DNA of 64,000 nt from an uncultured Spirochaetaceae bacterium. GTDB lineage: Bacteria; Spirochaetota; Spirochaetia; Sphaerochaetales; Sphaerochaetaceae. The notes under the pieces are model-generated. The model did not search any database, was not told where the DNA came from, and saw nothing but the letters and a program-made list of their open reading frames with translations. Below, one piece after another: positions 1-64,000 of this stretch; position 1 is the first letter of the stretch, and every line of letters starts with the position of its first letter. The translations under genes were made by a program, and so were the position numbers. The stretch covers positions 62,001-126,000 of the forward strand of contig CALXLA010000034.1 in the NCBI GenBank assembly GCA_944389075.1, read 5' to 3'.

Positions 1-406
1 TGCTGCAGATACCGAGAATTACCGCAAGAGGCTTCGCCAGGAAAAGGAGAATGCCGTCAAGTATGCAAATGAGTCGATTATCAGGGATCTGCTTGATCCG
101 CTGGATAATTTCTCCAGGGCAATCGAGGCATCTGAAAAGACGAATGATTTCGAAACTATGAAGCAGGGCGTCGTCATGGTCCAGGACCAGCTGGTCAACA
201 TACTCAGACGCAACTGGGGACTTGAGCAGTTCTCCCCGGAGGGAATGCCTTTCGATCCGGCAAAGATGGAGGCATGCATGATGCAGGAAAGTCCTGATGT
301 GGATACTGAGACAGTTTCCCAGGTTTTCATGAAGGGCTACATCCTGAATGGGAAAGTCATCAGGCCTGCAAAAGTCGTTGTCGTAAAACCGAAGAAGGAT
401 AATTGA
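1..406 (+). CDS. grpE: GrpE nucleotide-exchange factor, 3' part
   Basis: Open reading frame entering from the left edge (first full codon at base 2); about 134 residues of the C-terminal part are visible and the start lies outside the window. GrpE releases ADP from DnaK in the cytoplasm. The visible part carries the end of the long dimerisation helix (YRKRLRQEKENA) and the C-terminal beta domain with the family pattern MVQDQLVNIL, followed by FSPEGMPFDP and GYILNGKVIRPAKVVV. It lies 80 bp upstream of dnaK in the same direction, the usual heat-shock order. The promoter, and any CIRCE or HrcA gene, would be left of the window. Confidence 0.95.
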   Translation, partial: AADTENYRKRLRQEKENAVKYANESIIRDLLDPLDNFSRAIEASEKTNDFETMKQGVVMVQDQLVNILRRNWGLEQFSPEGMPFDPAKMEACMMQESPDVDTETVSQVFMKGYILNGKVIRPAKVVVVKPKKDN

Positions 407-437
407 CGATTTAGCCTGGCTTTATTATTTTCCGTTT

Positions 438-455
438 GATGGGCAGAGGCCCGTC
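438..455 (+). other. Hairpin between grpE and dnaK
   Basis: GATGGGC and GCCCGTC (one G-U pair) flank an AGAG loop. There is no T run after it, so it is unlikely to terminate. It could be a processing or stability element that separates grpE from dnaK message levels; that role is inference. Confidence 0.4.
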
Positions 456-486
456 CTGAAACAGAATAACAACATGGAGAGATAAA

Positions 487-2406
487 ATGGGAAAGATAAT
501 AGGTATAGACCTTGGAACTACAAACAGCTGCGTTGCCGTGATGGAAGGCAGCGAGCCGGTCGTAATCGCAAATAGCGAAGGCGACAGGACAACTCCATCT
601 GTAGTTGGATTCACGGAGTCCGACCGCCTTGTAGGAAAGCCTGCAAAGAACCAGATGGTTACCAATCCGCAGAATACTGTCTATTCAATCAAGAGATTCA
701 TGGGCAGGAAGTACCACGAGGTTTCTGAAGAGATCTCGATGGTTCCATACAATGTCATAGCCGGTGCTGGTGATGAGATCAAGGTTGACATCAGAGGCAA
801 GCAGTATTCTCCTCAGGAGATTTCCGCAATCATCCTTCAGAAGATGAAGAAGACAGCGGAAGATTATCTTGGAGAGCCAGTCACAGAGGCTGTCATCACA
901 GTTCCTGCATACTTCAATGACGCACAGCGTCAGGCTACAAAGGATGCGGGCAGAATCGCAGGCCTTGATGTGAAGAGAATCGTCAATGAGCCGACAGCTG
1001 CAGCTCTCGCTTATGGCTTCGGCAAGGACAAGAGCGACAAGGAAGAGACTATTGCTGTTTATGACTTCGGTGGCGGTACATTCGATATCTCGATTCTTGA
1101 GCTCGGCGATGGTGTCTTCGAGGTAAAGTCGACAAACGGCGATACACACCTCGGTGGAGATAACATCGACCAGTGCCTCATCGACTGGATGGTCGCTGAC
1201 TTCAAGGCAAAGAACGGAATCGACCTTTCAAAGGATACGATGGCTCTTCAGAGACTGAAGGAAGCAGCAGAGCAGGCCAAGATCGTACTTTCGTCTTCAA
1301 CGAATACTACTATCAACCTTCCATTCATCACAGCAAACGCGAATGGTCCGCTTCATCTTCAGATGGATCTCTCAAGAGCGAAGTTCGAGCAGATGATCGC
1401 TCCGCTCGTAGAGAGGACGAAGGTACCATGTCTCAACGCTCTCAGAGATGCAGGAATCAATGCATCGGATGTCGATGAAGTCATCCTCGTCGGCGGTTCA
1501 TCGAGAATTCCTTGCGTACAGGAACTTGTAAAGGAGCTGTTTGGCAAGGAGCCGCATAAGGGCGTGAACCCTGATGAGGTCGTTGCAGTCGGTGCATCAA
1601 TCCAGGGTGGTATCCTCAAGGGTGATGTAAAGGATGTTCTTCTCCTTGATGTCACACCGCTTTCTCTTGGTATTGAGACACTCGGCGGCGTCTGCACGAA
1701 GCTCATTGAGAGGAATACCACTATTCCTACAAGGAAGAGCCAGATCTTCTCGACAGCAGCTGATGGACAGACAGCAGTATCCATCCATGTCCTTCAGGGC
1801 GAAAGGGAGCTTGCTTCCCAGAACAGGACTCTCGGGACATTCAATCTCGAAGGGATCGCCCCTGCTCCTCGTGGAGTACCTCAGATCGAGGTCACATTCG
1901 ATATCGATGCCAATGGTATCGTCCATGTATCCGCAAAGGATCTCGGCACTGGAAAGGAGCAGAAGATCAGGATCGAATCCTCCTCAGGTCTTTCCGAGCA
2001 GGAGATTGAGAAGATGGTCAAGGACGCAGAAGCTCATGCTGCAGAGGACAAGAAGGCCAGAGACGGAATCGAGGCAAGGAACAATGCCGAGAGCGTAGTC
2101 TATGCAACAGAGAAGGCGCTCAAGGATTATGGCGATAAGGTCTCTGCTGATGAGAAGGGCAGGATTGAAGCTGCTCTGAATGAGCTCAAGACTACTCTGA
2201 ATGATAGCAACGCTGATCCTCAGCGCATCAAGGAGCAGACAGAGAAGGTACAGCAGGCTTCTATGGAGCTTGGTCAGAAGATCTACCAGCAGACACAGCA
2301 GCAGGGCGGCGGCCAGAACAATGGCGGTCAGACAGGCCCGGGAGCAGGTTCCGCATCTGGTTCTGATCCGAATGGCCCAGTGGACGCCAGCTACGAAGAG
2401 ATATAA
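487..2406 (+). CDS. dnaK: Chaperone DnaK (Hsp70)
   Basis: Cytoplasmic ATP-dependent Hsp70 chaperone, 639 aa, a normal length. Visible signatures are the N-terminal phosphate loop [11 protein letters not shown], the second signature [14 protein letters not shown] near residue 195 and the third [11 protein letters not shown] near residue 337. The substrate-binding domain contains [17 protein letters not shown]. The tail is rich in Gly, Gln and Asn and ends in DASYEEI, where many bacterial DnaKs have a similar acidic end. The start is fixed by a GGAGAG ribosome site 6-7 nt before the ATG. It works with the GrpE and DnaJ encoded on either side. Confidence 0.99.
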
Positions 2407-2430
2407 TATAGCTTGGCAGAATCGGTGGAA

Positions 2431-2456
2431 GCAGCATGGAAAACATGCTGCTTTCT
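2431..2456 (+). terminator. Attenuator-like hairpin between dnaK and dnaJ
   Basis: GCAGCATG and CATGCTGC form a perfect 8-bp stem around GAAAA, followed by TTTCTT. The short, interrupted T run suggests partial termination, which would lower dnaJ expression relative to dnaK. Confidence 0.55.
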
Positions 2457-2472
2457 TAAGTGAAGGAAGAGT

Positions 2473-3588
2473 ATGGCGAAGAGAGATTACTATGAAGTCC
2501 TCGGAGTATCTAAGACAGCAACCGAGGATGAGATAAAGAAAGCATACAGGAAGATCGCACTGCAGAATCATCCGGATACGCATCCGAATGACAAGGATGC
2601 TGAGGAGCGGTTCAAGGAAGCCAGCGAGGCATATGAGGTTCTTTCTGATCCGAAGAAGCGCAGTACATATGATCAGTTTGGCTTCAGTGGCATGAATGGC
2701 TTCCAGGGAGGAGCTGCAGGCAACTATTCCAATGTCTATCGTGATTTCTCTGATATCTTTGGTGGTGCTGGCGGTTTTGAGGATATCTTCTCATCATTCT
2801 TCGGCGGTGGTTCCAGAAGACGCCAGGGCGGCAGTACACGCATGGCCGGCGCAACTCTTTCATACAATCTCACGATCGACCTGAAGGAAGCTGTTTTCGG
2901 ATGCAAGAAGGAAATTGCTTTCTCCCATAATGTCATCTGCCCCTCATGTCATGGACAGGGAGGAACAGGACGGCATACATGCCCATCCTGCGGGGGAACA
3001 GGACGCCAGGTACAGGGTGGCGGCTTCTTCCAGATAACATCGACATGCCGTACATGCGGCGGTACAGGTTCCGTAGTGGATAATCCCTGCGCTTCATGCC
3101 ATGGTACGGGATTCCAGAGCCAGAGCCAGAAACTTGCCATCAATATTCCGGCAGGTGCCTTTGATGGCCTTCAGCTCAGCTTGCGCGGCAAAGGTGATGC
3201 GGGACGTGATGGAGGTCCGGATGGCGATCTGATCGTGAATATCTCAGTGCGTCCTGACAAATACTTCAAGAGAGAAGACGACGACCTCATCATACAGATG
3301 CCTATATCTATTGCGAAGGCAACGCTGGGAGGTTCCCTCAATGTACCTACGATCGATGGAACTACTGCTGTGATAAATGTGGATGCAGGTACGCAGTCCG
3401 GGTCGATGCTCCGGCTGAAAGGCAAGGGTGTTCCATCGATGCGCACAGGCAGACGCGGCGATATGTATGTCCGTCTTGTCGTGAATATACCGAGGAGGTT
3501 GTCTTTCAAAGCCAAGGGGCTTATGAAGGAGCTGGCTGCAGAACTCAAGGAGACAGATTCTCCTGAGCCGATGGAGTATAACGGCTGA
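2473..3588 (+). CDS. dnaJ: Chaperone DnaJ (Hsp40)
   Basis: Co-chaperone that delivers clients to DnaK and stimulates its ATPase, 371 aa. The J domain has the HPD triad at residues 33-35. A Gly/Phe-rich linker with several GG and FGG pairs follows at about 75-115. From about residue 156 there are four CxxCxGxG zinc-binding repeats ([32 protein letters not shown]), then the two C-terminal beta domains. This is a complete type I DnaJ. A purine-rich site (GAAGGAAGAG) precedes the ATG. Its stop overlaps the next gene's start by one base. Confidence 0.99.
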
Positions 3589-4343
3589 TGGGCGAGAGGA
3601 TTTATGGGCATCATGCCATAGAAGAAGGTATCAAGAAAGCGGGAATGGGTTCTACTCTCTATGTGCAGAGAGGTGGTGGCGAGAAGATCGAGGCCCTTGT
3701 AAGGGAAGCCCAGCTTACCGGAAAGATTGCCGTGAAGAAGCTTTCGCGCGATGAGCTCGCGAGAATGATGCCGGATGTTGATGTAAGAGGTGCGATCCTT
3801 GATTTAGGGGGCCCCAGACGTGGTGCTTCAAGACTTCAGGAAGTGAGTGTCGATGCATTCTGCTCAAAGCTCAGAGAAGGACAGGGCGCTCTTGTCCTGA
3901 TTCTCGATGGGATTACGGATCCTCATAATCTCGGAGCCATATTGCGTTCCGCAGATCAGTTTGCAGCGGATCTCGTCATAATTCCGGAGAGGAGGGCCGT
4001 TCAGGCTAATGAGACAGTCGTCAAAGTTTCTTCAGGAGCTGCGCAATATGTGCCTATTGCTGTCGTGACGAATATCTCCAGAGAGATGAAGACCCTTCAG
4101 GAGAATGGCTTCTGGGTGTATGGAGCGGATATGTCGGGAGATGAGTCATATTCACTGCAGTTCCCTGAACGTACTGCCATAGTTATGGGTTCAGAGGGCA
4201 GCGGCATTTCGCAACTTGTCAGGAAGAACTGCGACCATATCGTATCGATTCCGATGAACGGACACATAGATTCCCTCAACGTCTCAGTCGCTGCGGGAAT
4301 CCTGATGTATGAATTCAGAAGGAATCATTCTGTTACGAAATAA
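3588..4343 (+). CDS. rlmB: 23S rRNA 2'-O-methyltransferase, RlmB/TrmH family
   Basis: SPOUT-fold RNA 2'-O-ribose methyltransferase, 251 aa. In E. coli RlmB methylates G2251 of 23S rRNA; the exact target here is inferred. It has an N-terminal L30e-like substrate-binding domain starting GERIYGHHAIEEGI. The three SpoU motifs follow: ILDGITDPHNLGAILRSADQ at about residues 104-123, VMGSEGSGIS near 204 and IPMNGHIDSLNVSVAAGIL near the C-terminus. The ATG overlaps the dnaJ stop by one base (TGATG), indicating translational coupling. The 3' end overlaps the opposite-strand PurD-like gene by 19 bp. Confidence 0.93.
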   Translation: MGERIYGHHAIEEGIKKAGMGSTLYVQRGGGEKIEALVREAQLTGKIAVKKLSRDELARMMPDVDVRGAILDLGGPRRGASRLQEVSVDAFCSKLREGQGALVLILDGITDPHNLGAILRSADQFAADLVIIPERRAVQANETVVKVSSGAAQYVPIAVVTNISREMKTLQENGFWVYGADMSGDESYSLQFPERTAIVMGSEGSGISQLVRKNCDHIVSIPMNGHIDSLNVSVAAGILMYEFRRNHSVTK

Positions 4344-5593
4344 TCGTTGCCGATATCGTCTCTGTACCAGAGATTTGAGAATTTCTTTCCTTTTATAAGG
4401 CTGTAAGCGGCTTGGTTTGCAATCTGGAGATTCTTTCCAAGCCCTACTACAGTGAGATTCCTTCCTCCTGTGGTGATTGCTTTGCCGTCAATATCTTCCA
4501 ATGCACCGCAGAATACAATCGGGGAATTCCCGACATGCTCCAGGAATACATTTGTCAGACCTTCGATTTCGACTCCTGTCCTTATATCCATAGGATAGCC
4601 CTCAGAGGCAAGCACGACAGCGACAGAGCAGAGATCCGAGCGTTCAAGCTGTATGCTCCCGACTCTGTTTTCGGACATCGCCCACAGAATCTCGATGATA
4701 TCTGTCCTGATAAGCGGGATCATTGCCTGTGCGGAAGGATCGCTGAAGCGTACATGATAATCGACAAGGTATGGTTCTCTTGTCGCTTCATCCAGCATCA
4801 GCGAAAGCGTAAGCACCCCTCGATATGCGAGATTCTCGACTTTCAGCCCATAAAGGGTAGGCTCGATTATCCTCTCCCTTATTGTATCCATCAGATCCTC
4901 AAGTACAGGAACAGGACATACGGAGCCCATTCCTCCTGTAGGTGTCATGTCATTCCTTGATTTCTTGGTGCAGTCGCTTGTCAGAGGGAGAACAAGGTAG
5001 CCATTGTCATCAATCATGAGAGAGCATGATGCAGGTATTCCTCTTATGTACTGCTCAAGAAGCACGGGCCCCCTGCTCAGCAGTTTCCTGGCAAAGCCCA
5101 GAAGGGAGTCCTTGTCGGAAGATGTGATCATGATCCTTGAAGGTGTCATCATATTGCTCTTTATGATGAATGTCTCACCTTCATGCCGGGAAAGATAGCG
5201 GCTTAGGGATTCCTCGTCATCGAAGAACGTTCCCTTCGGCACTGGGATGTTGTGACGTGCCATGAATGCCCTGGAAAAAGACCTGTCCCCTTCAAGTTTG
5301 AGCGATTTCTCAGGTGCACCGAATACTGGTATCCCCCTGTCCTTTAGATAGCTGGAGACACCGGTGAATAGCGGCTGTTCTGTCCCTATGAACACGAAAT
5401 CTATTGAATTATCTATGCATGCTTTGAACACAGCTTCCGGATCCGATGGATCTGTGTCAGGCAGGTTGGTAGCTATTCTGGATGTAGCAAGGTTTCCTGG
5501 CGCAGCATACAAGCCAGATATGTAGCGGCTTTTGCTGAACCACCATACCATTGCATGGTCCTTTGCCCCCGAGCCGAGCAGAAGAACACGCAT
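4325..5593 (-). CDS. PurD-like ATP-grasp protein (phosphoribosylamine-glycine ligase homologue, divergent)
   Basis: 422 aa, with the layout and length of glycinamide ribonucleotide synthetase (PurD). It starts VLLLGSGAKDHAM, has an AAPGNLATS-like loop and IGTEQPLFTGV, and keeps TGGMGSVCPVPV and YRGVLTLSLML. Several sites that are strongly conserved in PurD are changed. The glycine-rich ATP-grasp loop is IIKSNMMTPSRIMIT instead of the usual KADGLAAGKGV. The metal-binding E-N-R-GDPE segment reads VDYHVRFSDPSAQ. It may therefore be inactive or act on another substrate. A GTG two codons upstream is possible, but the GAGGAGGTG ribosome site fits this ATG better. No other purine gene is nearby. Confidence 0.75.
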   Translation of the reverse strand: MRVLLLGSGAKDHAMVWWFSKSRYISGLYAAPGNLATSRIATNLPDTDPSDPEAVFKACIDNSIDFVFIGTEQPLFTGVSSYLKDRGIPVFGAPEKSLKLEGDRSFSRAFMARHNIPVPKGTFFDDEESLSRYLSRHEGETFIIKSNMMTPSRIMITSSDKDSLLGFARKLLSRGPVLLEQYIRGIPASCSLMIDDNGYLVLPLTSDCTKKSRNDMTPTGGMGSVCPVPVLEDLMDTIRERIIEPTLYGLKVENLAYRGVLTLSLMLDEATREPYLVDYHVRFSDPSAQAMIPLIRTDIIEILWAMSENRVGSIQLERSDLCSVAVVLASEGYPMDIRTGVEIEGLTNVFLEHVGNSPIVFCGALEDIDGKAITTGGRNLTVVGLGKNLQIANQAAYSLIKGKKFSNLWYRDDIGNDYFVTE

Positions 5594-5671
5594 TTTCACC
5601 TCCTCTTTGATTTAACGCTACCACACTGCAATTGGAAAATCAAAGAAATCCGTCGGCTTTTTCATTGATAT

Positions 5672-6616
5672 TTACTTAACAAGCGGCATCAGGGCATTCA
5701 CGCATTCTTCTTCTGTCGAAGCCTGAGTCAGCCTGGCTTTGACACTGCTTGCACCGCTGATTCCCTTTATGTATGCCATAAGCTGCTTGCGCATCTCCCG
5801 GCAGGCGATATCTTCGCCATAGCAGCTGATCGCAAGCCTGAGATGTCTGATTGCCGTCATGACTTTCTCTTCTGTGTCTGGAAGAGAATAGCTGCCTGTC
5901 TTAAGATACTCCTTCGTCATCCTGAAGATGAAGGGATTGCCGATTGCCCCGCGTGCGAACATGACACCATCCATGCCGCAGCCGTCAATGATCTCCGCGG
6001 CATCTTCAGGTCTGAAGATATCTCCAGAGGCAAAGAGGAATGCACCGCTTCCTTTCATGTGCTCCGAAAGGCTGCGGAATGCATTCCTGTCAGCTGTTCC
6101 TGAGTATCCCTGCGCTCTGGTCCGCGCATGCAAAGTCAGGACAGATGCTCCTGCATTGTGTACAGCCTCGGCAAATTCAATGTAGTTTATTGATGAGGAA
6201 TCCCAGCCAAGCCGGAATTTCACTGATACAGGTATATCTGTCCTTGACTTGATTGCCTTTATCATCTGGCAGACTTTCTCAGGATCCTTCATCAGCGCAG
6301 AACCGGCACCTGTCTTCACTACCTTTGGAACAGGGCATCCACAGTTTATATCTATCATGTGGGGATTGAAGGACAGCAATGTGTCCATGCACCTTGCCAC
6401 AGGATCTGCAGATGGTGCGAATATCTGGACGATGAGCTTCTCATCCTCGCTGTAGCGGTCAAGAAGATGCTTTGTCTTCTCGCTGTCTCTTGCAAGTCCT
6501 TCAGCGCTCACCATCTCCGTTACCGATCCATCAGCTCCATATGAATTTGCGATCTGCCTGAATGCCTTGTCTGTGTAGCCTGCGAGAGGCGCCAGAAAAA
6601 GTGAGTGTTCTGCCAT
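5672..6616 (-). CDS. dus: tRNA-dihydrouridine synthase (Dus)
   Basis: FMN-dependent enzyme that reduces uridines in the tRNA D-loop, 314 aa. The TIM-barrel N-terminus LFLAPLAGYTDKAFR is typical. The catalytic cysteine lies in DINCGCPVPKVVKTGAGSAL at about residues 93-112. SVKFRLGW and LHARTRAQGYSG follow, then GVMFARGAIGNPFIF for FMN phosphate binding. It resembles DusB-type enzymes, but the subfamily is not certain. No ribosome site precedes the ATG; instead TAATAT lies 7 nt upstream, so the transcript is probably leaderless. It is divergent from the nucleotidyltransferase gene with only 46 bp between them. Confidence 0.95.
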   Translation of the reverse strand: MAEHSLFLAPLAGYTDKAFRQIANSYGADGSVTEMVSAEGLARDSEKTKHLLDRYSEDEKLIVQIFAPSADPVARCMDTLLSFNPHMIDINCGCPVPKVVKTGAGSALMKDPEKVCQMIKAIKSRTDIPVSVKFRLGWDSSSINYIEFAEAVHNAGASVLTLHARTRAQGYSGTADRNAFRSLSEHMKGSGAFLFASGDIFRPEDAAEIIDGCGMDGVMFARGAIGNPFIFRMTKEYLKTGSYSLPDTEEKVMTAIRHLRLAISCYGEDIACREMRKQLMAYIKGISGASSVKARLTQASTEEECVNALMPLVK

Positions 6617-6623
6617 GTTTTGA

Positions 6624-6629
6624 ATATTA
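6624..6629 (-). promoter_or_regulatory. -10 box TAATAT, leaderless dus
   Basis: TAATAT on the minus strand ends 7 nt before the dus ATG. No Shine-Dalgarno sequence lies between them. Confidence 0.6.
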
Positions 6630-6650
6630 CACGATTATCGACCTGAATGC

Positions 6651-6656
6651 TAAGAT
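6651..6656 (+). promoter_or_regulatory. -10 box TAAGAT, leaderless start of the nucleotidyltransferase gene
   Basis: TAAGAT ends 6 nt before the ATG at 6663. The GGAGG in between sits only 1 nt from the ATG, which is too close for normal ribosome binding. Confidence 0.55.
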
Positions 6657-6662
6657 GGAGGC

Positions 6663-7442
6663 ATGGATACTGTTTTGGAAAGGATTGCAGAGGAATTTTC
6701 CCATCTTGAGTCCGTATGTGCTGTAGCGCTCTCAGGTTCGATGACAAGCCAGATACATGATGAGCTTTCAGATTACGATATCTATGTATATGCTGACATG
6801 GAAGTCGGCACGGACGAACGGAAGGCTTTGCTTGAGAGGCTTTCACCGGAATTCCTGCTTTCAGGAATGTCATTCTTCGAGCCAGGCGATGAAATGATGC
6901 TTGAAGGCAATGTCTATGACATCATGTACAGAGATAGCAGCTTCCCTCATCGGGAGATTGAGAGGGTGTGGATTGCCCATCAGCCATCGCTTGGCTATTC
7001 TACATGCTTCCTTCATAATCTCAGGACCCATAGGATACTGTTTGACAGGACAGGTGCGCTTGGAAAGGAGATTGGAAGGCTGGATTCGACATATCCTGAC
7101 GAACTTGCGGAGAGCATAATCAGCTTCAACTGCGAGATGATGACGGGACAATTTTCAAGCAACTGGATCCATCAGGTGGAGAATGCAGTCAGAAGAGGGG
7201 ATCTGATCAGCATCAATCACAGGACCGCTGCGCTGATGGCATCATATTTCGATATCCTTTTCGCGGCCAACAGGGTTCTTCATCCGGGAGAGAAGAAGAT
7301 AGCGGGATATGTGCATCTTCTCTGCCATTCCGTTCCAGAGCATTTCGATGAGGATATTGCCGCAATATATACCAGCCTTGATGGAAATGGCCTTATGGGG
7401 AATCTTTCAAGGGCGATAGACAGGCTGTATGGAATCTTATGA
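6663..7442 (+). CDS. Nucleotidyltransferase-fold protein (DUF4037-like)
   Basis: 259 aa. The N-terminus has the polymerase-beta-type nucleotidyltransferase pattern: LSGSMTSQIHDELSDYDIYV (residues 24-43), giving the GS motif and the DYD metal-binding aspartates; VYDIMY may supply the third acidic residue. The C-terminal half is helical and includes FAANRVLHPGEKK, a string seen in DUF4037-type proteins. The family transfers nucleotides to unknown acceptors; aminoglycoside adenylyltransferases are only distant relatives, so a resistance role is not supported. It is a single-gene unit before the PSP1 gene. Confidence 0.75.
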   Translation: MDTVLERIAEEFSHLESVCAVALSGSMTSQIHDELSDYDIYVYADMEVGTDERKALLERLSPEFLLSGMSFFEPGDEMMLEGNVYDIMYRDSSFPHREIERVWIAHQPSLGYSTCFLHNLRTHRILFDRTGALGKEIGRLDSTYPDELAESIISFNCEMMTGQFSSNWIHQVENAVRRGDLISINHRTAALMASYFDILFAANRVLHPGEKKIAGYVHLLCHSVPEHFDEDIAAIYTSLDGNGLMGNLSRAIDRLYGIL

Positions 7443-7465
7443 TTCACAATTGCCTTGCGATGTGA

Positions 7466-7471
7466 TAGCTT
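7466..7471 (+). promoter_or_regulatory. -10 box TAGCTT, leaderless start of the PSP1-domain gene
   Basis: TAGCTT ends 6 nt before the ATG at 7478. There is no ribosome site. Confidence 0.45.
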
Positions 7472-7477
7472 TTGCGT

Positions 7478-8521
7478 ATGGACAAGAAATCAAAGCATGC
7501 AGATACCGGCGATGATTATGCATATGTATATTATATCAAGAATCCATCGTACAACGATGTCTCGATAGGTGCGTGGGATTCTATTCTGTATTCAGGGACC
7601 CCTGTCATGTATGAGACGCGTTTTGGCCTGGATCTCGGGCTTATAGTCGGACCTCTTGGCGTGGCGGGCAGGTCATATGTTCCCGGAAGTGATGAAATAA
7701 GGGGTGCCTGCCTTCATTTCGGCAGCGATGATGAGGAGAATGGGTATCCACAGGATGATGGAGGCCATCAATGCGATGGCTGTTTCGGATGTCAGATCGC
7801 AAAAGAACCTGAAAAGATGAAAGTCACAGGAGATGTCGACTGGATCGACCATCTTGCGACACCTTCGGAGATGGCCCGTTATGCCGAGAATGAGGAGAAA
7901 GAGGACTATGCACTTCGTATCTGCAGGGAGAAGATCAGGAAACATGGGCTGAACATGAAGCTCGTCACTACCCATTTCATGCCGGCAGAGCCAAAGGTCG
8001 TCTTTTTCTTCACGGCTGATGAGAGAGTAGACTTCCGTGATCTTGTGAAGGATCTCTCAGGCGTTTTCCGCATGCGTATAGAACTGAGGCAGATTGGCAA
8101 CAGGGATGAGGCTAAGCTTATCGGAGGATTGTCGGTCTGCGGAAGGGATTATTGCTGTCATGCGATGATGACTGCCGTGAGCGACAAGAAGTCATCCGTG
8201 ACGATGAAGATGGCCAAGAACCAGAATCTATCACTCAATTCGATGAAGATATCAGGGCCCTGCGGGAAGCTGTTGTGCTGTCTCGCTTATGAAAATGAGT
8301 ATTATCTTGAGGAAAAGGCGGGATGTCCGCCTGAAGGTACCAGGATAAAGCTCGATCATGAGCTCTGGAAGGTGACAGAGGTCAATATCCTGTCGAGGAA
8401 GATAAGCCTTCTTGGATCCGAAGGACGGACGATCATGATTCCATTTGATGAGATATGGTATAATGATGAGACTGGATACTGGCAGGTAAGCGATGAGTAT
8501 CAGGAAGAGCTCTTTTCCTGA
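7478..8521 (+). CDS. PSP1-domain protein (RicT/YaaT-like)
   Basis: 347 aa. The central and C-terminal region shows the PSP1 signature: LIGGLSVCGRDYCCHAMM, then MAKNQNLSLNSMKISGPCGK and LLCCLAYENEYY. In Bacillus the homologue RicT forms an Fe-S-bearing complex that affects RNA processing and development; the role in spirochaetes is unknown. A cysteine cluster CDGCFGCQIAKE near residue 100 could be an additional metal site. A TTG two codons upstream is an alternative start, but the ATG here is 6 nt from a TANNNT box. No ribosome site is present for either. Confidence 0.85.
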   Translation: MDKKSKHADTGDDYAYVYYIKNPSYNDVSIGAWDSILYSGTPVMYETRFGLDLGLIVGPLGVAGRSYVPGSDEIRGACLHFGSDDEENGYPQDDGGHQCDGCFGCQIAKEPEKMKVTGDVDWIDHLATPSEMARYAENEEKEDYALRICREKIRKHGLNMKLVTTHFMPAEPKVVFFFTADERVDFRDLVKDLSGVFRMRIELRQIGNRDEAKLIGGLSVCGRDYCCHAMMTAVSDKKSSVTMKMAKNQNLSLNSMKISGPCGKLLCCLAYENEYYLEEKAGCPPEGTRIKLDHELWKVTEVNILSRKISLLGSEGRTIMIPFDEIWYNDETGYWQVSDEYQEELFS

Positions 8522-8548
8522 TACATTAAAATGTTGTTATGTAAAGTG

Positions 8549-8578
8549 TTGACTAGCATATCGCTTTTGTGGTACTTT
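8549..8578 (+). promoter_or_regulatory. Promoter of rpsT
   Basis: TTGACT (8549-8554), 18-bp spacer, TACTTT (8573-8578). It lies about 100 bp upstream of rpsT. Confidence 0.65.
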
Positions 8579-8582
8579 GCAT

Positions 8583-8615
8583 AAGCGCTGTTGTTTGGAA
8601 GACAGCGTTTTGTTT
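8583..8615 (+). promoter_or_regulatory. Leader hairpin of rpsT
   Basis: AAGCGCTGT pairs with ACAGCGTTT (one G-U) around a 10-nt loop, followed by TGTTT. It lies just downstream of the rpsT promoter and ahead of the ribosome site. It may be an attenuator or an S20 autoregulatory site; that is inference from position. Confidence 0.5.
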
Positions 8616-8652
8616 AGATAAATTCATTCATTGGAAATGTTTGGAGGAATAA

Positions 8653-8913
8653 ATGGCTAACAAGTCAGCAGAGAAGAGAGAACGCCAGGAAGCTCAGCGC
8701 CGCCTTCGCAACCGCGCTGCAAAGAGCACAATGCGCACGGCTATCAAGAAATTCGATGCCGCAGTAGCTGCAGGTGACAAGGCTGAGGCTGAGAAGACAA
8801 TGGCACTCAGCTGCAAGCTTCTCGACAAGGTCGCAGGAAAGGGAATCATCCATAAGAACACAGCTGCAAGGAAGAAGAGCAGACTCGCACACGCATATAG
8901 CAAGATGGTCTGA
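8653..8913 (+). CDS. rpsT: 30S ribosomal protein S20
   Basis: 86 aa, basic and almost entirely helical, with the family start ANKSAEKRERQEAQRR and the end GIIHKNTAARKKSRLAHAY. It binds 16S rRNA in the small subunit body. Strong GGAGGAATAA ribosome site before the ATG. It has its own promoter and leader hairpin, and is followed 18 bp later by the HU gene, probably co-transcribed. Confidence 0.98.
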   Translation: MANKSAEKRERQEAQRRLRNRAAKSTMRTAIKKFDAAVAAGDKAEAEKTMALSCKLLDKVAGKGIIHKNTAARKKSRLAHAYSKMV

Positions 8914-8931
8914 GTCCCTTGGAGGTGACAT

Positions 8932-9243
8932 ATGGAGAAACTTACTAAGGCTGCTATCATTGAGAACATCAATGAAAAACTTGGCGTGAATAAGCTTGAA
9001 ATCCATCAGATTATCGACGAGCTCTTTGAGGAAATCAAAGACGGACTGAAGAGCAATAGAGTCATCGAGCTCCGTGGCTTCGGTACGTTTGAGGTAAGGA
9101 TCAGAAAGGGCAGGGAGAAAGCCCGCAATCCGAAAACAGGTGATGTCGTATCCGTTGATAGACATGGTGTTGCTATCTTCCGTGCAGGAAAGGAGCTCAA
9201 GGATTTTGTCTGGGACATCACGACAGCACCAGACGAGGAGTAA
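8932..9243 (+). CDS. HU/IHF-family DNA-binding protein
   Basis: 103 aa histone-like DNA-bending protein of the nucleoid. It starts MEKLTKAAIIENINEKLGV and contains IELRGFGTFEVR. The beta-arm motif is ARNPKTGDVV (about residues 63-72), followed by FRAGKELKDFV. Whether it acts as a homodimeric HU or an IHF-like subunit cannot be told from sequence. The C-terminal tail WDITTAPDEE is a little longer than in short HU proteins. The ATG follows an ideal GGAGGTGACAT site. It is sandwiched between rpsT and lnt. Confidence 0.95.
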   Translation: MEKLTKAAIIENINEKLGVNKLEIHQIIDELFEEIKDGLKSNRVIELRGFGTFEVRIRKGREKARNPKTGDVVSVDRHGVAIFRAGKELKDFVWDITTAPDEE

Positions 9244-9248
9244 TAGCC

Positions 9249-10925
9249 TTGACTTCTGCAGTTGCCAATAATACTGTGAAAAGCAAGAGAAGCCTCAGGA
9301 CCGTAGGTTCTGAGGTTCTTGTTTTACTATGTTCAGCCTTTGTATATTCGATGGCATTCCCGGGATTCATGTCCGCAGATGGTATCTGGATACTTGGATT
9401 CCTGTCGCTTATCCCTGTATTCGCCGTGATCAGGAGAACCAGCTGGAAGCTTGTATGGGCTTATGGCTTCATGTATGGCTTCGTGTTCTATATCTTCTTC
9501 GATTACTGGCTTAAGAGCTTCCATCCGCTTGCGATTCTCCTGATTCCTGTGATCAAGGGCTTTGAGATGATTTTCCTTTTCATCGCCCTCAAGGCCACCG
9601 CAGTATTCTTCAGGAAGCTTTCTCCTCTTTTCCAGGCCATCGTGTGGGTCGCATATGCCTATATGGCGGAATCGTGGTTCGCAGGGGTACCGTATGGTAA
9701 CATCGCATATGTTTTCTATGCGGTTCATCCGCTTGTGCAGATTGCTGATATAACCGGAGTCTGGGGAATCGTGTTCCTTGCAATACTTCCACAGGCATAC
9801 TTCGGCAAATTCCTTGCGGAATATCTTGAAGAGGGAAGAGGACTGAAGGCATATATAAAAGCGGAGCCATTCACTTTGATTCTCTGGATAGCCCTGATGG
9901 TCCTTGACCTTGTCTATGGTGCTGTGAGGCTTTCCGAATGGACAGGCAAGGAACCCGATAGGACATGGGATGTCGTTGCGGTGCAGCATAACCATGACTC
10001 ATGGGAAAATGGATACGCGACATATCTTCACAACTTCAACAACCTGAGGCGCATGACGCTTGAGAGCCTTCAGGCAACTGATCCTGATATCGTCATATGG
10101 TCTGAGACGGCATTCGTCCCATCTGTCGCCTGGTATACTCAGTATGGTCCTGACAATTCGCTTTTCCAGCAGCAGCTTGACAGGCTTGTCGATGATTTCG
10201 TAGCTTTCGGCTCAGGGCTTGGGGTGCCTCTTCTCACAGGGAACTCAGAAGGAACTCTCGCAGATCCTGAACAGCCTCCTGTCCTTGCTGATGGCACCAG
10301 CAACAGGATTGACTACAATACGGTCATCCTTTTCGATGATGGCGGTATCAAGGGGACATATCGCAAACAGCATCTTGTCCCGTTTACGGAGCACTTCCCA
10401 TATGAGGAAGAGCTCCCATGGCTCTACAATCTCCTTCTTGCGAATGACTTCAACTGGTGGAAGGAAGGCGAGGAAAGCTTTGTGTTCGATTCCGATGGCG
10501 TTCATTTCTCAACGCCTATCTGTTTTGAGGATACATTCGGATATCTTTCAGCTGAGTTTGTCCACGAAGGAGCTGATGTCATTGTCAATATGACAAATGA
10601 CAACTGGTCAAAGAAGGTCTCCGCGGAGATGCAGCATGCCGCGATGGCTTCATTCAGACCTGTAGAGACAAGGAAGTCCATGATCCGTGGTACGAACAGC
10701 GGCATCACATGCCTTATAACTCCGGATGGTGCAATACATGACAAGATGCCTCCTTTCGAGATGGGCTGGCAGCTTTATCATGTGCCTGTCTATGAGGAAG
10801 GGGAGAATACATTCTACACAGAGCATATCGATCTTTTCGGACAGATTGCAGAATATGCTTCATATGCGATCCTTGCTGCGGGTGCAGTGCTGAAGGCCGC
10901 GGATGTCATCAGGAGAAGGAAATGA
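9249..10925 (+). CDS. lnt: Apolipoprotein N-acyltransferase
   Basis: 558 aa inner-membrane enzyme that adds the third acyl chain to lipoproteins, consistent with the many lipoprotein genes in the window. The N-terminal half has about six hydrophobic segments (from about residue 20 to 215). The nitrilase-like domain carries the expected Glu-Lys-Cys triad in WSETAFVPS, KQHLVPFTEHFP and PICFEDTFG. A last transmembrane helix near 535 precedes a basic tail. The start is TTG at 9249 with AGGAG about 8 nt upstream; the next ATG would cut the first membrane segment. Confidence 0.93.
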   Translation: MTSAVANNTVKSKRSLRTVGSEVLVLLCSAFVYSMAFPGFMSADGIWILGFLSLIPVFAVIRRTSWKLVWAYGFMYGFVFYIFFDYWLKSFHPLAILLIPVIKGFEMIFLFIALKATAVFFRKLSPLFQAIVWVAYAYMAESWFAGVPYGNIAYVFYAVHPLVQIADITGVWGIVFLAILPQAYFGKFLAEYLEEGRGLKAYIKAEPFTLILWIALMVLDLVYGAVRLSEWTGKEPDRTWDVVAVQHNHDSWENGYATYLHNFNNLRRMTLESLQATDPDIVIWSETAFVPSVAWYTQYGPDNSLFQQQLDRLVDDFVAFGSGLGVPLLTGNSEGTLADPEQPPVLADGTSNRIDYNTVILFDDGGIKGTYRKQHLVPFTEHFPYEEELPWLYNLLLANDFNWWKEGEESFVFDSDGVHFSTPICFEDTFGYLSAEFVHEGADVIVNMTNDNWSKKVSAEMQHAAMASFRPVETRKSMIRGTNSGITCLITPDGAIHDKMPPFEMGWQLYHVPVYEEGENTFYTEHIDLFGQIAEYASYAILAAGAVLKAADVIRRRK

Positions 10926-12160
10926 AAGCAAGCCTGATCATGATAGGTACGGAGATCACCAGGGGGATAATCCAGGACCGCCATGGTATTCTTCTCAGCC
11001 GTGAGCTGACTCATCTCGGCGTGCATGTCTCCGAGATCATCTCCCTTCCTGACGACGGGACGATAGGCCCCGTTCTCAAAGCAGTGATGAAGTCCTCGGA
11101 TATCATAATCATCACAGGAGGGCTTGGCCCTACATCCGATGATATGACAAGGAATGTGATAGCGGAATCCGCGGGCGTTCCCCTTGTCAGGGATGAGGGC
11201 TGCTGGGACTTCCTTTACGGGAAACTCGGGGAGAAGGCTTTCGGTGCAAATGAGAAGCAGGCTTATATTCCTGAGGGCTTCATTGCCATCCCGAACAGGA
11301 ATGGGACAGCACCTGGTTTTTATGGTTATGGCGGGAATACCCTTCTCATTTCTCTTCCTGGTCCACCAAGAGAAATGGAACCGATGCTCTATGAGTCGGT
11401 GCTTCCTCTGATAAGGGAGAAGCTTGATCTTCCTGAAGCAGAGAGGGATGAATACTCATCGTTCATTACCGCTGAGGCAAAGCTTGAGGAGCTTTATGAG
11501 GAAGCTGATCCTTCCCTCGAATGGGGAACAAGGTTCCAGGATTACAGGATTTCGCTCTATGTATCAGGCTCAACGGCTGAAAAGCGAAATGCGGCTATTG
11601 CAAGACTCAGGGCCATGGTAGGAGAGGACAGAATCGTAGATGGCGATAAGGAGCCGCTGGATCTGCTGATTGATGCCCTGAAGGCTCATGATGCGACAAT
11701 AGGCTGTGCGGAAAGCTGTTCCGGCGGCATGGCTTCAATGCTGCTTACACAGCGTGCAGGCTCATCATCCTTCATGCTTGGATCAGTCACTTCATATGCG
11801 CCTTCCGTGAAGCATTCAGTGCTCGGTGTCAGCAATGATATCATCGGAAAATATGGTACTGTCTCTGCCCAGTGCGCGGAGGCTATGGCAGAAGGTGCCG
11901 TTTCCGTTATAGGGTCCGATTATGCTTTCTCCATAACAGGTGTCGCAGGCCCTGATAAAAGCGAGGGGAAGGATGTCGGTACAGTGTTCCTTGGATTTGC
12001 TGGAAAAGGCAGGAAGACAGAGACAGCCTCGATATCATTCTCATCATGGGGCCGTGATTCGATAAGGAAACGCTCATCTGTCGCCGCGTTCATTCTCATG
12101 GCTGCCTATATTAATGGCAGAAGCCCCTCCGAGATCGCATCAGGCTGGAGATTCCTCTAG
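10922..12160 (+). CDS. cinA: CinA family protein (NMN amidohydrolase / competence-damage protein)
   Basis: 412 aa two-domain protein. The N-terminal MoaB/MogA-like domain starts KASLIMIGTEITRGIIQDRH and has ITGGLGPTSDDMTR at about residues 62-75. The C-terminal PncC-type domain has IGCAESCSGGMASMLLTQ (about 260) and FSITGVAGPDKSEGKDVGTV (about 338). PncC-type domains deamidate nicotinamide mononucleotide in pyridine-nucleotide salvage; in pneumococcus cinA is linked to competence. Its ATGA overlaps the lnt stop, so the two are coupled. The 3' end overlaps the LOG-family gene by 21 bp tail to tail. Confidence 0.93.
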   Translation: MKASLIMIGTEITRGIIQDRHGILLSRELTHLGVHVSEIISLPDDGTIGPVLKAVMKSSDIIIITGGLGPTSDDMTRNVIAESAGVPLVRDEGCWDFLYGKLGEKAFGANEKQAYIPEGFIAIPNRNGTAPGFYGYGGNTLLISLPGPPREMEPMLYESVLPLIREKLDLPEAERDEYSSFITAEAKLEELYEEADPSLEWGTRFQDYRISLYVSGSTAEKRNAAIARLRAMVGEDRIVDGDKEPLDLLIDALKAHDATIGCAESCSGGMASMLLTQRAGSSSFMLGSVTSYAPSVKHSVLGVSNDIIGKYGTVSAQCAEAMAEGAVSVIGSDYAFSITGVAGPDKSEGKDVGTVFLGFAGKGRKTETASISFSSWGRDSIRKRSSVAAFILMAAYINGRSPSEIASGWRFL

Positions 12161-12697
12161 CCTGGCAATAAGCTCATCAGGTGTGTCACATATAATCAGC
12201 GATGAGCGCACTTCCGCTGAAAGGAAGCCATTAGAAACGGATTTATCAAGCATTTCAAGCAGAGGATCCCAGTATCCTTCTGTATTGAGGAGCGCAATGT
12301 TCTTGCCATGATAACCGATCTGCTTCCATGTATATATCTCAAAGAACTCGTCAAGGGTTCCTATGCCACCTGGCAGCACTGCGAATGCGTCTGCCAGAGA
12401 ATACATCCTTGCTTTTCTTTCATGCATGTCTGGTACGACCAGCAGCTCTGATTCCACATTTCCTTCAGTCACATCAGGAGTATTCATCAGTTCTGGCAGT
12501 ATACCGATGACATAGCTTCCTCTTTCCTTTGCGTGTCTTGCCGCTATTCCCATCAGCCCGAGTCCTCCGCCTCCATAGATGAAACGAATCTTTCTTTCCC
12601 CTATGAGGCAGCCAAGCTTTGCGGCCGCTTCCTGGAATCTGATATCATTCCCTGCGGATGAACCCGAGAATACCGCTATGGATTTAAGTGTGCTCAT
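12140..12697 (-). CDS. LOG-family protein (TIGR00730; nucleoside 5'-monophosphate phosphoribohydrolase)
   Basis: 185 aa Rossmann-type protein. IAVFSGSSAGND is the N-terminal phosphate-binding strand-loop, then FIYGGGGLGLMGIAA. The hallmark PGGIGTLDEFFE (PGGxGTxxE) is intact, so phosphoribohydrolase activity on AMP-like substrates is plausible. In plants the family activates cytokinins; bacterial roles vary. An upstream TTG at 12733 would add 12 residues, but the ATG start gives the usual family N-terminus. CATACT, a near -10 box, lies 6 nt before the ATG and there is no ribosome site. Confidence 0.9.
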   Translation of the reverse strand: MSTLKSIAVFSGSSAGNDIRFQEAAAKLGCLIGERKIRFIYGGGGLGLMGIAARHAKERGSYVIGILPELMNTPDVTEGNVESELLVVPDMHERKARMYSLADAFAVLPGGIGTLDEFFEIYTWKQIGYHGKNIALLNTEGYWDPLLEMLDKSVSNGFLSAEVRSSLIICDTPDELIARLEESPA

Positions 12698-12785
12698 AAC
12701 AGGAGTATGCACTATGCAGATATCAATCTGCAATGATGTTCCCTTGAGTAAATGGCTGTAATTTATAGGTTGCTAGCAGCTGTTG

Positions 12786-12815
12786 TTGACTTAATCGAGA
12801 AAATGCTATTACCAT
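12786..12815 (+). promoter_or_regulatory. Candidate promoter of rho
   Basis: TTGACT (12786-12791), 18-bp spacer, TACCAT (12810-12815). It lies about 60 bp upstream of the rho ATG. Confidence 0.55.
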
Positions 12816-12878
12816 TCAGATGTAATCAATCCAGCCTGCATTGCTTTGCAGGTATTAACCGGAGAAAAAATTCAGAAT

Positions 12879-14630
12879 ATGTCCGAAATACTTGATGAGT
12901 CCGTCTCTGAGACGGAAGCTCCTGTAGAAACGGCTGTACCAAAAAAACGCGGAAGACCACGTAAGGTCCAGGCAGAAGGAACTGCTCCAAAGCGCATTTC
13001 GGTACGCAGGAAGACGAAAGTAACAGTAAAAGCCGCAGCATCTGAAGAAAAGGAAGTAGCTGAGCCAGAGCTTTCGCAGCCAGAACTCCCGATTGCGGAG
13101 GCAGTGGCTGAGGAACCAGCTGCTGAACAGGTTGAGAATTCTGCGCAGATAACAGAAGAAAAGCCTGCTGAAGAGCAGGCGGAGCCTCAGGCAGAAGAGG
13201 CTGCCAAGGATTCTCCACAGCAGGGACAGAAGGCCAGGGAATATAGGGATTTCAGGGGAAACAGGCGCGACAAGTTCCAGAAGAAGAACAGAAGGCCTGT
13301 AGAGGATTTCCCTCCGGAGATCAATATGGATGAGCATCCGGATGCTCCGCAGCTTTTCATATCCGTGCTGACAGCCCTTCATCTTGACCAGCTCAGGGAG
13401 AGGGCCAGAGAGGCTGGGATTCCTGAAGATGTCATTCTTGATTCCCGCAGACAGGATCTCATAGCGAAGATGCTTCGCCTGCATTCTGCCAACGGCGGCG
13501 TATTGCTTGTAGAAGGTGTCCTTGAGGTGCTTCAGGATGGCGGTTTCGGCTATATAAGATTCGCTGTGAACAACTATCTGCCAGGTACTGAGGATGTGTA
13601 TGTATCGGCTCCAATCATAAAGGCCGTAGGCCTCAAGACCGGTGATTTCATCTATGGGCAGATCAGGGCTCCAAGGGAAGGCGAGAAGAGCGCAGCGGTC
13701 ATCCGTGTGCTTCAGGTCAATGGCTTTGAGTCCAGGATGGCGAAGATCCGTGCTCCATTTGACTCACTCACTCCGATTTTCCCGACAGAGCGCCTTAAGC
13801 TTGAAGTCCTTAGGGAAGATTCGCCATCGGATCTTTCTACTCGTGTCGTCGATCTCTACTGTCCGATCGGGAAAGGCCAGCGTTCGCTCATAGTCGCGCC
13901 TCCCCGTACAGGAAAGACTGTGCTTATGCAGAAGATCGCCAATGCGATTACTGCGAATCATCCAGAAGTTACGCTCATTGTCCTCCTTGTTGATGAACGT
14001 CCGGAGGAAGTCACTGATATGCAGCGCAATGTAAAGGCGGAGGTCATATCATCGACATTCGATGAGCAGGCGACACATCATGTACAGGTTGCGGAGATGG
14101 TGATCGAAAGGGCAAAGCGTCTTGTCGAATACAAGAAGGATGTCGTCATCCTGCTTGATTCCATCACGAGACTTGCAAGGGCATACAACCAGACTGTCCC
14201 TGCATCCGGTAAGATACTTTCCGGCGGTGTTGACTCGAATGCACTTCATAAGCCGAAGAGATTCTTTGGTGCTGCAAGGAATATCGAGGAAGGCGGATCT
14301 CTGACAATCATCTCGACAGCGCTTATCGAGACAGGTTCCAGAATGGATGAGGTCATTTTCGAAGAGTTCAAAGGTACAGGAAACAATGAGATTGTCCTCG
14401 ACAGGAAAATGGCTGATAATCGCAAGTTCCCAGCGATCAACATAAAGAAGTCAGGTACAAGAAGAGATGACCTTCTCCTCGCTGAGGACGTCCGTTCAAG
14501 AGTCTATCTTCTGAGGTCCGCATTCGGCAATCTCGACGATATGGATATGTCTGTGACCATCATTGACAAGATGAGGAAAACAAACAACAATAAGGAGTTC
14601 CTCGACTCAATGAATACGGCGAGGATATGA
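12879..14630 (+). CDS. rho: Transcription termination factor Rho
   Basis: 583 aa hexameric RNA helicase that ends untranslated transcripts. The first ~150 residues form a low-complexity Ala/Glu/Pro-rich and basic extension not present in E. coli Rho but common in other phyla. A Rho-N helical domain ([18 protein letters not shown]) follows, then the RNA-binding fold, then the ATPase core with P-loop APPRTGKT (about 339-346), Walker [16 protein letters not shown] and [23 protein letters not shown] 11 codons upstream is possible; the ATG starting MSEILDES is preferred, with GGAG somewhat far upstream. Followed by rpmE. Confidence 0.97.
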
Positions 14631-14684
14631 AATACCGCCTGTCTGTGGCAGGCATCCATCCTATAGAACCGGAGGAGAAATAAA

Positions 14685-14891
14685 ATGAAGAAGAACATCC
14701 ATCCTGATTATCAGCTTCAGGAAATCCATTGCTCATGCGGCAATGTGATCAAGACAAAGTCGACTGCAAAGAACCTGCATGTTGAAATCTGTTCAGCATG
14801 CCATCCATTCTTCACAGGTACTCAGAAGCTTGTCGATACGACAGGAAGAGTCGAGCGCTTCATGAAGAAGTATGGAAAGACTGCGAAATAA
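14685..14891 (+). CDS. rpmE: 50S ribosomal protein L31 (zinc-binding type)
   Basis: 68 aa. It has the four zinc-ligand cysteines of the C+ form: HCSCGN (C16, C18) and [10 protein letters not shown] (C36, C39). The family ending [12 protein letters not shown] is present. The GGAGGAGAAATAAA ribosome site is strong. It lies 54 bp after rho and is closed by an intrinsic terminator; a rho-rpmE pair is a common order. Confidence 0.97.
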
Positions 14892-14906
14892 GGCAGCCAT
14901 ATCCGA

Positions 14907-14933
14907 GCCGGGGAGACCCGGCAATTTTTTTTT
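14907..14933 (+). terminator. Rho-independent terminator after rpmE
   Basis: GCCGGG and CCCGGC around a GAGA tetraloop, then AA and nine T. Confidence 0.9.
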
Positions 14934-14996
14934 CACAGGCAAAGCATGCCGTTCTGCTGTGCCTGAAATCGCGATGAATCATCGTAAATGCCTATC

Positions 14997-15026
14997 TTGC
15001 AAGAATGAAACTAAATTCCATATAAT
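14997..15026 (+). promoter_or_regulatory. Promoter of the galactokinase-like gene
   Basis: TTGCAA (14997-15002), 18-bp spacer, TATAAT (15021-15026). Confidence 0.7.
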
Positions 15027-15054
15027 CTGAAAAAGGAAACAGGAAGAGAATAGA

Positions 15055-16236
15055 ATGGATGGAATAGGCAAAGCCCATTCACAGGAGTATGGTGTTTCAC
15101 CTGCAGTAATTGTTGAAGTCCCGCAGGTGACAACGATTCTCGGCGCATTCTCCGAGTTCTGTCAGGGGTATGCGATCATGGGGACAAACAGTCATGGACT
15201 CAGGGTTGCTATGAGTCCGCGAGAAGATAGCTCTGTCAGGATTTTCAATGCTTCATCAGGTACAGAGCGCAAGAAGTTCCAGCTTACGGCAATCAGACAG
15301 CGCAAGGAAGACAAATGGGGACAGGTCGTTAAGGCCATCTGCCAGAACATGATAGCTGCAGGACTTGGCATAAATGGCTTCGACATGACTTTCAAAGGCC
15401 AGAGTGCCGATGCTGATTCTCCTACGCTTACCGGTGCTCTTGTCTCTGGTATGATAATGGCCTTGAACAAGCTGTACAATCTCGGATGCGATAAGAGCGA
15501 GATGATAAGGCTTGCATATGGTGCGAATCGGTTCGCAACTGTCTATGCATCGCGTCTCAGGGATCTGATCACTATTTTCACAGCTGAGGAAGGCAAGGTC
15601 ATATTCTTTGATCTTGAGACGTATAATCACAAAAGCATCGATTATCCATTCCTCAAAGGAAGAGGTGCAGGCAGTTATTTCATTGATTGCGGGCTGCCTC
15701 CGGAAGAACTTGCTGAGGAAGTGGAGTTCTTCAGGGAATCCTGCGGAGAGGCAAGGGAGGCCGGCAAGAAGCTCATTGCCAATGGTGGTAAGCTCAGGGA
15801 CCTTTCAGAATGGGATATAAGGCATCAGCATATACCGCTTTCCCATGACCTGAGGAATGCTCTCTCATTCATAGTCGAGGAATCTGGCTATGCGCTGAAA
15901 GCCTATGATGCCATAAAGAGTGGTAATTCAACCGCTTTCGGCAAGCTCATAGCTGCTGAGCAGAGAAATCTAGGAGAACTTGCAGGCCTTACATCCCCAG
16001 AGGTCGACTGGCTGGTAAGACGCGGGGTTGAGGTTCCTGGAGTAAAGGGAATCACTGAAATATCCTGCGGCATATCCGGTACTCTTATTGCTCTTATCGA
16101 TGATGATGCCGATGATGGTTATCTGAAGCAGATAGAGGAGTATGAGCGCATATTCGGATTCAAGCCGATTATCAGGGAGTTCGTGCCTTCAGGTGCGATA
16201 AGGATAGTTTCTGATGACGATTCTCCTATCAAATGA
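15055..16236 (+). CDS. Galactokinase-like GHMP-fold protein, probably not a galactokinase
   Basis: 393 aa, overall layout and length of galactokinase. The sugar-binding motif (normally GRVNLIGEHTDYNxGY) appears as TTILGAFSEFCQGYAI, without the Glu-His-x-Asp. The nucleotide loop (normally GxGLSSSA) is SADADSPTLTGALVSG. The third motif (GGGFGG) is SCGISGTLIALI, and the MDQ segment with the catalytic Asp is not recognisable. It may therefore be a non-catalytic or regulatory GHMP protein. It has an AGGAAGAG ribosome site and its own promoter, and overlaps surE by 23 bp, so it is expressed with it. Confidence 0.7.
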   Translation: MDGIGKAHSQEYGVSPAVIVEVPQVTTILGAFSEFCQGYAIMGTNSHGLRVAMSPREDSSVRIFNASSGTERKKFQLTAIRQRKEDKWGQVVKAICQNMIAAGLGINGFDMTFKGQSADADSPTLTGALVSGMIMALNKLYNLGCDKSEMIRLAYGANRFATVYASRLRDLITIFTAEEGKVIFFDLETYNHKSIDYPFLKGRGAGSYFIDCGLPPEELAEEVEFFRESCGEAREAGKKLIANGGKLRDLSEWDIRHQHIPLSHDLRNALSFIVEESGYALKAYDAIKSGNSTAFGKLIAAEQRNLGELAGLTSPEVDWLVRRGVEVPGVKGITEISCGISGTLIALIDDDADDGYLKQIEEYERIFGFKPIIREFVPSGAIRIVSDDDSPIK

Positions 16237-16945
16237 CGATGGTTATCAGGCGGAAGGTCTTTGCATTCTTGCGGATGTTCTTGAGAGGCAAGGCCATGAG
16301 ATCTATATAGCGGCTCCATATACAGAGCAGAGCGGCAAATCCCATTCGATGACTATCGCTGGCGAGATACGCATAAGGGAATTCGGCCATAACAGGTATA
16401 GCGTAGAGGGAACTCCTGCTGATTGCATGATATTCACTCATCGCTCATCATTATTCCCCAGAAAGCCGGATCTCATGATTTCGGGTATCAATCATGGATA
16501 TAATCTGTCGGGAGATATCATATATTCAGGAACATGCGCAGCAGCCAGACAGGCAGCTATGTACGGGATTCCTGCAATCGCGCTCTCTGCATCGGAAAAG
16601 GATTCCTCGGTGTTCCAGAAGGCCGCTGAATTCACAGAAGAGAATCTCGGACGTTTTATTGATGCGATATTGCCAGAGACTTTCATGAATATAAACTTCC
16701 CATCATCCTTCAGCGGTGAAGCAGAATTGGCAGATATCGGATACACCGCATATTATGATGAGGTTGAAGTCGTTGAGGATCATGGTTCCCTCAAGCATCT
16801 TTCCATTACAGGATTCGATATGGAAAGGCGTTCATTTGGCAGGGAGCTGCCTGCGGATTTCGAAGTATGCAGAAGGGGAAATGCCTCGGTCTCGATAGTC
16901 GAATGTTTTCCATCTGTATCTTCTTCTGCATCTTTTACGTTATGA
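16214..16945 (+). CDS. surE: 5'/3'-nucleotidase SurE
   Basis: 243 aa divalent-metal-dependent nucleoside monophosphatase. The N-terminal metal site ILLSNDDGYQAEGL is at residues 3-16. EQSGKSHSMT supplies the conserved Ser, and DLMISGINHGYNLSGDIIYS the conserved Asn; SGTCAAARQAAMYGIPAIA follows. It starts inside the preceding gene (23-bp overlap) and its stop overlaps the next gene's ATG (ATGA), so three genes form one unit. The C-terminal part is shorter and less conserved than the core. Confidence 0.94.
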   Translation: MTILLSNDDGYQAEGLCILADVLERQGHEIYIAAPYTEQSGKSHSMTIAGEIRIREFGHNRYSVEGTPADCMIFTHRSSLFPRKPDLMISGINHGYNLSGDIIYSGTCAAARQAAMYGIPAIALSASEKDSSVFQKAAEFTEENLGRFIDAILPETFMNINFPSSFSGEAELADIGYTAYYDEVEVVEDHGSLKHLSITGFDMERRSFGRELPADFEVCRRGNASVSIVECFPSVSSSASFTL

Positions 16946-17235
16946 AGTGGGAAGATATCTGCACGCGCTGTGGTCTTTGCTGCCATGAGAAGATAGTCTT
17001 TCCTGATTGTCTTCTCATTGATGCTGATTCTCCATGTTCGTTCTTCGATAAGGATACAGGCCTCTGCTCTGTGTATCAGAATAGGTTTGATGTCTGCAGC
17101 AGATGCATGAAGGTGACACCTCTGAGAGCAATGTTCGCAGATTATCTTCCGCCCACATGTGCATATGTGCAATGGGCAGAGAGACATCATATACGTTTTG
17201 CGAAAAAGCGTGAGATGATCATCAGATCAGAATGA
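16942..17235 (+). CDS. YkgJ-type cysteine-cluster protein
   Basis: 97 aa. The N-terminal CTRCGLCCHEK and later cysteines (CSFFD, GLCSVYQNRF, CSRC) make the CxxCxxCC signature of the zinc/iron-chelating YkgJ family (UPF0153), whose function is unknown. The ATG overlaps the surE stop by four bases; a longer reading upstream would only read surE sequence in another frame. The 3' end overlaps the opposite-strand outer-membrane gene by 14 bp. A second member of the family lies at 58122-58736. Confidence 0.8.
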   Translation: MKWEDICTRCGLCCHEKIVFPDCLLIDADSPCSFFDKDTGLCSVYQNRFDVCSRCMKVTPLRAMFADYLPPTCAYVQWAERHHIRFAKKREMIIRSE

Positions 17236-17797
17236 ATGGAAGCGGGTCTGGTTCAAGCTGATTGTAGCTATAGCCTCTGAATCTGAATGTTACACCTACA
17301 TATCCTGATGCTATGATGTCAAAGGGACGTCTTCCTTCATCGCCCCAGCTTGCAAACTGAGGATATACAGTAGCTCCTACGACAATGCCGGTGTTCTTAT
17401 CTTTTCCGAAGTAATAGCTGAATGATACATCTGCACCTATTCCGAAATTGACGTAGTTCTTATTATCAGCCTGGAATGTCACTCCCGGTCCAACTACCAG
17501 CGTTATGGTTGTTCTCTCTGCTGGCCTGAATTCGAAACTGGCTCCAGCAAGCGCACCGAACTCAAATCCTCCGTATTCTGAGTTGATGAAGGCAAAATCC
17601 ATATGGGTTCCAAATCCTATTCCCACGAATCTGCTTACATCCGATAGATATCCATAGTTCATGCCTGCGCCAATTACCGCGGAATCTGTTGTGGATGTAT
17701 ATCCTCCTGATGCGGAAATCGAAATGTATTGAGAGCTTGCTGAAACAGGAACAAGCATCGCTGCGATTATAAGAATCAGTAGTAAGGCTTTCTTCAT
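17222..17797 (-). CDS. Small outer-membrane beta-barrel protein
   Basis: 191 aa. Signal peptide KKALLLILIIAAMLVPVSAS with likely cleavage after SASS. The mature part alternates hydrophobic and polar residues with many Gly and aromatic residues (GVTFRFRGY near the end), as in an 8-stranded barrel. No specific family recognised. The N-terminal nine residues of a longer TTG frame are ignored because the ATG at 17797 starts the signal peptide and sits 6 nt after a perfect TATAAT with no ribosome site. Confidence 0.75.
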   Translation of the reverse strand: MKKALLLILIIAAMLVPVSASSQYISISASGGYTSTTDSAVIGAGMNYGYLSDVSRFVGIGFGTHMDFAFINSEYGGFEFGALAGASFEFRPAERTTITLVVGPGVTFQADNKNYVNFGIGADVSFSYYFGKDKNTGIVVGATVYPQFASWGDEGRRPFDIIASGYVGVTFRFRGYSYNQLEPDPLPFILI

Positions 17798-17803
17798 GGC
17801 TGA

Positions 17804-17809
17804 ATTATA
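17804..17809 (-). promoter_or_regulatory. -10 box TATAAT, leaderless outer-membrane protein gene
   Basis: Consensus TATAAT on the minus strand, 6 nt before the ATG at 17797. Confidence 0.7.
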
Positions 17810-17845
17810 GCACTGCTCCTGCAATAGTCATATTAAAATAGAGCC

Positions 17846-17874
17846 TTGATTGATTTTTCTCCATCTGCTATTAT
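17846..17874 (+). promoter_or_regulatory. Promoter of tRNA-Cys
   Basis: TTGATT (17846-17851), 17-bp spacer, TATTAT (17869-17874). The predicted start is about 12 nt before the tRNA. Confidence 0.7.
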
Positions 17875-17893
17875 TCCATAGTTACTTAGTTGC

Positions 17894-17968
17894 GGTGCGA
17901 TACCCAAGTGGCCTAAGGGGACGGTTTGCAAAACCGTTTTTTCATCGGTTCGAATCCGATTCGCACCT
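17894..17968 (+). tRNA. tRNA-Cys (GCA)
   Basis: Acceptor stem GGTGCGA/TCGCACC, anticodon stem ACGGT/ACCGT with loop TTGCAAA giving anticodon GCA, T-stem ATCGG/CCGAT with loop TTCGAAT. The discriminator base is T, typical of cysteine tRNAs. The 3' CCA is not encoded. Confidence 0.97.
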
Positions 17969-17973
17969 GTTGC

Positions 17974-17997
17974 CTCCCTGTAATTCAGGGAGCTTTT
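17974..17997 (+). terminator. Terminator after tRNA-Cys
   Basis: CTCCCTG and CAGGGAG around TAATT, then CTTTTT. Confidence 0.9.
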
Positions 17998-18177
17998 TGT
18001 TTCTTTCTGGATATCGGATAGAAAAAGATAGACTTTTCCTTGTTACCGGCAATGATGATTCGTTGCTCTGGTCTTTTGTGACATTAGAATAAAGGATGAT
18101 ATCCTTTCGGAAAGATGGCGGGGTGCCATGCCAGTTTCCATTTACTGGTCTTGATTGTTTTCTCCCATTCTTTGCCT

Positions 18178-18183
18178 TAGAAT
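18178..18183 (+). promoter_or_regulatory. -10 box TAGAAT, leaderless receiver gene
   Basis: TAGAAT ends 6 nt before the ATG at 18190; a TTGTTT (18155-18160) lies 17 bp upstream of it. Confidence 0.65.
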
Positions 18184-18189
18184 CTTCGT

Positions 18190-18612
18190 ATGGAGAGAAT
18201 CAGCGCTGTCATACTTGATGATGAGAAGCATGTCGTCAATCTGATAAAAGCACTTCTTCCGTGGGATGAAATAGGGATTGAATACAAGGGGGAGGCATAT
18301 AATGGAGAGGATGGGCTGAGCCTTGTGCTTTCTGTCCATCCTGATATTGTAATCACTGATATCATGATGCCCGGTATGAGCGGGCTTGATCTCATCGAGG
18401 AGACTCACAGGCGCTTTCCTGAGATAGAATTCATAATCATCTCAGGCTACAGGGAATTCGATTATGCCCAGACAGCGATAAGATCAGGCGTTGAGAATTA
18501 TCTTCTCAAGCCTATAGACCGCGATGAGCTGAATTACATACATTGGATTATAACAGAAAACGGGGCTCCTATAAGAGAAGCCCCGGGACATTATGCGCTT
18601 TATCAGACATAG
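18190..18612 (+). CDS. Receiver-only response regulator, truncated YesN-type remnant
   Basis: 140 aa. Residues 1-115 form a complete receiver domain: acidic pocket LDDEKHV, phosphoacceptor in [11 protein letters not shown], and conserved Lys in [10 protein letters not shown]. It closely resembles the receiver of the full YesN-type regulator at 33823-35139. After DELNYIHW the frame runs into the glnA terminator hairpin and ends, so the linker and the AraC-type DNA-binding domain are missing. It is most likely a decayed gene, although the promoter and the receiver look intact and a stand-alone receiver could still be made. The last 10 bp overlap glnA. Confidence 0.65.
18557..18585 (-). terminator. 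Terminator of glnA
   Basis: On the minus strand CGGGGCTTCT and AGGAGCCCCG (one G-U) pair around CTTAT, followed by TTTTCTG. It lies inside the 3' end of the receiver-only frame. Confidence 0.85.
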
Positions 18613-20678
18613 AAAAGTATATCGGAGTACGTTGGGAACGGCCAGCTCCGTTTGTCTGTGATGGTCTCAAGCTTGTCTGAGAACGCCCTGACCTTGTCCA
18701 TGGTCGGGATTATCTTATCAGCAGCATAGCGAGCTGCCTCATACGTGCTGGATGGAATCTCCTTAAGAGCTTCATCAAGCTCATCCGATGCTTTCATAAG
18801 GAGCGATGCTTCTTCTGATATGCCCTTTGCAAGAGTCATCTCCGCATCTGCATTTATGGAAAGTCCGGTTTTTGTCTTTGCCGCTGCTGCAAGCTCTGCG
18901 GAAAATCCAAGTACTGCAGGGAGGATGCTTCTTTTTACCATCTCGAGCATTACTGATGCCTCGATATGTATCTGCTTCTGATACTCATCGAGGGAAATCT
19001 CCATTCTGGATCTCATCTCCTCTTCTGTGTATATGCCATGCTTCCTGAAGAGCTCTATGTTCTTCTGGTCGCAATAGTGTATGACGGCATCCGGCGTGGT
19101 CCTGTAGTTGGAGAGGCCTCGCTTCTGTGCCTCTTCTTCCCATTCCCTGCTGTAGCCATTGCCATTGAAGAGTATGCGTCTATGGGCGGAAAGCTCTCTT
19201 CTTATATAGGCATTGAGCGCATTCTGGAAATCATCTGCTCCTTCAAGCTCGTCAGCCGCTGTCTTCAATGCATCTGCGACTGCTGTGTTCAGCATGACAT
19301 TTGTACATGCGATGTTGAATGATGAGCCTGGCATCCTGAATTCGAACTTGTTTCCGGTGAATGCGAAAGGGCTTGTCCTGTTGCGGTCAGAGTTATCCTT
19401 CGAAAGCTTCGGAAGGACACTTGCCCCGATATCGATCCTGGATGATGATTTTCCATTCATCGGGCGGTCCTCTATGATTGAGCTGATGACTTCCTCAAGC
19501 TCTTCGCCGACAAAGATCGAGACGATTGCAGGAGGTGCCTCATTGGCGCCGAGCCTGTGGTCATTGCCGGCGCTTGCTACGCTTATTCTCAGAAGATCCT
19601 GGTATTCATCGACTGCCTTGATTATCGAGGTGAGGAAAAGCAGGAACTGCGCATTGTCTCGCGGAGTTCTACCCGGATCGAGAAGGTTCTCTCCTCTTTC
19701 CGTGCTGAGTGCCCAGTTGTTGTGCTTGCCGGAACCGTTTACTCCATCGAATGGCTTTTCATGGAGAAGGCATGCAAATCCATGGCGTTCAGCGACCTTC
19801 TTCATCATTTCCATGGTAAGCTGGTTCGCATCTGTCGCCCTGTTCGCATTGTCATAAATCGGGGCCATCTCATGCTGGCACGGCGCGACTTCATTATGTT
19901 CTGTCTTTGCTGTTATCCCCAGTTTCCACAGCTCCTGATCAAGATCTTCCATGAACTCCTTCACGCGAGGCCTGATCGAACCGAAATAATGATCCTCCAT
20001 CTCCTGGCCTTTTGCAGCAGGTGCACCAAGTACTGTGCGTCCTGTAAGCTTCAGGTCAAGACGCTTTGAGAAGTCCTTCTTGTCTATGAGGAAATATTCC
20101 TGTTCTGCGCCTATCGTGGAATTGACCCTTCTCGCATCCTTTCCAAACAGATGAAGAACCCTTATAGCTTCCTTGCTTATCGCATCCATGCTCCTTAGAA
20201 GAGGTGTCTTCTTGTCCAGTATCTGTCCTGTGTATGAGCAGAATGCCGTAGGAATGCACAGTGTGTTGTCCTTTATGAATGCATAGCTTGTCGGATCCCA
20301 TGCCGTGTAGCCTCTTGCCTCGAATGTGGCTCTGAGACCTCCTGACGGAAAGGATGATGCATCCGGTTCTCCCTTGATAAGCTCCTTTCCTGAGAAATCC
20401 ATGAGTACATGGCCGTCGCTGTCTGATGTGAGGAAGCTATCATGCTTCTCTGCAGTGATTCCTGTCATCGGCTGGAACCAGTGAGTGAAGTGCGTTGCGC
20501 CTTTGCTCACAGCCCAGTCCTTCATGGCTTCTGCAACGACATCTGCAACATCCTCATCGAGCGCTTTGCCTTCATTCATCGTAGTCTTCAGGGAAATATA
20601 TACCTTTTTAGGAAGCTTTTCTTTCATTACATAGTCATTGAAGACCATCGATCCGAATAACTCTGGTACGTTTGTCAT
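18603..20678 (-). CDS. glnA: Glutamine synthetase type III
   Basis: 691 aa, the size of the GSIII (GlnN) class and much longer than GSI. It makes glutamine from glutamate, ammonia and ATP. It starts [12 protein letters not shown] and has [18 protein letters not shown] at about residue 61, characteristic of the class. [14 protein letters not shown] supplies metal-ligand glutamates. [36 protein letters not shown] and [14 protein letters not shown] follow. GGAGGAGAT directly precedes the ATG. It is divergent from the glutamate synthase operon, and its leader contains a terminator hairpin. Confidence 0.97.
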
Positions 20679-20718
20679 ATCTCCTCCCTTTCTGACATCT
20701 CAGGCCTGCAGATGGTCA

Positions 20719-20755
20719 GAAAAAAGAAAAAGCGCCACAGGTAAACCTGCAGCGC
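20719..20755 (-). terminator. Attenuator in the glnA leader
   Basis: On the minus strand GCGCTGCAGGT and ACCTGTGGCGC (two G-U pairs) form an 11-bp stem, followed by TTTTTCTTTTTT. It lies between the predicted glnA start of transcription (about 20767) and the glnA ATG. An alternative hairpin CAGC-AAAGGC-GCTG (20750-20763) would break the 5' arm. Confidence 0.8.
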
Positions 20756-20773
20756 CTTTGCTGTTCTGAGCGA

Positions 20774-20803
20774 AGGATAGGACTATTTGCGTTTTTAAGT
20801 CAA
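20774..20803 (-). promoter_or_regulatory. Promoter of glnA
   Basis: Minus strand TTGACT (20798-20803), 18-bp spacer, TATCCT (20774-20779). Confidence 0.65.
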
Positions 20804-20811
20804 TAGAGAAG

Positions 20812-20841
20812 TTGACAAGACTCCATGATTTTGTGTAGAAG
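20812..20841 (+). promoter_or_regulatory. Promoter of the glutamate synthase operon
   Basis: TTGACA (20812-20817), 18-bp spacer, TAGAAG (20836-20841). With the glnA -35 box it makes an inverted repeat GTCAA-N8-TTGAC. Confidence 0.6.
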
Positions 20842-20855
20842 TCCTATCAAAGGAC

Positions 20856-20898
20856 AAGGACGTTCTAGGAGCTTAGGCTCTTAGTGCGTCCTTTTTTG
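20856..20898 (+). terminator. Attenuator in the glutamate synthase leader
   Basis: A 17-bp stem with one mismatch and two G-U pairs (arms 20856-20872 and 20877-20893) around TTAG, followed by a T run to 20897. It lies between promoter and first gene. The upstream GTCCT (20841-20845) can pair with AGGAC at 20851-20855 or with the second AGGAC copy in the terminator arm, giving a possible antiterminator. Confidence 0.8.
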
Positions 20899-20917
20899 TT
20901 TATCTTGGGGGACGGCT

Positions 20918-22012
20918 ATGAAGAAAGAAGGAGAAGTCAGGATAAGCTCGGGGTGCGCTATCTGCGGTATCTTCTGCAGGGATGGGCGAAGAATCCCCGG
21001 AAGCGTGATCAGGGAAAGCATAAGGGTCATGCACAACAGGTCGAATGGTCTTGGCGGTGGTTTCGCAGGATATGGGATATACCCTCAGTACAGTGATAAA
21101 TATGCGCTTCACATCTTCTATTCGGATTTTGCTGCAAGGGAAGAGACCGAACGCATGCTCGATCAGTACTTCGATATCATAAACCTTTCGAAGATTCCGA
21201 CAAGGCAGGTCGATGCCATCAGGGATGTGCCTCTTATCTGGCGTTATTTCGTATCTCCGCTTCCGCATCGTATCCAGGATAGCCAGCTTGATGAGGACGA
21301 ATATACAGCACAGGCCATGATAAGGATAAGCTGTGCTGTCAAAGGCGCCTATGTGGTTTCCTACGGGAAGAACATGGGAGTGTTCAAGGCTGTGGGATAT
21401 CCGGAAGATGTTGCGGAGTTCTATCGCATTGAGGAATACGAAGGATACGCATGGACAGCCCATGGTCGTTATCCTACAAATACTCCTGGATGGTGGGGAG
21501 GCGCTCATCCTTTCTCGATTCTGGATCTCTCAGTTGTTCATAATGGTGAGATCTCATCATATGATGCAAACAGACGTGCAGTTGAAATGTATGGCTATTC
21601 CTGCAATCTCATGACTGATACGGAAGTAATCGCTTATATTCTTGATTATCTCGTACGAAAACAAGGTCTTTCGTACAGAGAAAGCGCAGAAGTGATTGCA
21701 ACTCCATTCTGGAGTACCATCGAGATGAAAGATGGCTATGATAAAGCGCGTCTTTCCTATCTCAGGAATATGTTCTCATCATTCCTCGTTACAGGACCTT
21801 TTTCCATACTCGTGGGATTCGATGGCGGAATGATGGCTTTGAACGATAGGCTTAAGCTCAGGAGTCTGGTTGCCGCTGAAAAGGGGCGTACAGTGTATTT
21901 CAGCTCAGAAGAAGCAGCTATCAGGGTAATTGAACCTGAACCTGACAGGATATGGGCCCCGCGAGGCGGTGAGCCCGTGATCGTTACACTCGATAAGGAG
22001 GCACTGAGATGA
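20918..22012 (+). CDS. Glutamate synthase, glutamine amidotransferase subunit (class II GATase)
   Basis: 364 aa stand-alone Ntn-type amidotransferase, the equivalent of the N-terminal domain of large GltB. It should release ammonia from glutamine for the FMN subunit encoded next. CAICGIFCRDGR near residue 13 carries the likely nucleophile Cys after removal of a short leader. GYAWTAHGRYPTNTPG, SVVHNGEISSYDANRR and TDTEVIAYILDY are typical of the glutamate-synthase GATase. The separate-subunit layout is that of archaeal-type enzymes. Strong GGGGGA ribosome site; its stop overlaps the next start (ATGA). Confidence 0.9.
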   Translation: MKKEGEVRISSGCAICGIFCRDGRRIPGSVIRESIRVMHNRSNGLGGGFAGYGIYPQYSDKYALHIFYSDFAAREETERMLDQYFDIINLSKIPTRQVDAIRDVPLIWRYFVSPLPHRIQDSQLDEDEYTAQAMIRISCAVKGAYVVSYGKNMGVFKAVGYPEDVAEFYRIEEYEGYAWTAHGRYPTNTPGWWGGAHPFSILDLSVVHNGEISSYDANRRAVEMYGYSCNLMTDTEVIAYILDYLVRKQGLSYRESAEVIATPFWSTIEMKDGYDKARLSYLRNMFSSFLVTGPFSILVGFDGGMMALNDRLKLRSLVAAEKGRTVYFSSEEAAIRVIEPEPDRIWAPRGGEPVIVTLDKEALR

Positions 22013-23496
22013 AAAGCAGTAGATACAGAATCATCTGCTATGACGATTGCATTGGATGCGGCAGGTGTGCAAGCGAGTGTTCCTTTGATGCGATAACCAT
22101 GAAGGACCATCATCCTGTCTTCCGGCATGAGAACTGCGTTGATTGCCAGAGGTGCGTTGAATTATGTCCCCGCGGGGCTCTTTCCATAACGAGGAATCCC
22201 AATAGATTCAGAAGCCATGCTGTTTTCTCCGAGGATGCCATCAAGGAGATACGGCTGCAAGCAGAGACAGGCGGTGTCCTTCTTTCCTCGATGGGCTCGG
22301 ATGCAGATGCGGTTCCTGTGTATTTCGATAAGATGCTTCTCAATGCGAGCCAGGTCACCAACCCGTCGATCGATCCGCTCAGGGAACCTATGGAGAGCGT
22401 GACTTTCCTTGGAAGCAGGCCTGAGAAGGTGGAAAGGCTTCCTGATGGGACGCTTGCGGATAATCTTCCTCCTCATCTTGAGCTTTCGGTTCCTATCATG
22501 TTCTCTGCGATGAGCTATGGTGCGATAAGCCTTGAAGTCCATAAGGCCCTTGCGAAGGCCGCTTCTAAGCTTGGTACGTACTGGAATACAGGAGAGGGTG
22601 GCCTGCATGAGAGTCTTAGGCCTTACTGCCCGAATACTATAGTGCAGGTCGCATCTGGTCGTTTCGGCGTACATGCGGATTATCTCAATTCAGCAGCTGC
22701 TGTTGAGATAAAGATAGGACAGGGGGCGAAGCCTGGGATCGGTGGACATCTGACTGGAAGGAAGATTGTCGGCGATGTATCGAGGACAAGGATGATTCCT
22801 GAAGGACTCGATGCAATCAGTCCTGCGCCGCATCATGATATCTATTCGATAGAAGATCTCAGCCAGCTTGTCATGTCGATAAAGGAAGTCACCGGCTTCA
22901 GGAAGCCCGTGATTGTGAAGGTAGCGGCGGTCCATAACATTGCCCCGATCGCTTCAGGCATTGCGAGAAGCGGTGCGGACATCATCGCAATCGATGGCTT
23001 CCGTGGAGGTACGGGTGCTGCACCGAAGAGGATACGTGACAATGTCGGGATACCTCTGGAGCTTGCTGTTGCGGCAGTCGACCAGAGACTGAGGGAAGAG
23101 AAGATAAGGGATCGGGTGAGCCTGATCGCAAGCGGAGGAATCAGGAACTCATCGGATGTCGCGAAAGCCATTGCATTGGGAGCTGATGCGGTCTCCATAG
23201 GAACCGCTTCGCTTTGTGCTCTTGGGTGTCATCTTTGCGCATCATGCCATACAGGGAGATGTGCCTGGGGAATCGCTTCCCAGGATCCAGCCCTTACATC
23301 GCGCCTTGATCCGGATAAGGGTGCCGAGGCTCTTGTCAATCTCGTCAATGCATGGACAAGCGAGATCAAGGAGATGATGGGAGGAATGGGAATAAACAGC
23401 ATTGAAGCGCTGCGTGGAAACCGCCTTGCGCTTCGTGGTGTCGGACTTAATGAGAAAGAGCTTGAGATTCTTGGCATCAAGCATGCAGGAGAGTGA
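22009..23496 (+). CDS. Glutamate synthase, FMN-binding subunit with N-terminal ferredoxin domain
   Basis: 495 aa. Residues 8-60 hold two 4Fe-4S motifs, CIGCGRCASEC and CVDCQRCVELCP. The rest is the glutamate synthase FMN barrel: MSYGAISLEVHKALAKAA, NTGEGGLHESLRP, IKIGQGAKPGIGGHL, ISPAPHHDIYSIEDLSQL, IDGFRGGTGAAPKR and LIASGGIRNSSDVAKAIALG. CHLCASCHTGRCAWGI near residue 408 matches the 3Fe-4S cluster region. No NADPH-oxidising GltD partner is present here, so reduced ferredoxin is the likely electron donor (inference). It forms glutamate from 2-oxoglutarate with ammonia from the upstream subunit. Confidence 0.95.
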   Translation: MKSSRYRIICYDDCIGCGRCASECSFDAITMKDHHPVFRHENCVDCQRCVELCPRGALSITRNPNRFRSHAVFSEDAIKEIRLQAETGGVLLSSMGSDADAVPVYFDKMLLNASQVTNPSIDPLREPMESVTFLGSRPEKVERLPDGTLADNLPPHLELSVPIMFSAMSYGAISLEVHKALAKAASKLGTYWNTGEGGLHESLRPYCPNTIVQVASGRFGVHADYLNSAAAVEIKIGQGAKPGIGGHLTGRKIVGDVSRTRMIPEGLDAISPAPHHDIYSIEDLSQLVMSIKEVTGFRKPVIVKVAAVHNIAPIASGIARSGADIIAIDGFRGGTGAAPKRIRDNVGIPLELAVAAVDQRLREEKIRDRVSLIASGGIRNSSDVAKAIALGADAVSIGTASLCALGCHLCASCHTGRCAWGIASQDPALTSRLDPDKGAEALVNLVNAWTSEIKEMMGGMGINSIEALRGNRLALRGVGLNEKELEILGIKHAGE

Positions 23497-23498
23497 TT

Positions 23499-24227
23499 AT
23501 GAAGGAAGCAGATTTGAGGAAGAATAACGAAGAAGAGGTCAGAAGCATCATCTCCGAGGTCTCTAATGGCGGCGATGGCATGCTTACAGGCTGCCTTGGA
23601 CAGAGATATCTTGGATGTGGATTGCGATCCGGAAGGCTATATCTTAAGGGAACTCCCGGAAATGGCCTTGCAGCATATCTTGAAGGAGGCTCTGTCTATG
23701 TTGATGGCAATGCCCAGGATGCTGCCGCAGATACGATGAATGACGGGCTTGTGGCTATAAAAGGCTCTGCCGGAGATGCTCTTTCGTACGGTATGAGGGG
23801 CGGCAGGGTCTACGTTCTTGGAAGTACAGGCTATAGGACCGGCGTCCATATGAAGGCATATAAGGACAGGAAAAGCGTTCTTGTAATCGGGGGACGTACC
23901 GGTTCATTTCTCGGCGAGTACCTTGCTGGTGGGGTGATCATCGTGCTCGGGCTTTCCGGTGAAGGCCCTATCACAGGCTATTTCTGTGGCAATGGAATGT
24001 ATGCAGGAACAATCTACCTCAGGACTGATGATATCCCGAAGTGTCTTTCGGATTCTCTTTCCGTACATGCAGTGGATGATGATGAGAAGGAAACTTCCAT
24101 CATGCCATTTGTGAGGGAGTTCGCTTCTCTGTTCTCTCTTGACGCGGAAAAGATCATGGAAAGCAGATTCATTGCGATAGAAGCTGATGGATCTGTCGCC
24201 CGTGGACAGCACTATGCTGCAGTTTAG
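23499..24227 (+). CDS. Glutamate synthase, GXGXG (alpha-domain) subunit
   Basis: 242 aa right-handed beta-helix domain, corresponding to the C-terminal GXGXG part of large GltB. Regular Gly repeats are visible: GCGLRSGRLYLKGTPGNG, LEGGSVYVDGNAQDAA, MNDGLVAIKGSAGDAL, MRGGRVYVLGSTGYR and LAGGVIIVLGLSGEGP. It completes the three-subunit enzyme. The start is the ATG 7 nt after GGAG; a GTG two codons upstream overlaps the preceding stop and is less likely. Followed by asnB after 8 bp. Confidence 0.92.
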   Translation: MKEADLRKNNEEEVRSIISEVSNGGDGMLTGCLGQRYLGCGLRSGRLYLKGTPGNGLAAYLEGGSVYVDGNAQDAAADTMNDGLVAIKGSAGDALSYGMRGGRVYVLGSTGYRTGVHMKAYKDRKSVLVIGGRTGSFLGEYLAGGVIIVLGLSGEGPITGYFCGNGMYAGTIYLRTDDIPKCLSDSLSVHAVDDDEKETSIMPFVREFASLFSLDAEKIMESRFIAIEADGSVARGQHYAAV

Positions 24228-24235
24228 GAGTTTTT

Positions 24236-25822
24236 ATGTGTACGGTATTCGCATATAGCGGCAGACGTCTTGACAGGGAATCCATTGCACGGATTCTGAA
24301 GAAAAGCAGCCTCAGAGGTCCTGATGACCAGCGTATCCAGGAAGTGGATGATGGTGTGTTCATGGCATTCCAGCGTCTTGCGATAATGGGCCTCGATGAG
24401 AGTGGCATGCAGCCTTTCCAATATGAAGGTATGTATAGCATCACGAATGGGGAGCTCTATGGATTCAGGAAGGAAAAGGAGAGGCTTGAGAGCAAGGGAT
24501 ACCGCTTCTCATCAGGTTCTGACTGTGAGCTGGTGCTTCCTCTTTTCATAGAACATGATACTGATGCCTTCAATCAGCTCGATGCTGAATTCGCAACGGT
24601 CATTTACGAAAAGGGCAGGGGATTGATAGCTGCAAGGGATCCGATAGGCATCAGGCCTCTTTTCTATGGATATGATGAAGATGGCGCTATCGCATTTGCA
24701 AGCGAGGCAAGACTCCTCATCGACTTCTGCAGAGAAGTCCATCCATTCCCTCCCGGACATTTCTATGCGGATGGGAGATTCGAATGCTATCGCGATATCT
24801 CTTCCGTCAGCGGCTATAGCAGTGATGATGAAGAAACAGCCGCCAAGAAGATAAGGGAGAAGCTGATAGCGGCTGTTGAGAAAAGGCTTGATGCGGATGC
24901 GCCTTTTGGGTTCCTCCTTTCTGGTGGACTGGACAGCTCTCTTGTCGCATCTATTGCATCTAGGCTCCTTGGTAAGAAGATCAGGACATTCTCGATCGGA
25001 ATGGATGCGGATTCGATAGATAGCAGGTATGCGGAAGAAGCTTCCTCCTTCATAGGCTCTGACCATACAGATGTGAAGATGTCCCGGGATGAAGTCATTT
25101 CTGCGCTTGATGAGGTCATATATTCGCTTGCGACTTATGATATAACAACGATAAGGGCAAGCATGGGCATGTTCCTTCTCTGTCGTTATATAAGCAGGAA
25201 TACAGATGTGAGAGTGCTTCTCACCGGAGAAGTATCCGATGAGCTTTTCGGTTATAAGTACACTGACTTCGCACCTTCGGCGGATGCTTTCGAAAAAGAG
25301 AGCCAGAAGCGTGTCAGGGAACTCTATGCATACGATGTCCTGAGGGCTGACAGATGCATTGCAGATAACAGCATAGAGGCAAGAGTGCCATTCGGTGACC
25401 TTGATTTTGCATCGTATGTGCTATCGATAGAGCCTGATCTGAAGATGAATCATACAGGCCATGGGAAATATCTTCTGAGAAAGGCCTTCTCTGAAGGAGG
25501 CTGGCTTCCTGAGCATATACTGTGGAGGGAGAAGGCCGCATTCAGTGATGCTGTCGGCCATAGCATGGTTGATGATCTGAAAGCGTATGCGGAAGCTGTC
25601 TTCAGCGGACAGGACCTTGAGGATGAGTATATGAAATATCCTGAAGAGGGCAGGCCATTCACTCCTGAATCCCTTCTATACAGGCAGATATTCGAAAAGC
25701 ATTATCCAGGGCAGTCCAGCATGATCCCCGGATTCTGGATGCCGAACAGGGAATGGAACAGCTGTGATGTCTCTGATCCTTCAGCAAGATATCTTCCGAA
25801 TTACGGAGCAAGCGGTTCATGA
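24236..25822 (+). CDS. asnB: Asparagine synthetase (glutamine-hydrolysing)
   Basis: 528 aa. The Ntn glutaminase domain starts with Met-Cys (catalytic C2), then SLRGPDDQR, NGELYGFRKE and AARDPIGIRPLFYG. The synthetase domain has the PP-loop LLSGGLDSSLVASI near residue 228, LTGEVSDELFGYKYTD and the acceptor-side segment NSIEARVPFGDLDF. It converts aspartate to asparagine with glutamine and ATP. The ribosome site is AGGAG 5 nt before the ATG. Position directly after the glutamate synthase genes suggests a common nitrogen-assimilation transcript. Confidence 0.95.
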   Translation: MCTVFAYSGRRLDRESIARILKKSSLRGPDDQRIQEVDDGVFMAFQRLAIMGLDESGMQPFQYEGMYSITNGELYGFRKEKERLESKGYRFSSGSDCELVLPLFIEHDTDAFNQLDAEFATVIYEKGRGLIAARDPIGIRPLFYGYDEDGAIAFASEARLLIDFCREVHPFPPGHFYADGRFECYRDISSVSGYSSDDEETAAKKIREKLIAAVEKRLDADAPFGFLLSGGLDSSLVASIASRLLGKKIRTFSIGMDADSIDSRYAEEASSFIGSDHTDVKMSRDEVISALDEVIYSLATYDITTIRASMGMFLLCRYISRNTDVRVLLTGEVSDELFGYKYTDFAPSADAFEKESQKRVRELYAYDVLRADRCIADNSIEARVPFGDLDFASYVLSIEPDLKMNHTGHGKYLLRKAFSEGGWLPEHILWREKAAFSDAVGHSMVDDLKAYAEAVFSGQDLEDEYMKYPEEGRPFTPESLLYRQIFEKHYPGQSSMIPGFWMPNREWNSCDVSDPSARYLPNYGASGS

Positions 25823-25877
25823 TTCCAGATGCTGTAATTTGAGCCGATGCGTGATATCCTCAGGGAAAGGAATCCCG

Positions 25878-27242
25878 ATGAGAATCCATAAAGCTGATTT
25901 TTCCAGAGGAAAGGTCTCTTCCCTGATACTTAAGGTATCCATTCCGCTTATTGCCGCGGAACTTGTGAACCTGCTCTACAGCATGGTCGATAGGATATAC
26001 ATTGGCCATATGCCTGGTGAAGGAGCTGCTGCTCTTACAGGTATAGGCCTTTGCTTCCCTGTCATTTCCCTCATAAGTGCGTTTGCAAAGCTTTTCGGCG
26101 CAAATGGGGGAGCTCCTCTTTCCGCTATCGCACAGGGAAGGGGAGACGATGATGAGGCACAGCTTGTAATGGGCAATTCATTTTCAATGGCTGTGATTTC
26201 AGGTTTCATACTGATGGTTCTGACATTCATCTTCACGAAGCCGATCCTCTATGCATTCGGCGCAAGCGATGCCACATATCCTTATGCTGGCTCATATCTC
26301 AGGATTTACTCGCTTGGCACCATTCCCGTATTGATAACCCTCACGCTTACAGCGTTCATCAACAGTCAGGGCTTTGCATCCGTAGGAATGATCACGGTAA
26401 TCATCGGAGCGGTACTGAATATAATCATGGATCCGATACTCATCTTCAAGGCAGGACTTGGGGTGAGAGGGGCTGCAATTGCGACAGTATTCAGCCAGAC
26501 AGTGTCGTGCATTTTCGCAATAGCATTCCTTTTAGGGAAAAATGCGGCTATCAGGCTATCATTGAGTTCCATGAAGCTCTCATGGAGGAGATGCCGGTCC
26601 ATTATAGGTCTGGGCATGAGCGGCTTCACGATGGGTGCTACAAACTCAGCTGTGCAGCTTGTTTGCAATAAGTGCGCATTCATATGGGGCGGAGACCTGT
26701 ACGTCGGAGTCATGACGATACTGAATTCCGTACGTGAGATATTCAGCACTGTCGTCAATGGAATCGGAAGCGCATCAAGCCCTGTAATGAGCTTCAACTA
26801 TGGGGCATGTAACGGAAGGAGAGTCATGAAAGCAAGCAATTTCATGCTTCTCTTCATTTTCATCTATACATTCATTGTCTGGCTTGTCGTGATCATCTTC
26901 CCCCATCCGATGGCAATGCTGTTTACGCAGGATGAAGTGATGATAGAAGCTTCCGTCCATGCTCTGAGGATCTATTTCTTCGCATTCGTGTTCATGTCGC
27001 TTCAGACCTCTGGACAGCAGACATTCGTCGCTCTCGGGAGGGCAAAACAGGCGGTGTTCTTCTCCCTTTTCCGGAAGGTCATCATCGTAGTGCCGCTGAC
27101 GATCATGCTGCCATATGCGTTCGGTATCGATGGGGTCATGCTTGCAGAACCCATAAGCAATGTGGTAGGTGGTTCTGCCGCTTATCTTGCGATGCGCCAT
27201 ACCGTATTCCCTGAGCTAAGGACAATGGAAGAGAATCGATAA
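25878..27242 (+). CDS. MATE-family efflux transporter
   Basis: 454 aa with about 12 hydrophobic segments in two homologous halves, as in MATE cation/drug antiporters. ILKVSIPLIAAELVNLLYSM at the N-terminus and TGIGLCFPVISLISAFAKLF are typical of the DinF/NorM superfamily. Substrate unknown. A longer reading upstream overlaps asnB and lacks a ribosome site; AGGAA before this ATG and the conserved N-terminus support 25878. It is separated from asnB by 55 bp and from the next gene by 9 bp. Confidence 0.9.
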   Translation: MRIHKADFSRGKVSSLILKVSIPLIAAELVNLLYSMVDRIYIGHMPGEGAAALTGIGLCFPVISLISAFAKLFGANGGAPLSAIAQGRGDDDEAQLVMGNSFSMAVISGFILMVLTFIFTKPILYAFGASDATYPYAGSYLRIYSLGTIPVLITLTLTAFINSQGFASVGMITVIIGAVLNIIMDPILIFKAGLGVRGAAIATVFSQTVSCIFAIAFLLGKNAAIRLSLSSMKLSWRRCRSIIGLGMSGFTMGATNSAVQLVCNKCAFIWGGDLYVGVMTILNSVREIFSTVVNGIGSASSPVMSFNYGACNGRRVMKASNFMLLFIFIYTFIVWLVVIIFPHPMAMLFTQDEVMIEASVHALRIYFFAFVFMSLQTSGQQTFVALGRAKQAVFFSLFRKVIIVVPLTIMLPYAFGIDGVMLAEPISNVVGGSAAYLAMRHTVFPELRTMEENR

Positions 27243-27251
27243 GGAGGCAAT

Positions 27252-28715
27252 ATGCGTATCTCAAATGATAATCTTGCAGCTATTTCCGCATCTGGCATAA
27301 AAGTTCCCTGCTATGACAGGAAGGATATCAGGGCAGGAATCGCTCATATAGGCATGGGGCATTTCCATCGCTCGCATTTCCTGGGATATCTTGATGAACT
27401 TCTCGACCGTGGACTTTATGATAAAGGTGTCTTCGAGGTGGATATCATACCATCTGACAAGGCTTTCATAGATGGCTTGCGGGCACAGGATTATATGTAC
27501 AGCGTGCTGACGCTTTCTCCCGAAGGTCAGGAGACTCTCCGCATCATCGGAGCTATTGCGGGATATGCGAACTATTCGGAAGAGCCAGAGAAAGTCCTTT
27601 CCGTACTGTCTTCGCCTGACATTTCCCTTATAACCCTCACTATCACCGAAAAGGGATACAAATATCTTGATGATGCCTCATCGCTTGACTGGAATGACAA
27701 TGACATCATTCATGACCTTGGGAATGATATGCCTTCAACTGCTGTAGGATGCATTTCGAAGGTCCTTGATATGAGATATAAGGCATCTCTTCCAGTGACT
27801 GTGATGAGCTGCGATAATATTCCGGAAAATGGCAGGGTACTCAGGAACTGCGTATTGCAGTTCTGTGAAAGGAAATATCCTGAAATAGTGGAGTGGGTAG
27901 CTTCATCGATAGCATTTCCCTGTACTATGGTTGACAGGATCACTCCAGGAACATCTCCTGCTGATATGTCCCATCTCATGGAGGCATATGGCCTTGAAGA
28001 CAAGTGTCCTGTTCACTCAGAATCATTCCGGCAGTGGGTTATAGAGGACAGATTCTGCACATCCATTCCTGACTTCTCCAAAGCCGGAGCGCTTATAGCC
28101 GAGGATGTGAAGCCATATGAGCTGATGAAGATACGTCTTCTCAATGGTTCTCATTCCGCGCTTTCATATCCCTCATATATGATGGGTCATACAATGGTCC
28201 ATGAAGCTCTGGAGGATCCTATTGTCCGTACATTCATCAGGGACTGTTATATGGACGATGTTTCCAGGACGCTTCCTTCCGTTCCAGGTATTGATATCGA
28301 TGAATATGAAAACGAACTTATATCAAGATTCTCGAATCAGTATATTGCGGATACTGTCCTCCGCCTTGCATCAGATGGATCCAAGAAGATCGCAAATGCG
28401 ATATTGAGGCCACTAGAGGAAACCATTTCGGAAAACAGGAGAGCAGACTCCATCATCCTTGCGCTTGCACTGTGGGAATACTATTTCATCGCTCTGGATG
28501 GCAATGGCAATCATATGCCGATTGATGATCCCCGGAAGGAAGACCTCATGAAAGCTTCCTCTGACTCTATTGGATTCTTGAGGATCGCAGGTCTTTCCGA
28601 AGAAGCGCTCGCCTCCGGATATCTCAAAGCATCTATGGAGCGATATCTTTCAGATCTCAGGAGCAATGGGGTGAGGGGAGTGCTTGAGAAGCATATCAGC
28701 GGGAAGCGCCGATGA
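27252..28715 (+). CDS. Mannitol dehydrogenase family oxidoreductase (fructuronate reductase or mannitol 2-dehydrogenase)
   Basis: 487 aa, the standard size for long-chain polyol dehydrogenases. N-terminal Rossmann part IAHIGMGHFHRSHFLGYL (residues 28-45), then CDNIPENGRVLRNCVL and FPCTMVDRITPGT. The catalytic-domain pattern is ELMKIRLLNGSHSALSYPS, with the Lys and the N-x-x-H pair expected for the active site. Sequence alone does not separate fructuronate reductase (UxuB) from mannitol 2-dehydrogenase, and no uxuA lies nearby. AGGAGGCAAT precedes the ATG. Ends before a bidirectional terminator. Confidence 0.88.
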   Translation: MRISNDNLAAISASGIKVPCYDRKDIRAGIAHIGMGHFHRSHFLGYLDELLDRGLYDKGVFEVDIIPSDKAFIDGLRAQDYMYSVLTLSPEGQETLRIIGAIAGYANYSEEPEKVLSVLSSPDISLITLTITEKGYKYLDDASSLDWNDNDIIHDLGNDMPSTAVGCISKVLDMRYKASLPVTVMSCDNIPENGRVLRNCVLQFCERKYPEIVEWVASSIAFPCTMVDRITPGTSPADMSHLMEAYGLEDKCPVHSESFRQWVIEDRFCTSIPDFSKAGALIAEDVKPYELMKIRLLNGSHSALSYPSYMMGHTMVHEALEDPIVRTFIRDCYMDDVSRTLPSVPGIDIDEYENELISRFSNQYIADTVLRLASDGSKKIANAILRPLEETISENRRADSIILALALWEYYFIALDGNGNHMPIDDPRKEDLMKASSDSIGFLRIAGLSEEALASGYLKASMERYLSDLRSNGVRGVLEKHISGKRR

Positions 28716-28726
28716 CATCATTGCAT

Positions 28727-28755
28727 AAAAAGAAGGGCATCGCTGCCCTTCTTTT
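28727..28755. terminator. Bidirectional terminator
   Basis: AGAAGGGCA and TGCCCTTCT around TCGC, flanked by AAAA on the left and TTTT on the right. It serves both the plus-strand dehydrogenase gene and the minus-strand infC operon. Confidence 0.9.
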
Positions 28756-28774
28756 CTCGAAAGTGAAAGGAAAA

Positions 28775-29107
28775 TCACTCTTCCTCGAATGTCTCGAAGT
28801 CCTCGCCTTCGCCCTCGCCTGCAGAGAAGTCCTCTGCCTCTGAGAGTTCGGACATATCGAGAGTTCCGAAGTCCTCGAAATCCCCGATAGTTGCATCGAG
28901 CTCCGAAAGAGCGGAGTTGATGGCCTCATCGATTACAGCCTGATCCGTGCTTACTTTGTCAATCAGTTCCTGAAGCTCCTTGTTGTGGTTCTCAACGAGT
29001 GAGAATCTTGCCTGAAGCTCTTTGTTTTCGCTGCGGAGGTGATTTATAAGCCCTACCGCCTTCTGTACTCTCATCAGCAAAAGCTTGCTGCTCTCGATTG
29101 TGGTCAT
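28775..29107 (-). CDS. Small acidic coiled-coil protein (ZapB-like)
   Basis: 110 aa. Residues 5-60 form a predicted coiled coil (LINHLRSENKELQARFSLVE, NHNKELQELIDKV), similar in pattern to the division protein ZapB but without a secure match. The C-terminal half is very acidic (EDFSAGEGEGEDFETFEEE) and probably disordered. GGAGG precedes the ATG. It lies 16 bp downstream of rplT and ends at the terminator, so it belongs to the infC-rpmI-rplT transcript. A role in division is inference only. Confidence 0.65.
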   Translation of the reverse strand: MTTIESSKLLLMRVQKAVGLINHLRSENKELQARFSLVENHNKELQELIDKVSTDQAVIDEAINSALSELDATIGDFEDFGTLDMSELSEAEDFSAGEGEGEDFETFEEE

Positions 29108-29123
29108 ATGGCCTCCTTTTTAA

Positions 29124-29480
29124 TTAGGCTAATGCCTTCTTGGCCTCGTTGACAAGAAGAATAAATGCATTCTTGTCCTCAATTGCCATATTCGAGAGTG
29201 CTTTTCTGTTGAGCTGGATGTTTGCAAGCTTCAGGCCGTGCATGAACTGTGAGTAGTTGAGACCCTCAGCCTGTACAGCTGCAGAGATTCTTGCGATCCA
29301 GAGCTTTCTGAAATCTCTCTTCTTTTCCTTTCTGCCACGGTATGCATACTGACCAGCCTTTGCGACTGCATCCTTTGCAACCCTGTGGTTCGTCGATCTT
29401 CTTCCATAGTAGCCTTTAGCCTGGTCGAGGATCTTCTTCCTTCTGTCCTTGCGTCTTGTTCCGTCTACTGCTCTTGGCAT
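29124..29480 (-). CDS. rplT: 50S ribosomal protein L20
   Basis: 118 aa, basic helical protein needed for early 50S assembly. Start MPRAVDGTRRKDRRKK, then GYYGRRSTNHRVAKDAV, RDFRKLWIARI and the tail with AIEDKNAFILLVNEAKK, all typical. In E. coli and B. subtilis L20 also represses its own operon by binding the mRNA. GGAGGATC site before the ATG; 16 bp after rpmI. Confidence 0.98.
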   Translation of the reverse strand: MPRAVDGTRRKDRRKKILDQAKGYYGRRSTNHRVAKDAVAKAGQYAYRGRKEKKRDFRKLWIARISAAVQAEGLNYSQFMHGLKLANIQLNRKALSNMAIEDKNAFILLVNEAKKALA

Positions 29481-29496
29481 TTCAGATCCTCCTTAA

Positions 29497-29694
29497 TCAG
29501 GCGTAAGGGAGCATTGACTTTGCTCTCTTTGCTTCTACGTCGGAAAGAATTCCCTTGTGGCGAAGATTCATCTTCCTCTTGGAACTCTTCTTTGTGAGGA
29601 TGTGGCGAAGACCCATCTTCTTGTATGCCACCTTGCCGCTACCAGTGACCCTATAACGCTTGGCCGCTGACTTTCTTGTTTTCATCTTAGGCAT
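29497..29694 (-). CDS. rpmI: 50S ribosomal protein L35
   Basis: 65 aa, [20 protein letters not shown] followed by [13 protein letters not shown] and LRHKG, the standard family pattern. The ribosome site AGGAGGG is 8 nt before the ATG and lies in a hairpin with upstream sequence, suggesting translational control, perhaps by L20 as known in E. coli. Confidence 0.98.
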
Positions 29695-29698
29695 TTTC

Positions 29699-29730
29699 CT
29701 TGCCCTCCTAAGCGCGCCGCAGGGAACAAG
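29699..29730 (-). promoter_or_regulatory. Hairpin sequestering the rpmI ribosome site
   Basis: On the minus strand CTTG-TT-CCCT (29721-29730) can pair with AGGG-CAAG (29699-29706), enclosing the Shine-Dalgarno AGGAGGG. Candidate operator for autogenous control by L20. Confidence 0.45.
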
Positions 29731-29768
29731 AACCCCTGAAGCTGCGATATATAATCTCCATACGGAGG

Positions 29769-30296
29769 TTATTTAGATTTCTGAGGGGAGACTGTCATGC
29801 TCATCATCTTCCCTTCCATCAATGCACCTTTGTCGAGATTGTAAGCTACACCAAGCTCCGTAAGCGCGTCAAGAATCTTGTCGAGCACTACCTTTCCGAG
29901 CTCTGGATGGGCAAGCTCCCTTCCGCGGAAGCGGACAGAGACCTTTACTTTGTTTCCCTCTCCAAGGAATTCAGCGATAGCCTTGCTCTTCGTTTCGAGA
30001 TCATGCTTCTCAATCTTCGGCTGCATCCTGATTTCCTTGATTTTGACAATGGTCTGATTCTTCTTGGCTTCCCTTGTCTTCCTTTCAAGTTCATAGCGGT
30101 ATTTGCCAAAGTCGAGAATCTTGCACACCGGAGGGTTTGCGTTTGGCGATACCTCCACAAGATCCATTCCTGCTTCATCTGCCAGGCGGCAAGCCTCAGG
30201 GACGCTCATCGTTCCCCTCTGCACTCCATTCTCATCAATAACAAGCACTTCGCGTGCACGTATCTGCCGATTGATTCTCAGATCTCTAGTAGCCAA
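29769..30296 (-). CDS. infC: Translation initiation factor IF-3
   Basis: 175 aa. It starts [20 protein letters not shown], contains [20 protein letters not shown] and [20 protein letters not shown], and ends with [17 protein letters not shown], all family signatures. The start codon is TTG at 30294-30296: an in-frame stop lies three codons upstream, there is no ATG until inside the conserved domain, and AAGGAG stands 5 nt before it. Rare start codons on infC are known in other bacteria (AUU in E. coli) and allow IF-3 to limit its own synthesis. First gene of the infC-rpmI-rplT operon. Confidence 0.98.
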
Positions 30297-30367
30297 CTGA
30301 ACTCCTTACAGCCTTAATCTGTCCTTTTTGCACTGAGGATATGCGGCTAAATAGCCACAGCTTTACA

Positions 30368-30396
30368 TTTATATCATAAGAGTATGGCTATGTCAA
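30368..30396 (-). promoter_or_regulatory. Promoter of the infC operon
   Basis: Minus strand TTGACA (30391-30396), 17-bp spacer, TATAAA (30368-30373). The ~65-nt leader carries a small hairpin GTGGCT-ATTT-AGCCGC. Confidence 0.75.
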
Positions 30397-30421
30397 AACG
30401 GATAAAAGGTGTCATTCAAAG

Positions 30422-30519
30422 AAAATGGCCATGAACCAGGGGAAGGAAACATGGCCGGAAAAACTGGGAATAGAAAGAGGATTATCCGGAAATCTTCGGA
30501 TGAAATGGTGCTTCTTTCT
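30422..30519. repeat. 98-bp intergenic direct repeat, copy 1
   Basis: Begins with the palindrome-containing AAAATGGCCATGAACCAGG and ends CTTCTTTCT. It matches copy 2 except for one A deleted and a few substitutions. No gene is recognised in it. Confidence 0.85.
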
Positions 30520-30607
30520 CTGCTCAGGATAATAGCATATCCCGATGTCTTGCTGAAATTCAGAAAAACGTTCAGATATGTTCACTTTTCCGGAAGGCTT
30601 AGAAATT

Positions 30608-30704
30608 AAAATGGCCATGAACCAGGGGAAGGAAACATGGCCGGAAAACTGGGAATAGAAAGAGGATTATCCAGAAAACTTCGGATGAAATGGTGCTTCT
30701 TTCT
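30608..30704. repeat. 97-bp intergenic direct repeat, copy 2
   Basis: Second copy, 88 bp downstream of copy 1. Between and around the copies (30397-30833) no protein gene is supported. The ATGGCCAT core also resembles TGATGGCCATTTCCGG near 33725. Confidence 0.85.
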
Positions 30705-30808
30705 TTAATTAGAGATTAGCACTCCGGGATTATGATTCCAATTCATCTTTCCGTCTTAGGATGTTCATAAAAACGTCTTATGTGCTTTCTTATCCGTCGG
30801 TATTGCTT

Positions 30809-30814
30809 TAGAAT
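30809..30814 (+). promoter_or_regulatory. Candidate -10 box of the solute-binding protein gene
   Basis: TAGAAT, 19 nt before the ATG at 30834. Here a short leader with AGGGAACTGGG remains, unlike the leaderless genes. Confidence 0.45.
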
Positions 30815-30833
30815 AGGGCAAGGGAACTGGGAT

Positions 30834-32054
30834 ATGAGAAAGCTTCTTCTGATTCTTTTCATCGCAATAGGTGCCGTATTGTCTGCGTCTTCAGCCGACA
30901 AGGGGGACTTTTCTGTGTTCTGGTGGGGAACGGATATCAGGTCTTCTGGAATGAAGAGCGCAATTGATGAGTATCAGGGCAGGCATCCTGATATCAGCAT
31001 GTATGGCAGGAGCACTGAATGGACAGGATACTGGCCTATGCTTGCAATGCGTGCGGCAGGTTCTTCATTGCCTGATGTCATGCTGATGGATCTGTACTAT
31101 ATCGAGGATTATAAGGCAAGCGGACTTCTGCTTCCGCTTGATGAGTTTATTGAAGATGGAACGCTGCCCCCGATTGATGAGTCGCTTTCATGCGGTTCGG
31201 ATGATGGCGGGATCTATGGATATCCAATGGGGCTTACAGCACCTGTCATGTTCTACGACAAAAGGGTTACAGATGCTGCTGGTGTGCAGATTCCAGAGAA
31301 GATGACATTCTCGGAGTTCAAGGAGATCGCGAATATAATCTATCAGCGCGTAGGCGTGCCTGCTTTATGCGACGGAGGGCTGAATGCACTTGTCTTCTAT
31401 GCGCGTGCGCTCGCTCTGGACCCGTTCGAAAGCATAGCCAATGGCAATGATGCAGCAGTAAGGCAGCTGTTTCACGATATAGAGGAATTCTCCGCAGAGG
31501 ATTATTCTGTCCCCATCGGAAGCCTTGCGGGGAAAGATCTCAATGTTCCTGACAGGATGCCGATCACGGATCTGACAAGCTGGAATGCCTATGGTTTTGT
31601 GAATCAGGTAGAAATCTTCGCATCGTTCTCCGGCTTTGAAGAGATAGGCTATACGGTGCCGCCTGTGCCAGATGATGCAGTTCAGGATCCTATGTATACA
31701 AAGCCATGTGTCTTCCTCTCCATCTCTGCAAAGACCAGTAATCCCTATATAGCTGCCGATTTCATCTCAGAAATGGCTGAAAGGTCTTCTGACGGACAGC
31801 TCTTCGGTGAGATGGGGCTTCCTGCTGCCAGAGAAGATTTCGAGGATGCATTGTCCAGGATGCCTGAATACCTTCAGGATGCTTATAGCTTCGTAAAGCT
31901 TGATTATCCTATGATAGAATCATTCGAGAAGGGTGCTGGCAGCCTTGAAGACATTCTGCTGGGGTATACTGACAGCATAAGGACAGGAGAACTGAGTGCG
32001 GATGAAGCTACCGATCTCTTCATGGAAGATGCAATGGAAATTCTCAAGCCATAA
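30834..32054 (+). CDS. ABC-type extracellular solute-binding protein, family 1
   Basis: 406 aa. Signal peptide RKLLLILFIAIGAVLSASS, no lipobox cysteine, so secreted or periplasmic. The fold is that of sugar-binding proteins: FSVFWWGTDIRSSGMKSAID, LPDVMLMDLYY, YGYPMGLTAPVMFYDKRV and KPCVFLSISAKTSNP. No permease or ATPase gene is adjacent; instead a YesM/YesN two-component pair follows, overlapping by 26 bp. It could feed ligand information to that kinase rather than serve import. Ligand unknown. The ATG is chosen over an upstream one because it starts the signal peptide. Confidence 0.85.
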   Translation: MRKLLLILFIAIGAVLSASSADKGDFSVFWWGTDIRSSGMKSAIDEYQGRHPDISMYGRSTEWTGYWPMLAMRAAGSSLPDVMLMDLYYIEDYKASGLLLPLDEFIEDGTLPPIDESLSCGSDDGGIYGYPMGLTAPVMFYDKRVTDAAGVQIPEKMTFSEFKEIANIIYQRVGVPALCDGGLNALVFYARALALDPFESIANGNDAAVRQLFHDIEEFSAEDYSVPIGSLAGKDLNVPDRMPITDLTSWNAYGFVNQVEIFASFSGFEEIGYTVPPVPDDAVQDPMYTKPCVFLSISAKTSNPYIAADFISEMAERSSDGQLFGEMGLPAAREDFEDALSRMPEYLQDAYSFVKLDYPMIESFEKGAGSLEDILLGYTDSIRTGELSADEATDLFMEDAMEILKP

Positions 32055-33705
32055 GCAGACCATAAGCCGGCAGGTCAAATTCTTCCTTCTCCTCATATTC
32101 ACGCTTCTCCTGACTATCGGGATATTCGTCCTTGTATATATACGCAATCAGTACATTGAGGATCTGTACAACATAAGCGGATGGAATGCTTCAAGCATAA
32201 TGGGCGATATCGACAATGCGATAAAGAATACGGAATCCATTGGAGAACTCATCATAGGAGATGTTTTCTTTCAGGACAGGCTTTCACTTATAAAGGATGG
32301 TGACAATCCTCTCAATACCAGTGCTGCGAGGAGGGATATTCAGTCGCGCATAAGCATAATGATCGATGCTGTAGATTATGTTTCCGATATAGCTGTGTTC
32401 GACGGGGAGGCTATTCAGCATCATGGATCCGGCATCAGTCTTTCCGATGAGGAATTCAGAAAAGCTGTTGACAGAGCCATGGCTCTGGATGGTGATTTCT
32501 TCTGGCTGGATGGCCACGAGAGGGAAGTATATTATGTCAGGGCCATAAGACGTGCTGAATCGCTTGCTCTTGATACACTTGGGATATTATTCCTCCGTCT
32601 TGAGCTTGGTGAGGCTATGGATAATCAATGGACCATAAGCGGCTTATCAGGGGCAGTGGATTTGTTCTATGGAGGGCAGCTTATATATTCCGATGGCATG
32701 ATTCCCGATGGATATGAGACAAGGGGCAGAGGGGTTGAAGTCGCGCTTTCCGGATTCTCCAGTTATTTCATACATGAAGGCATGATGCACAACGAGTGGG
32801 AATACAGATTCTATTCAAATGCCGACTATGATGCCGGGAACGAAAGCATATTCTATACGGCAGTCCTGTTCCTGCTGGCAATGATGCTCCTCTCGCTTCT
32901 TACCATACATCTGTATTCACACAGCTTGCTGAAGCATCTGGATGTGCTGTCCGAGAAGATGGACCGGTTCGGGGAAGGCAATATGGATTTCAGCGACCTT
33001 CCGTCATATGCGGACCGCGATGATGAGCTTGGGGATCTTCATAAGCATTTCGATCAGATGGTCATTGCATACAATGATCTTGTAAGAGATAACTACACGA
33101 AGGAGATCCTCGCAAGGGATTCGATGTTGCGGATGCTCTCACAGCAGATAAATCCTCATTTCCTCTATAATGTCCTCGATTCCATGTACTGGCTTGCAGA
33201 GCGCTATAAAGCAGAGGATATAGCGAAGATGAGCTATAGCCTGGCGAACCTCTTCCGCACATCGATCAGCGGAAGCGAGCTGGTCGTGCCGCTTTCGAAG
33301 GAGCTGGAATTCGTCCATCACTATGTTGAGATACAGACAATAAGGTTCTCCGATATGTTCAGTTTCGAATACACTTGCCCAGATGAGCTTCTGTCTGTCA
33401 ATGTCCCCAGATTCTCAATACAGCCTCTTGTCGAGAACGCAGTCAAGCATGCGGTGGAAGAGAATGGAGAGGTATGCCATGTCCATCTCTCCGCTGCGGC
33501 AGAAGGAAACGATGTCGTGGTTTCCATCAGCAATACAGGTTCACAGTTCCCTGATGATATGGATCTGGAGAAGAAGGGAAGGATAGGACTGAAGAATATC
33601 AATCAGCGTCTGACGCTACTTTTCGGAGATGAGTATGCCCTGAGATTCTCAAATGAGAACGGAGAGGCTGTTGTTTCCTTTAAGGTGCCAGGTTCCACGG
33701 AATGA
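32029..33705 (+). CDS. YesM-type sensor histidine kinase
   Basis: About 558 aa. First membrane helix FFLLLIFTLLLTIGIFVLVY, a large extracytoplasmic sensor region, second helix near residue 285 (VLFLLAMMLLSLLTIHLY), HAMP, then the His_kinase domain with the phosphoacceptor His in LSQQINPHFLYNVLDSMYWL. The N box is SIQPLVENAVKHAV, followed by GRIGLKNINQRL. Such kinases often sense carbohydrate-related signals. Alternative starts are GTG 31996 and ATG 32002; 32029 has GGAAG before it and gives a short cytoplasmic lead. It overlaps the solute-binding gene. Confidence 0.9.
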   Translation: MQWKFSSHKQTISRQVKFFLLLIFTLLLTIGIFVLVYIRNQYIEDLYNISGWNASSIMGDIDNAIKNTESIGELIIGDVFFQDRLSLIKDGDNPLNTSAARRDIQSRISIMIDAVDYVSDIAVFDGEAIQHHGSGISLSDEEFRKAVDRAMALDGDFFWLDGHEREVYYVRAIRRAESLALDTLGILFLRLELGEAMDNQWTISGLSGAVDLFYGGQLIYSDGMIPDGYETRGRGVEVALSGFSSYFIHEGMMHNEWEYRFYSNADYDAGNESIFYTAVLFLLAMMLLSLLTIHLYSHSLLKHLDVLSEKMDRFGEGNMDFSDLPSYADRDDELGDLHKHFDQMVIAYNDLVRDNYTKEILARDSMLRMLSQQINPHFLYNVLDSMYWLAERYKAEDIAKMSYSLANLFRTSISGSELVVPLSKELEFVHHYVEIQTIRFSDMFSFEYTCPDELLSVNVPRFSIQPLVENAVKHAVEENGEVCHVHLSAAAEGNDVVVSISNTGSQFPDDMDLEKKGRIGLKNINQRLTLLFGDEYALRFSNENGEAVVSFKVPGSTE

Positions 33706-33822
33706 AAGGTCTGTGTTTTTCTGTGATGGCCATTTCCGGGAACAGCATCTTAGTGAAGCCGGACCTATCGATTAGAACTCAGAATCTGTACTATCATCAG
33801 ATAGTGAGGTTATATAGGTTTT

Positions 33823-35139
33823 ATGATCAAGGTCCTTGTTGCAGATGATGAGGAGATTGTGCGCACATCGCTTGTCGATATGATTCCGTGGCAGGAGCTT
33901 GGCATGGTTCTTGTGGGAAGTGTCCGTAATGGCCTGGAGGCGCTTGATGTCGTTTCAGATGATCCCCCCGATATCGTCATCACTGATATCCGCATGCCGA
34001 TGATGGATGGCCTTGAGCTCATTGAGAAGATAAAGATGCTTTCCCCTGATACCGAGATCATCATTCTCTCGGGCTTCAGTGAGTTCTCTTATGCACAGAA
34101 GGCCATGAGCTATGGTGTAAAGCATTATCTTCTCAAGCCTACGAGGAAGGAGGATCTGACAGAGCTTCTGAGGAAAATATCATATGAGCGCACGGATAAT
34201 GGAGCGCTCAGGTATTCCTATCAGCTTGAGAGGCTCATGCTCCTTGATGCATTCTCTGATCCGTCATCGATAAGACATTCTTTATGTCTTCTGGGGATCA
34301 ATCCCGATGCAAAGGCTTCAATCAGCACCACGGGTGACGGCAGGACCCCGTTCTTCCGTCCTGTAATGGCTGATGGACGCGCATATGCCTTTGTTCCTGA
34401 TAATAGTCCGAATGCCGTCAGCATCGAAAGGCTCATCGCCTCATTTGTTTCCTCTCATACACTTGGGCAGCTTTCGATCGAGGGTGATGACGGCTCTTTC
34501 CGCAAGCTATGGAGCGGCAGCGAGGAAAATGTCGGAAGAGTCTCCGCAGAGTATGCAAAGGCCTTGGAAGAGGGGAGATCCTCGGAGGAACTCAACAGGA
34601 AGATAGGTGAGATACTCTCGCCTCTGCCTCCGCTTGAGGCGGCTCTTCTTCTGATAAGGATTGTCTCCTCCGCTTCCCTAGGCGATGGATACCTTCCGGC
34701 TCTTCTGGCGACAGGCGTGCTTGATGCGAAGTCCACCGATGACGTGATAAAGATTGCCTATGAGATCCTTGGACGCAGGCTTGGCACAGACAAGAAAGGG
34801 CAGAATCCCGTAAGCATAATAATAAGCTACATAGAAAAGCATATAGATGATGAGGGCATCTCCCTGAAGTGGCTTTCCGATAATGTCGTTTATATGGATG
34901 CAGGCTATCTTTCGAAGCTCTTCGTCAAAGAGACAGGCATACGCTTCTCTGACTATCTTTCGCGCATGCGCATAGAGCACGCGAAGTCGCTGATGAAGCT
35001 TTACGATTCAAGCACAGTGCAGGAGATCGCGGAGAAATCCGGATTCGGAGACAACCCGCGCTATTTCTCGCAGGTCTTCAGGAAATATGAGAAGATGACT
35101 CCATCGGAATATCTTGCAAAGCAGAGAGGACAGAGATGA
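33823..35139 (+). CDS. YesN-type response regulator (receiver + AraC DNA-binding domain)
   Basis: 438 aa. Receiver at 1-120 with VADDEEIV, phosphoacceptor in ITDIRMPMMDG and LLKPTRKEDL. A poorly conserved middle region follows, then an AraC/XylS domain in the last ~100 residues: LSDNVVYMDAGYLSKLFVKE, IRFSDYLSRMRIEHAKSLM, IAEKSGFGDNPRYFSQVFRK and MTPSEY. Partner of the kinase upstream. No ribosome site; TATATA stands 6 nt before the ATG, a near match to the leaderless pattern. Its stop overlaps the next start (ATGA). Confidence 0.93.
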   Translation: MIKVLVADDEEIVRTSLVDMIPWQELGMVLVGSVRNGLEALDVVSDDPPDIVITDIRMPMMDGLELIEKIKMLSPDTEIIILSGFSEFSYAQKAMSYGVKHYLLKPTRKEDLTELLRKISYERTDNGALRYSYQLERLMLLDAFSDPSSIRHSLCLLGINPDAKASISTTGDGRTPFFRPVMADGRAYAFVPDNSPNAVSIERLIASFVSSHTLGQLSIEGDDGSFRKLWSGSEENVGRVSAEYAKALEEGRSSEELNRKIGEILSPLPPLEAALLLIRIVSSASLGDGYLPALLATGVLDAKSTDDVIKIAYEILGRRLGTDKKGQNPVSIIISYIEKHIDDEGISLKWLSDNVVYMDAGYLSKLFVKETGIRFSDYLSRMRIEHAKSLMKLYDSSTVQEIAEKSGFGDNPRYFSQVFRKYEKMTPSEYLAKQRGQR

Positions 35140-35876
35140 TGGAAGAGAATCTGAGGGAAACGCTGATGGGCGGACAGAGCTTCAGCTGGAGGGAGGAAGA
35201 TGGATTCTTCACGGCTGTGCTCAATGAAAGGGTATACAGGATAAAGAGCATCGGGGATGCGGCCGCAGATCCGTTCCTGTATGATTACTTTGATCTTGGA
35301 TATGACTATGAGAAGGCACGTTCCGAGATAGCTGCGAAGGATGAGATCCTCCGCAAGGCTACGGAATCCACAGGGCTCATAAGGCTGCTGAAGCAGGATC
35401 ACTGGATTGCCCTGATCTCATTCATCCTTTCCCAGAACAATAATATAAAGAGGATCACAGGTCTTTATTCCAGGCTTTCTGAGAAATATGGCCATGAGGT
35501 AGAGAAGGGATACTGGAGCTTCCCGACAGCCGATGAGCTTTCAAAAGCGACCGAGGAAGAGCTCAGACAGCTCGGAGTCGGATTCAGGGCACCTTTCATC
35601 ATTGATGCAGTAAGGAACAGGGATATCCTTGAAGAGGCAGAGGCATTGCCTTTCGATGAGGCCATGAAGGCTCTTGAGAAGATAAAGGGCGTAGGACCGA
35701 AGGTCGCTTCATGCATCCTGATCTTCTCTTATCAGAGAAGGGAAGGCTTCCCTATGGATGTATGGATGAAGAAGGTGATGGCGGAGTATTACCCGGGGAA
35801 AGATGCCTCATACTTCCATCCGTATGAAGCCCTTTCCCAGCAGTATCTCTTCTCATGGATACGGAGCATCACCTGA
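35136..35876 (+). CDS. OGG1-type 8-oxoguanine DNA glycosylase/AP lyase
   Basis: 246 aa. The N-terminal domain contains GGQSFSWREEDG, matching the OGG_N entry motif. The HhH-GPD core has ISFILSQNNNIKRITGLY. The helix-hairpin-helix KIKGVGPKVASCILIFSY near residue 183 includes the catalytic Lys, and PMDVWMKKVM the catalytic Asp. It excises oxidised guanine, a plausible protection for an anaerobe with oxygen-sensitive enzymes. Coupled to the regulator gene by overlap, although function is unrelated. Overlaps rex by 8 bp at the 3' end. Confidence 0.9.
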   Translation: MMEENLRETLMGGQSFSWREEDGFFTAVLNERVYRIKSIGDAAADPFLYDYFDLGYDYEKARSEIAAKDEILRKATESTGLIRLLKQDHWIALISFILSQNNNIKRITGLYSRLSEKYGHEVEKGYWSFPTADELSKATEEELRQLGVGFRAPFIIDAVRNRDILEEAEALPFDEAMKALEKIKGVGPKVASCILIFSYQRREGFPMDVWMKKVMAEYYPGKDASYFHPYEALSQQYLFSWIRSIT

Positions 35877-36507
35877 TTGCAGGGAATTTCAGCTCGTAGA
35901 ATATCTGCTCAAGCTCAAGCGCGATGTTGATGTTGTGGATGACGTCTGTCTTCTCCCCATTCTCCGCAGGATGCGGCTTGAGCGTTATAGGTGAGAAGTT
36001 CAGGATCCCGTGGATTCCAGCTGCTCTTATCCTTTCCGCGACATCAGCTGCCGATGCTTCCGGGACTGTGATGATGGCGACCTGCACATCGAGAGCCCCT
36101 ACGATTTCCTCCAGACGAGATATAGGATATACCGGAACAGGATAGGATGCTTCTGAGTATATAAGCGGATCAGTATCGAAGCCGGCGACAATCCTTATTC
36201 CATCCGGCTCGAATCCGGAATAATGCATCAGCGCCTTTCCGATTCTGCCACAGCCTACGATTATCACATTCTGGGCATCGCCTTTGCCAAGTATTGCCCC
36301 GATCCTGTCAATCAGCTCATTGATTTCGTATCCGCCCCTTTTCTGGCCGCGGATATCGAGCTGTGAGAAGTCTTTTCTGACAATTGCAGCGGAAACACCG
36401 GCGGCATCTGCCAGATTGTGTGCGAAGACTTTCTCCAAACCGATGGCTCTGAGGCGATTAAGAGCTCTGAAGTAACGAGTAATACGTACCAGCATTTCGC
36501 TGTTCAT
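35869..36507 (-). CDS. rex: Redox-sensing transcriptional repressor Rex
   Basis: 212 aa. Winged-helix N-terminus: RITRYFRALNRLRAIG, AGVSAAIVRKDFSQLD, KRGGYEIN. Rossmann NADH-binding part: VIIVGCGRIGKALMHY, AGFDTDP and AIITVPEASAADVAERI. Rex leaves DNA when NADH rises and typically controls fermentative and hydrogenase genes, which fits its divergent position to the hydrogenase operon. Ribosome site AGGAG about 10 nt before the ATG; TTGAAT-17-TATAAT promoter. Confidence 0.97.
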   Translation of the reverse strand: MNSEMLVRITRYFRALNRLRAIGLEKVFAHNLADAAGVSAAIVRKDFSQLDIRGQKRGGYEINELIDRIGAILGKGDAQNVIIVGCGRIGKALMHYSGFEPDGIRIVAGFDTDPLIYSEASYPVPVYPISRLEEIVGALDVQVAIITVPEASAADVAERIRAAGIHGILNFSPITLKPHPAENGEKTDVIHNINIALELEQIFYELKFPAIR

Positions 36508-36530
36508 TGTTTTATAACTCCTTAATGTGA

Positions 36531-36543
36531 ATTGCGTAACAAT
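36531..36543. promoter_or_regulatory. Candidate operator in the rex promoter
   Basis: ATTG-CGTAA-CAAT near-palindrome just downstream of the rex -10 box; its TAACAAT half resembles the Rex half-site, but the spacing is shorter than in described Rex operators. Confidence 0.25.
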
Positions 36544-36552
36544 AACCAGTGG

Positions 36553-36581
36553 ATTATAGCTTTATCTGAAACTGTATTCAA
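36553..36581 (-). promoter_or_regulatory. Promoter of rex
   Basis: Minus strand TTGAAT (36576-36581), 17-bp spacer, consensus TATAAT (36553-36558). Confidence 0.8.
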
Positions 36582-36596
36582 GTTAAAGGCGTTTTG

Positions 36597-36625
36597 TTGA
36601 AAATAAGATGATGTTCAATTAGAAT
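36597..36625 (+). promoter_or_regulatory. Promoter of the hydrogenase operon
   Basis: TTGAAA (36597-36602), 17-bp spacer, TAGAAT (36620-36625). Confidence 0.8.
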
Positions 36626-36648
36626 TCCAATGAATGAAAGGAGAGACT

Positions 36649-37113
36649 ATGGCTCAGAATATCTTTTCTGATGAGCTCAATGCCTTTATTTCCGAATGGA
36701 AGGGCAAACCGGGTAATCTCATCATGATCCTCCATCGTGTTCAGGAGGAGTATGGATACGTCTCAAGAGAAGCCGCTGACGAAGTAGCAAGGCAGCTTGG
36801 CATACCGATGGCCAAGATCTGGGGCGTATTGACGTTCTATCATTTCTTCAAGCTTAACAAGCCAGGCAAATATAATATACAGGTATGCCTTGGGACTGCA
36901 TGCTATCTCAAAGGTGGAGACATGATTGTCGAAGAGCTTGGCAAGGAACTCAATCTTGATGTCGGTGGACTTACGGAAGATGGCCGCTTCTCTCTGGAAG
37001 CTGTCAGATGTGTGGGCTGCTGCGGACTGGCTCCTGTCATGACGATTTCAGGAGAGGTATTCGGCAAAGTGTCGAAGAACCAGATATCAGGGATCCTGGA
37101 TAAGTTCTCCTGA
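36649..37113 (+). CDS. NuoE-like [2Fe-2S] subunit of NADH-linked hydrogenase (HydC)
   Basis: 154 aa thioredoxin-fold subunit. The helical N-terminus includes LIMILHRVQEEYGYVSREAA and GIPMAKIWGVLTFYHFF. Four cysteine ligands are visible: VCLGTACYLKGG and VRCVGCCGLAPVM. In trimeric electron-bifurcating hydrogenases it works with the NuoF-like and HydA subunits. The ATG 36649 is chosen because the AAAGGAGAG site lies between it and an earlier in-frame ATG (36634). The stop overlaps the next start by one base. Confidence 0.93.
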   Translation: MAQNIFSDELNAFISEWKGKPGNLIMILHRVQEEYGYVSREAADEVARQLGIPMAKIWGVLTFYHFFKLNKPGKYNIQVCLGTACYLKGGDMIVEELGKELNLDVGGLTEDGRFSLEAVRCVGCCGLAPVMTISGEVFGKVSKNQISGILDKFS

Positions 37114-37574
37114 TGCATGCAGTGTCGGATTTCATGCTCGAAGCTGCTATGAACAGCAGCGAAGCCGGAAGCAGCCGCATATCGATAAAGGCTGTCCTGT
37201 CTGAAGGGTATTGGAATGTGACTGTTGCGGATGATGGTATATGGACCCTTGAGGAGGGTTCCGTTACCACTAAAGGCGAGAGGCGTGGCAGGGCTCTTGC
37301 TCTCCTTTCCGAGAGCGCGGAATCCTGGCACATTGAAAAAGGAGAAGGAACTGTTCTTTCCTTCAGGATGGCAGATGACGGCAGCATGGATGATCTTTAT
37401 CATGCGCTGCTTCCGGTTTTCCTGAGGGAAGAAGAAGTCGAAGTTATCATAGGATATGGGGATGGCGGTGCAGCCTTCTCCACATCCGGGCTGAAGAAGA
37501 TGAATGCCTATCCGGAAGGAGCCTCCGGCATAAGGAGCTTCAGAGCTTTGATGGAGAGGCATAGAAGGAGATGA
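37113..37574 (+). CDS. Histidine-kinase-like ATPase domain protein of the hydrogenase operon
   Basis: 153 aa. N-box-like FMLEAAMNSSEAGSS (residues 7-21), then WNVTVADDGIW where a HATPase G1 box is expected (the second Gly is missing), and KGERRGRALALLSESA as a G2-like loop. The C-terminal half VEVIIGYGDGGAAF is not assigned. Small HATPase-like genes sit at the same place in hydrogenase operons of clostridia, but their role is unknown. Overlaps both neighbours (1 bp and, via the ferredoxin-like gene's ribosome site, closely downstream). Confidence 0.65.
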   Translation: MHAVSDFMLEAAMNSSEAGSSRISIKAVLSEGYWNVTVADDGIWTLEEGSVTTKGERRGRALALLSESAESWHIEKGEGTVLSFRMADDGSMDDLYHALLPVFLREEEVEVIIGYGDGGAAFSTSGLKKMNAYPEGASGIRSFRALMERHRRR

Positions 37575-37576
37575 CT

Positions 37577-37954
37577 ATGGCCAAGCTGTCGCTATCTGAT
37601 CTTCATGCTATCAGGGAGCGTGAGGAGAAGAAGCTTAAGATGCGCGATATCCATGGACGCACGACACATGTTGTTGTCGCTATGGGAACAAGCGGGATCG
37701 AGAAGGGCGCGAAGTATACGCTCAATGCAATTGCAGATGAAGTTGAGAAGCTGGGACTTGAGGATGTGATCATCACCCAGACTGGATCTGCTGCTCCGGC
37801 ACCGGAACCGGTTGTCGAGGTTTTCGTACCAGGCAAGGGACTTACCGTCTATGGAAATGTCGATGCTGAGAAGGCAAAGAGGATTGTCGATGAGCATCTT
37901 GCAGGCGGAAAGGTTGTGGAAGACCTGAGAATCGAACTCGAAGGGGGTGTATAA
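37577..37954 (+). CDS. Ferredoxin-like ([2Fe-2S] thioredoxin fold) subunit without cysteines
   Basis: 125 aa. The sequence follows the small 2Fe-2S ferredoxin protein found between the HATPase-like and NuoF genes in hydrogenase operons: THVVVAMGTSGIEKGAKYTL, VIITQTGSAAPAPEPVVEVF and a C-terminal RIVDEHLAGGKVVEDL. The positions that hold Cys in cluster-binding relatives are Ser or Ala here, and the whole protein has no cysteine. It therefore cannot bind a normal Fe-S cluster and may be structural. The ATG 37577 has AAGGAG 6 nt upstream; the ATG at 37571 would abut that site. Confidence 0.8.
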   Translation: MAKLSLSDLHAIREREEKKLKMRDIHGRTTHVVVAMGTSGIEKGAKYTLNAIADEVEKLGLEDVIITQTGSAAPAPEPVVEVFVPGKGLTVYGNVDAEKAKRIVDEHLAGGKVVEDLRIELEGGV

Positions 37955-37955
37955 T

Positions 37956-39743
37956 ATGGGCTTCAAGAACTACATATTCGTCTGTGGCGGTACGGGATGC
38001 GAGTCCTCCCGTTCTGACCAGATTTACCATTCTCTGATTGATGAGGCCGCGCGTCAGGGTGTCGCAGATCAGGTTCAGGTCATCAAGACAGGATGTTTCG
38101 GATTCTGTGAGCAGGGACCGATTGTGAAGATCCTGCCAGAAGACTCCTTCTATGTGCAGGTGAAGCCTGAGGATGCAAAGGAGCTTATAGCAGAGCATGT
38201 CGTCAAGGGACGTGAGGTGACAAGGCTCCTTTACAACAAGACCCCCAGAAAGGCCTATGAGGAAGTCCAGGACATCCAGTTCTATAACAAGCAGATGAGA
38301 ATCGTCCTCAAGAACTGCGGCTCGATCGATCCTGAGAATATCGATGAATATATCGCGGCAGGTGGCTATAAGGCACTTGAGAAGGTCCTTTTCGAGATGT
38401 CCGGGGATGATGTCATCGCAGAGCTCAAGACAGCTGGCCTGAGAGGCCGCGGCGGTGCAGGATTCCCGACATGGATGAAGTGGAACTTCACGAAGCAGGC
38501 AGAAGGCGATGAGAAGTATGTGGTCTGCAATGCTGACGAAGGTGACCCGGGCGCATACATGGACAGATCGACTCTCGAAGGAGACCCGCACTCCGTTCTT
38601 GAGGCTATGACAATCTGTGGAAAGACAATCGGGGCCCACCATGGATATATCTACATAAGAGCTGAGTATCCTCTTGCCATCCACAGGCTTGAAGTCGCTA
38701 TGAAGCAGGCTAGGGAATATGGGCTTCTCGGGAAGGACATCCTTGGCTCTGGATTTGACTATGATATCGAGATAAGGCTTGGAGCCGGTGCATTTGTGTG
38801 CGGTGAGGAGACTGCGCTCCTGCAGTCCATCGAAGGCAACAGAGGTATGCCTCAGCCACGTCCGCCATTCCCTGCAGTGAAGGGACTATGGGGCAAGCCG
38901 ACGGTCATCAACAATGTCGAGACCTGGGCGAATGTCGCTCAGATTATCGTCAATGGCGGTGCATGGTTCGCATCCATCGGTACAGAGGACAGCCATGGTA
39001 CTAAGGTATTCGCACTTACTGGCAAGATCTGCAACTCCGGTCTTGTCGAGGTTCCTATGGGCACGACGCTCCGTGAGATTGTCTATGATATCGGCGGAGG
39101 AATCGCTCACGGCAAGAAGTTCAAGGCTGTCCAGACCGGTGGTCCTTCCGGTGGTCTCATAACAGAAGCCAATCTCGACACACCTATTGATTTCGGCGGT
39201 CTTCAGAAGATCGGTTCGATGATGGGTTCTGGCGGTATGATCGTCATGGATGAGGATGACTGTATCGTTGATGTCGCAAAATTCTATCTGAACTTCACAG
39301 TCGATGAATCATGCGGAAAGTGTGCTCCATGCCGCATCGGCGGAAAGAGCCTCTGCAATATCCTCGAGAAGATCACGCAGGGCAAGGGCGAGCAGGAGGA
39401 CATCAAGCAGATCCAGCAGATCGCGAAAGCCATGCAGATGGGTTCTCTCTGTGCTCTTGGACAGACAGCACCTAATCCTGTCCTTTCATCGCTTAAGTAT
39501 TTCCCGGATGAATATGAGGCCCATATCCATGACAAGAAGTGTCCATCAGGAAAGTGCAAGAAGCTCATCAGCTATGAAATCAATCCTTCGAAGTGCATAG
39601 GCTGTACAGCATGTTCACGCAAGTGTCCTGTCGGCGCTATTTCCGGTGAGGTGAAGAAACCTCACAAGATCAACGGCAATGTATGTATCAAGTGCGGAGT
39701 CTGCAAGGATACATGCAAGTTCAGTGCGATCGAAATTCACTAG
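37956..39743 (+). CDS. NuoF-like NADH/FMN subunit of hydrogenase (HydB)
   Basis: 595 aa. Order of domains: N-terminal thioredoxin-fold 2Fe-2S domain (CGGTGCESS, TGCFGFCEQGP); the FMN/NADH-binding SLBB-containing core (LRGRGGAGFPTWMKW, VCNADEGDPGAYMDR, EYPLAIHRLE, GAGAFVCGEETALLQSIEG); the 4Fe-4S motif ESCGKCAPCRIGGKSLC; and a C-terminal 2x[4Fe-4S] ferredoxin (CIGCTACSRKCPVGAI, CIKCGVCKDTCKFSAI). It oxidises NADH and passes electrons within the complex. AGGGGG stands 8 nt before the ATG. Confidence 0.96.
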   Translation: MGFKNYIFVCGGTGCESSRSDQIYHSLIDEAARQGVADQVQVIKTGCFGFCEQGPIVKILPEDSFYVQVKPEDAKELIAEHVVKGREVTRLLYNKTPRKAYEEVQDIQFYNKQMRIVLKNCGSIDPENIDEYIAAGGYKALEKVLFEMSGDDVIAELKTAGLRGRGGAGFPTWMKWNFTKQAEGDEKYVVCNADEGDPGAYMDRSTLEGDPHSVLEAMTICGKTIGAHHGYIYIRAEYPLAIHRLEVAMKQAREYGLLGKDILGSGFDYDIEIRLGAGAFVCGEETALLQSIEGNRGMPQPRPPFPAVKGLWGKPTVINNVETWANVAQIIVNGGAWFASIGTEDSHGTKVFALTGKICNSGLVEVPMGTTLREIVYDIGGGIAHGKKFKAVQTGGPSGGLITEANLDTPIDFGGLQKIGSMMGSGGMIVMDEDDCIVDVAKFYLNFTVDESCGKCAPCRIGGKSLCNILEKITQGKGEQEDIKQIQQIAKAMQMGSLCALGQTAPNPVLSSLKYFPDEYEAHIHDKKCPSGKCKKLISYEINPSKCIGCTACSRKCPVGAISGEVKKPHKINGNVCIKCGVCKDTCKFSAIEIH

Positions 39744-39753
39744 GAGGCTGTAG

Positions 39754-41499
39754 ATGATTCATCTTACTGTACAGGGAATAGATGTTGAAGTAAGGGATGG
39801 TGCAACCGTCCTTGAGGCTGCAAAAGCTGCAGGTATAAAGATTCCGACGCTTTGCTATCATTCAGATCTGAAGCCGTTCGGATCATGTGGTCTTTGCATC
39901 TGCAAGCAGGAAGGCTCTAAAAAGATAATACGTGCATGCTCAACGCCTGCCGCGGAGGGCATGAGGATCATCACACATGACCATGATCTGTATGATGTCA
40001 GAAGGACGATCCTTGAGCTGACGATGAGTACGCATCCGTCATCATGCCTCCTCTGCACGAAGAACAACAAATGTGAGCTTCAGAAGCTTGCTATCGAGTA
40101 TGGTGTCCGTGAGCAGCCTTTCGAAATCCGTCTTGCTGAGGATAAGAAGGACCGCTCGACAGGAGCTATTGTCCTTGACCCTGAGAAGTGCATCAAGTGC
40201 GGGCGCTGCGTGCAGGTCTGCCAGGGCCTTCAGGGGGTGTATGCGCTTGAGTTCATCGGACGTGGTGACAAGACGACGATGAGTCCTGCTGCTCATCTTC
40301 CTCTCAACGACAGCCCATGCATCAAGTGCGGACAGTGCATCACGCATTGTCCTGTCGGCGCGATCTATGAGCAGGATCATACGCAGACTGCGATGGCTGC
40401 TATTGCAGATCCTGATAAGGTCGTAGCTGTCCAGATTGCTCCAGCTGTAAGAGTCGCGATAGGAGAGGAATTCGGCCTTAAGCCAGGCTCCATCTCGACC
40501 AAGAAGCTTTACACGGCATTGAGGCGCATCGGATTCGATTATGTATTCGATACGAACTTCGGAGCTGATCTTACAATCATGGAAGAAGGCTTTGAACTTA
40601 TCGACAGGGTCACGAAGGGCGGTGTCCTTCCACAGATCACATCATGCTGTCCTGGCTGGGTCGATTATTGTGAGAAGTACTATCCTGATCTCCTGGATAA
40701 TCTTTCGTCGGCAAAGAGCCCTATGATGATGCAGGGAGCTGTCACGAAGACATACTGGGCTGAAAAGCTTGGCATCGACAAGAATAAGATCTACTCTGTT
40801 GCGATAATGCCATGTACTGCAAAGAAGACCGAGATCACAAGGGACGGTGAGCATGCGAGCTCATCCGGTGCACAGGATGTCGATCTTGTCCTCACGACAC
40901 GCGAGATCGCAAGGCTGATTGCTTCCCGTGGTCTTGATTTCGGTAATCTCCCTGAATCTGAGGCTGATAGCCCGCTTGGAGAGTATACAGGCGCAGGTAC
41001 TATCTTCGGTGTCACAGGTGGTGTCATGGAAGCAGCTGTAAGAACTGCATATTATGGCATTACAGGCAAAGAAGCTGAGAATGTCGAGGTGAAGCTTGTA
41101 AGAGGTCTTGATGAAGTGAAGAGAGGCGAGGTCGACATGAATGGCAAGAAAGTGCGTGTCGCTGTCGTCCATGGAATGGCCAATGCGAAGCCTCTTCTCG
41201 ACAAGATCCGCGAGGATAAGCTTGCAGGGAAGGAGCCTGACCTCGATTTCATCGAAATCATGGCATGCCGCGGTGGCTGTATCGCAGGCGGTGGCCAGCC
41301 ATATGGTACAGATGATGAAGTCAGGGAAGAGCGTATCGAAGGTCTGTATGAGGATGACGAGAAGTCTGTCCAGAGATGTTCTCACAACAATCCATCGATA
41401 CAGAAGCTTTACAGCGAATACCTTGGAAAGCCTCTTTCGGAGAAAGCCCATCATCTGCTTCATACCGAGTATAAGGAAGTGCCGGTCTATAAGGCCTGA
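39754..41499 (+). CDS. hydA: [FeFe] hydrogenase catalytic subunit (HydA)
   Basis: 581 aa. N-terminal plant-type 2Fe-2S domain (CYHSDLKPFGSCGLCICKQ), His/Cys3 4Fe-4S motif around HPSSCLLCTKNNKCELQ, then two 4Fe-4S motifs CIKCGRCVQVCQG and CIKCGQCITHCPVGA. The H-cluster motifs are complete: L1 ITSCCPGWV, L2 IMPCTAKKTE and L3 EIMACRGGCIAGGGQP. A small-subunit-like tail follows. With the NuoE- and NuoF-like subunits it fits the bifurcating type that uses NADH and reduced ferredoxin to form H2. Maturases HydE, HydF and HydG are not in the window. Confidence 0.97.
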   Translation: MIHLTVQGIDVEVRDGATVLEAAKAAGIKIPTLCYHSDLKPFGSCGLCICKQEGSKKIIRACSTPAAEGMRIITHDHDLYDVRRTILELTMSTHPSSCLLCTKNNKCELQKLAIEYGVREQPFEIRLAEDKKDRSTGAIVLDPEKCIKCGRCVQVCQGLQGVYALEFIGRGDKTTMSPAAHLPLNDSPCIKCGQCITHCPVGAIYEQDHTQTAMAAIADPDKVVAVQIAPAVRVAIGEEFGLKPGSISTKKLYTALRRIGFDYVFDTNFGADLTIMEEGFELIDRVTKGGVLPQITSCCPGWVDYCEKYYPDLLDNLSSAKSPMMMQGAVTKTYWAEKLGIDKNKIYSVAIMPCTAKKTEITRDGEHASSSGAQDVDLVLTTREIARLIASRGLDFGNLPESEADSPLGEYTGAGTIFGVTGGVMEAAVRTAYYGITGKEAENVEVKLVRGLDEVKRGEVDMNGKKVRVAVVHGMANAKPLLDKIREDKLAGKEPDLDFIEIMACRGGCIAGGGQPYGTDDEVREERIEGLYEDDEKSVQRCSHNNPSIQKLYSEYLGKPLSEKAHHLLHTEYKEVPVYKA

Positions 41500-41507
41500 T
41501 GAGTTGA

Positions 41508-41536
41508 TTAAAGGTGCCGCGAGGCACCTTTTCTTA
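41508..41536. terminator. Bidirectional terminator after hydA
   Basis: AAGGTGCC and GGCACCTT around GCGA, followed by TTCTT on the plus strand and AATCAA on the other side. It separates the hydrogenase operon from the opposite lipoprotein gene. Confidence 0.85.
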
Positions 41537-43555
41537 ATCATGGCTGATTCGCATAAGCACGATCCTGTCGGTATTGTCCTTATCGAAAAGCATCAGATTC
41601 CTTCCGCTTGGCGATATGATCATCTCATCTAGGTTGTCCTCCGGAAGATCCGTTCTTTCGAGTTCCTCCCAGCTGGCACCATCGACATCCAGTGACAGAG
41701 TCACGAGCTGGTTTTCCGTAATATCGATATAGTATGCGAACTCATAGTCCTTGCTGACTGTCAGTGCAGCAGCTTCTGAACCTCCAAGCGATTCAGAGTG
41801 GATGATATTTCCCATGCCATGAGCATCGATGAGGCTCAGGGAGTTTCCGAGATGAAGTACTCTCTCATGACCTACGATTGCTGCATCGATTGTCGAATCA
41901 AGTTCGCTCTGTATCCCGATGAGAGATGCGGACGTATACTTCAGGCCATCTCTGTATCCATAGAGCATATATCCATCTTCAGAGACACCCATATATCCAT
42001 CAGGGCCGTCTTCATACACGGTAGGAATCGAACCTTCCATCCAGATGCTGCTTGCACCGAGCACGACATCATCCCTGCTGTTTCCTGAGGCTGATGTGGT
42101 TATGTGGAATGGAATCATCCTGGCATCTGTTCCAGTATCGTTTGCTGCTACAAGGACCGCATCCAGAGGATTAGTTGACAATCCTGCAAAAAGCGCATCC
42201 GTCATATTCAGGTCCTTATATGTCCATGGACCTGTTTCCGTGAAGTAGCATGAGAATGCCATTGCATCCTGATCATATGTATAGTACTTGACCCCGATCG
42301 GATTGTTCAGAGCGAATACGGCAGTATAGGCAGAACCGACAGGCTTCATCGCAATATCGGAGATGGTACTGGATGAGAGACCGAGGGATGTGTAGCTTAT
42401 TTTCTTCTCTATATTGATATCATTGCGTACGAGACGTCCTATATAAGCCATCCTGTGTTCATTTGAGGCAATAAGCACGGAGCCATTGTCCAGGAACCTG
42501 ATTATCATATCGTCTCCCATTTTCAGGTTTTCCGACTCTTTGATTATCCCTCCGAAATCAGGTGTGCCAGGTTTTCCGGCAGCTATTGCTTCGAATGTCA
42601 CCGCAGTGCTGCTCGTGGAACCTATTTTCGATGAGGAAGCAACCACGTCAAGGCGATGTATTCCGACAGATGGAGTGAATGTTATGCTGGATCCGGAACC
42701 TATCTCAGTACCATTCAGATACCAGAGGATATTGTAGTTCTCAGCCTCATCGTTTTCCGCTTTCATTGACACAGTGACAGCTTCAGCTGCGGGAATCGTA
42801 TCCGTATCGATGCCTTCCATCGTAAGCGTCACAGGAACTCCTGTAGCATTTGTTATTATCATGCTGCCAGGTTCTATGGGCTCATTCTCAAGATCGAACT
42901 CTATCGTCCCATGGGATTCCTGTCCGTTTGCAATCCGTACGGCAACAGTACACCCGGCCACCTGCACATCGTCATCGAAAAGCTGTGCACTCAAGGTATA
43001 TGAGCCGGATTCATGGCCGCTCCCGCTATAAGTTGCGGTCCCCGCCGATTCATCCACAGTGACGCTGAGCTCTGCTGTCTCCTTGTCGCCATACTGCTTG
43101 GCAAGCTGGAGCCTTACGCTTGGCGTTCCGATGATGCTTGATGCATCCCATGAGATATCCACAGAGAGAGAACCTTCACCGATCAGCTCATCGATGGTTA
43201 TCAGCGCATTCTGGTTTTTAGGTGAGAATGCGAATTCCACAGAACCTCTTGCGATAGCATCCTTTTCTTCATTCAGGCCCTCTGCCGTAAGCGTCCATAG
43301 TCCATAAGCGACATTATCCACAGATTCGCTTGTGTGATCCGTGCTTATTATGAACTCGGCGCCATCTGGTCCGGAGCCTGTGATCCTGTAGCTGACGATT
43401 TCCAGTGGATAGTCTGCCGGCTTGATTGTTCCTGATGCGATGGCTTTCTCTTCGCTTATTGTTATGCGCATCGTACCCTTGCCTTCAGGTGTCTGTTCCG
43501 TACAGCTGGCAATGACCGTCAGTGCCAGCATGATGATTATAAGTGCCTTCTTCAT
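41534..43555 (-). CDS. Large lipoprotein with Ig-like and repeat-rich domains
   Basis: 673 aa. Lipoprotein signal KKALIIIMLALTVIASC with the lipidated Cys at residue 18. The N-terminal half looks like a string of beta-sandwich modules (for example YSGSGHESGSYTLSAQLFDD and SITFTPSVGIHRLDVVASSS). The C-terminal half has propeller-like repeats (FLDNGSVLIASNEHRMAYIG, MLYGYRDGL, MIISPSGRNLMLFDKDN). No enzyme motif is recognised; a surface protein is likely. GGAGG precedes the ATG; a TATAAT lies at 43569-43574 on this strand. Confidence 0.8.
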   Translation of the reverse strand: MKKALIIIMLALTVIASCTEQTPEGKGTMRITISEEKAIASGTIKPADYPLEIVSYRITGSGPDGAEFIISTDHTSESVDNVAYGLWTLTAEGLNEEKDAIARGSVEFAFSPKNQNALITIDELIGEGSLSVDISWDASSIIGTPSVRLQLAKQYGDKETAELSVTVDESAGTATYSGSGHESGSYTLSAQLFDDDVQVAGCTVAVRIANGQESHGTIEFDLENEPIEPGSMIITNATGVPVTLTMEGIDTDTIPAAEAVTVSMKAENDEAENYNILWYLNGTEIGSGSSITFTPSVGIHRLDVVASSSKIGSTSSTAVTFEAIAAGKPGTPDFGGIIKESENLKMGDDMIIRFLDNGSVLIASNEHRMAYIGRLVRNDINIEKKISYTSLGLSSSTISDIAMKPVGSAYTAVFALNNPIGVKYYTYDQDAMAFSCYFTETGPWTYKDLNMTDALFAGLSTNPLDAVLVAANDTGTDARMIPFHITTSASGNSRDDVVLGASSIWMEGSIPTVYEDGPDGYMGVSEDGYMLYGYRDGLKYTSASLIGIQSELDSTIDAAIVGHERVLHLGNSLSLIDAHGMGNIIHSESLGGSEAAALTVSKDYEFAYYIDITENQLVTLSLDVDGASWEELERTDLPEDNLDEMIISPSGRNLMLFDKDNTDRIVLMRISHD

Positions 43556-43608
43556 TGCGGCCTCCTGAATTATATACGCCGCAATTGTTATAAACTGACA
43601 GTCTGGGT

Positions 43609-43614
43609 TAGAAT
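43609..43614 (+). promoter_or_regulatory. -10 box TAGAAT, leaderless membrane protein gene
   Basis: TAGAAT ends 7 nt before the ATG at 43622. No ribosome site. Confidence 0.6.
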
Positions 43615-43621
43615 CATTGCT

Positions 43622-44101
43622 ATGAAACGGTTGATCCTTTTCCTTATACTCGCTGTTTTTGGATTATTCGTATATTTTATTTCATTCAAAGGGGAGGTAT
43701 ATCTTCTTTTCATCCCCGTTCTGGCAGTTCTCATCGCTGTTTATTATGTCATCTCTTCCCTTGTGACAGAGAAGATGATAGAGAAGAAGCGAGACGATGA
43801 GAATTTCTTTTATCTGAAGTGCTCGAAGATAAGCGATGATGAGACATCGACTGTTCCCGGTGCACTTGCTGTCACTTCATCAGAGATAGTCTTCTATGTC
43901 AGGAAAGATGCGGCTGGCAATATAAAGCCGGCATGGTCATGTTCTGTATCGGAAATCGAAAGCTATGATATCCGGAAGGTTGATGAGAGACATTCCGGGA
44001 TTGCCATAAAGCTCGCAGGTGCTGAGGATGAGGTGAAGTTCATCTCGTCATCAATCGCAAAGAAGGAGGCTGAGTTCAAGAAGCAGCTTGGCTGGACTTG
44101 A
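43622..44101 (+). CDS. Two-helix membrane protein with small beta domain
   Basis: 159 aa, not recognised. Two membrane helices at about residues 3-22 and 27-47 (LFLILAVFGLFVYFISF, LLFIPVLAVLIAVYYVISSL), then a cytoplasmic part rich in beta strands (LAVTSSEIVFYVRKDA, SYDIRKVDERHSGIAIKLAG) that resembles a PH-like fold only in pattern. Single gene, with an apparent leaderless start. It opens a run of envelope genes. Confidence 0.65.
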   Translation: MKRLILFLILAVFGLFVYFISFKGEVYLLFIPVLAVLIAVYYVISSLVTEKMIEKKRDDENFFYLKCSKISDDETSTVPGALAVTSSEIVFYVRKDAAGNIKPAWSCSVSEIESYDIRKVDERHSGIAIKLAGAEDEVKFISSSIAKKEAEFKKQLGWT

Positions 44102-44136
44102 CCGCTTTTGCCCCTTTTGCTATTCAGATGCCGCTT

Positions 44137-44142
44137 TAGCCT
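44137..44142 (+). promoter_or_regulatory. -10 box TAGCCT, leaderless barrel gene
   Basis: TAGCCT ends 6 nt before the ATG at 44149. Confidence 0.45.
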
Positions 44143-44148
44143 TAAGGT

Positions 44149-44655
44149 ATGAAGCGGCTTTTTGTTATCGCAGTTCTATTGATATCTATGCAGGCAGCCT
44201 CCTCCGCAGCGTGGCAGATCGGTGTGGACCTGCGCTGTATTGATTCTGCTTTCATGGGTGCCCTGAGGCTTGATGCTGAAGCATCTTACAGATTCGGCAG
44301 GGTACGTGTGACGCTTCCTCTCCGTTATTCCCATTCCTTCAGTTACGAACTTGATTTCGCAGAGACAGGACTTTATGTCTCTGTCTATCCATTTGATGGT
44401 TATGGCTTCTTCGCAGGTGTATCACTTGTAAGGCTTGGGGTCTTCTGGGGGCTTGAGGCTCCCTCTGAGAGGTTCATGTTCTTTACCGAAGCTATGGTCG
44501 GCTGGACTTTTGAATTCCCGTATTTCTATATTGAGCCACGTTTCACGATGACGGATATATTCTCATCTGAAACAGGGCGCATGGATGTTCTCTCAAAGGC
44601 GATTCCGCAGTATACGCAGTTCAGGATCAGCCTGATTGCCGGTACTGCATTCTGA
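44149..44655 (+). CDS. Small outer-membrane barrel protein
   Basis: 168 aa. Signal peptide KRLFVIAVLLISMQAASSA. The mature part shows alternating strands (VTLPLRYSHSFSYELDF, GLYVSVYPFDGYGFFAGVSL, FEFPYFYIEPRFTMTD) and ends in a hydrophobic-aromatic residue (AGTAF), typical of an outer-membrane barrel recognised by BamA. Family not known. No ribosome site. Confidence 0.7.
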   Translation: MKRLFVIAVLLISMQAASSAAWQIGVDLRCIDSAFMGALRLDAEASYRFGRVRVTLPLRYSHSFSYELDFAETGLYVSVYPFDGYGFFAGVSLVRLGVFWGLEAPSERFMFFTEAMVGWTFEFPYFYIEPRFTMTDIFSSETGRMDVLSKAIPQYTQFRISLIAGTAF

Positions 44656-44668
44656 TAAGGAGGTGCGT

Positions 44669-45544
44669 ATGCGCATGTATCTTGATAGGGCTGCTGCCTT
44701 GCTGATGATTATGGCAATGCTGGTATCCTGTTCTCTTCCTTCCTCCGGACCTGGCAATGCGTCCGCACAGGCACTTGTAAGCGCAGCAGGCAAGGCAATG
44801 TCTGTCAATGGCGTCATGGATCAGGTGAGCAAGGCGCTTTCAGATGAATATGGAGATGATGGGAGGTGGAAGGAGGTCCTTGCTGATTTCAACCCGGGAG
44901 ATCCATATGGTGTTGCGGAGAAGGCTTTTTCTGAAGGAAGCGATGAGTATCTTCAGTTCTGTATTGCCGCATCTGAGGCGGAGAGCGTTGATGAGATCCT
45001 TTCTGCGGCAGATGGGCTTGCTCCGGAAGAAGAGCTTGATAAAGTCAGGAATGCGGTTTCCGACCTTGAACGGGAAGCGAAGCTGATGTTTGCTTCCGAT
45101 GCAAAAATCCTGACACCAGAGCAGCAGGAGGATTTCTATAAGGATCTTACGAATCTTGTGATAACCTCAGCAGTGCTTCTCACGGCGGCTATTGTATACT
45201 GGGCGGTTCCGGATGTCATCCTCTGGGGCAAGATTACGGCAGCAGCCGCTGTGGCGGTAGTCGCAGGAGTCGCTGCCGGGATGATAATGGCGATTGTTAC
45301 GCATTACGAAACGGACAGAGATGCCAGCGAGACATTCATGGCATGGCTCGAGACGGTTGCGACTGAGGTATCTGCCGACTGGGCAGTCGCCGCAGCTGTC
45401 ATAAGTCTTGGATCGACAATCGGCCGTGAACCTGTTGTCACAGCTATCGTGCTCGGGCTTTTCTGGCTTTTCGGAGTTGCTGATGAGGCTTCTGAGATTA
45501 TTGAGAAGTATGATCTCATAGGCAGTGAAGAGGAAAGCAGCTGA
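44669..45544 (+). CDS. Lipoprotein with C-terminal hydrophobic segments
   Basis: 291 aa. Lipobox AMLVSCSLPSS with Cys near residue 20. The middle is helical and acidic. The C-terminal third has hydrophobic helices (LVITSAVLLTAAIVYWAVPD, AAAAVAVVAGVAAGMIMAIV, VVTAIVLGLFWLFGVADEA), unusual for a lipoprotein. Not recognised. AAGGAGGTGCGT precedes the ATG; the earlier TTG frame start lies within the preceding gene. It follows the barrel gene by 13 bp. Confidence 0.7.
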   Translation: MRMYLDRAAALLMIMAMLVSCSLPSSGPGNASAQALVSAAGKAMSVNGVMDQVSKALSDEYGDDGRWKEVLADFNPGDPYGVAEKAFSEGSDEYLQFCIAASEAESVDEILSAADGLAPEEELDKVRNAVSDLEREAKLMFASDAKILTPEQQEDFYKDLTNLVITSAVLLTAAIVYWAVPDVILWGKITAAAAVAVVAGVAAGMIMAIVTHYETDRDASETFMAWLETVATEVSADWAVAAAVISLGSTIGREPVVTAIVLGLFWLFGVADEASEIIEKYDLIGSEEESS

Positions 45545-45546
45545 CC

Positions 45547-45566
45547 ATGGGTGGGAAACCACCCAT
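45547..45566 (+). other. Perfect GAAA-loop hairpin between genes
   Basis: ATGGGTGG and CCACCCAT around GAAA, with no T run. Possibly a 3' stabilising hairpin of the preceding message. Confidence 0.5.
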
Positions 45567-45597
45567 TGCAGAGTTCACTTAATGTGATGGAATACTG

Positions 45598-45603
45598 TAT
45601 AAT
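45598..45603 (+). promoter_or_regulatory. -10 box TATAAT, leaderless pepT
   Basis: Consensus TATAAT ends 6 nt before the ATG at 45610. No ribosome site. Confidence 0.7.
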
Positions 45604-45609
45604 TCCTGC

Positions 45610-46821
45610 ATGCGCGAAGATCTTCTTCAGAGATTCCTTGATTACCTGTCATATGACACGATGAGTTCTCCGTGTAATGCTTCTGCAGGCATGAGACCGT
45701 CTTCTGATGGGCAGGAAAAGCTTCTCCTGCATCTTAAGGACTGCCTGGATGCAATGGGAATCGAAACGTACTATGGCGATGAGAAAGTCCTGGCTGCACG
45801 CGTCAAAGGCTCTGGAGATGGCAGGACTGTCGGTTTCATGGCCCATGTCGATACAGCTGATGATGTTCCTGGAAATGGGGTGAGGCCAGTTGTCCATCGG
45901 TCGTTTGTCCCTGCTGATATCCATCTTGGCGATACTGTCATAAAGCTTGATGAGAATCCGGATTTATTGAAATACAGCGGAGGTACGATCATCACGTCTT
46001 CAGGGGATACGCTTCTTGGTGCTGATGATAAAGCAGGCGTGGCGATCCTTATGGAATGCGCATCGCGCCTTCCTTCCTGTGGCTTTCCGCATGCCGATGT
46101 CGAATTCTATTTCACCCCTGATGAGGAGACAGGTCATGGACTTGATTCCTTCCCGGGGCACTGGACTGCATCCGATGTGATATATACGGTTGATGGCGAG
46201 GAAGAGGGCATCATTGAATCTGAGTGTTTCAATGCGGCTGTCGCTAATATCGCGATAAAAGGCAATGCTGTCCATTTAGGCTCTGCGAGAGGTGTCATGA
46301 GGAATGCTGTCGCCGCCGCTGCTTTCATGGTTTCCTCGCTTCCAGGATCCGAGAGCCCGGAAGCTACGGATGGGCGTTACGGATATTATGCTGCTGACAA
46401 CCTTAAGGCGTCGATTGCTGAAGCATCATTTGAGATATACATCCGCGATTTCAGCTATAGCGGGCTCGAAAGGCGGATAGAGACTGTCAGGGCAATAGCG
46501 GAAGCCGCCAGGCATATCTATAGGGTAGAAGTGGAAGCGGATGTCTCCGTGCAGTACAGGAATATGAAGGGAGCGACCGAAAGGAGGCCCGAAGCGCTTG
46601 GAATGCTGTACTCCGCTGCTGAGAAGCTTAGCATGCGGCTTGAATCGAGACCTATCAGGGGCGGAACCGATGGAGCTGCGCTTGCGGCTTTCGGAATCGC
46701 ATCTCCGAATATATTCACAGGTGCGCACAATCTTCATTCAAAGAAGGAATGGATAGCACTTGAAGCTATGGAGAGCTCGCTTTCCCTTGTGATGGGAATC
46801 ATAAGGGAGGCTGCAAGATGA
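45610..46821 (+). CDS. pepT: Peptidase T (tripeptide aminopeptidase)
   Basis: 403 aa M20-family dizinc aminopeptidase releasing N-terminal residues from tripeptides in the cytoplasm. Metal-site segments: GFMAHVDTADDVPGNGV (His and Asp pair), LGADDKAGVAILMECAS (bridging Asp), FTPDEETGHGLDSFPG (catalytic Glu pair) and FTGAHNLHSKKEWIA (last His). RGGTDGAALAAFGI is also typical. Complete length. Its stop overlaps the next start (ATGA). Confidence 0.95.
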   Translation: MREDLLQRFLDYLSYDTMSSPCNASAGMRPSSDGQEKLLLHLKDCLDAMGIETYYGDEKVLAARVKGSGDGRTVGFMAHVDTADDVPGNGVRPVVHRSFVPADIHLGDTVIKLDENPDLLKYSGGTIITSSGDTLLGADDKAGVAILMECASRLPSCGFPHADVEFYFTPDEETGHGLDSFPGHWTASDVIYTVDGEEEGIIESECFNAAVANIAIKGNAVHLGSARGVMRNAVAAAAFMVSSLPGSESPEATDGRYGYYAADNLKASIAEASFEIYIRDFSYSGLERRIETVRAIAEAARHIYRVEVEADVSVQYRNMKGATERRPEALGMLYSAAEKLSMRLESRPIRGGTDGAALAAFGIASPNIFTGAHNLHSKKEWIALEAMESSLSLVMGIIREAAR

Positions 46822-47780
46822 AGCATCTGGCTGTTCTTGTCATTGCCTTCCTCCTTCCTGTCTCCTTGTTCGCGACGACATCATCTTTTGATGATACATT
46901 CCCTTCTGATATCCTGACGGCAGTAAGTGCTGCTGCAGACAGATATACCGATGGCCGTGGTTCCATCGACTTCCTGTTTTCAGACTACAGCGAGGATTCT
47001 GAACTGTTTCCAGATGAGCTGCACGCATCATTCACTGTAAGCTACAGCGGAAAGAGCTATACGATAAATGCAACCGGCGGAGACAGGGCATCACTGATTT
47101 CGCAGATTGACGAGGAAATCTCAGCGATGCTTTATTATGAGGAGCTTCTCCTTGCTCCGGGGCTGCGGCTGGACTATATCTTCCAGTCCTCGTATTCCGC
47201 ATTGGGCGATACCTCGTTCCGCAGGGGGACAAGATTCAAGGCAGTGGATTCCAATGGACATACTCGTGGCATATTCGATGTCTCGGGCCGCTACAATGGT
47301 GCGACGACTCTTGATCCTGTATATCTTGACAGGCCTTTTCCCGGTATAAGCCTGGAACCTGATGGAACATGGACCGCATATGCCACTGCGGCGATGGGCT
47401 TTGCATTCCCGCAGGTGGATGTGTTGGCATCTGCGACAATAGGAAAGCTTGACTGGATTTTCCCATTCATTCCGACACTGAGCTTTGTATACAGATACAG
47501 GAACGGCGTCTCCTACATGTACGGAGGTATCGGAGTGGCTGCATCTTTGAGCCTTGGAAGGATATTCCCATCCGTTGAGTTCACTCTGATACAGGAAGGG
47601 AGAATAGGTGCTGATGCTTCGCTTCTGCTAGGTGGAAGCTCGGAAGGTTTTGACTGGAACGGCCGTTTCTCGGTTTTCTATGAGCACAGGGCCACGCCTC
47701 ATTTCTACTGGAGGATAGGCTATGAGAATTTCGGCTGGGATACCCATATGCTGATGATTGGCTTTGGAGGTGACTTCTGA
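46818..47780 (+). CDS. Outer-membrane barrel-like protein
   Basis: 320 aa. Signal peptide KHLAVLVIAFLLPVSLFA. N-terminal ~110 residues form a separate soluble-looking domain (SFTVSYSGKSYTINATGGD), followed by amphipathic strands rich in Gly and aromatics (WTAYATAAMGFAFP, SFVYRYRNGVSYMYGGIG, WRIGYENFGWDT) that end in GFGGDF, with C-terminal Phe. Function unknown. GGGAGG precedes the ATG. It overlaps pepT and the following lipoprotein gene. Confidence 0.7.
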   Translation: MKHLAVLVIAFLLPVSLFATTSSFDDTFPSDILTAVSAAADRYTDGRGSIDFLFSDYSEDSELFPDELHASFTVSYSGKSYTINATGGDRASLISQIDEEISAMLYYEELLLAPGLRLDYIFQSSYSALGDTSFRRGTRFKAVDSNGHTRGIFDVSGRYNGATTLDPVYLDRPFPGISLEPDGTWTAYATAAMGFAFPQVDVLASATIGKLDWIFPFIPTLSFVYRYRNGVSYMYGGIGVAASLSLGRIFPSVEFTLIQEGRIGADASLLLGGSSEGFDWNGRFSVFYEHRATPHFYWRIGYENFGWDTHMLMIGFGGDF

Positions 47781-49105
47781 AAAAGCTGTTGATCCTGATT
47801 GCGGTTTCGATTCTCATGGCATCTTGTGCGACAAGCTACAGCGGAATAGCACCGGAGTGGTACAGGCATCCTCCTACCAGGGTAGGTGCTCTTCAGTTCA
47901 TGGCGGAAGGCACAGGAGAGACTCCAGAAGATGCTGAGATGAATGCACTCCTGAATATCATGGCTCAGATGGGAAGAGGCCTTGGATATTCGATAGAGGA
48001 TCTCTATATGCGTGAGTTGAGCACTACAGGAAGGATAGATGATCTTGGCGCATATATAGAAGAGTCATATAGCGCGGAAGATGATGAAGGATGGCATTCC
48101 TTCATCCTGGCAGTAGCTCCTTCCGGTACATATTATGCAAACAGATCCGAAGAATATATGGCGATGCTCGAGCGTGAGAATGATATAAGGAGTGCCATCA
48201 GGAGCGCTGAGGAAAGCTACCGTTTGAATCATGATACCCGGGCGCTGACGCAGATGCTTGGCGCATTGGATAAATCGCTTGATGGGCCTGTTTCGGATGA
48301 GAGCCTCCAGCCGATGACGCTTCTTTCCCGGGCTATAGAGTATCTTGATGCGATTGAGATCGATGCTGTATCAGGGGAATCCGTGGATATAAGTATGTGG
48401 AGAAGGAGGGGTCTGTTCCATCCTGTGATCTCTGAAGGCGAAGTCGAGATAGTCTACAGACGCCTTGACAGCAACGGCAACGAGACTGTCAGTTCCGTTG
48501 TCGCCAAGACTGGCGAGAATGGGCATATAAGCTATGTGCCTACGGATCCATATGCTCTTCGTCATGGCACGATCGAAATCAGGCCATATATACCCGAAAG
48601 CCTTATCTCATCACTTCAGGAAGCCGATGATGTCCTTATGTGGCCATTTATGGAGAAACTTGATGAATGTACTGTCTCAGCAGAGCTCAGGAATGCACAG
48701 GCAGGAGATGAGTCCTGCGTGATCGCATTCGGTTCTTATCAGGCGAATGGTGATGCAATCAATGACAGCAGCGCGTTTGAAGCCTTCTCATCATATCTGG
48801 AAAGCGCGGGAGCAGGAGCTTATCCGATAGTGGTGGCTCCGGGAGAAGAGACTGAGGAGATTCATGATAACCTGACCGCATCATATCCTGCCGGAACGAG
48901 ATTCATAATCGTCCGCACAGGACTTGTCGACTCTGTTTCGATTCCTCAAGGCTTCGCAGTCAGGGCTGATGCACAGATATTCATCGATGGAATTGAGGAG
49001 ACAGCTTCCGCTGTCGCAGAAGGAAGCAGTGTGGAAGATGCTGGGGCGAATGCCCTGAAGAAGGCCTCCCGCATCGCAGCAGGCCTTCTGCTCTCGCGCC
49101 TATAG
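47777..49105 (+). CDS. LPP20-like lipoprotein, apparent CTG start
   Basis: 442 aa if started at CTG 47777. That start gives KKLLILIAVSILMASC with a proper charged n-region and lipobox, has GGAGG exactly 6 nt upstream, and overlaps the preceding stop as CTGA. The alternative TTG at 47789 has no ribosome site at the right distance and loses both lysines. An in-frame stop lies at 47771. After the lipid Cys, PEWYRHPPTRVG and EGTGETPEDAEMNALLNIMA resemble LPP20-type lipoproteins. The rest is not recognised; the end (VEDAGANALKKASRIAAGLL) is helical. Confidence 0.75.
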   Translation: MKKLLILIAVSILMASCATSYSGIAPEWYRHPPTRVGALQFMAEGTGETPEDAEMNALLNIMAQMGRGLGYSIEDLYMRELSTTGRIDDLGAYIEESYSAEDDEGWHSFILAVAPSGTYYANRSEEYMAMLERENDIRSAIRSAEESYRLNHDTRALTQMLGALDKSLDGPVSDESLQPMTLLSRAIEYLDAIEIDAVSGESVDISMWRRRGLFHPVISEGEVEIVYRRLDSNGNETVSSVVAKTGENGHISYVPTDPYALRHGTIEIRPYIPESLISSLQEADDVLMWPFMEKLDECTVSAELRNAQAGDESCVIAFGSYQANGDAINDSSAFEAFSSYLESAGAGAYPIVVAPGEETEEIHDNLTASYPAGTRFIIVRTGLVDSVSIPQGFAVRADAQIFIDGIEETASAVAEGSSVEDAGANALKKASRIAAGLLLSRL

Positions 49106-49129
49106 CTTGAAAAACGGCTTATCCGCTGT

Positions 49130-49135
49130 TACCTT
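49130..49135 (+). promoter_or_regulatory. -10 box TACCTT, leaderless M16C protease gene
   Basis: TACCTT ends 7 nt before the ATG at 49143. No ribosome site. Confidence 0.4.
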
Positions 49136-49142
49136 TTCTTTT

Positions 49143-51995
49143 ATGGATCATAGAGAGGGCGATGTTATTCATGGTTTCTGCGTCACGGAGAATGCCGATC
49201 TTCCTGATTATAAGGGCAGGGGTATCCTCTTCAGGCATTTAAAGACAGGTTTCCGGGTCTATTTCGTGGAAAATGATGACAGGGAACAGCTTTTTTCCTA
49301 TGTCGTATATACACCACCTGCATCATCGAAGGGCATAAGCCATATAATCGAACATACGGTATTGGCTGGAAGCAGCAAGTATCCTGTAAAAGATCCGTTC
49401 ATGCTTCTGGTCCGCAATAGTCCGAATACGTATCTCAATGCGCTCACCGGTGTGGATAGGACATATTATCCTGCGGCAAGCACAGTCAGGAAGGATATAG
49501 ACAATATATTCGCCGTCTATACGGATGCGGTATTCAGCCCGCTTCTCCGTGAAGAGACTTTCATGCAGGAGGGGATAAGGATATCTAAGGAAGGGAAGCC
49601 GCATTTCGAAGGGGTCGTATACTCTGAGATGTTCGGTGTAATGGCAGATCATGAGTCAGTCGTATCGTCTGCGGTTTTCAAGCCTCTTTTCGGAGACAGC
49701 CCTTATCAGTGGGAGTCCGGAGGCGATTGCAGGGAAATAGCAAGACTCACATATGAAGAGTATCTTTCTGAATGGAGAAGGTTCTATGTTCCCTCGAATA
49801 TCTATCTCTTCATATATGGCGATGCGGATATCGATGAGAAACTGAAGGTTCTGGATGGATATCTTTCCGAACGCGATGGAGGAAGTCCTGTGGCGCGCGT
49901 AGGGCTTTCGGCGCGGTGGGATAAGCCCCGGATGCATAGGGCCGTCTCTGCTGCAGGTGATGGAGACAATGGTTCTTCCATACTTCTTTCATGGCTTCTT
50001 GGAGACGGGGTGGATCCTGTTGAGTCTGCGATCCTCTCACTTGCTGTCGATATCCTTCTGGGAGCTCCGGGCTGTCCTCTTTATAAGGCAATAATCGAAT
50101 CAGGTCTCGGTTCGGATCTTTCAACGGAAAGCGGTATGTGCTCATCATATAGGGAGCTTGCTTTCGCTGTGGGATTCGCAGGAGCTGAAGAGAAGAACGC
50201 AGGGAGGATAGAGGATTTTCTCCTGGATGCGCTCTCATCGATTGCCCGCGAAGGTCTGGATCCTATGCTTGTCGAGAGTGCCATACGGAAATGGGAATTC
50301 ACGCAGAAGGAAATCAAGGGTGGCGTCCCTAATGGGATGAGGCTGCTTTTTTCCGCTGATAAGGCACTTACGTTTGGCTTCAGCCCTGTCTCGCAGCTTT
50401 CCCCGTTTGCAGTGATTGATGAAGTGAAGATGCGGCTGAAGGATAATCCTCATCTCTTCGAGGACTGGATAATGAAGTCTCTTATCGATAATCCCCATCG
50501 CCTGCTGACGGTTGTTGCCAAAGATCCGATGTACAGCGCAGGACTGGAGCAGGAGATAGAGGAAATACTTGAAAGGCGGCTTCCTTCATATGGCAGCGAC
50601 AAAGAGGTATTGTTCAATAGCTTCCAGATTTCAGAGGATTCCGATGAGGCTAAGAAGACAGTTCCCCGTCTTTCAGTATCAGATCTTCCTGCAGAGTGCG
50701 ACATAATAAATCATGAAATCGTTGATGGCGTAATCACAGCGTCTATGACTACAGGCGGAATCGTATATACTGACATCCTCTTCGATGTTTCCGATTTCAG
50801 CTATGAAGAGCTTGATGTCCTTGTCGTGCTGACGCGTCTTCTTTCCATGTGCTCAGCTGCAGGAATGGATTACAGCAGGGTCATAACCGAATTGCGGTAT
50901 GTATCAGGCGGAAGTGTCTTCTATCTGGAATCAGGTGCAGATGCGGAAGGAAAGGAGAAGGTCTTCTTCACTGCAAGACTGAAATCACTTCCGGATCTTG
51001 TCGCTGATGGGCTTGATATTTACAGTAAGCTGTTCCTTGAGGCGGATCTGAAGGATGTCAGGCGCATCGCCGCAGCTCTTTCAGATATCCTTACGGAGTT
51101 CCAGTCAAATGCGATTCCGAGTGCGAATTCATTCGGGATATCATACGCATCGCAGTCCTTGTCGGCTTCCCTTTATATCGGTGAACGGATTACAGGCATC
51201 ACATGCTGGGAAGCTGTGAGGAAAATGTCTGAGGCGGATCCCACAGAGGTCTCCGCGGCCCTTGAGCATGTATACAGGAAGACATTCGCCAGAAGCCGGA
51301 TGATTATCCACATATCTGCTGAGAAGGAAGATATCCCAAATGCATGCAAAGCCGCCATGGCCCTGCGCTCATCGCTGCCTGAAGGCAGGATGGAGCATTC
51401 CTATGCCCATGTGATTCCGGAGTTCCCGCGCTGGACAGGATTCTCTGTTCCTTCGCAGGTGTCTTTTGTGTCGATGGCTGGGAGAGGAGCTTCTTTCACA
51501 TCAGCTGAGTCTCCTGCGGACAAGATGCTTCTCTCAATGCTCTCTTCCACTGTCTTATGGCAGAGAATAAGGGAGAAAGGCGGTGCATATGGAGCAGGCA
51601 TCGCACTTGATCCCATAGAGAGGTGCTGGTATTTCTATTCATATAGGGATCCGCGGATCGATGGCACCATTGATGATATGCTCACAGCGCTTGATGGCTT
51701 CTCTTTTGATGAGGAATCTCTGTCAGATGCGCTCATCGGAGAGCTTTCGAGGCTTGTCAAGCCTGTTGCCCCATCCTCAAAGGCAATGCTTGATCTGAGG
51801 CGCATCGTCTATTCGATAAAAGATGAGGACAGGAAGCTGAATCTCTGCCGTACTCTGTCTCTTACTGCCGATGATATCTCTCAGGCTGCTGATAGGTTCA
51901 GAGCATCTCTTGATGACTTCTGCTGTACAGTGATAGGCGGAGGAAAGGCGATAGGAGAGTCGGTGCATCCTTTCATCATAAAGTCATTGCTGTAA
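49143..51995 (+). CDS. M16C-family zinc metalloprotease (presequence-protease-like)
   Basis: 950 aa single-chain M16C protease made of two homologous halves. The inverted zinc motif is in KGISHIIEHTVLAGSSKYP (HxxEH near residue 61) and the third ligand Glu in EGVVYSEMFG. MLLVRNSPNTYLNALTG is a family hallmark. The C-terminal half includes WQRIREKGGAYGAGIALDP, the R/Y substrate-clamp segment. No signal peptide, so cytoplasmic degradation of short peptides is likely. The ATG 49143 matches the usual family N-terminus (GDVIHGFCVTE); an upstream TTG adds 12 residues. Confidence 0.92.
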   Translation: MDHREGDVIHGFCVTENADLPDYKGRGILFRHLKTGFRVYFVENDDREQLFSYVVYTPPASSKGISHIIEHTVLAGSSKYPVKDPFMLLVRNSPNTYLNALTGVDRTYYPAASTVRKDIDNIFAVYTDAVFSPLLREETFMQEGIRISKEGKPHFEGVVYSEMFGVMADHESVVSSAVFKPLFGDSPYQWESGGDCREIARLTYEEYLSEWRRFYVPSNIYLFIYGDADIDEKLKVLDGYLSERDGGSPVARVGLSARWDKPRMHRAVSAAGDGDNGSSILLSWLLGDGVDPVESAILSLAVDILLGAPGCPLYKAIIESGLGSDLSTESGMCSSYRELAFAVGFAGAEEKNAGRIEDFLLDALSSIAREGLDPMLVESAIRKWEFTQKEIKGGVPNGMRLLFSADKALTFGFSPVSQLSPFAVIDEVKMRLKDNPHLFEDWIMKSLIDNPHRLLTVVAKDPMYSAGLEQEIEEILERRLPSYGSDKEVLFNSFQISEDSDEAKKTVPRLSVSDLPAECDIINHEIVDGVITASMTTGGIVYTDILFDVSDFSYEELDVLVVLTRLLSMCSAAGMDYSRVITELRYVSGGSVFYLESGADAEGKEKVFFTARLKSLPDLVADGLDIYSKLFLEADLKDVRRIAAALSDILTEFQSNAIPSANSFGISYASQSLSASLYIGERITGITCWEAVRKMSEADPTEVSAALEHVYRKTFARSRMIIHISAEKEDIPNACKAAMALRSSLPEGRMEHSYAHVIPEFPRWTGFSVPSQVSFVSMAGRGASFTSAESPADKMLLSMLSSTVLWQRIREKGGAYGAGIALDPIERCWYFYSYRDPRIDGTIDDMLTALDGFSFDEESLSDALIGELSRLVKPVAPSSKAMLDLRRIVYSIKDEDRKLNLCRTLSLTADDISQAADRFRASLDDFCCTVIGGGKAIGESVHPFIIKSLL

Positions 51996-51999
51996 CCTC

Positions 52000-52029
52000 T
52001 TTACAAGCAGAGTTAAGATTCAGTACAAT
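52000..52029 (+). promoter_or_regulatory. Promoter of the rplM-rpsI operon
   Basis: TTTACA (52000-52005), 18-bp spacer, TACAAT (52024-52029). Confidence 0.65.
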
Positions 52030-52035
52030 GCATAA

Positions 52036-52240
52036 TTGCGCGGAAAAATCCGTGCACTCTCGCACAAGGCTTGTGCAGGATATCCTGAGGATAACCGCTT
52101 GTTCATGGGTTCCGAAGAGCAATCTTCAGAATCTTCCTTTCCCCGGAAAACCCATGGATGATGATGGCCCGATGGATTCGGTGAACCTGTTCATGTCTGG
52201 TTCCTTGGCTGGACCTGTGTGCCGGTTATCCGGGAAGGAA
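52036..52240 (+). ncRNA. Long structured leader RNA of rplM
   Basis: Between promoter and rplM lie about 240 nt with dense pairing. GCGCGGA/TCCGTGC with AAAA loop (52038-52055). GCACAA/TTGTGC (52062-52076). The 12-nt palindrome CAGGATATCCTG (52076-52087). A long-range pair GGATAACCG (52089-52097) with CGGTTATCC (52223-52231). Inside it CATGGGTT (52104-52111) with AACCCATG (52149-52156), and GAAGA-GCAA-TCTTC (52114-52127). It does not show RNase P, SRP or tmRNA signatures. A regulatory leader, possibly for L13 autogenous control, is the likeliest reading. Confidence 0.6.
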
Positions 52241-52278
52241 GTTTTCCATTCAGAGAATAAAAGAGAAGGATTCAGTTT

Positions 52279-52707
52279 ATGAAGACTATTTTCGTAAAGC
52301 CTCAGTCGGTTGAGAAGAAGTGGTATCTCATCGATGCAGAGGGCAAGAACCTCGGACGTGTCGCAGTTGCAGCTGCAAGGATCCTCAGGGGTAAGAATAA
52401 AGCTGAGTACGTACCGCACCAGGATCTGGGCGACTACGTTATCATCATCAATGCAGCCAAGGCTACAGTCACCGGCAATAAGATGGAAGATAAGATGTAT
52501 TATCGCCACTCCATGTATCCAGGTGGACTTAAGGCAGAGTCTCTTGAGAAGGTTCTCGTGAGAAAGCCTACATATCCTATGGAACATGCAATCAAGGGTA
52601 TGCTTCCTCACGGAAGGCTTGGCAGAAAGCTCATGACCAACGTGAAGATCTATGCAGGAAGCGAGCATCCGCATACAGCACAGCAGCCAGTTGCTGTTGA
52701 GATTTAA
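52279..52707 (+). CDS. rplM: 50S ribosomal protein L13
   Basis: 142 aa. Family pattern KTIFVKPQSVEKKWYLIDAE, GKNLGRVAVAAARILRGK, HQDLGDYVIIINAAKATVTG and YRHSMYPGGLKAESL; the end HPHTAQQPVAVEI is standard. In E. coli L13 represses its own operon through the mRNA leader. AGAAGGA precedes the ATG. Co-transcribed with rpsI 11 bp downstream. Confidence 0.98.
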   Translation: MKTIFVKPQSVEKKWYLIDAEGKNLGRVAVAAARILRGKNKAEYVPHQDLGDYVIIINAAKATVTGNKMEDKMYYRHSMYPGGLKAESLEKVLVRKPTYPMEHAIKGMLPHGRLGRKLMTNVKIYAGSEHPHTAQQPVAVEI

Positions 52708-52718
52708 GGAGAGGCGAA

Positions 52719-53132
52719 ATGGCTAAGAACGAAGAGAAGAAGAATATCAATCTCGCACATGGAGTTGGTCGCCGCAAGACCTCTGTTGCCAGAGTCTATC
52801 TCCGCGATGGAAATGGCAAAGTGACAATCAATGGCAGGGACATCGCAGTTTATTTCGTTGATGCGGCTAATGCAAATAAGGTTGTCCAGCCATTCGAAGT
52901 AACTGAGACTCAGGGAAAGTATGACCTTGTCATTACAGTTGCCGGTGGTGGTATCTGCTCACAGGCAGAAGCTTGCAGACATGGTCTCTCAAGAGCTCTT
53001 GTCGCATATGATGAGACATATCGCCATGCTCTCCGTGAAGCTGGCTTCATGACAAGAGACTCGAGAATGGTCGAGAGAAAGAAGTATGGACAGCGCGGTG
53101 CAAGAAGGCGCTTCCAGTTCTCAAAGAGATAA
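52719..53132 (+). CDS. rpsI: 30S ribosomal protein S9
   Basis: 137 aa. GVGRRKTSVARVYLRDGNGK and VTINGRDIAVYF at the N-terminal half, GGICSQAEACRHGLSRALVA in the middle, and the basic tail RKKYGQRGARRRFQFSKR that reaches the decoding site. Complete. GGAG lies before the ATG. The rplM-rpsI pair ends at an intrinsic terminator. Confidence 0.98.
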   Translation: MAKNEEKKNINLAHGVGRRKTSVARVYLRDGNGKVTINGRDIAVYFVDAANANKVVQPFEVTETQGKYDLVITVAGGGICSQAEACRHGLSRALVAYDETYRHALREAGFMTRDSRMVERKKYGQRGARRRFQFSKR

Positions 53133-53152
53133 TCGGAATTCTCCGGTATCAG

Positions 53153-53190
53153 CTGCCCGTGCGGAATGCGTGGGCAGTTTTTTCTTTTTC
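53153..53190 (+). terminator. Terminator after rpsI
   Basis: CTGCCCGTGC and GCGTGGGCAG (two G-U pairs), then TTTTTTCTTTTT. Confidence 0.9.
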
Positions 53191-53200
53191 ATGATGATGC

Positions 53201-53206
53201 TATTTT
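53201..53206 (+). promoter_or_regulatory. -10 box TATTTT, leaderless recX
   Basis: TATTTT ends 6 nt before the ATG at 53213, right after the rpsI terminator. No ribosome site. Confidence 0.55.
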
Positions 53207-53212
53207 ATTATC

Positions 53213-53665
53213 ATGACTTGCTATGATAAGGCTGTATCGCTTCTGGCCATAAGGGAGCATACTGAGAAGGAACTGAAAGCGAAGCTGAAGGCAAAAGGCT
53301 ACAGCGATGATGATATCTCAGCATCAATTGCGCGATTGAAGGATGAGAAGTATCTGTCTGAAGAGAGATTCGCTGCATCGTTCATACGCTCAAGGCTCAG
53401 GAAATCTCCGGAAGGAAAGGGCATGCTTCTTATGCGTCTCATAGAGAAAGGCTCTCCAAGGCAGGTTGCCTCTGATGCTGTGAGAAATGCATGGGAAGAG
53501 GAAGCATATTCCGGGCCGCTTATCAGATACGCCAGTTCCCTTATCGCAAAGAAAGGGGAGGAAGGCACTAAGGCCGTCCTCCTCAGAAAAGGCTTCACGC
53601 CATCTGAAATCTCATCATGCCTGAAGGCTATTGCTGACGAACGAGAAGGAATCGACGTCGAATAG
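53213..53665 (+). CDS. recX: Regulatory protein RecX
   Basis: 150 aa, three-helix-repeat protein that modulates RecA filaments. YDKAVSLLAIREHTEKELKA, KGYSDDDISASIARLKDEKY and LSEERFAASFIRSRLR are the first repeats; GPLIRYASSLIAKKGEEG and LLRKGFTPSEISSCLKAI the later ones. recA is not in the window. Its last 51 bp overlap the opposite-strand ade gene, the longest tail overlap here. Confidence 0.92.
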   Translation: MTCYDKAVSLLAIREHTEKELKAKLKAKGYSDDDISASIARLKDEKYLSEERFAASFIRSRLRKSPEGKGMLLMRLIEKGSPRQVASDAVRNAWEEEAYSGPLIRYASSLIAKKGEEGTKAVLLRKGFTPSEISSCLKAIADEREGIDVE

Positions 53666-55354
53666 CCCGCAATCAGTGAGCTTCAGCGAAGGAATGACGG
53701 GAAGAGCCATGAAGCACAGCGTCATGAAGGGATCGATGTCCTTGTTTATGCCAAGCTTCTCATAGGCGGTGTCATGCATCTTCTCAAGGCAATCGACTAC
53801 TGATTCCGCGCTATCATCTGTCATAAGCCCCGCAATCTCAAGCCTGTGAGTGCCAAGCTCCTTACCATCCTTGAACATCGTGATCCCGCCACCTATCTCA
53901 ATGAGCTTCCTGATAGCATCAGCCATGTCGCCATCATTGTCTCCAATCACGATGATATTGTGTGAATCATGGGCAATCGATGTTGCTACAGCACCATGTT
54001 TCATGCCATAGCCACGAATCAGGCATGCAGACGCATTGCCAGTCCCATGATGACGTTCAATGACTGCAAGTTTCAGTACATCCTCTTCAGGATCATGGAT
54101 CCAGTTCCCGTTATTGTCCCTTTTCACGTGAACCTCTCCTTTTCCTGTCACGACGCCTCCCGGTATTATGTCGATGCATCTTGCCTTATCGGACTCCAGG
54201 ATAAGGCTAAGCTTTGATTCCGAGAAGTCCTTCACATCCATCTTGCCGCTGACTTCCTCAGGAGCAGTATGCGGGGCCTTCCTTATGATCTTCCCACCTT
54301 TTGCTGTGAGATTGCCGGAAATCCAGACTTCGTCAGCTTTGATATTCTCGAGCGTTTCTGTGAGGAAGAAGTCTGCGCGGCGTCCGGGTGCTATTGCTCC
54401 TCTGTCTCTCAGTCCATAGCATTCAGCTGCATTGAGAGTTGCCATCGCAATGGCTGTGACAGGATCGAGGCCTGCATTTATCGCAAGGTGTATGCCATTG
54501 ATAAGCGCGCCTTCCGTCATCATAGTCTGTGGCTGACAGTCATCCGTGCAGAAGAGGATTCTCTTCCAGTTCTTCTCGTCAACGCCTGGCAGAAGTCTCA
54601 GCACATTGCGGCATGCCGTACCCTGCCTGAGCATCACATACATTCCCTTCGAAGTCTTCTCCCTGAGCTCTTCAGGAGTCTCGCATTCATGATCTGTTGA
54701 GATTCCTGCTGCGATATATGCATCAAGTCCGGCTCCTGTGATTGATGGAGCATGTCCGTCGATGTTCTTTCCTGTCCTGTATGCAGTTTCAAGCTTCGCT
54801 ATCACATCAGGATCCGCGCTGACGACTCCCGGGTAGTTCATCATCTCTCCAAGTCCCCGTATCCTGTCATTGTCTATGTATTTTGCAATATCTTCAGCCT
54901 TGAGCACGGCCCCTGAGTGCTCGAATGGCGTTGCAGGCACACATGACGGAATCATCAGATATACCGAAAGGGGAATCTTGTCGGATGCCTTAAGCATGTA
55001 ATCCAGTCCAGCAAGTCCGCATACATTGCATATTTCATGAGGATCTGCGATTACAGTGGCAGTGCCTCCCGGTACGATTGCATCAGAATATTCGGAAGGA
55101 GAGAGATGCGAGCTTTCGATATGGCAATGGGCATCTATCAAGCCGGGAACGAGATAACGTCCTCCTGCGTCAATTTCCTCAGATGCTTCTATGCCATCTG
55201 CTGAACCTGCTATGTATCCGTTCTTCACTGCTATGCTTCCTGTCTCTATAGCGCGCGTGAACACATTGACGATTCTTGCATTCCTGATGGCCAGATCGGC
55301 TTTTGCCCTGCCCATCATGACATCGATAAGAGCTTTTGCGGTATCTTTGTTCAT
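53615..55354 (-). CDS. ade: Adenine deaminase
   Basis: 579 aa amidohydrolase converting adenine to hypoxanthine in purine salvage. Metal site LVPGLIDAHCHIESSHLSPS (about residues 70-89), then VIADPHEICNVCGLAGLDYM, KNIDGHAPSITGAG, GISTDHECETPEEL and FCTDDCQP, with the C-terminal domain AVIERHHGTGNASACLIRGY and ATSIAHDSHNIIVIG. Complete. GAGGTGA precedes the ATG, with TACAAT a little further upstream. Overlaps recX by 51 bp. Confidence 0.95.
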   Translation of the reverse strand: MNKDTAKALIDVMMGRAKADLAIRNARIVNVFTRAIETGSIAVKNGYIAGSADGIEASEEIDAGGRYLVPGLIDAHCHIESSHLSPSEYSDAIVPGGTATVIADPHEICNVCGLAGLDYMLKASDKIPLSVYLMIPSCVPATPFEHSGAVLKAEDIAKYIDNDRIRGLGEMMNYPGVVSADPDVIAKLETAYRTGKNIDGHAPSITGAGLDAYIAAGISTDHECETPEELREKTSKGMYVMLRQGTACRNVLRLLPGVDEKNWKRILFCTDDCQPQTMMTEGALINGIHLAINAGLDPVTAIAMATLNAAECYGLRDRGAIAPGRRADFFLTETLENIKADEVWISGNLTAKGGKIIRKAPHTAPEEVSGKMDVKDFSESKLSLILESDKARCIDIIPGGVVTGKGEVHVKRDNNGNWIHDPEEDVLKLAVIERHHGTGNASACLIRGYGMKHGAVATSIAHDSHNIIVIGDNDGDMADAIRKLIEIGGGITMFKDGKELGTHRLEIAGLMTDDSAESVVDCLEKMHDTAYEKLGINKDIDPFMTLCFMALPVIPSLKLTDCGLFDVDSFSFVSNSLQA

Positions 55355-55439
55355 TCAGTCACCTCGCTTCTATTGTACAGCAGAATCCATGGAAAATGAT
55401 TATTGCATCAAAACCCTTCCTTTCTCCTCTTGTTTTGGA

Positions 55440-55445
55440 TATAGT
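55440..55445 (+). promoter_or_regulatory. -10 box TATAGT, leaderless clpP
   Basis: TATAGT ends 7 nt before the ATG at 55453. No ribosome site. Confidence 0.6.
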
Positions 55446-55452
55446 CATTGCT

Positions 55453-56022
55453 ATGGAAAACGATAAGAAGGAATACAAACCAGATCCGAGTCTCAGCGAC
55501 AGGCTGCTGAAAAACAGGACGATACTGATTTCCGGAGAGATAAACAAAGACAAGGCTGATGAGTTCACACGCCAGATCCTTGTCCTCGATAGCGAGTCCT
55601 CTGATCCTATATATGTCTATATCAACAGTCCGGGTGGAGATGTTGATTCCGGATTCGCGATCTATGATATGGCAAGGTTCGTCAGCTCTCCTGTCACGAT
55701 GATAGGTATGGGGCTTGTCGCTTCTGCCGCGGCTCTTATCTATCTTGCAGTCCCTGCAGAGAGAAGGCTTGCGCTTCCTGATTCTACATATCTGATTCAT
55801 CAGCCCCTTTCACAGCTGAAGGGAGTTGCGATAGATGTCGCAATCTATGCTGATAAGATCGCAGCACTCCGCAAGAAGCTCGATAAGGTCATCGCGGATG
55901 CCTGCGGGAAGACAGTCGAGGATGTTGCCAAGGATACTGAGCGCGACTGCTGGCTGACAGCAGAAGAGGCCAGAAGCTATGGTCTTGTATCGAGGATAGT
56001 CACGACAAAAGCGGAAATATGA
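55453..56022 (+). CDS. clpP: ATP-dependent Clp protease proteolytic subunit
   Basis: 189 aa. INSPGGDVDSGFAIYDMARF near residue 57 forms the handle region. The nucleophile Ser lies in GMGLVASAAALIYLA, where most ClpPs have ASMGA, so the surroundings are slightly divergent. The His is in TYLIHQPLSQ and the Asp in AKDTERDCWLTAEEARSYGL. No clpX or tig is adjacent, so it may be a second ClpP paralogue (inference). An earlier in-frame ATG at 55336 would overlap ade; the ATG at 55453 gives a normal N-terminus. Confidence 0.93.
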   Translation: MENDKKEYKPDPSLSDRLLKNRTILISGEINKDKADEFTRQILVLDSESSDPIYVYINSPGGDVDSGFAIYDMARFVSSPVTMIGMGLVASAAALIYLAVPAERRLALPDSTYLIHQPLSQLKGVAIDVAIYADKIAALRKKLDKVIADACGKTVEDVAKDTERDCWLTAEEARSYGLVSRIVTTKAEI

Positions 56023-56027
56023 GAAAG

Positions 56028-56054
56028 CGCTGTCAGAAAATCTCTCTGGCAGCG
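56028..56054 (+). terminator. Hairpin after clpP
   Basis: CGCTGTCAGA and TCTGGCAGCG (one G-U) form a 10-bp stem. The T content after it is poor, so termination would be weak. Confidence 0.45.
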
Positions 56055-56064
56055 TATTCATATT

Positions 56065-57009
56065 ATGAGGCTTTTGATGATTATTGCTTTTCTGTTTGTA
56101 TCTGTTTCGTGCTCTCAGGGTCTTCCTGAGAGTTTCTCTGTCTGCTTCTATAATGCATATCTGCTTTTCGACTCATCTGACGATGGATGGGAATATGATG
56201 GCTTCCGGAAAGGCGATGGATATACAGAGGAAGCTTATCATGAGAGGATAAGGGCACTTGCCATATTTCTTGCGAAATATGCCGAAAGCGATGTGATCGT
56301 GCTTGCGGAAGTCGAGAGCGATGAGGTCCTTCTGGATTTAATTGAAGCAGGCCTTGATATGCGTGGGTACAGGTTCTATGGACTGGCAAGAGGTCCGGGG
56401 CCCCTTTCCCTGGGGTTCATATCAAAACGGAAGCCATCATCCGTGAATATACATTCAACAGATGGCGCAAGGCCTTTTCTGGAGCTTTCATTTGATGCAT
56501 TCACGATTCTGGCGATTCATGCGAGGAGCAGGCTTGAGGATGATAGCGCAGATGTAAGGTTCAATCAGTTCTCACATTTTGCCTCCCTTCTTGAAGAAGC
56601 TGATGGCACTGCTGTTGCCATAGGTGATTTCAACGCGGATCCGCGGTATGGAGAGGAAGGCATGATGATGTATCCATCAGCCGGCTGGCGTGATGTCCCT
56701 ATCAATGTGACGGATGATCCCGGACGGATTCAGAACCGTGTCTATTATTCTCCTTTGATCGATAGTGGCGGAGATGGGACGTATTATTATCAGGATGAGT
56801 GGTATTTCTATGACAATATACTTCTAAGAAAGGAGTCCTTCGATTCTGAAGGCTGGGAATACAGTTCTGCAGGAATTGTCAGGCCGCGTGATGCAGAGGA
56901 TGCGATAGGACGTCCTGATGCCTATGATGCTTCTACAGGCAATGGATTCTCCGACCATTTTCCTGTTCAGGTTTCATTTATGCGCAGAAGTGGTAATATC
57001 CAGATATGA
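56065..57009 (+). CDS. Lipoprotein of the endonuclease/exonuclease/phosphatase superfamily
   Basis: 314 aa. Lipobox IAFLFVSVSCS with Cys at residue 16. The rest shows the EEP fold: catalytic Glu in VIVLAEVESDEV, AIGDFNADPRYG for the Asp-Asn pair and GNGFSDHFPVQVSF for the terminal His. It probably acts on phosphodiester or phosphomonoester substrates outside the inner membrane; nuclease versus lipid phosphodiesterase cannot be decided. No ribosome site is evident. Overlaps the next gene by 4 bp. Confidence 0.8.
   Translation: MRLLMIIAFLFVSVSCSQGLPESFSVCFYNAYLLFDSSDDGWEYDGFRKGDGYTEEAYHERIRALAIFLAKYAESDVIVLAEVESDEVLLDLIEAGLDMRGYRFYGLARGPGPLSLGFISKRKPSSVNIHSTDGARPFLELSFDAFTILAIHARSRLEDDSADVRFNQFSHFASLLEEADGTAVAIGDFNADPRYGEEGMMMYPSAGWRDVPINVTDDPGRIQNRVYYSPLIDSGGDGTYYYQDEWYFYDNILLRKESFDSEGWEYSSAGIVRPRDAEDAIGRPDAYDASTGNGFSDHFPVQVSFMRRSGNIQI
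56994..56999 (+). promoter_or_regulatory. -10 box TAATAT, leaderless aldo/keto reductase gene
   Basis: TAATAT ends 6 nt before the ATG at 57006, inside the 3' end of the preceding gene. Confidence 0.5.
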
Positions 57010-58121
57010 GAAAACTTGGATTCGGCCTGATGAGGCTTCCTGTAATAGGAGAGGATAAGGGGAATATAGACAAGGAAAAGGTCTGCAGGATGGTGGACCT
57101 TTTCATCGAGAGGGGCTTCCAGTATTTCGATACCGCATGGTTCTATCATGAGAAATGCTCAGAGCTTGCAGCAGGAGAATGCCTTTCCGCCCGTTATCCG
57201 CGCTCTGCTTTCTATCTTGCTGACAAGATGCCGCTTGATCTCCTTGAGTCTGGCGACAAGCCAGAGGATTACTTTGCGAAACAGCTTGAGAAGTGCCGGG
57301 TGGAGTATTTCGATTACTATCTTATCCATGCTCTCAAAGGAGCAAAGCTTGAGAAGGCTGAGGAGTTCGGTCTCTTTGAGTTCCTGAAGGCGAAGAAAGC
57401 CGAAGGCAAGGCGAGGAACATAGGGTTCTCATTCCATGACTCTGCTGAGGTCCTTGATGATATCCTCACGAATCATCCCGAGGTGGATTTCGTACAGCTC
57501 CAGATCAATTACCTTGACTGGGACAGTGGCTCAGTGCAGTCGGAGAAGGTGTATAAGACAGCAAGGAAGCATGGCAAGGACATAATCATAATGGAGCCTG
57601 TGAAGGGCGGTACGCTTGCATCTCTTCCTGAGAAGGCAGAGGTGTTGCTGAAATCCGCTTCTCCTTCGATGACGCCAGCTGAATGGGCCATCAGATTCGC
57701 GGCAGGTCTTGAAGGGGTTATCATGGTACTCAGCGGGATGAGCACGCTGGAACAGGTTGATGAGAACACATCCTTCATGAGGGATTTCCATCCGCTTTCC
57801 GATTCCGAAACGGAAATGCTCTTCAAGGCTGCTGAGATAATCAAGGATGATGCGAGAATCGGATGCACAGCCTGCAGATACTGCACGGATGGCTGTCCTG
57901 CATCAATTCCTATCCCAGAGTATTTCGCTCTTTACAATTCAGATCTGGGAAAATACGGAATTGGCCGGAGGTCCATGGATCCTGCATCGTATGCGGCTTT
58001 GTCAGAGGGAAGAGGGAAGGCCTCTTCATGCATAGAATGCGGCCAGTGTGAAGCAATATGCCCTCAGGGCCTTCCAATAAGGGAACTCCTGAAGAAGGTC
58101 TCATCGAGATTTGAGGAATGA
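57006..58121 (+). CDS. Aldo/keto reductase with C-terminal 4Fe-4S domain
   Basis: 371 aa. TIM barrel starts RKLGFGLMRLPVI; FDTAWFYHEK supplies the Asp and Tyr, LADKMPL the Lys and DYYLIHALKG the His of the reductase site. NIGFSFHDSAEV and IIMEPVKGGTLASL follow. The C-terminus has a ferredoxin-like cysteine set: CTACRYCTDGCP and CIECGQCEAICPQGLPI. Such fused reductases are common in anaerobes; substrate unknown. It ends exactly where the opposite-strand gene ends, with no gap. Confidence 0.92.
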   Translation: MRKLGFGLMRLPVIGEDKGNIDKEKVCRMVDLFIERGFQYFDTAWFYHEKCSELAAGECLSARYPRSAFYLADKMPLDLLESGDKPEDYFAKQLEKCRVEYFDYYLIHALKGAKLEKAEEFGLFEFLKAKKAEGKARNIGFSFHDSAEVLDDILTNHPEVDFVQLQINYLDWDSGSVQSEKVYKTARKHGKDIIIMEPVKGGTLASLPEKAEVLLKSASPSMTPAEWAIRFAAGLEGVIMVLSGMSTLEQVDENTSFMRDFHPLSDSETEMLFKAAEIIKDDARIGCTACRYCTDGCPASIPIPEYFALYNSDLGKYGIGRRSMDPASYAALSEGRGKASSCIECGQCEAICPQGLPIRELLKKVSSRFEE

Positions 58122-58736
58122 TCAGCTGGCCTGAGGCGTGAAATCATCTCCGTTCTCATCGATGAATGACCTGATGAGCATGAGCTTTGATGTTATGGAG
58201 ATAATTGCTTCATCAAGGAGCATTGTCTCCGTATCCCATTCCTGAATCGAGCGTATCTTCTCGCCGTATTCGCTCATGACGGGAATATGGATTTCCTTTT
58301 CTTTCAGAGTCCTGTCGTCGAGATTCCTCTCCATATTGAAGCATCCTCTGAATGACAGTCCGTCTTTTGTCTCGCTTGCCGCAGAACAGAAGACACGGCA
58401 TATTACGGGGCGTACTGAATAGACTGTGCATCTTTTCGTGTCATTGTCGAAAAGCGGACAGCCGGTATGGCTTTCGCTCCATCCCGCAAGATATGATATA
58501 TCCCTTTTCTCCACGAATGATATGTAGAATGCAATCAGAAGTCCCTCAAGATAAGTCACATCAGGAATGAACCTCTCGCAGCACTGCCCGCACCTGTCAG
58601 GACATCTGATCGAGAAGGCTTCCTCGAACTGGCTGAAATCATTCTCGATGGATTTGTAGTAGTTCCATACTGTCAGCATCTCATCATATATGCTCGTGTT
58701 TCTGAATGCGGAAACCGCTTCTTCGATTCGATCCAT
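58122..58736 (-). CDS. YkgJ-type cysteine-cluster protein
   Basis: 204 aa. RCPDRCGQCCERFIPD near residue 44 is the first cysteine cluster; CPLFDNDTKRCTVYSVRPVI, CRVFCSAAS and GCFNMERN complete the metal-site pattern of the UPF0153 family. Function unknown. AATACT, a near -10 box, is 7 nt before the ATG and no ribosome site is present. A minus-strand terminator lies just upstream, so it begins its own unit. Confidence 0.8.
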   Translation of the reverse strand: MDRIEEAVSAFRNTSIYDEMLTVWNYYKSIENDFSQFEEAFSIRCPDRCGQCCERFIPDVTYLEGLLIAFYISFVEKRDISYLAGWSESHTGCPLFDNDTKRCTVYSVRPVICRVFCSAASETKDGLSFRGCFNMERNLDDRTLKEKEIHIPVMSEYGEKIRSIQEWDTETMLLDEAIISITSKLMLIRSFIDENGDDFTPQAS

Positions 58737-58753
58737 GGAATGGAGTATTACAG

Positions 58754-58786
58754 CAAAAAGGCCCGGGATTTCAAGATTTTCCGGGC
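58754..58786 (-). terminator. Orphan terminator on the minus strand
   Basis: GCCCGG and CCGGGC at about 14 bp distance; on the minus strand followed by CTTTTTTG. No minus-strand gene lies directly upstream of it, only the plus-strand ATPase gene. Confidence 0.6.
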
Positions 58787-58923
58787 TTCATAAGCAACGT
58801 ATGCGAATGTTTTGATTATCGTGTGGACACATTCCTGAATCTGGATGGACCTAAACAGCTGGCGTGGGGCTATGACTGTCAGAATTCACATTCCGGTGCG
58901 TATACATTACAGGAGGATTTCTG

Positions 58924-60567
58924 ATGGAAGAAAATAAACTGACTGGAGTGTATACTGAGGACATGAAAGATGTGACAGTAAGCACATTTGATTTCCGTAC
59001 GATCAGGCAATGCGACATGGTGTATGTGGACAAGACGGAATATGCCTACAGGCTTGCAAGAAGCCCGGAAGGGAGCTTCTTCTTCATGTCACGCCCGAGA
59101 AGGTTCGGGAAGAGCCTGTTCTGCTCGACGCTTCATGAGCTCTTTGAGGGAAACAGGGAGCTTTTCGAAGGGCTGTACATAACAGAGAAGACAGATTACG
59201 GATTCGGCAAGTATCCCGTCATACATTTCTCATTCAGCAGACTGACCATGCTGAGAGAATTTTTCCTTTCAGATCTGCAGGAGACAATAGAACTTGAAGG
59301 AGAGCGGCATGGAATAGAGCTCAGATACAACAGCCCTTCAAAGATGATGGAACTTCTTATAATGCAGCTTGTGCAGAAGACGGAGAAGAAGGTTGTGATC
59401 ATAATCGATGAGTATGACTCACCGTTCACATCGCTTCTGGAATCGGATGACAGAGCATTCATCAGTGAGGTCAGGGCGGTATTCAATTCCCTGTACAAGA
59501 CGATCAAGGATATGACAGGCTCCATCAGGATGCTGTTCATAACAGGGATCGTGAAACTCGCGAATCTCTCGATATTCTCTGCGATGAACAATCTCAATGA
59601 TATCTCAATGGATCCTGTGTTCGCGACAGCGCTTGGATACACGGAGAAGGAGCTTTCCGATTATTTCGGCGAAGGCATGGATGAGTATCTTGAGGAGCAT
59701 CCTGGGGAATATAAATCAAGAGAGGATTTCCAGAGGAAGATAAGGGAATACTATGATGGGTACAGGTTCTCATACATGTCAGATGAATCTGTCTACAATC
59801 CTGTATCGATAGGGTTCTTCTTCACCAAATATCATGAGTTCCGAGCCTGGTGGATAGAGACAGGCGCATCCACCATGGCAGTGGAGATAGCGAGGAACAA
59901 CAGCCTGACAGAACTGCTTGATGATGAGCGGCTTCTTGTCAGCCCGGAAGCCTTCTCCATATTCGACATAGAGGATATAGCGAAGGGGAAGCTCTCTATA
60001 GAGGGAGCCTGCACATTCCTGTATTACGCAGGCTATCTCTCGATATGCGCATATGATGATAACGCCATAGGGATGGGGTTTCCTAACAATGAGGTCAGGC
60101 GGAGCTTCGTCCGTGATCTGATACGGAAATACAGGGGGAATACAGATCTGAATGATGCATTGTGGATGATGTCATTCACCAGAGCCTGCCGAGAGGGTAA
60201 TGCCGGAGAGGTGATGGGAAGGCTCTATGAGTATTTCTCCGCATTCTCGTATGAGCTTGCAGGGAATATGGGGGAGAGATTCTATCACGCCATCTTCCAT
60301 GCAGTGTTCATAATGGCAGGTATGCTGTCATACAGCGAGGACAGGGGATACAGGGGAAGGGCAGATGAGGCTATAGTCACAGACAGGCATATCTGGATAT
60401 TCGAGCTGAAGGTAGACAGGAGCGCGGAAGATGCGCTGCAACAGATAGAGGAGAGGGGATACGCCAGGAAGTACAGCTATCTGATGAAGCCAGAGATGAA
60501 GGTTCACAAAGTTGGTATAAGCTTTTCATCCTCTGAGAAGAGGATTACTGAGTGGAAGTGTATCTGA
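58924..60567 (+). CDS. Predicted AAA-ATPase fused to a PD-(D/E)XK nuclease-like domain
   Basis: 547 aa of the AAA-ATPase-like (PF09820-type) family. The N-terminus TFDFRTIRQCDMVYVDKTEY leads to the Walker A FMSRPRRFGKSLFCSTL; Walker B is VVIIIDEYDSPF. The C-terminus has the PDDEXK-like strand HIWIFELKVDRSAEDALQQI followed by GYARKY. These genes are multi-copy in Bacteroidetes, Fusobacteria and spirochaetes; the role is unknown, with mobile or defence functions only suggested. AGGAGG precedes the ATG. It stands alone between two minus-strand units. Confidence 0.9.
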   Translation: MEENKLTGVYTEDMKDVTVSTFDFRTIRQCDMVYVDKTEYAYRLARSPEGSFFFMSRPRRFGKSLFCSTLHELFEGNRELFEGLYITEKTDYGFGKYPVIHFSFSRLTMLREFFLSDLQETIELEGERHGIELRYNSPSKMMELLIMQLVQKTEKKVVIIIDEYDSPFTSLLESDDRAFISEVRAVFNSLYKTIKDMTGSIRMLFITGIVKLANLSIFSAMNNLNDISMDPVFATALGYTEKELSDYFGEGMDEYLEEHPGEYKSREDFQRKIREYYDGYRFSYMSDESVYNPVSIGFFFTKYHEFRAWWIETGASTMAVEIARNNSLTELLDDERLLVSPEAFSIFDIEDIAKGKLSIEGACTFLYYAGYLSICAYDDNAIGMGFPNNEVRRSFVRDLIRKYRGNTDLNDALWMMSFTRACREGNAGEVMGRLYEYFSAFSYELAGNMGERFYHAIFHAVFIMAGMLSYSEDRGYRGRADEAIVTDRHIWIFELKVDRSAEDALQQIEERGYARKYSYLMKPEMKVHKVGISFSSSEKRITEWKCI

Positions 60568-60632
60568 TACAGCAAACAATCCAGCATTTTTGTTACTGCT
60601 GATTGCCATCATGGTCCGATGCCTTATGGCAA

Positions 60633-60665
60633 ACAAAAAACTCCTTGCACTGCAAGGAGTTTTTC
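60633..60665. terminator. Bidirectional terminator
   Basis: CTCCTTGC and GCAAGGAG around ACT, flanked by a run of A and TTTTT. It ends the ATPase gene and the tRNA-Phe unit. Confidence 0.9.
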
Positions 60666-60672
60666 TCTTTAA

Positions 60673-60745
60673 TGCTGTCTCCAGGAATCGAACCAGGGAC
60701 ACAAGGATTTTCAGTCCTTTGCTCTACCAACTGAGCTAAGACAGC
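60673..60745 (-). tRNA. tRNA-Phe (GAA)
   Basis: On the minus strand: acceptor GCTGTCT/AGACAGC, D-arm GCTCAGTTGGTAGAGC, anticodon stem AAGGA/TCCTT with loop CTGAAAA giving GAA, T loop TTCGATT, discriminator A. The T-stem CCTGG/CCTGG has one T-T mismatch in the middle. CCA is not encoded. Confidence 0.95.
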
Positions 60746-60769
60746 AGTCGTTCTTAAGCGAACAGGTGT

Positions 60770-60798
60770 AAATTAGCACGATTGGATGACAATTGCAA
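60770..60798 (-). promoter_or_regulatory. Promoter of tRNA-Phe
   Basis: Minus strand TTGCAA (60793-60798), 17-bp spacer, TAATTT (60770-60775). Confidence 0.6.
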
Positions 60799-60819
60799 TA
60801 CCTTTCGCAGAATTATCTG

Positions 60820-62064
60820 TCAGATTCTGATTATGACTTTTACTGTGAATATATTGTCATCCGCAGTTATCGTGACATCGCCTCCAAGTCTTGCTGCGGC
60901 TTCCTTTATGTTCTTTATCCCAAGGCCATGGTTCCTGTTGTCTTCCTTGTGAGTGATGAATGAGCCATCTGCCTCGGTCTTCACTTCCCCCGTGAAGCTG
61001 TTTGAGCACACGAAGAGAAGCTGATTGTCCTTGTCTGTCAGCACTACGCTGATTTTCTTGTCGGGAGGATTTGCCTCGATTGCGTTATCCAGTGCGTTTG
61101 CGACGATTGTGCATATATCTGTCTCATTCAGATTGAGCTCACCGACATTCGCTTCTATATTCAGGTCTATGCCGTTTATCTTCGCACTCTGGTATTTTGA
61201 GTTCAGGATTGCATTGAGCAGGGTATTCTTCGTGAATGTCTTCGAAAGGTTCGCGAATTCAGCTCCAAGCTGCTTGAAATAGCTGATTGCCTTGTCATTC
61301 TCCCCGAGATCGAGATATGTGGCTATGACCGTGAACTGGTTCATCAGATCATGCTTGAACTTCCTGAACTGGAGCTGCTGGGCCTCCACTTCCTGATAGA
61401 AATCCGTTGCAAGCTTCAGTCTTGAATTCTCTTCAGCGAGCTTGAGGCTCCTGCCTACATGGTAGAGAAGTGGGAACATCGCTGTCACAGCTGCCACTGC
61501 GAAGAAGATTATCACATCGGACAGCATCAGGTTCTGCACGGGGAAGATGATCAGCGTGAATATCAGGATGGCAGGGCAGAAGGAGATGAATGCGCTGTAT
61601 CCCCAGACCTCAGGGGTGAATGACGAGAGTATGCTTTTGTCAGAGAACTTATTAACGTACTGCCTGAGAATAGTGAAATATGTCTCATAGAGCGCTATCA
61701 GGACAGCTGCTATGATTGTTGTCATCAGCAGAGGCATGTTATTGCTGATTATTGTCTCAGTCCAGAGCAGTGTCAGCAGGGAGCTTGATGAGATGATCGA
61801 ATAGAACAGCATCGTTACTGCGACAAGCTTGCTTCCCCTGTCCGTGAAGAAGATCCATGTGTATATGAAGAAAGCGAGAGCTGAGAGCAGATATGTTATA
61901 AGCAGGGATGGGATTACAGGAAGCAGACATATCAATGACAACACTATGGCAGAGCAGATTTTCCCGCCTTTCGATTTAAAGCGCGGTTCAAGCATGACAG
62001 GAATAGCTAGATTGATATTCACCGCGATGATGAGAAACAGGATGAGGTGAAGAAGTGTTGCCAT
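60820..62064 (-). CDS. Orphan GHKL-type sensor histidine kinase
   Basis: 414 aa. About six to seven membrane helices in residues 1-210 with little extracytoplasmic sequence, then a coiled linker and the kinase core: phosphoacceptor FRKFKHDLMNQFTVIATYLD, N box TIVANALDNAIEA, and HGLGIKNIKEAAARLGGDV as the G box. This is the AgrC/ComD-like layout seen in peptide or membrane sensing. No LytTR response regulator lies nearby in the window. No ribosome site. Confidence 0.88.
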   Translation of the reverse strand: MATLLHLILFLIIAVNINLAIPVMLEPRFKSKGGKICSAIVLSLICLLPVIPSLLITYLLSALAFFIYTWIFFTDRGSKLVAVTMLFYSIISSSSLLTLLWTETIISNNMPLLMTTIIAAVLIALYETYFTILRQYVNKFSDKSILSSFTPEVWGYSAFISFCPAILIFTLIIFPVQNLMLSDVIIFFAVAAVTAMFPLLYHVGRSLKLAEENSRLKLATDFYQEVEAQQLQFRKFKHDLMNQFTVIATYLDLGENDKAISYFKQLGAEFANLSKTFTKNTLLNAILNSKYQSAKINGIDLNIEANVGELNLNETDICTIVANALDNAIEANPPDKKISVVLTDKDNQLLFVCSNSFTGEVKTEADGSFITHKEDNRNHGLGIKNIKEAAARLGGDVTITADDNIFTVKVIIRI

Positions 62065-62070
62065 ATAAGG

Positions 62071-62076
62071 AAGATA
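62071..62076 (-). promoter_or_regulatory. -10 box TATCTT, leaderless kinase gene
   Basis: TATCTT on the minus strand ends 6 nt before the ATG at 62064. Confidence 0.5.
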
Positions 62077-62134
62077 TCACAAAGATCGATAGTTAAGAAG
62101 TGCTTTCTCTGGTGCCCTTGTTCCCGTTTTGCGC

Positions 62135-62140
62135 TATCAT
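62135..62140 (+). promoter_or_regulatory. -10 box TATCAT, leaderless reductase gene
   Basis: TATCAT ends 6 nt before the ATG at 62147; divergent from the kinase -10 box. Confidence 0.6.
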
Positions 62141-62146
62141 CTGGAT

Positions 62147-63046
62147 ATGAAAGTACGAATAGCAGGGGCAGGGGCTGTAGGAGCGGTGGTTGCCGCTCAG
62201 CTTGCAGGGACTGCGGATGTCGGCTTCATCGCAGATGATGAGCACAGGAAGCGCTATCAGAATGGAATTTCCATCAATGGAAAAAAACATCTTTTCCAGG
62301 TGTTCGCTCCATCTGATGCAGATACTGCGGATCTTCTTATATTCGCTGTGAAGAATATGCAGCTGATGGAGGTCCTTGAGGAAGCCAGGCCCTTTGTCGG
62401 AGAGAATACGGTGATCATGTCGCTTCTCAACGGGATAGATGCGGAGCGTGAGATTGAGAAGGTTTTCGGAGAAGACAGGACGCTTTATTCATTCATAACG
62501 GATCTCTCTTCCACGCGCCAGGGTGATGATATCACATGCTTTTCAGGAAGCGGCACGATTGTATTCGGCGAGAAAGACGACAGCAATACGGAAAGGGTGC
62601 AGCGCATTGCAAGGTTTTTCGATGAGGCAGGGCAGAAGTATCTCATACCGGAGAATATCAGGCATGAGAAATGGTGGAAGTTCATGCTCAATACATGCTT
62701 CAATACACTTTCCGCGATTCTTCTTGCAGACTATGCGGCAATATCATCAAACAGGGACTTCATCCGCCTTGTCCGCATGATCGCCCGTGAGATACAGTCC
62801 GTTGCCATCAAGGAAGGTGTACTGCTTACTCAGGAAGATGTGGAAGAGATGATAAGGCGCGTCACATCGCTGACAGACCATGGAAAGACATCCATGCTGC
62901 AGGATGTGCTGGCGCATCGCGAGACAGAGAACAGATATTTCGCAGGAGCCATATCAAGGCTTGGCAAGAAGCATTCCGTTCCTACGCCATATTGCGATTT
63001 CATACAGATAATGCTTGAGGCTAAGCGTCATGTACTCAGCATCTGA
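62147..63046 (+). CDS. Ketopantoate reductase family protein (PanE/ApbA)
   Basis: 299 aa. NADP-binding N-terminus KVRIAGAGAVGAVVAAQLAG, then LLIFAVKNMQLMEVLEEARP and VIMSLLNGIDAEREI. The catalytic Lys segment is IRHEKWWKFMLNTCFNTLSA near residue 182, and TSMLQDVLAHRETE near 251 matches the C-terminal domain. It would reduce 2-dehydropantoate to pantoate for coenzyme A, although many family members have other 2-oxoacid substrates. The upstream TTG reading adds six residues and is not needed. Overlaps the next gene by 17 bp. Confidence 0.9.
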   Translation: MKVRIAGAGAVGAVVAAQLAGTADVGFIADDEHRKRYQNGISINGKKHLFQVFAPSDADTADLLIFAVKNMQLMEVLEEARPFVGENTVIMSLLNGIDAEREIEKVFGEDRTLYSFITDLSSTRQGDDITCFSGSGTIVFGEKDDSNTERVQRIARFFDEAGQKYLIPENIRHEKWWKFMLNTCFNTLSAILLADYAAISSNRDFIRLVRMIAREIQSVAIKEGVLLTQEDVEEMIRRVTSLTDHGKTSMLQDVLAHRETENRYFAGAISRLGKKHSVPTPYCDFIQIMLEAKRHVLSI

Positions 63047-63923
63047 AGCAGAGAGCGCGAAGACTTTTGAGACCCTCGCCGCGCTACTGGGCGATGATGG
63101 TAAGGCCCTTGATGTATACAGGTTCATTCCTTCTGTGGATATCACAGAGCCTCTTGCAATGTATTGCGGCAAAGTCTCAGATGCAACAGGCATAGGAGAG
63201 GATGAGATATTATCAGTATGGCGTTCTGTACGCAGTGCCTTCGAACGTGAGAAGGACATCACATTTGTAATCTCGGAAGAGTCTCCGCACTTTCCGCTCA
63301 TGAAGGGTGATTTCTTTCCATTCATATATCTTGCTGGAAAGGAATCCTTCCTCAGTGAAAGCTATGTGGCTGTGATAGGTTCCCCAAGGCCATCCATGCA
63401 GGCGAAGAGCGATACCCTAGAAGCCGTCTCCGAGCTTGTCGCATCAGACGCCGTGATAATCTCCCCTGTAGAGCCGGGGATTCCGGCCTTTGCATTGCAG
63501 CTTGCGATGAGACTTGGAGGCAAGGCCATAGGAGTCCTTGCCTCTCCGATATCTAAATGCACATCCGAGGCAGTCCTTCCGCTTCAGAGGGAGCTATATG
63601 GCAAAGGACTTCTCATGACTCCTTTCTCACCATACAGGAAGACGGAGAAGTGGTTCCAGAAAATCAGGAACGGTTTCCTCTCCTCGATAGTTTCAGCTGC
63701 ATTGCTTGTAGAAGAAAGGGACGGAGGCCCTTCATGGACTATTGCTGACAGCTGCCTTGGCAATGGCAAGCTGATGATCCCGGAATCCGCTGCGTCCAAT
63801 CCCGTATTCTCCTGGATGGGAAAAAGAGCACAGGACGGAGCCCTTATCTACAGGAAGCCAAAGGATGTCTGCAAACTGATTGAAAAGAAGCGCAGGGAAT
63901 CTTATCCGGATCTTTTCTCTTGA
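63030..63923 (+). CDS. DprA/Smf-like protein, divergent
   Basis: 297 aa. N-terminal SAM-like region, then a Rossmann domain with the order of DprA: FPFIYLAGKESFL, VAVIGSPRPSMQAK (usually VGSR), VIISPVEPGIPAFALQLAMR (usually SGxARGIDxxAH), GGKAIGVLASPI and the SAALLVEERDGGPSWTIAD stretch. The residues that bind DNA phosphate in DprA are therefore changed. DprA loads RecA on single-stranded DNA in transformation; that activity is uncertain here. GAGG stands 9 nt before the ATG, within panE. Confidence 0.75.
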   Translation: MYSASEAESAKTFETLAALLGDDGKALDVYRFIPSVDITEPLAMYCGKVSDATGIGEDEILSVWRSVRSAFEREKDITFVISEESPHFPLMKGDFFPFIYLAGKESFLSESYVAVIGSPRPSMQAKSDTLEAVSELVASDAVIISPVEPGIPAFALQLAMRLGGKAIGVLASPISKCTSEAVLPLQRELYGKGLLMTPFSPYRKTEKWFQKIRNGFLSSIVSAALLVEERDGGPSWTIADSCLGNGKLMIPESAASNPVFSWMGKRAQDGALIYRKPKDVCKLIEKKRRESYPDLFS

Positions 63924-63975
63924 CCATATCTTTTTGCATGAATACGATGTTTCGAGAGTATAAAGGTAGAGATAT

Positions 63976-64000
63976 ATGAAGGAAATCACAGCAAATCAGC
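63976..64000 (+). CDS. Start of an unidentified gene, cut by the window end
   Basis: ATG followed by KEITANQ, with GGTAGAG as a weak ribosome site and TATAAA (63959-63964) upstream. Too short to identify. Confidence 0.4.

Follow-up and report, generated by a model that had tools for sequence, protein, structure and literature searches.

The window, the 64-kb stretch of spirochaete DNA analysed here, carries 14 genes with a TANNNT hexamer, a putative -10 promoter box, just upstream of the ATG. All 14 boxes named in the initial annotation were found on re-reading, 6 nt before the quoted ATG in ten genes and 7 nt before it in four (dus, 43622, 49143 and clpP at 55453). On the minus strand, TAATAT (6624..6629) stands 7 nt before the ATG of dus (5672-6616, Pfam Dus), TATAAT with an extended TG (17804..17809) 6 nt before that of 17222-17797 (weak DUF2715 match), and TATCTT, again with an extended TG (62071..62076), 6 nt before that of a GHKL-ATPase sensor kinase-like gene (60820-62064). 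The plus-strand boxes at 6 nt are TAAGAT (6651..6656, extended TG) before 6663, whose product has a weak nucleotidyltransferase/DUF4037 match in Pfam; TAGCTT (7466..7471, extended TG) before the PSP1-domain gene 7478-8521; TAGAAT (18178..18183, with TTGTTT 23 nt before the box) before the response regulator 18190-18612; TAGCCT (44137..44142) before 44149; TATAAT (45598..45603) before the pepT-like M20 peptidase gene 45610; TATTTT (53201..53206, extended TG) before recX at 53213; and TATCAT (62135..62140) before an ApbA/PanE-like gene at 62147. At 7 nt on the same strand lie TAGAAT (43609..43614, with TTGTTA 24 nt before the box) upstream of 43622, TACCTT (49130..49135, extended TG and TTGAAA 23 nt before the box) upstream of the M16 peptidase gene 49143, and TATAGT (55440..55445) upstream of clpP. 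The remaining hexamer, TAATAT with an extended TG (56994..56999, plus strand, 6 nt before the ATG of the aldo/keto reductase gene 57006), sits within the 3' end of the preceding gene, and the nearest orthologue of 57006 (locus L370) lacks the box and carries a Shine-Dalgarno site instead; the gene is a doubtful member of the group in which it had been placed. Three near-matches were also found at the spacings claimed for them: CATACT (12704..12709, minus, preceded by TTGCAG at 24 nt) 6 nt before the ATG at 12697 of a lysine decarboxylase-like/LOG gene, TATATA (33811..33816, plus) 6 nt before that of the AraC-type response regulator 33823, and AATACT (58744..58749, minus, extended TG) 7 nt before the ATG at 58736 of a gene with a CxxCxxCC domain.

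The initial annotation described the 14 genes as beginning transcription units and having no Shine-Dalgarno site. The layout fits the first statement for eight of them; the other six each follow a same-strand gene, with gaps of 35 nt (7478), 47 nt (44149), 65 nt (45610), 37 nt (49143), 80 nt (recX, 53213) and -4 nt (57006), so that for these a transcription unit start can only be presumed. The second statement needs correcting at 6663, where a GGAGG ends 1 nt before the ATG; it stands too near the ATG for a normal Shine-Dalgarno site, yet it is present.

Excess over chance and spacing profile

Gene starts were taken from a simple in-house caller, and the own-genome sample comprised 745 kb of 2.23 Mb with 578 genes. 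With starts chosen by coding score alone, TANNNT occurs at spacing 6 or 7 in 14 of 59 genes of the window, against an expectation of about 2 (P 4e-8). Outside the window, in genes that played no part in the initial annotation, it occurs there in 57 of 574 against about 21 expected (P 4e-11), and the layout is therefore not due to chance. Across the 578 genes, 49 have the box at spacing 6 and 19 at spacing 7 over a background of 10.8 per position (P 5e-16); the flanking spacings are not raised (2 genes at spacing 5, 7 at spacing 8), spacing 4 has 8-9 genes, and a single stray rise of 17 genes appears at spacing 11. The genome-wide motif search proposed earlier thus gave an excess at 6-7 over other spacings, and the outcome named in advance as refuting, no such excess, did not occur. 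The layout exceeds chance by about 8% of genes overall and is carried by about a quarter of divergent genes. Among the box genes with strong promoters listed outside the window (38), we scanned 20 with Pfam and 19 matched a family, including release factor 1, a gyrase B/ParE-type protein, a PEP-utilising phosphotransferase and Ham1, so that no single function is prominent.

An artefact of start choice was considered, and three start definitions were tested. Chance matches combined with wrongly picked ATGs may account for part of the picture: the measured background at the two spacings is about 3.7%, roughly the one gene in 32 estimated earlier, and a few individual genes, 57006 for instance, may match by accident. 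For the set as a whole this explanation is already contradicted, and it has next to no probability left, given the P value outside the window, a flat control at in-frame internal ATGs (0.7% at spacing 6 and 1.0% at spacing 7, 2910 sites), a flat negative control in E. coli K-12 (no excess, P 0.9), and boxes in 26 of 29 recX and 25 of 29 M16 orthologues. Of the positive controls, T. thermophilus pTT27 gave P 3e-5 and a D. deserti plasmid a modest signal (5 of 97 genes at 6/7, 4.4% excess, P 9e-4).

Promoter elements and Shine-Dalgarno sites

Further promoter elements lie in register with the box. In the own-genome sample, TTG lies exactly 23 nt upstream of the box in 16 cases and exactly 24 nt upstream in 8, against about 2.3 expected, and the extended -10 TG precedes the box in 27 of 68 box genes compared with 34 of 510 others; 45 of the 68 have a TTG at 22-25 nt or the extended TG. 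This is the arrangement of sigma-70 type promoters, a -35 TTG 17-18 nt from the -10, an extended -10 TG, or both. With the usual geometry of RNA polymerase, a box at spacing 6-7 makes the A of the ATG position +1. A pyrimidine occupies position -1 in 61 of 68 box genes and in 272 of 510 others, as expected if the purine A of the ATG is +1. An AT-rich hexamer could also act as a translation enhancer, an unstructured S1-type site in a leadered mRNA whose true promoter lies farther upstream, and in one report AT-rich stretches before non-Shine-Dalgarno starts are discussed as S1 or low-structure signals (PMC5397173). Such a site would need neither a TTG 23-24 nt upstream, nor a TG at -3 from the box, nor a pyrimidine at -1, all three of which are enriched, and the sharp two-position spacing suits a promoter better; we regard this explanation as very improbable.

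In the pooled Spirochaetia set, strong promoters before 514 divergent genes number 91 at spacings 6 and 7 together, compared with about 3 at each spacing from 16 to 45. Before ATG, 105 strong boxes stand at spacing 6 and 50 at spacing 7 (background 7.6); the corresponding numbers are 7 and 7 before GTG (background 2.5) and 0 and 1 before TTG starts (background 3.6), which agrees with the restriction of leaderless mRNAs to AUG or GUG and not UUG. Spacing 0 in this set shows 71 boxes against a background of 44.5, but only 1 is strong, the rise there being one without other promoter elements. A shoulder of strong boxes at spacings 8 and 9 (23 and 18 against 7.6) suggests that some mRNAs may carry a leader of 1-3 nt. 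Extended to the whole set, very short leaders would mean transcription starting 1-5 nt upstream of the ATG and nearly leaderless mRNAs, and the PSP1 orthologues, with boxes at spacing 8 in 6 of 33 and at spacing 9 in 9 of 33, are in keeping with this. The peak itself lies at 6 and 7, where +1 would coincide with the A, and both the pyrimidine at -1 and the lack of strong boxes before TTG starts speak against such leaders, so we consider them unlikely as a general explanation.

About half of all genes have a Shine-Dalgarno word upstream. In the own-genome sample an SD-like site is found in 5 of 65 box genes and in 287 of 477 others (P 7e-17); as a set, the box genes lack the site as expected of TA-led genes. 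The box is present in 38 of 138 divergent genes compared with 14 of 252 close same-strand genes, and in only 6 of 102 same-strand genes whose neighbour lies over 100 nt away, while SD-like words precede 63% of close same-strand followers and 34% of divergent genes. The former value bears on the earlier statement that operon-internal genes have Shine-Dalgarno sites; for ribosomal protein genes, included in the same statement, S9 alone was sampled, with a site in all 8 orthologues listed. One exact pattern for the 3' end of 16S rRNA had no match in the own genome, but the draft may lack 16S, and we therefore draw nothing from this about the anti-Shine-Dalgarno sequence.

Orthologues and spread across Spirochaetia

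In our orthologue comparison an ATG or GTG was accepted as a start if it lay no more than 8 codons upstream or 5 codons downstream of the expected position, which raises the number of chance matches. Besides recX and the M16 gene 49143, in whose 25 box orthologues the start codon is shifted relative to the query 15 times, the box was found at 6/7 in 30 of 39 family orthologues of dus, with a shifted start codon in 29 of the 30; it stands before GTG only in 11 of the 39, and boxes at spacing 11 occur in 11. The corresponding counts are 20 of 33 for the PSP1 gene 7478, 10 of 16 for 44149 and 10 of 15 family orthologues for clpP, which has a Shine-Dalgarno site in place of the box in the Sphaerochaeta-group loci L086, L099, L102 and L111. 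A ClpP search of plasmids yielded no lead to spirochaetes among the best 10 of 264 records. For the pepT-like gene 45610 a strict box is present in 3 of 29 orthologues only, and many others among those listed show NATAAT, often CATAAT, at about the same position. The aldo/keto reductase gene 57006 has a Shine-Dalgarno site in 16 of 29 orthologues, and in each of the 14 orthologues with a box the start is a different one. Among the relative loci compared, 18190 has two matches (40-46%) with a Shine-Dalgarno site in place of the box, which may be other response regulators, since both loci also match 33823; 33823 has two matches (41-50%) and 43622 one distant match (37%), all with Shine-Dalgarno sites; 58736 (minus) has one orthologue (65%) without a strict TANNNT at 6/7; and 6663, 17797 (minus), 62064 (minus), 62147 and 12697 (minus) have none. 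Control genes of the Shine-Dalgarno class had no box at 6/7 in their orthologues (S9 0 of 21, 46818 0 of 18, 5593 minus 0 of 31). Orthologues with a box number 7 of 183 for Shine-Dalgarno-class queries versus 38 of 59 for box genes. Judged from these orthologues, the box holds its distance of 6-7 nt to the start codon in relatives though the codon itself often shifts.

Comparison with related genomes, also proposed in the initial annotation, gave a TANNNT excess in seven of nine sequence sets of the class Spirochaetia, Treponema included. Of the remaining two, set f16 (29% GC) showed no excess (4 of 47) and the Alkalispirochaeta/GWB set (63% GC) a weak one (4 of 83, P 0.1, pyrimidine at -1 in 0 of 4). 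Sets with few called genes were too small singly and were merged for the final nine-set comparison; before merging, no excess was seen in Bullifex/L088 (0 of 5), f8 (1 of 30), f14_g14 (1 of 23), f20, f35, f51 and others, all of which lie within the merged sets. Sampled other classes of Spirochaetota showed no excess.

Probable leaderless starts and known systems

The leaderless reading put forward in the initial annotation gains support from the spacing peak, the -35 and extended -10 elements in register with the start codon, the pyrimidine at -1, the exclusion of Shine-Dalgarno sites, the preference for divergent genes and the box distance kept in orthologues; on the DNA level, promoter elements, their register, this exclusion, retention in relatives and presence in seven of nine class sets are shown. 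Leaderless mRNA from primary-sigma promoters at the ATG is the best explanation, to which we assign a probability of about 0.9. An ordinary promoter of the primary sigma factor (-35 TTG, often an extended -10 TG, -10 TANNNT) would be set so that the A of the ATG is the first base transcribed; the mRNA would have neither a 5' leader nor a Shine-Dalgarno site, and ribosomes, most likely as assembled 70S, would start on the 5'-terminal AUG, sometimes GUG. Throughout much of the class, this spirochaete included, the mRNAs of about a tenth of the genes appear to begin directly at the start codon, with the promoter adjoining the gene, and this way of starting looks widespread and kept by selection here.

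We also hold it somewhat probable, as a joint statement, that much of Spirochaetia, with Treponema and Sphaerochaeta, adds another large lineage to the bacteria that use leaderless starts systematically; that recognisable promoters of its divergent genes lie at the start codon about as often as they give leaders of any length up to about 60 nt; that start codons were re-chosen in evolution to stay on the transcription start; that orthologues switch between leaderless and Shine-Dalgarno starts; and that other classes of the phylum lack the promoter-at-ATG form. If this is right, start annotation that relies on Shine-Dalgarno sites alone would overlook about a tenth of the genes in genomes of Treponema and Sphaerochaeta, 5'-AUG transcripts could serve to express genes in these bacteria, and natural leaderless/leadered switches at one and the same gene are to be had within the class, so that costs and benefits of the two modes become testable by comparison.

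Leaderless gene starting is known elsewhere and had been hinted at for spirochaetes. In mycobacteria, leaderless mRNAs start with 5'-GUG as well as 5'-AUG. In this unrelated phylum they were mapped by RNA sequencing and are described as a major class (PMC3898074, PMC4633059), whereas here they are predicted from sequence. Leaderless genes of Deinococcus-Thermus are described with the -10 region adjoining the ORF (PMC12340547) and with a share of about 40% (PMC3160421). The same box directly before the ATG is found here, but as a minority mode beside Shine-Dalgarno starts. Leptospira belongs to a different class of Spirochaetota. The initial annotation knew of no description for this spirochaete group, yet leaderless spirochaete genes are already in print (PMC3160421, PMC5243855). 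The primary transcriptome of Leptospira interrogans places transcription starts within 10 nt in about 440 genes, 184/170 of them exactly at the start codon, and its account of promoters gives no general motif except sigma-54 (PMC5243855); leaderless transcripts are thus mapped in that spirochaete, while in our set the -35 and -10 elements are clear. Zheng et al. (2011; PMC3160421) define TA-led genes by a TANNNT lying about 12 nt ahead of the start codon and interpret them as leaderless; of the 18 Spirochaetes genomes in their survey, 6 are listed with leaderless genes, at a mean of 3.9% (1.8-6.9). The TANNNT layout is the same here, with an excess of about 8% and boxes in over a quarter of divergent genes in a genus of Sphaerochaetaceae, and to what that survey reports we add the -35, -1 and orthologue evidence and the presence of the layout in most Spirochaetia sets.

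Boxes in the window and their excess in the source genome

The window (C34:62001-126000) comes from a 2.23 Mb draft genome of 60 contigs, and in a ClpP tree, a single-gene tree with several open forks, it is placed among Sphaerochaetaceae, nearest to L082-L085 (loci of uncultured Spirochaetaceae/Spirochaetales bacterium) and then to Bullifex porci. The initial annotation had reported TANNNT, read here as a -10 box, ending 6 or 7 nt (spacing 6 or 7) before the ATG of 14 genes, with near-matches (CATACT, TATATA, AATACT) before three more, and all of these were found where it had placed them. The base directly before the ATG is C or T in 17/17, and TG occupies the extended -10 place in 7 of the 14 box genes. 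The annotation's claim that box genes begin transcription units agrees with eight genes divergent from their neighbour (including the response regulator gene 18190, counted as divergent with a tRNA in between); the other six closely follow a same-strand gene, so that the box there would be an internal promoter.

Genes were called with a simple program of our own, which picks starts by coding score and is blind to upstream motifs; its settings varied between runs, and gene totals therefore differ slightly. In an earlier run, the box genes it listed in the window numbered 13, all on the annotation's list, clpP being the one missed. Boxes at 6/7 precede 14/59 genes of the window alone (P 4e-8). 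In 417 kb of the genome (331 genes), TANNNT precedes 28 genes at spacing 6 and 11 genes at spacing 7, where the background is about 5 per position. Under two other definitions of the start the counts were 22+14 and 21+6 among 334 genes; internal in-frame ATGs, used as control (n=2910), gave 0.7% and 1.0%. Extending to 745 kb and 578 genes, 49 and 19 were counted against 10.8 expected. The genome-wide excess that the annotation had named as a check was present in genes it had not seen (57 of 574 outside the window, P 4e-11), and the widespread boxes are real.

Promoter elements and register to the start codon

In the own-genome sample, the box precedes 38/138 divergent genes versus 14/252 close same-strand followers, and 7/50 same-strand genes with a gap of 41-100 nt. 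Where the gap to a same-strand upstream neighbour exceeds 100 nt, the box is again scarce (6/102), unlike in divergent genes.

When 68 box genes of this genome are aligned on the box, T reaches 74% at 23 nt and 53% at 22 nt upstream, and TTG at 23 or 24 nt before the box was observed 24 times versus about 2.3 expected. TG at -3/-2 from the box is found in 27/68 box genes versus 34/510 others, and a Shine-Dalgarno (SD) word in 5/65 versus 287/477. RNA polymerase favours a pyrimidine at -1 when transcription begins on a purine; the pyrimidine just before the ATG in 61/68 box genes (272/510 others) fits this preference with +1 on the A. The leaderless reading, in which the boxes would be promoters with +1 on the A of the ATG, is well supported by these sequence patterns.

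Conservation in orthologues

Eight window genes were compared with family loci. Genus searches covered 48 genomes each and kept the best 30 loci or fewer per search, own genome included, and further loci were added from other searches. Orthologues had identity of at least 40% and alignment into the first 12 residues, with duplicates removed, and the start could be any ATG/GTG lying between 8 codons upstream and 5 codons downstream of the expected position. Boxes at 6/7 were found in 26/29 orthologues of recX (53213) and 25/29 of the M16 peptidase gene (49143), both with 0-2 boxes at any other single spacing; in 30/39 of dus, with 11 boxes at spacing 11; in 20/33 of the PSP1-domain gene (7478-8521), with 6 at spacing 8 and 9 at spacing 9; and in 10/15 of clpP (55453-56022), 14/29 of the aldo/keto reductase gene (57006) and 3/29 of the pepT-like gene (45610). 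A further window gene, 44149, has the box in 10/16 orthologues. NATAAT, often CATAAT, lies near the same spot in many pepT-like orthologues. The reductase gene is a weak case: SD sites occur in 16/29 orthologues, the nearest has an SD only, and its box orthologues use another start in 14/14, 4-8 codons upstream in the rows shown. For the ApbA/PanE-like gene (62147), the family loci compared contained no orthologue.

Control genes without a box had none at 6/7 in their orthologues (S9 0/21, 46818 0/18, 5593 on the minus strand 0/31, 47789 0/7, 56065 0/5). Before 56065, GTATA stands a few nt from the ATG in 3/5 relatives shown, off the TANNNT rule, and is perhaps a variant promoter. In a first sample, boxes occurred in 38/59 orthologues of box genes (56 of the 59 being dus and PSP1), 7/183 of SD genes and 1/57 of genes with neither signal.

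In the orthologue rows shown, the distance from box to start is constant though the start codon is often at another residue, and the rest of the upstream DNA has diverged. By alignment, the start is shifted in 29/30 box orthologues of dus, 15/25 of M16, 12/20 of PSP1 and 7/26 of recX. In 11/39 dus orthologues (e.g. L023-L026, L028-L030, L184, L189) the box stands only before a GTG, again at 6-7 nt, which suggests leaderless GUG initiation.

The clpP start is leaderless-type in the window's genus and Bullifex porci, with an SD in Sphaerochaeta-group rows and many Treponema rows; within this single gene the mode is predicted to have switched. In a few distant clpP rows (L064, L106, L110, L149, L151) the box precedes a different start codon. 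By coordinates, dus and PSP1 are directly divergent neighbours in several relatives (e.g. G004, G006, G008, G009, G012, G015); at 5672-8521 of the window a nucleotidyltransferase-like gene (6663-7442) lies between them, and both flanking genes keep the box. A TnpB-like gene with a Cas12f1-like TNB domain (L021:10985-12220) also has a strong leaderless-type promoter.

Spread across spirochaetes and comparison with known systems

Merged sequence sets, labelled by ourselves, were put through one pipeline. The excess at 6/7 was 7.5% in the own genome set, 6.7% in the same-genus set, 6.0% in other Sphaerochaetaceae, 10.8% in rumen/gut Treponema, 6.1% in other Treponema, 7.1% in termite Treponema and 5.9% in further Spirochaetia (P 6e-4 to 5e-16), with the -35 TTG enriched in each. 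Two further sets of the class, Alkalispirochaeta-type (4/83, P 0.1) and a 29% GC family of ~1 Mb (4/47), were not clearly positive. No excess was seen in other classes of the phylum (9/242, P 0.9), a 3.2 Mb family of 29% GC that does not belong to the class (5/47) or E. coli (2/110); Thermus pTT27 was positive (6/39) and D. deserti plasmid 2 modestly so (5/97). The predicted trait is thus far from confined to the genus of the window.

Pooling the seven positive sets, promoter-like boxes (with -35 or TG) number 105 at spacing 6, 50 at 7, 23 at 8 and 18 at 9, against 7.6. GTG starts have 7 and 7 at spacings 6 and 7 (versus 2.5) and TTG starts 0 and 1 (versus 3.6). Divergent genes of the pool (n=514) have 91 at 6/7, and by our estimate from the table, spacings 8-65 together hold about as many again above the far-upstream background.

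The predicted leaderless starts are not a new kind of system. The signal was defined by Zheng et al. 2011, who list Spirochaetes with 6/18 genomes and a mean of 3.9% (PMC3160421). For about 440 Leptospira interrogans genes the transcription start is reported to lie within 10 nt, and for 184 or 170 it coincides with the start codon (PMC5243855). A ribosome paper calls leaderless transcripts frequent in Borrelia (PMC10618245). The annotation knew of no description for this spirochaete group. Leaderless genes of spirochaetes have been published, as above; in the open-access literature searched, no description was found for Sphaerochaeta or Treponema, the one Treponema match concerning toxin-antitoxin. 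Within those searches, what appears new is how widespread the leaderless layout is among Sphaerochaetaceae and Treponema, together with evidence for selection that would keep the start codon aligned with +1.

Follow-up and report, generated by a model that had tools for sequence, protein, structure and literature searches.

The rplM-rpsI mRNA of this uncultured spirochaete opens with a structured 5' untranslated leader of about 240 bases, which lies between a TTTACA-18-TACAAT promoter and the start of ribosomal protein L13 and whose fold is conserved and covaries among related leaders of its genus. We read it as a cis-acting element, most likely one that L13 itself senses to control translation autogenously, and put the chance that this is right at roughly 70%; the proposed ligand comes from gene association. 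The RNA is best described as a new structural design of ribosomal-protein leader, outside the L13 leaders of Rfam. Our starting point was a preliminary description of the window (the whole 64,000-nucleotide stretch of DNA analyzed, in whose coordinates all positions are given), drawn from the sequence alone. It had proposed a structured RNA ahead of rplM that was either a new ribosomal-protein leader or an RNA released from the 5' end. Its account of the extent of the RNA was right and much of the rest stood, namely the presence of a structured RNA, the promoter and several of the stems; a long-range pair and a second 5' hairpin did not.

Between the end of the promoter at 52029 and the L13 ATG at 52279 lie 249 nt, and the 5' end of the RNA is probably near 52036, judging from the position of the promoter (Table 1). 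The promoter had been picked out in the preliminary description; our scan found it too, and most congeners carry one, usually as TTTACA-18-TATAAT. The same scan for terminator-like hairpins on the plus strand gave none between promoter and rplM. What lies upstream of the promoter differs: the window and one relative have an M16C peptidase gene there, other loci a UvrD-like helicase or some other gene; since this neighbor changes while the leader stays, the leader RNA goes with rplM. At the other end of the operon, the 3' ends of recX and the adenine deaminase ORF overlap.

Table 1. Features of the rplM-rpsI leader and its surroundings in the window.
Feature	Position	Strand	Basis or remarks
M16C/PreP-like peptidase, neighbor	49107-51995		
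Sigma-70-type promoter of rplM operon, TTTACA-18-TACAAT	52000-52029	+	scan; same place in most aligned congeners
-35 hexamer TTTACA	52000-52005	+	18-nt spacer, then -10 TACAAT at 52024-52029
P1, 5' hairpin	52038-52055	+	6 pairs, 0 broken in 18 sequences, 4 changed on both sides
P2 5' strand CTCT	52057-52060	+	pairs with AGAG 52252-52255; 100% of cells paired; UA/CG exchange in one pair
P3 5' strand CGCAC	52061-52065	+	pairs with GTGTG 52217-52221; 99.3% of cells paired; 4 of 5 pairs changed on both sides
P4o 5' strand GCAGG, outer helix of internal loop	52075-52079	+	pairs with 52186-52190
Internal loop 5' side AUAU, running into P4i	52080-52085	+	conserved sequence
P4i AUCC	52082-52085	+	pairs with 52174-52177; 96% paired, mostly one-sided changes
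P5 5' strand CATGGGTT	52104-52111	+	pairs with AACCCATG 52149-52156; 4-5 pairs changed on both sides across genus
P6 hairpin GAAGA-GCAA-UCUUC, GNRA tetraloop	52114-52127	+	stem invariant in 27 sequences
P7 hairpin UUCC-UUUCCCC-GGAA, conserved loop	52134-52148	+	99% paired
AUUCGGUGAA, end of P4i (52176-52177) and internal loop 3' side	52176-52185	+	conserved motif
P8, optional hairpin	52199-52215	+	99% paired where present; GC/AU exchange in one pair; missing from 3 of 27 leaders
Shine-Dalgarno region of rplM, GAGAAGGA	52263-52270	+	sequence reading
rplM, ribosomal protein L13	52279-52707	+	PF00572, E 7.9e-44
rpsI, ribosomal protein S9	52719-53132	+	PF00380, E 1.1e-48
Terminator-like hairpin 3' of rpsI	53151-53179	+	13 pairs, then T run
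RecX, neighbor	53213-53665		
Adenine deaminase, neighbor	53615-55354	opposite	

Taken by itself, the window sequence folds only modestly better than its shuffles (z = -2.05, with 8 of 200 shuffles folding equally well). At about two standard deviations this margin is the one thing that speaks for chance folding of a GC-containing intergenic region, and it is why the question was settled by comparison with relatives. The alignment of the window's own leader type, group A, holds 27 loci, the window and 26 relatives. Counted over the entire structure, double-sided changes are seen in 50 cells, whereas shuffles give 21.4 and sliding the strands never gives more than 21; as shuffling does not remove relatedness, these figures are strong support rather than probabilities. 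These counts, with conservation across the genus, refute chance folding and leave it next to no probability. Compensatory changes in relatives were the evidence that the preliminary description had proposed to look for, and they back the 5' hairpin P1, the long-range helices P2 and P3, P4o and P5. What the relatives share is the hallmark of a ribosomal-protein leader: conserved and covarying RNA structure within the 5' UTR of an operon for ribosomal proteins.

Two of these helices, P5 and P4o, were missed by RNAalifold on the MAFFT alignment through one-base slips, and both were counted on core or anchored alignments. P4o is canonical in 129 of 135 cells across the 27 sequences, where shuffles average 88 and reach 110 at most; its strands were assigned by flanking motifs and not by complementarity, so the count is not a fitted result. 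Between P4o and P4i, which closes it from inside, sits a conserved internal loop, AUAU / UUCGGUGAA, the 3' side of which reads UUCGGUGA(A). Within it TTCGGTGA is unchanged in all 27 group A leaders, and GGUGAA or GGUGAG is found as well in divergent congeners and in a second genus. P5 keeps its pairing through turnover of sequence, being CAUGGGUU/AACCCAUG in the window and GGAG/CUCC, CAGGU/ACCUG or CGAG/CUCG elsewhere, while the loop of P6 is GCAA, GCGA or GAAA in all but one of the 27 sequences. The nested CATGGGTT/AACCCATG stem and the GCAA-tetraloop hairpin at 52114-52127, both of which had been noticed at the outset, are there in the sequence and conserved, the former with double-sided changes. 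Of the two 5' hairpins noticed with them, the first (52038-52055) is conserved; the second, GCACAAGGCTTGTGC, is not general and is a rival to a long-range helix that covaries. Nor was the long-range GGATAACCG/CGGTTATCC pair upheld. It is a 9-nt complement in the window genome (52089-52097 with 52223-52231) that recurs as the same pair in 0 of 26 aligned relatives. The best complements that the relatives offer there are mostly no longer than those of shuffles, and the stem, which would cross P4o and P4i, was rejected.

Conservation in this region might in principle belong to a peptide. An upstream ORF of 84 amino acids (52028-52282) does exist in the window, its stop overlapping the rplM ATG, and were it translated, coupling to rplM rather than RNA structure could be what is conserved. 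Its start codon, though, spans the -10 hexamer, before the point where transcription probably begins, and each of the 26 relatives has one to six stops in this frame, which refutes the idea and leaves it a vanishingly small likelihood.

Related leaders precede rplM throughout the genus. Their length is about 200-280 nt, in some cases more; in most of them the same promoter leads into a hairpin, with common motifs downstream. They fall into four sub-types, of which B, C and D are more divergent than group A; most members of these three share CUUUCCC or CUUCCCA with GGUGAA or GGUGAG some 30-40 nt further on. Five loci (L011, L023, L029, L050 and L177) have a longer leader with extra hairpins in which CCUUUCCC...CGGUGAAC is kept, and are without the TTTACA-18-TATAAT promoter at its usual place. 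A covariance model, R1, built from 21 core leader sequences gave 27 strong matches and one moderate match among 48 congeners, each the sole match in its genome and each adjoining rplM; a further four matches were weak, none with an E better than 0.28, and three of these also lie at rplM. R1 reaches the divergent congeners unreliably, and their membership is a matter of position, promoter and motifs. Outside the genus, it found no match among 393 sampled genomes of the phylum.

With a pattern for the leader core we also scanned 84,980 species, each represented by one genome. Core matches in spirochaetes were solely beside rplM, one locus (L114) being truncated before the gene but on a contig of the same size as a known rplM contig; those in other phyla had no L13 nearby and look like chance. 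Within the spirochaetes the association with the gene of the presumed ligand is consistent and exclusive, with at most one copy per genome. This strict association, together with the changing upstream gene and the lack of a terminator before rplM, supports the suggestion of a new ribosomal-protein leader.

No known RNA class accounts for it. An Rfam scan, the other check that had been proposed, gave no match in the window at curated thresholds, and what permissive ones brought up there was unrelated families at chance level; no family of Rfam 15, which includes the L13 leader families, matched in the window or in 30 related loci, even permissively. RNase P RNA (RF00010), considered as an identity for the leader, has no match there, and the genome's copy lies elsewhere (G000:C20:49544-49863). 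Seven loci (L012, L019, L023, L011, L050, L016 and L219) gave sub-threshold matches to n00280, a C. difficile sRNA placed within a helicase gene. These are probably conserved coding sequence, the upstream gene in several being a UvrD-like helicase.

A free-standing or processed small RNA that merely happens to sit upstream of rplM, a 6S-like RNA for example, would also possess its own promoter and 5' hairpin. The 6S model (RF00013) has no match in the window, its own genome or 12 congeners, hence nothing in the 13 genus genomes G000-G012, and yet in other families of the class it succeeds in five of eight genomes; the genus has either lost 6S RNA or carries one too diverged to detect. That gap is what a 6S-like reading might fill. 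Against it, there is no terminator before rplM, the conserved structure (P2) reaches to about 10 nt before the Shine-Dalgarno, and the leader stays beside rplM though the upstream gene changes. Rfam's 6S model matches neither the window nor relatives, and in shape the RNA is branched, unlike 6S with its long rod and central bubble. We consider a separate small RNA very improbable, and found no support for an RNA released from the 5' end.

One element of the leader extends well beyond the genus. The loop motif CCUU(U)CCC occurs in 70 of 89 rplM leaders of the family, in 12 of 21 sampled genera, against a chance expectation of 1.2% per leader. The 15 rplM leaders sampled from the class's other families all lack it. 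Within several genera of the family it can occupy the loop of a simple hairpin, as in CUCAGGA-AACCUUUCCCUAA-UCCUGAG (L234) or AACCCC-UUUCCCAC-GGGGUU (L216), and in the second genus the same loop is combined with GGUGAG ahead of rplM. This distribution suggests a small ancestral hairpin that was elaborated in the window's genus. Eight loci from other genera of the family (L223-L226, L183, L211, L217 and L218) have short rplM leaders with no CCUUUCCC motif and a repeated look of their own, for example CCAUG...CUUGCAGAACAGGAUGAAUAG or GAACAUAGGGUUAUGUAG. They are possibly a different type of L13 leader.

How might such an RNA work? In the autogenous scheme, free L13 in excess over 23S rRNA would bind the AUAU / UUCGGUGAA loop, the apical P5-P6-P7 domain, or both, and so stabilize the long-range closure P2/P3. 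That closure, ending about 10 nt upstream of the Shine-Dalgarno, would hinder ribosome entry at rplM and, by coupling to rplM, translation of rpsI. We infer control of translation because there is no terminator and P2 closes so near the Shine-Dalgarno. L13 is the candidate ligand because E. coli L13 represses the same operon (PMC10931766) and other L13 leaders have been proposed (PMC7247131). The P7 loop CCUUUCCC is anti-Shine-Dalgarno-like and may add direct pairing with the Shine-Dalgarno, a tentative idea. AAGG is present in 56 of 70 family leaders with the motif and 4 of 19 without it, counts uncorrected for descent. It is present too in 8 of 15 leaders of other families, all without the motif, and since AAGG is so common there the likeness of P7 to an anti-Shine-Dalgarno may be trivial. 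A bolder joint reading is possible, with the odds against it as a whole: the family-wide CCUUUCCC loop would be an anti-Shine-Dalgarno mimic that, under repression, pairs with the AAGG of its own leader, L13 would exert control via the GGUGAA loop, an L13-recognition module unrelated to the described L13 leaders, and the minimal hairpin would be the ancestral switch that grew into a 240-nt RNA in the genus.

The operon could instead be governed in cis by another signal, with the leader sensing S9, another assembly factor, growth-rate signals or a metabolite. What points to L13 is, after all, gene association alone, and rpsI lies in the same operon; the RNA is also large, with several conserved unpaired elements, as metabolite-binding RNAs are. 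But rplM is the one gene that the leader precedes, while a metabolite riboswitch is usually found ahead of various kinds of gene, and in E. coli the operon is known to be regulated by L13. We therefore think a signal other than L13 unlikely. What counts against L13 as ligand is that the leader resembles the protein's rRNA no more than chance would allow: alignments of the leader with E. coli and four class-level 23S rRNAs were no better overall than those of shuffles, the class-level sequences coming from other class members as the Rfam LSU model found none in 13 draft-quality genomes. In some leaders GGAGCCGAAG resembles the start of 23S domain II; it is not common to all of them, and mimicry of 23S at the sequence level was set aside.

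The simple L13 leaders of Bacilli are smaller than the spirochaete leader, and to that extent the preliminary description was right about its size. In E. coli, L13 is a proven autogenous repressor of rplM-rpsI through a structured 5' UTR already 157 nt long (PMC10931766). That leader shares with ours the operon, a long structured 5' UTR, its own promoter, several conserved hairpins and presumed translational control by L13. Compared by eye, however, it has none of the spirochaete paired arrangement and no CCUUUCCC. The E. coli leader (L198:187-405) does carry UUUUCCCG in its first hairpin loop and GUGAACC downstream, faint likenesses to two spirochaete elements that may be chance. The Rfam L13 leader families of Bacilli/Firmicutes likewise precede rplM, but their covariance models do not match here. 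Closest in kind of evidence is a candidate from Bacteroidia, predicted by covariation upstream of rplM, rpsI (and rpsB), for which L13 was proposed as ligand by gene association, and which was presented as a Bacteroidetes leader of a third, structurally unrelated L13 type (PMC7247131). That description suggests a separate design from the RNA reported here, which has no Rfam match. In the literature searched we found no description of this RNA and no such leader for the spirochaete phylum.

Autogenous control by L13 has evolved several unrelated RNA solutions, and the spirochaete leader would add another. For the cell, it most likely provides a means to stop making L13 when enough is present. 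For the family, the leaders form a graded series, from short hairpins with the CCUUUCCC loop in many genera to the large multi-domain RNA in the window's genus, and that series opens the questions of how such a leader comes to grow and whether L13 uses one and the same face to recognize unrelated RNAs.
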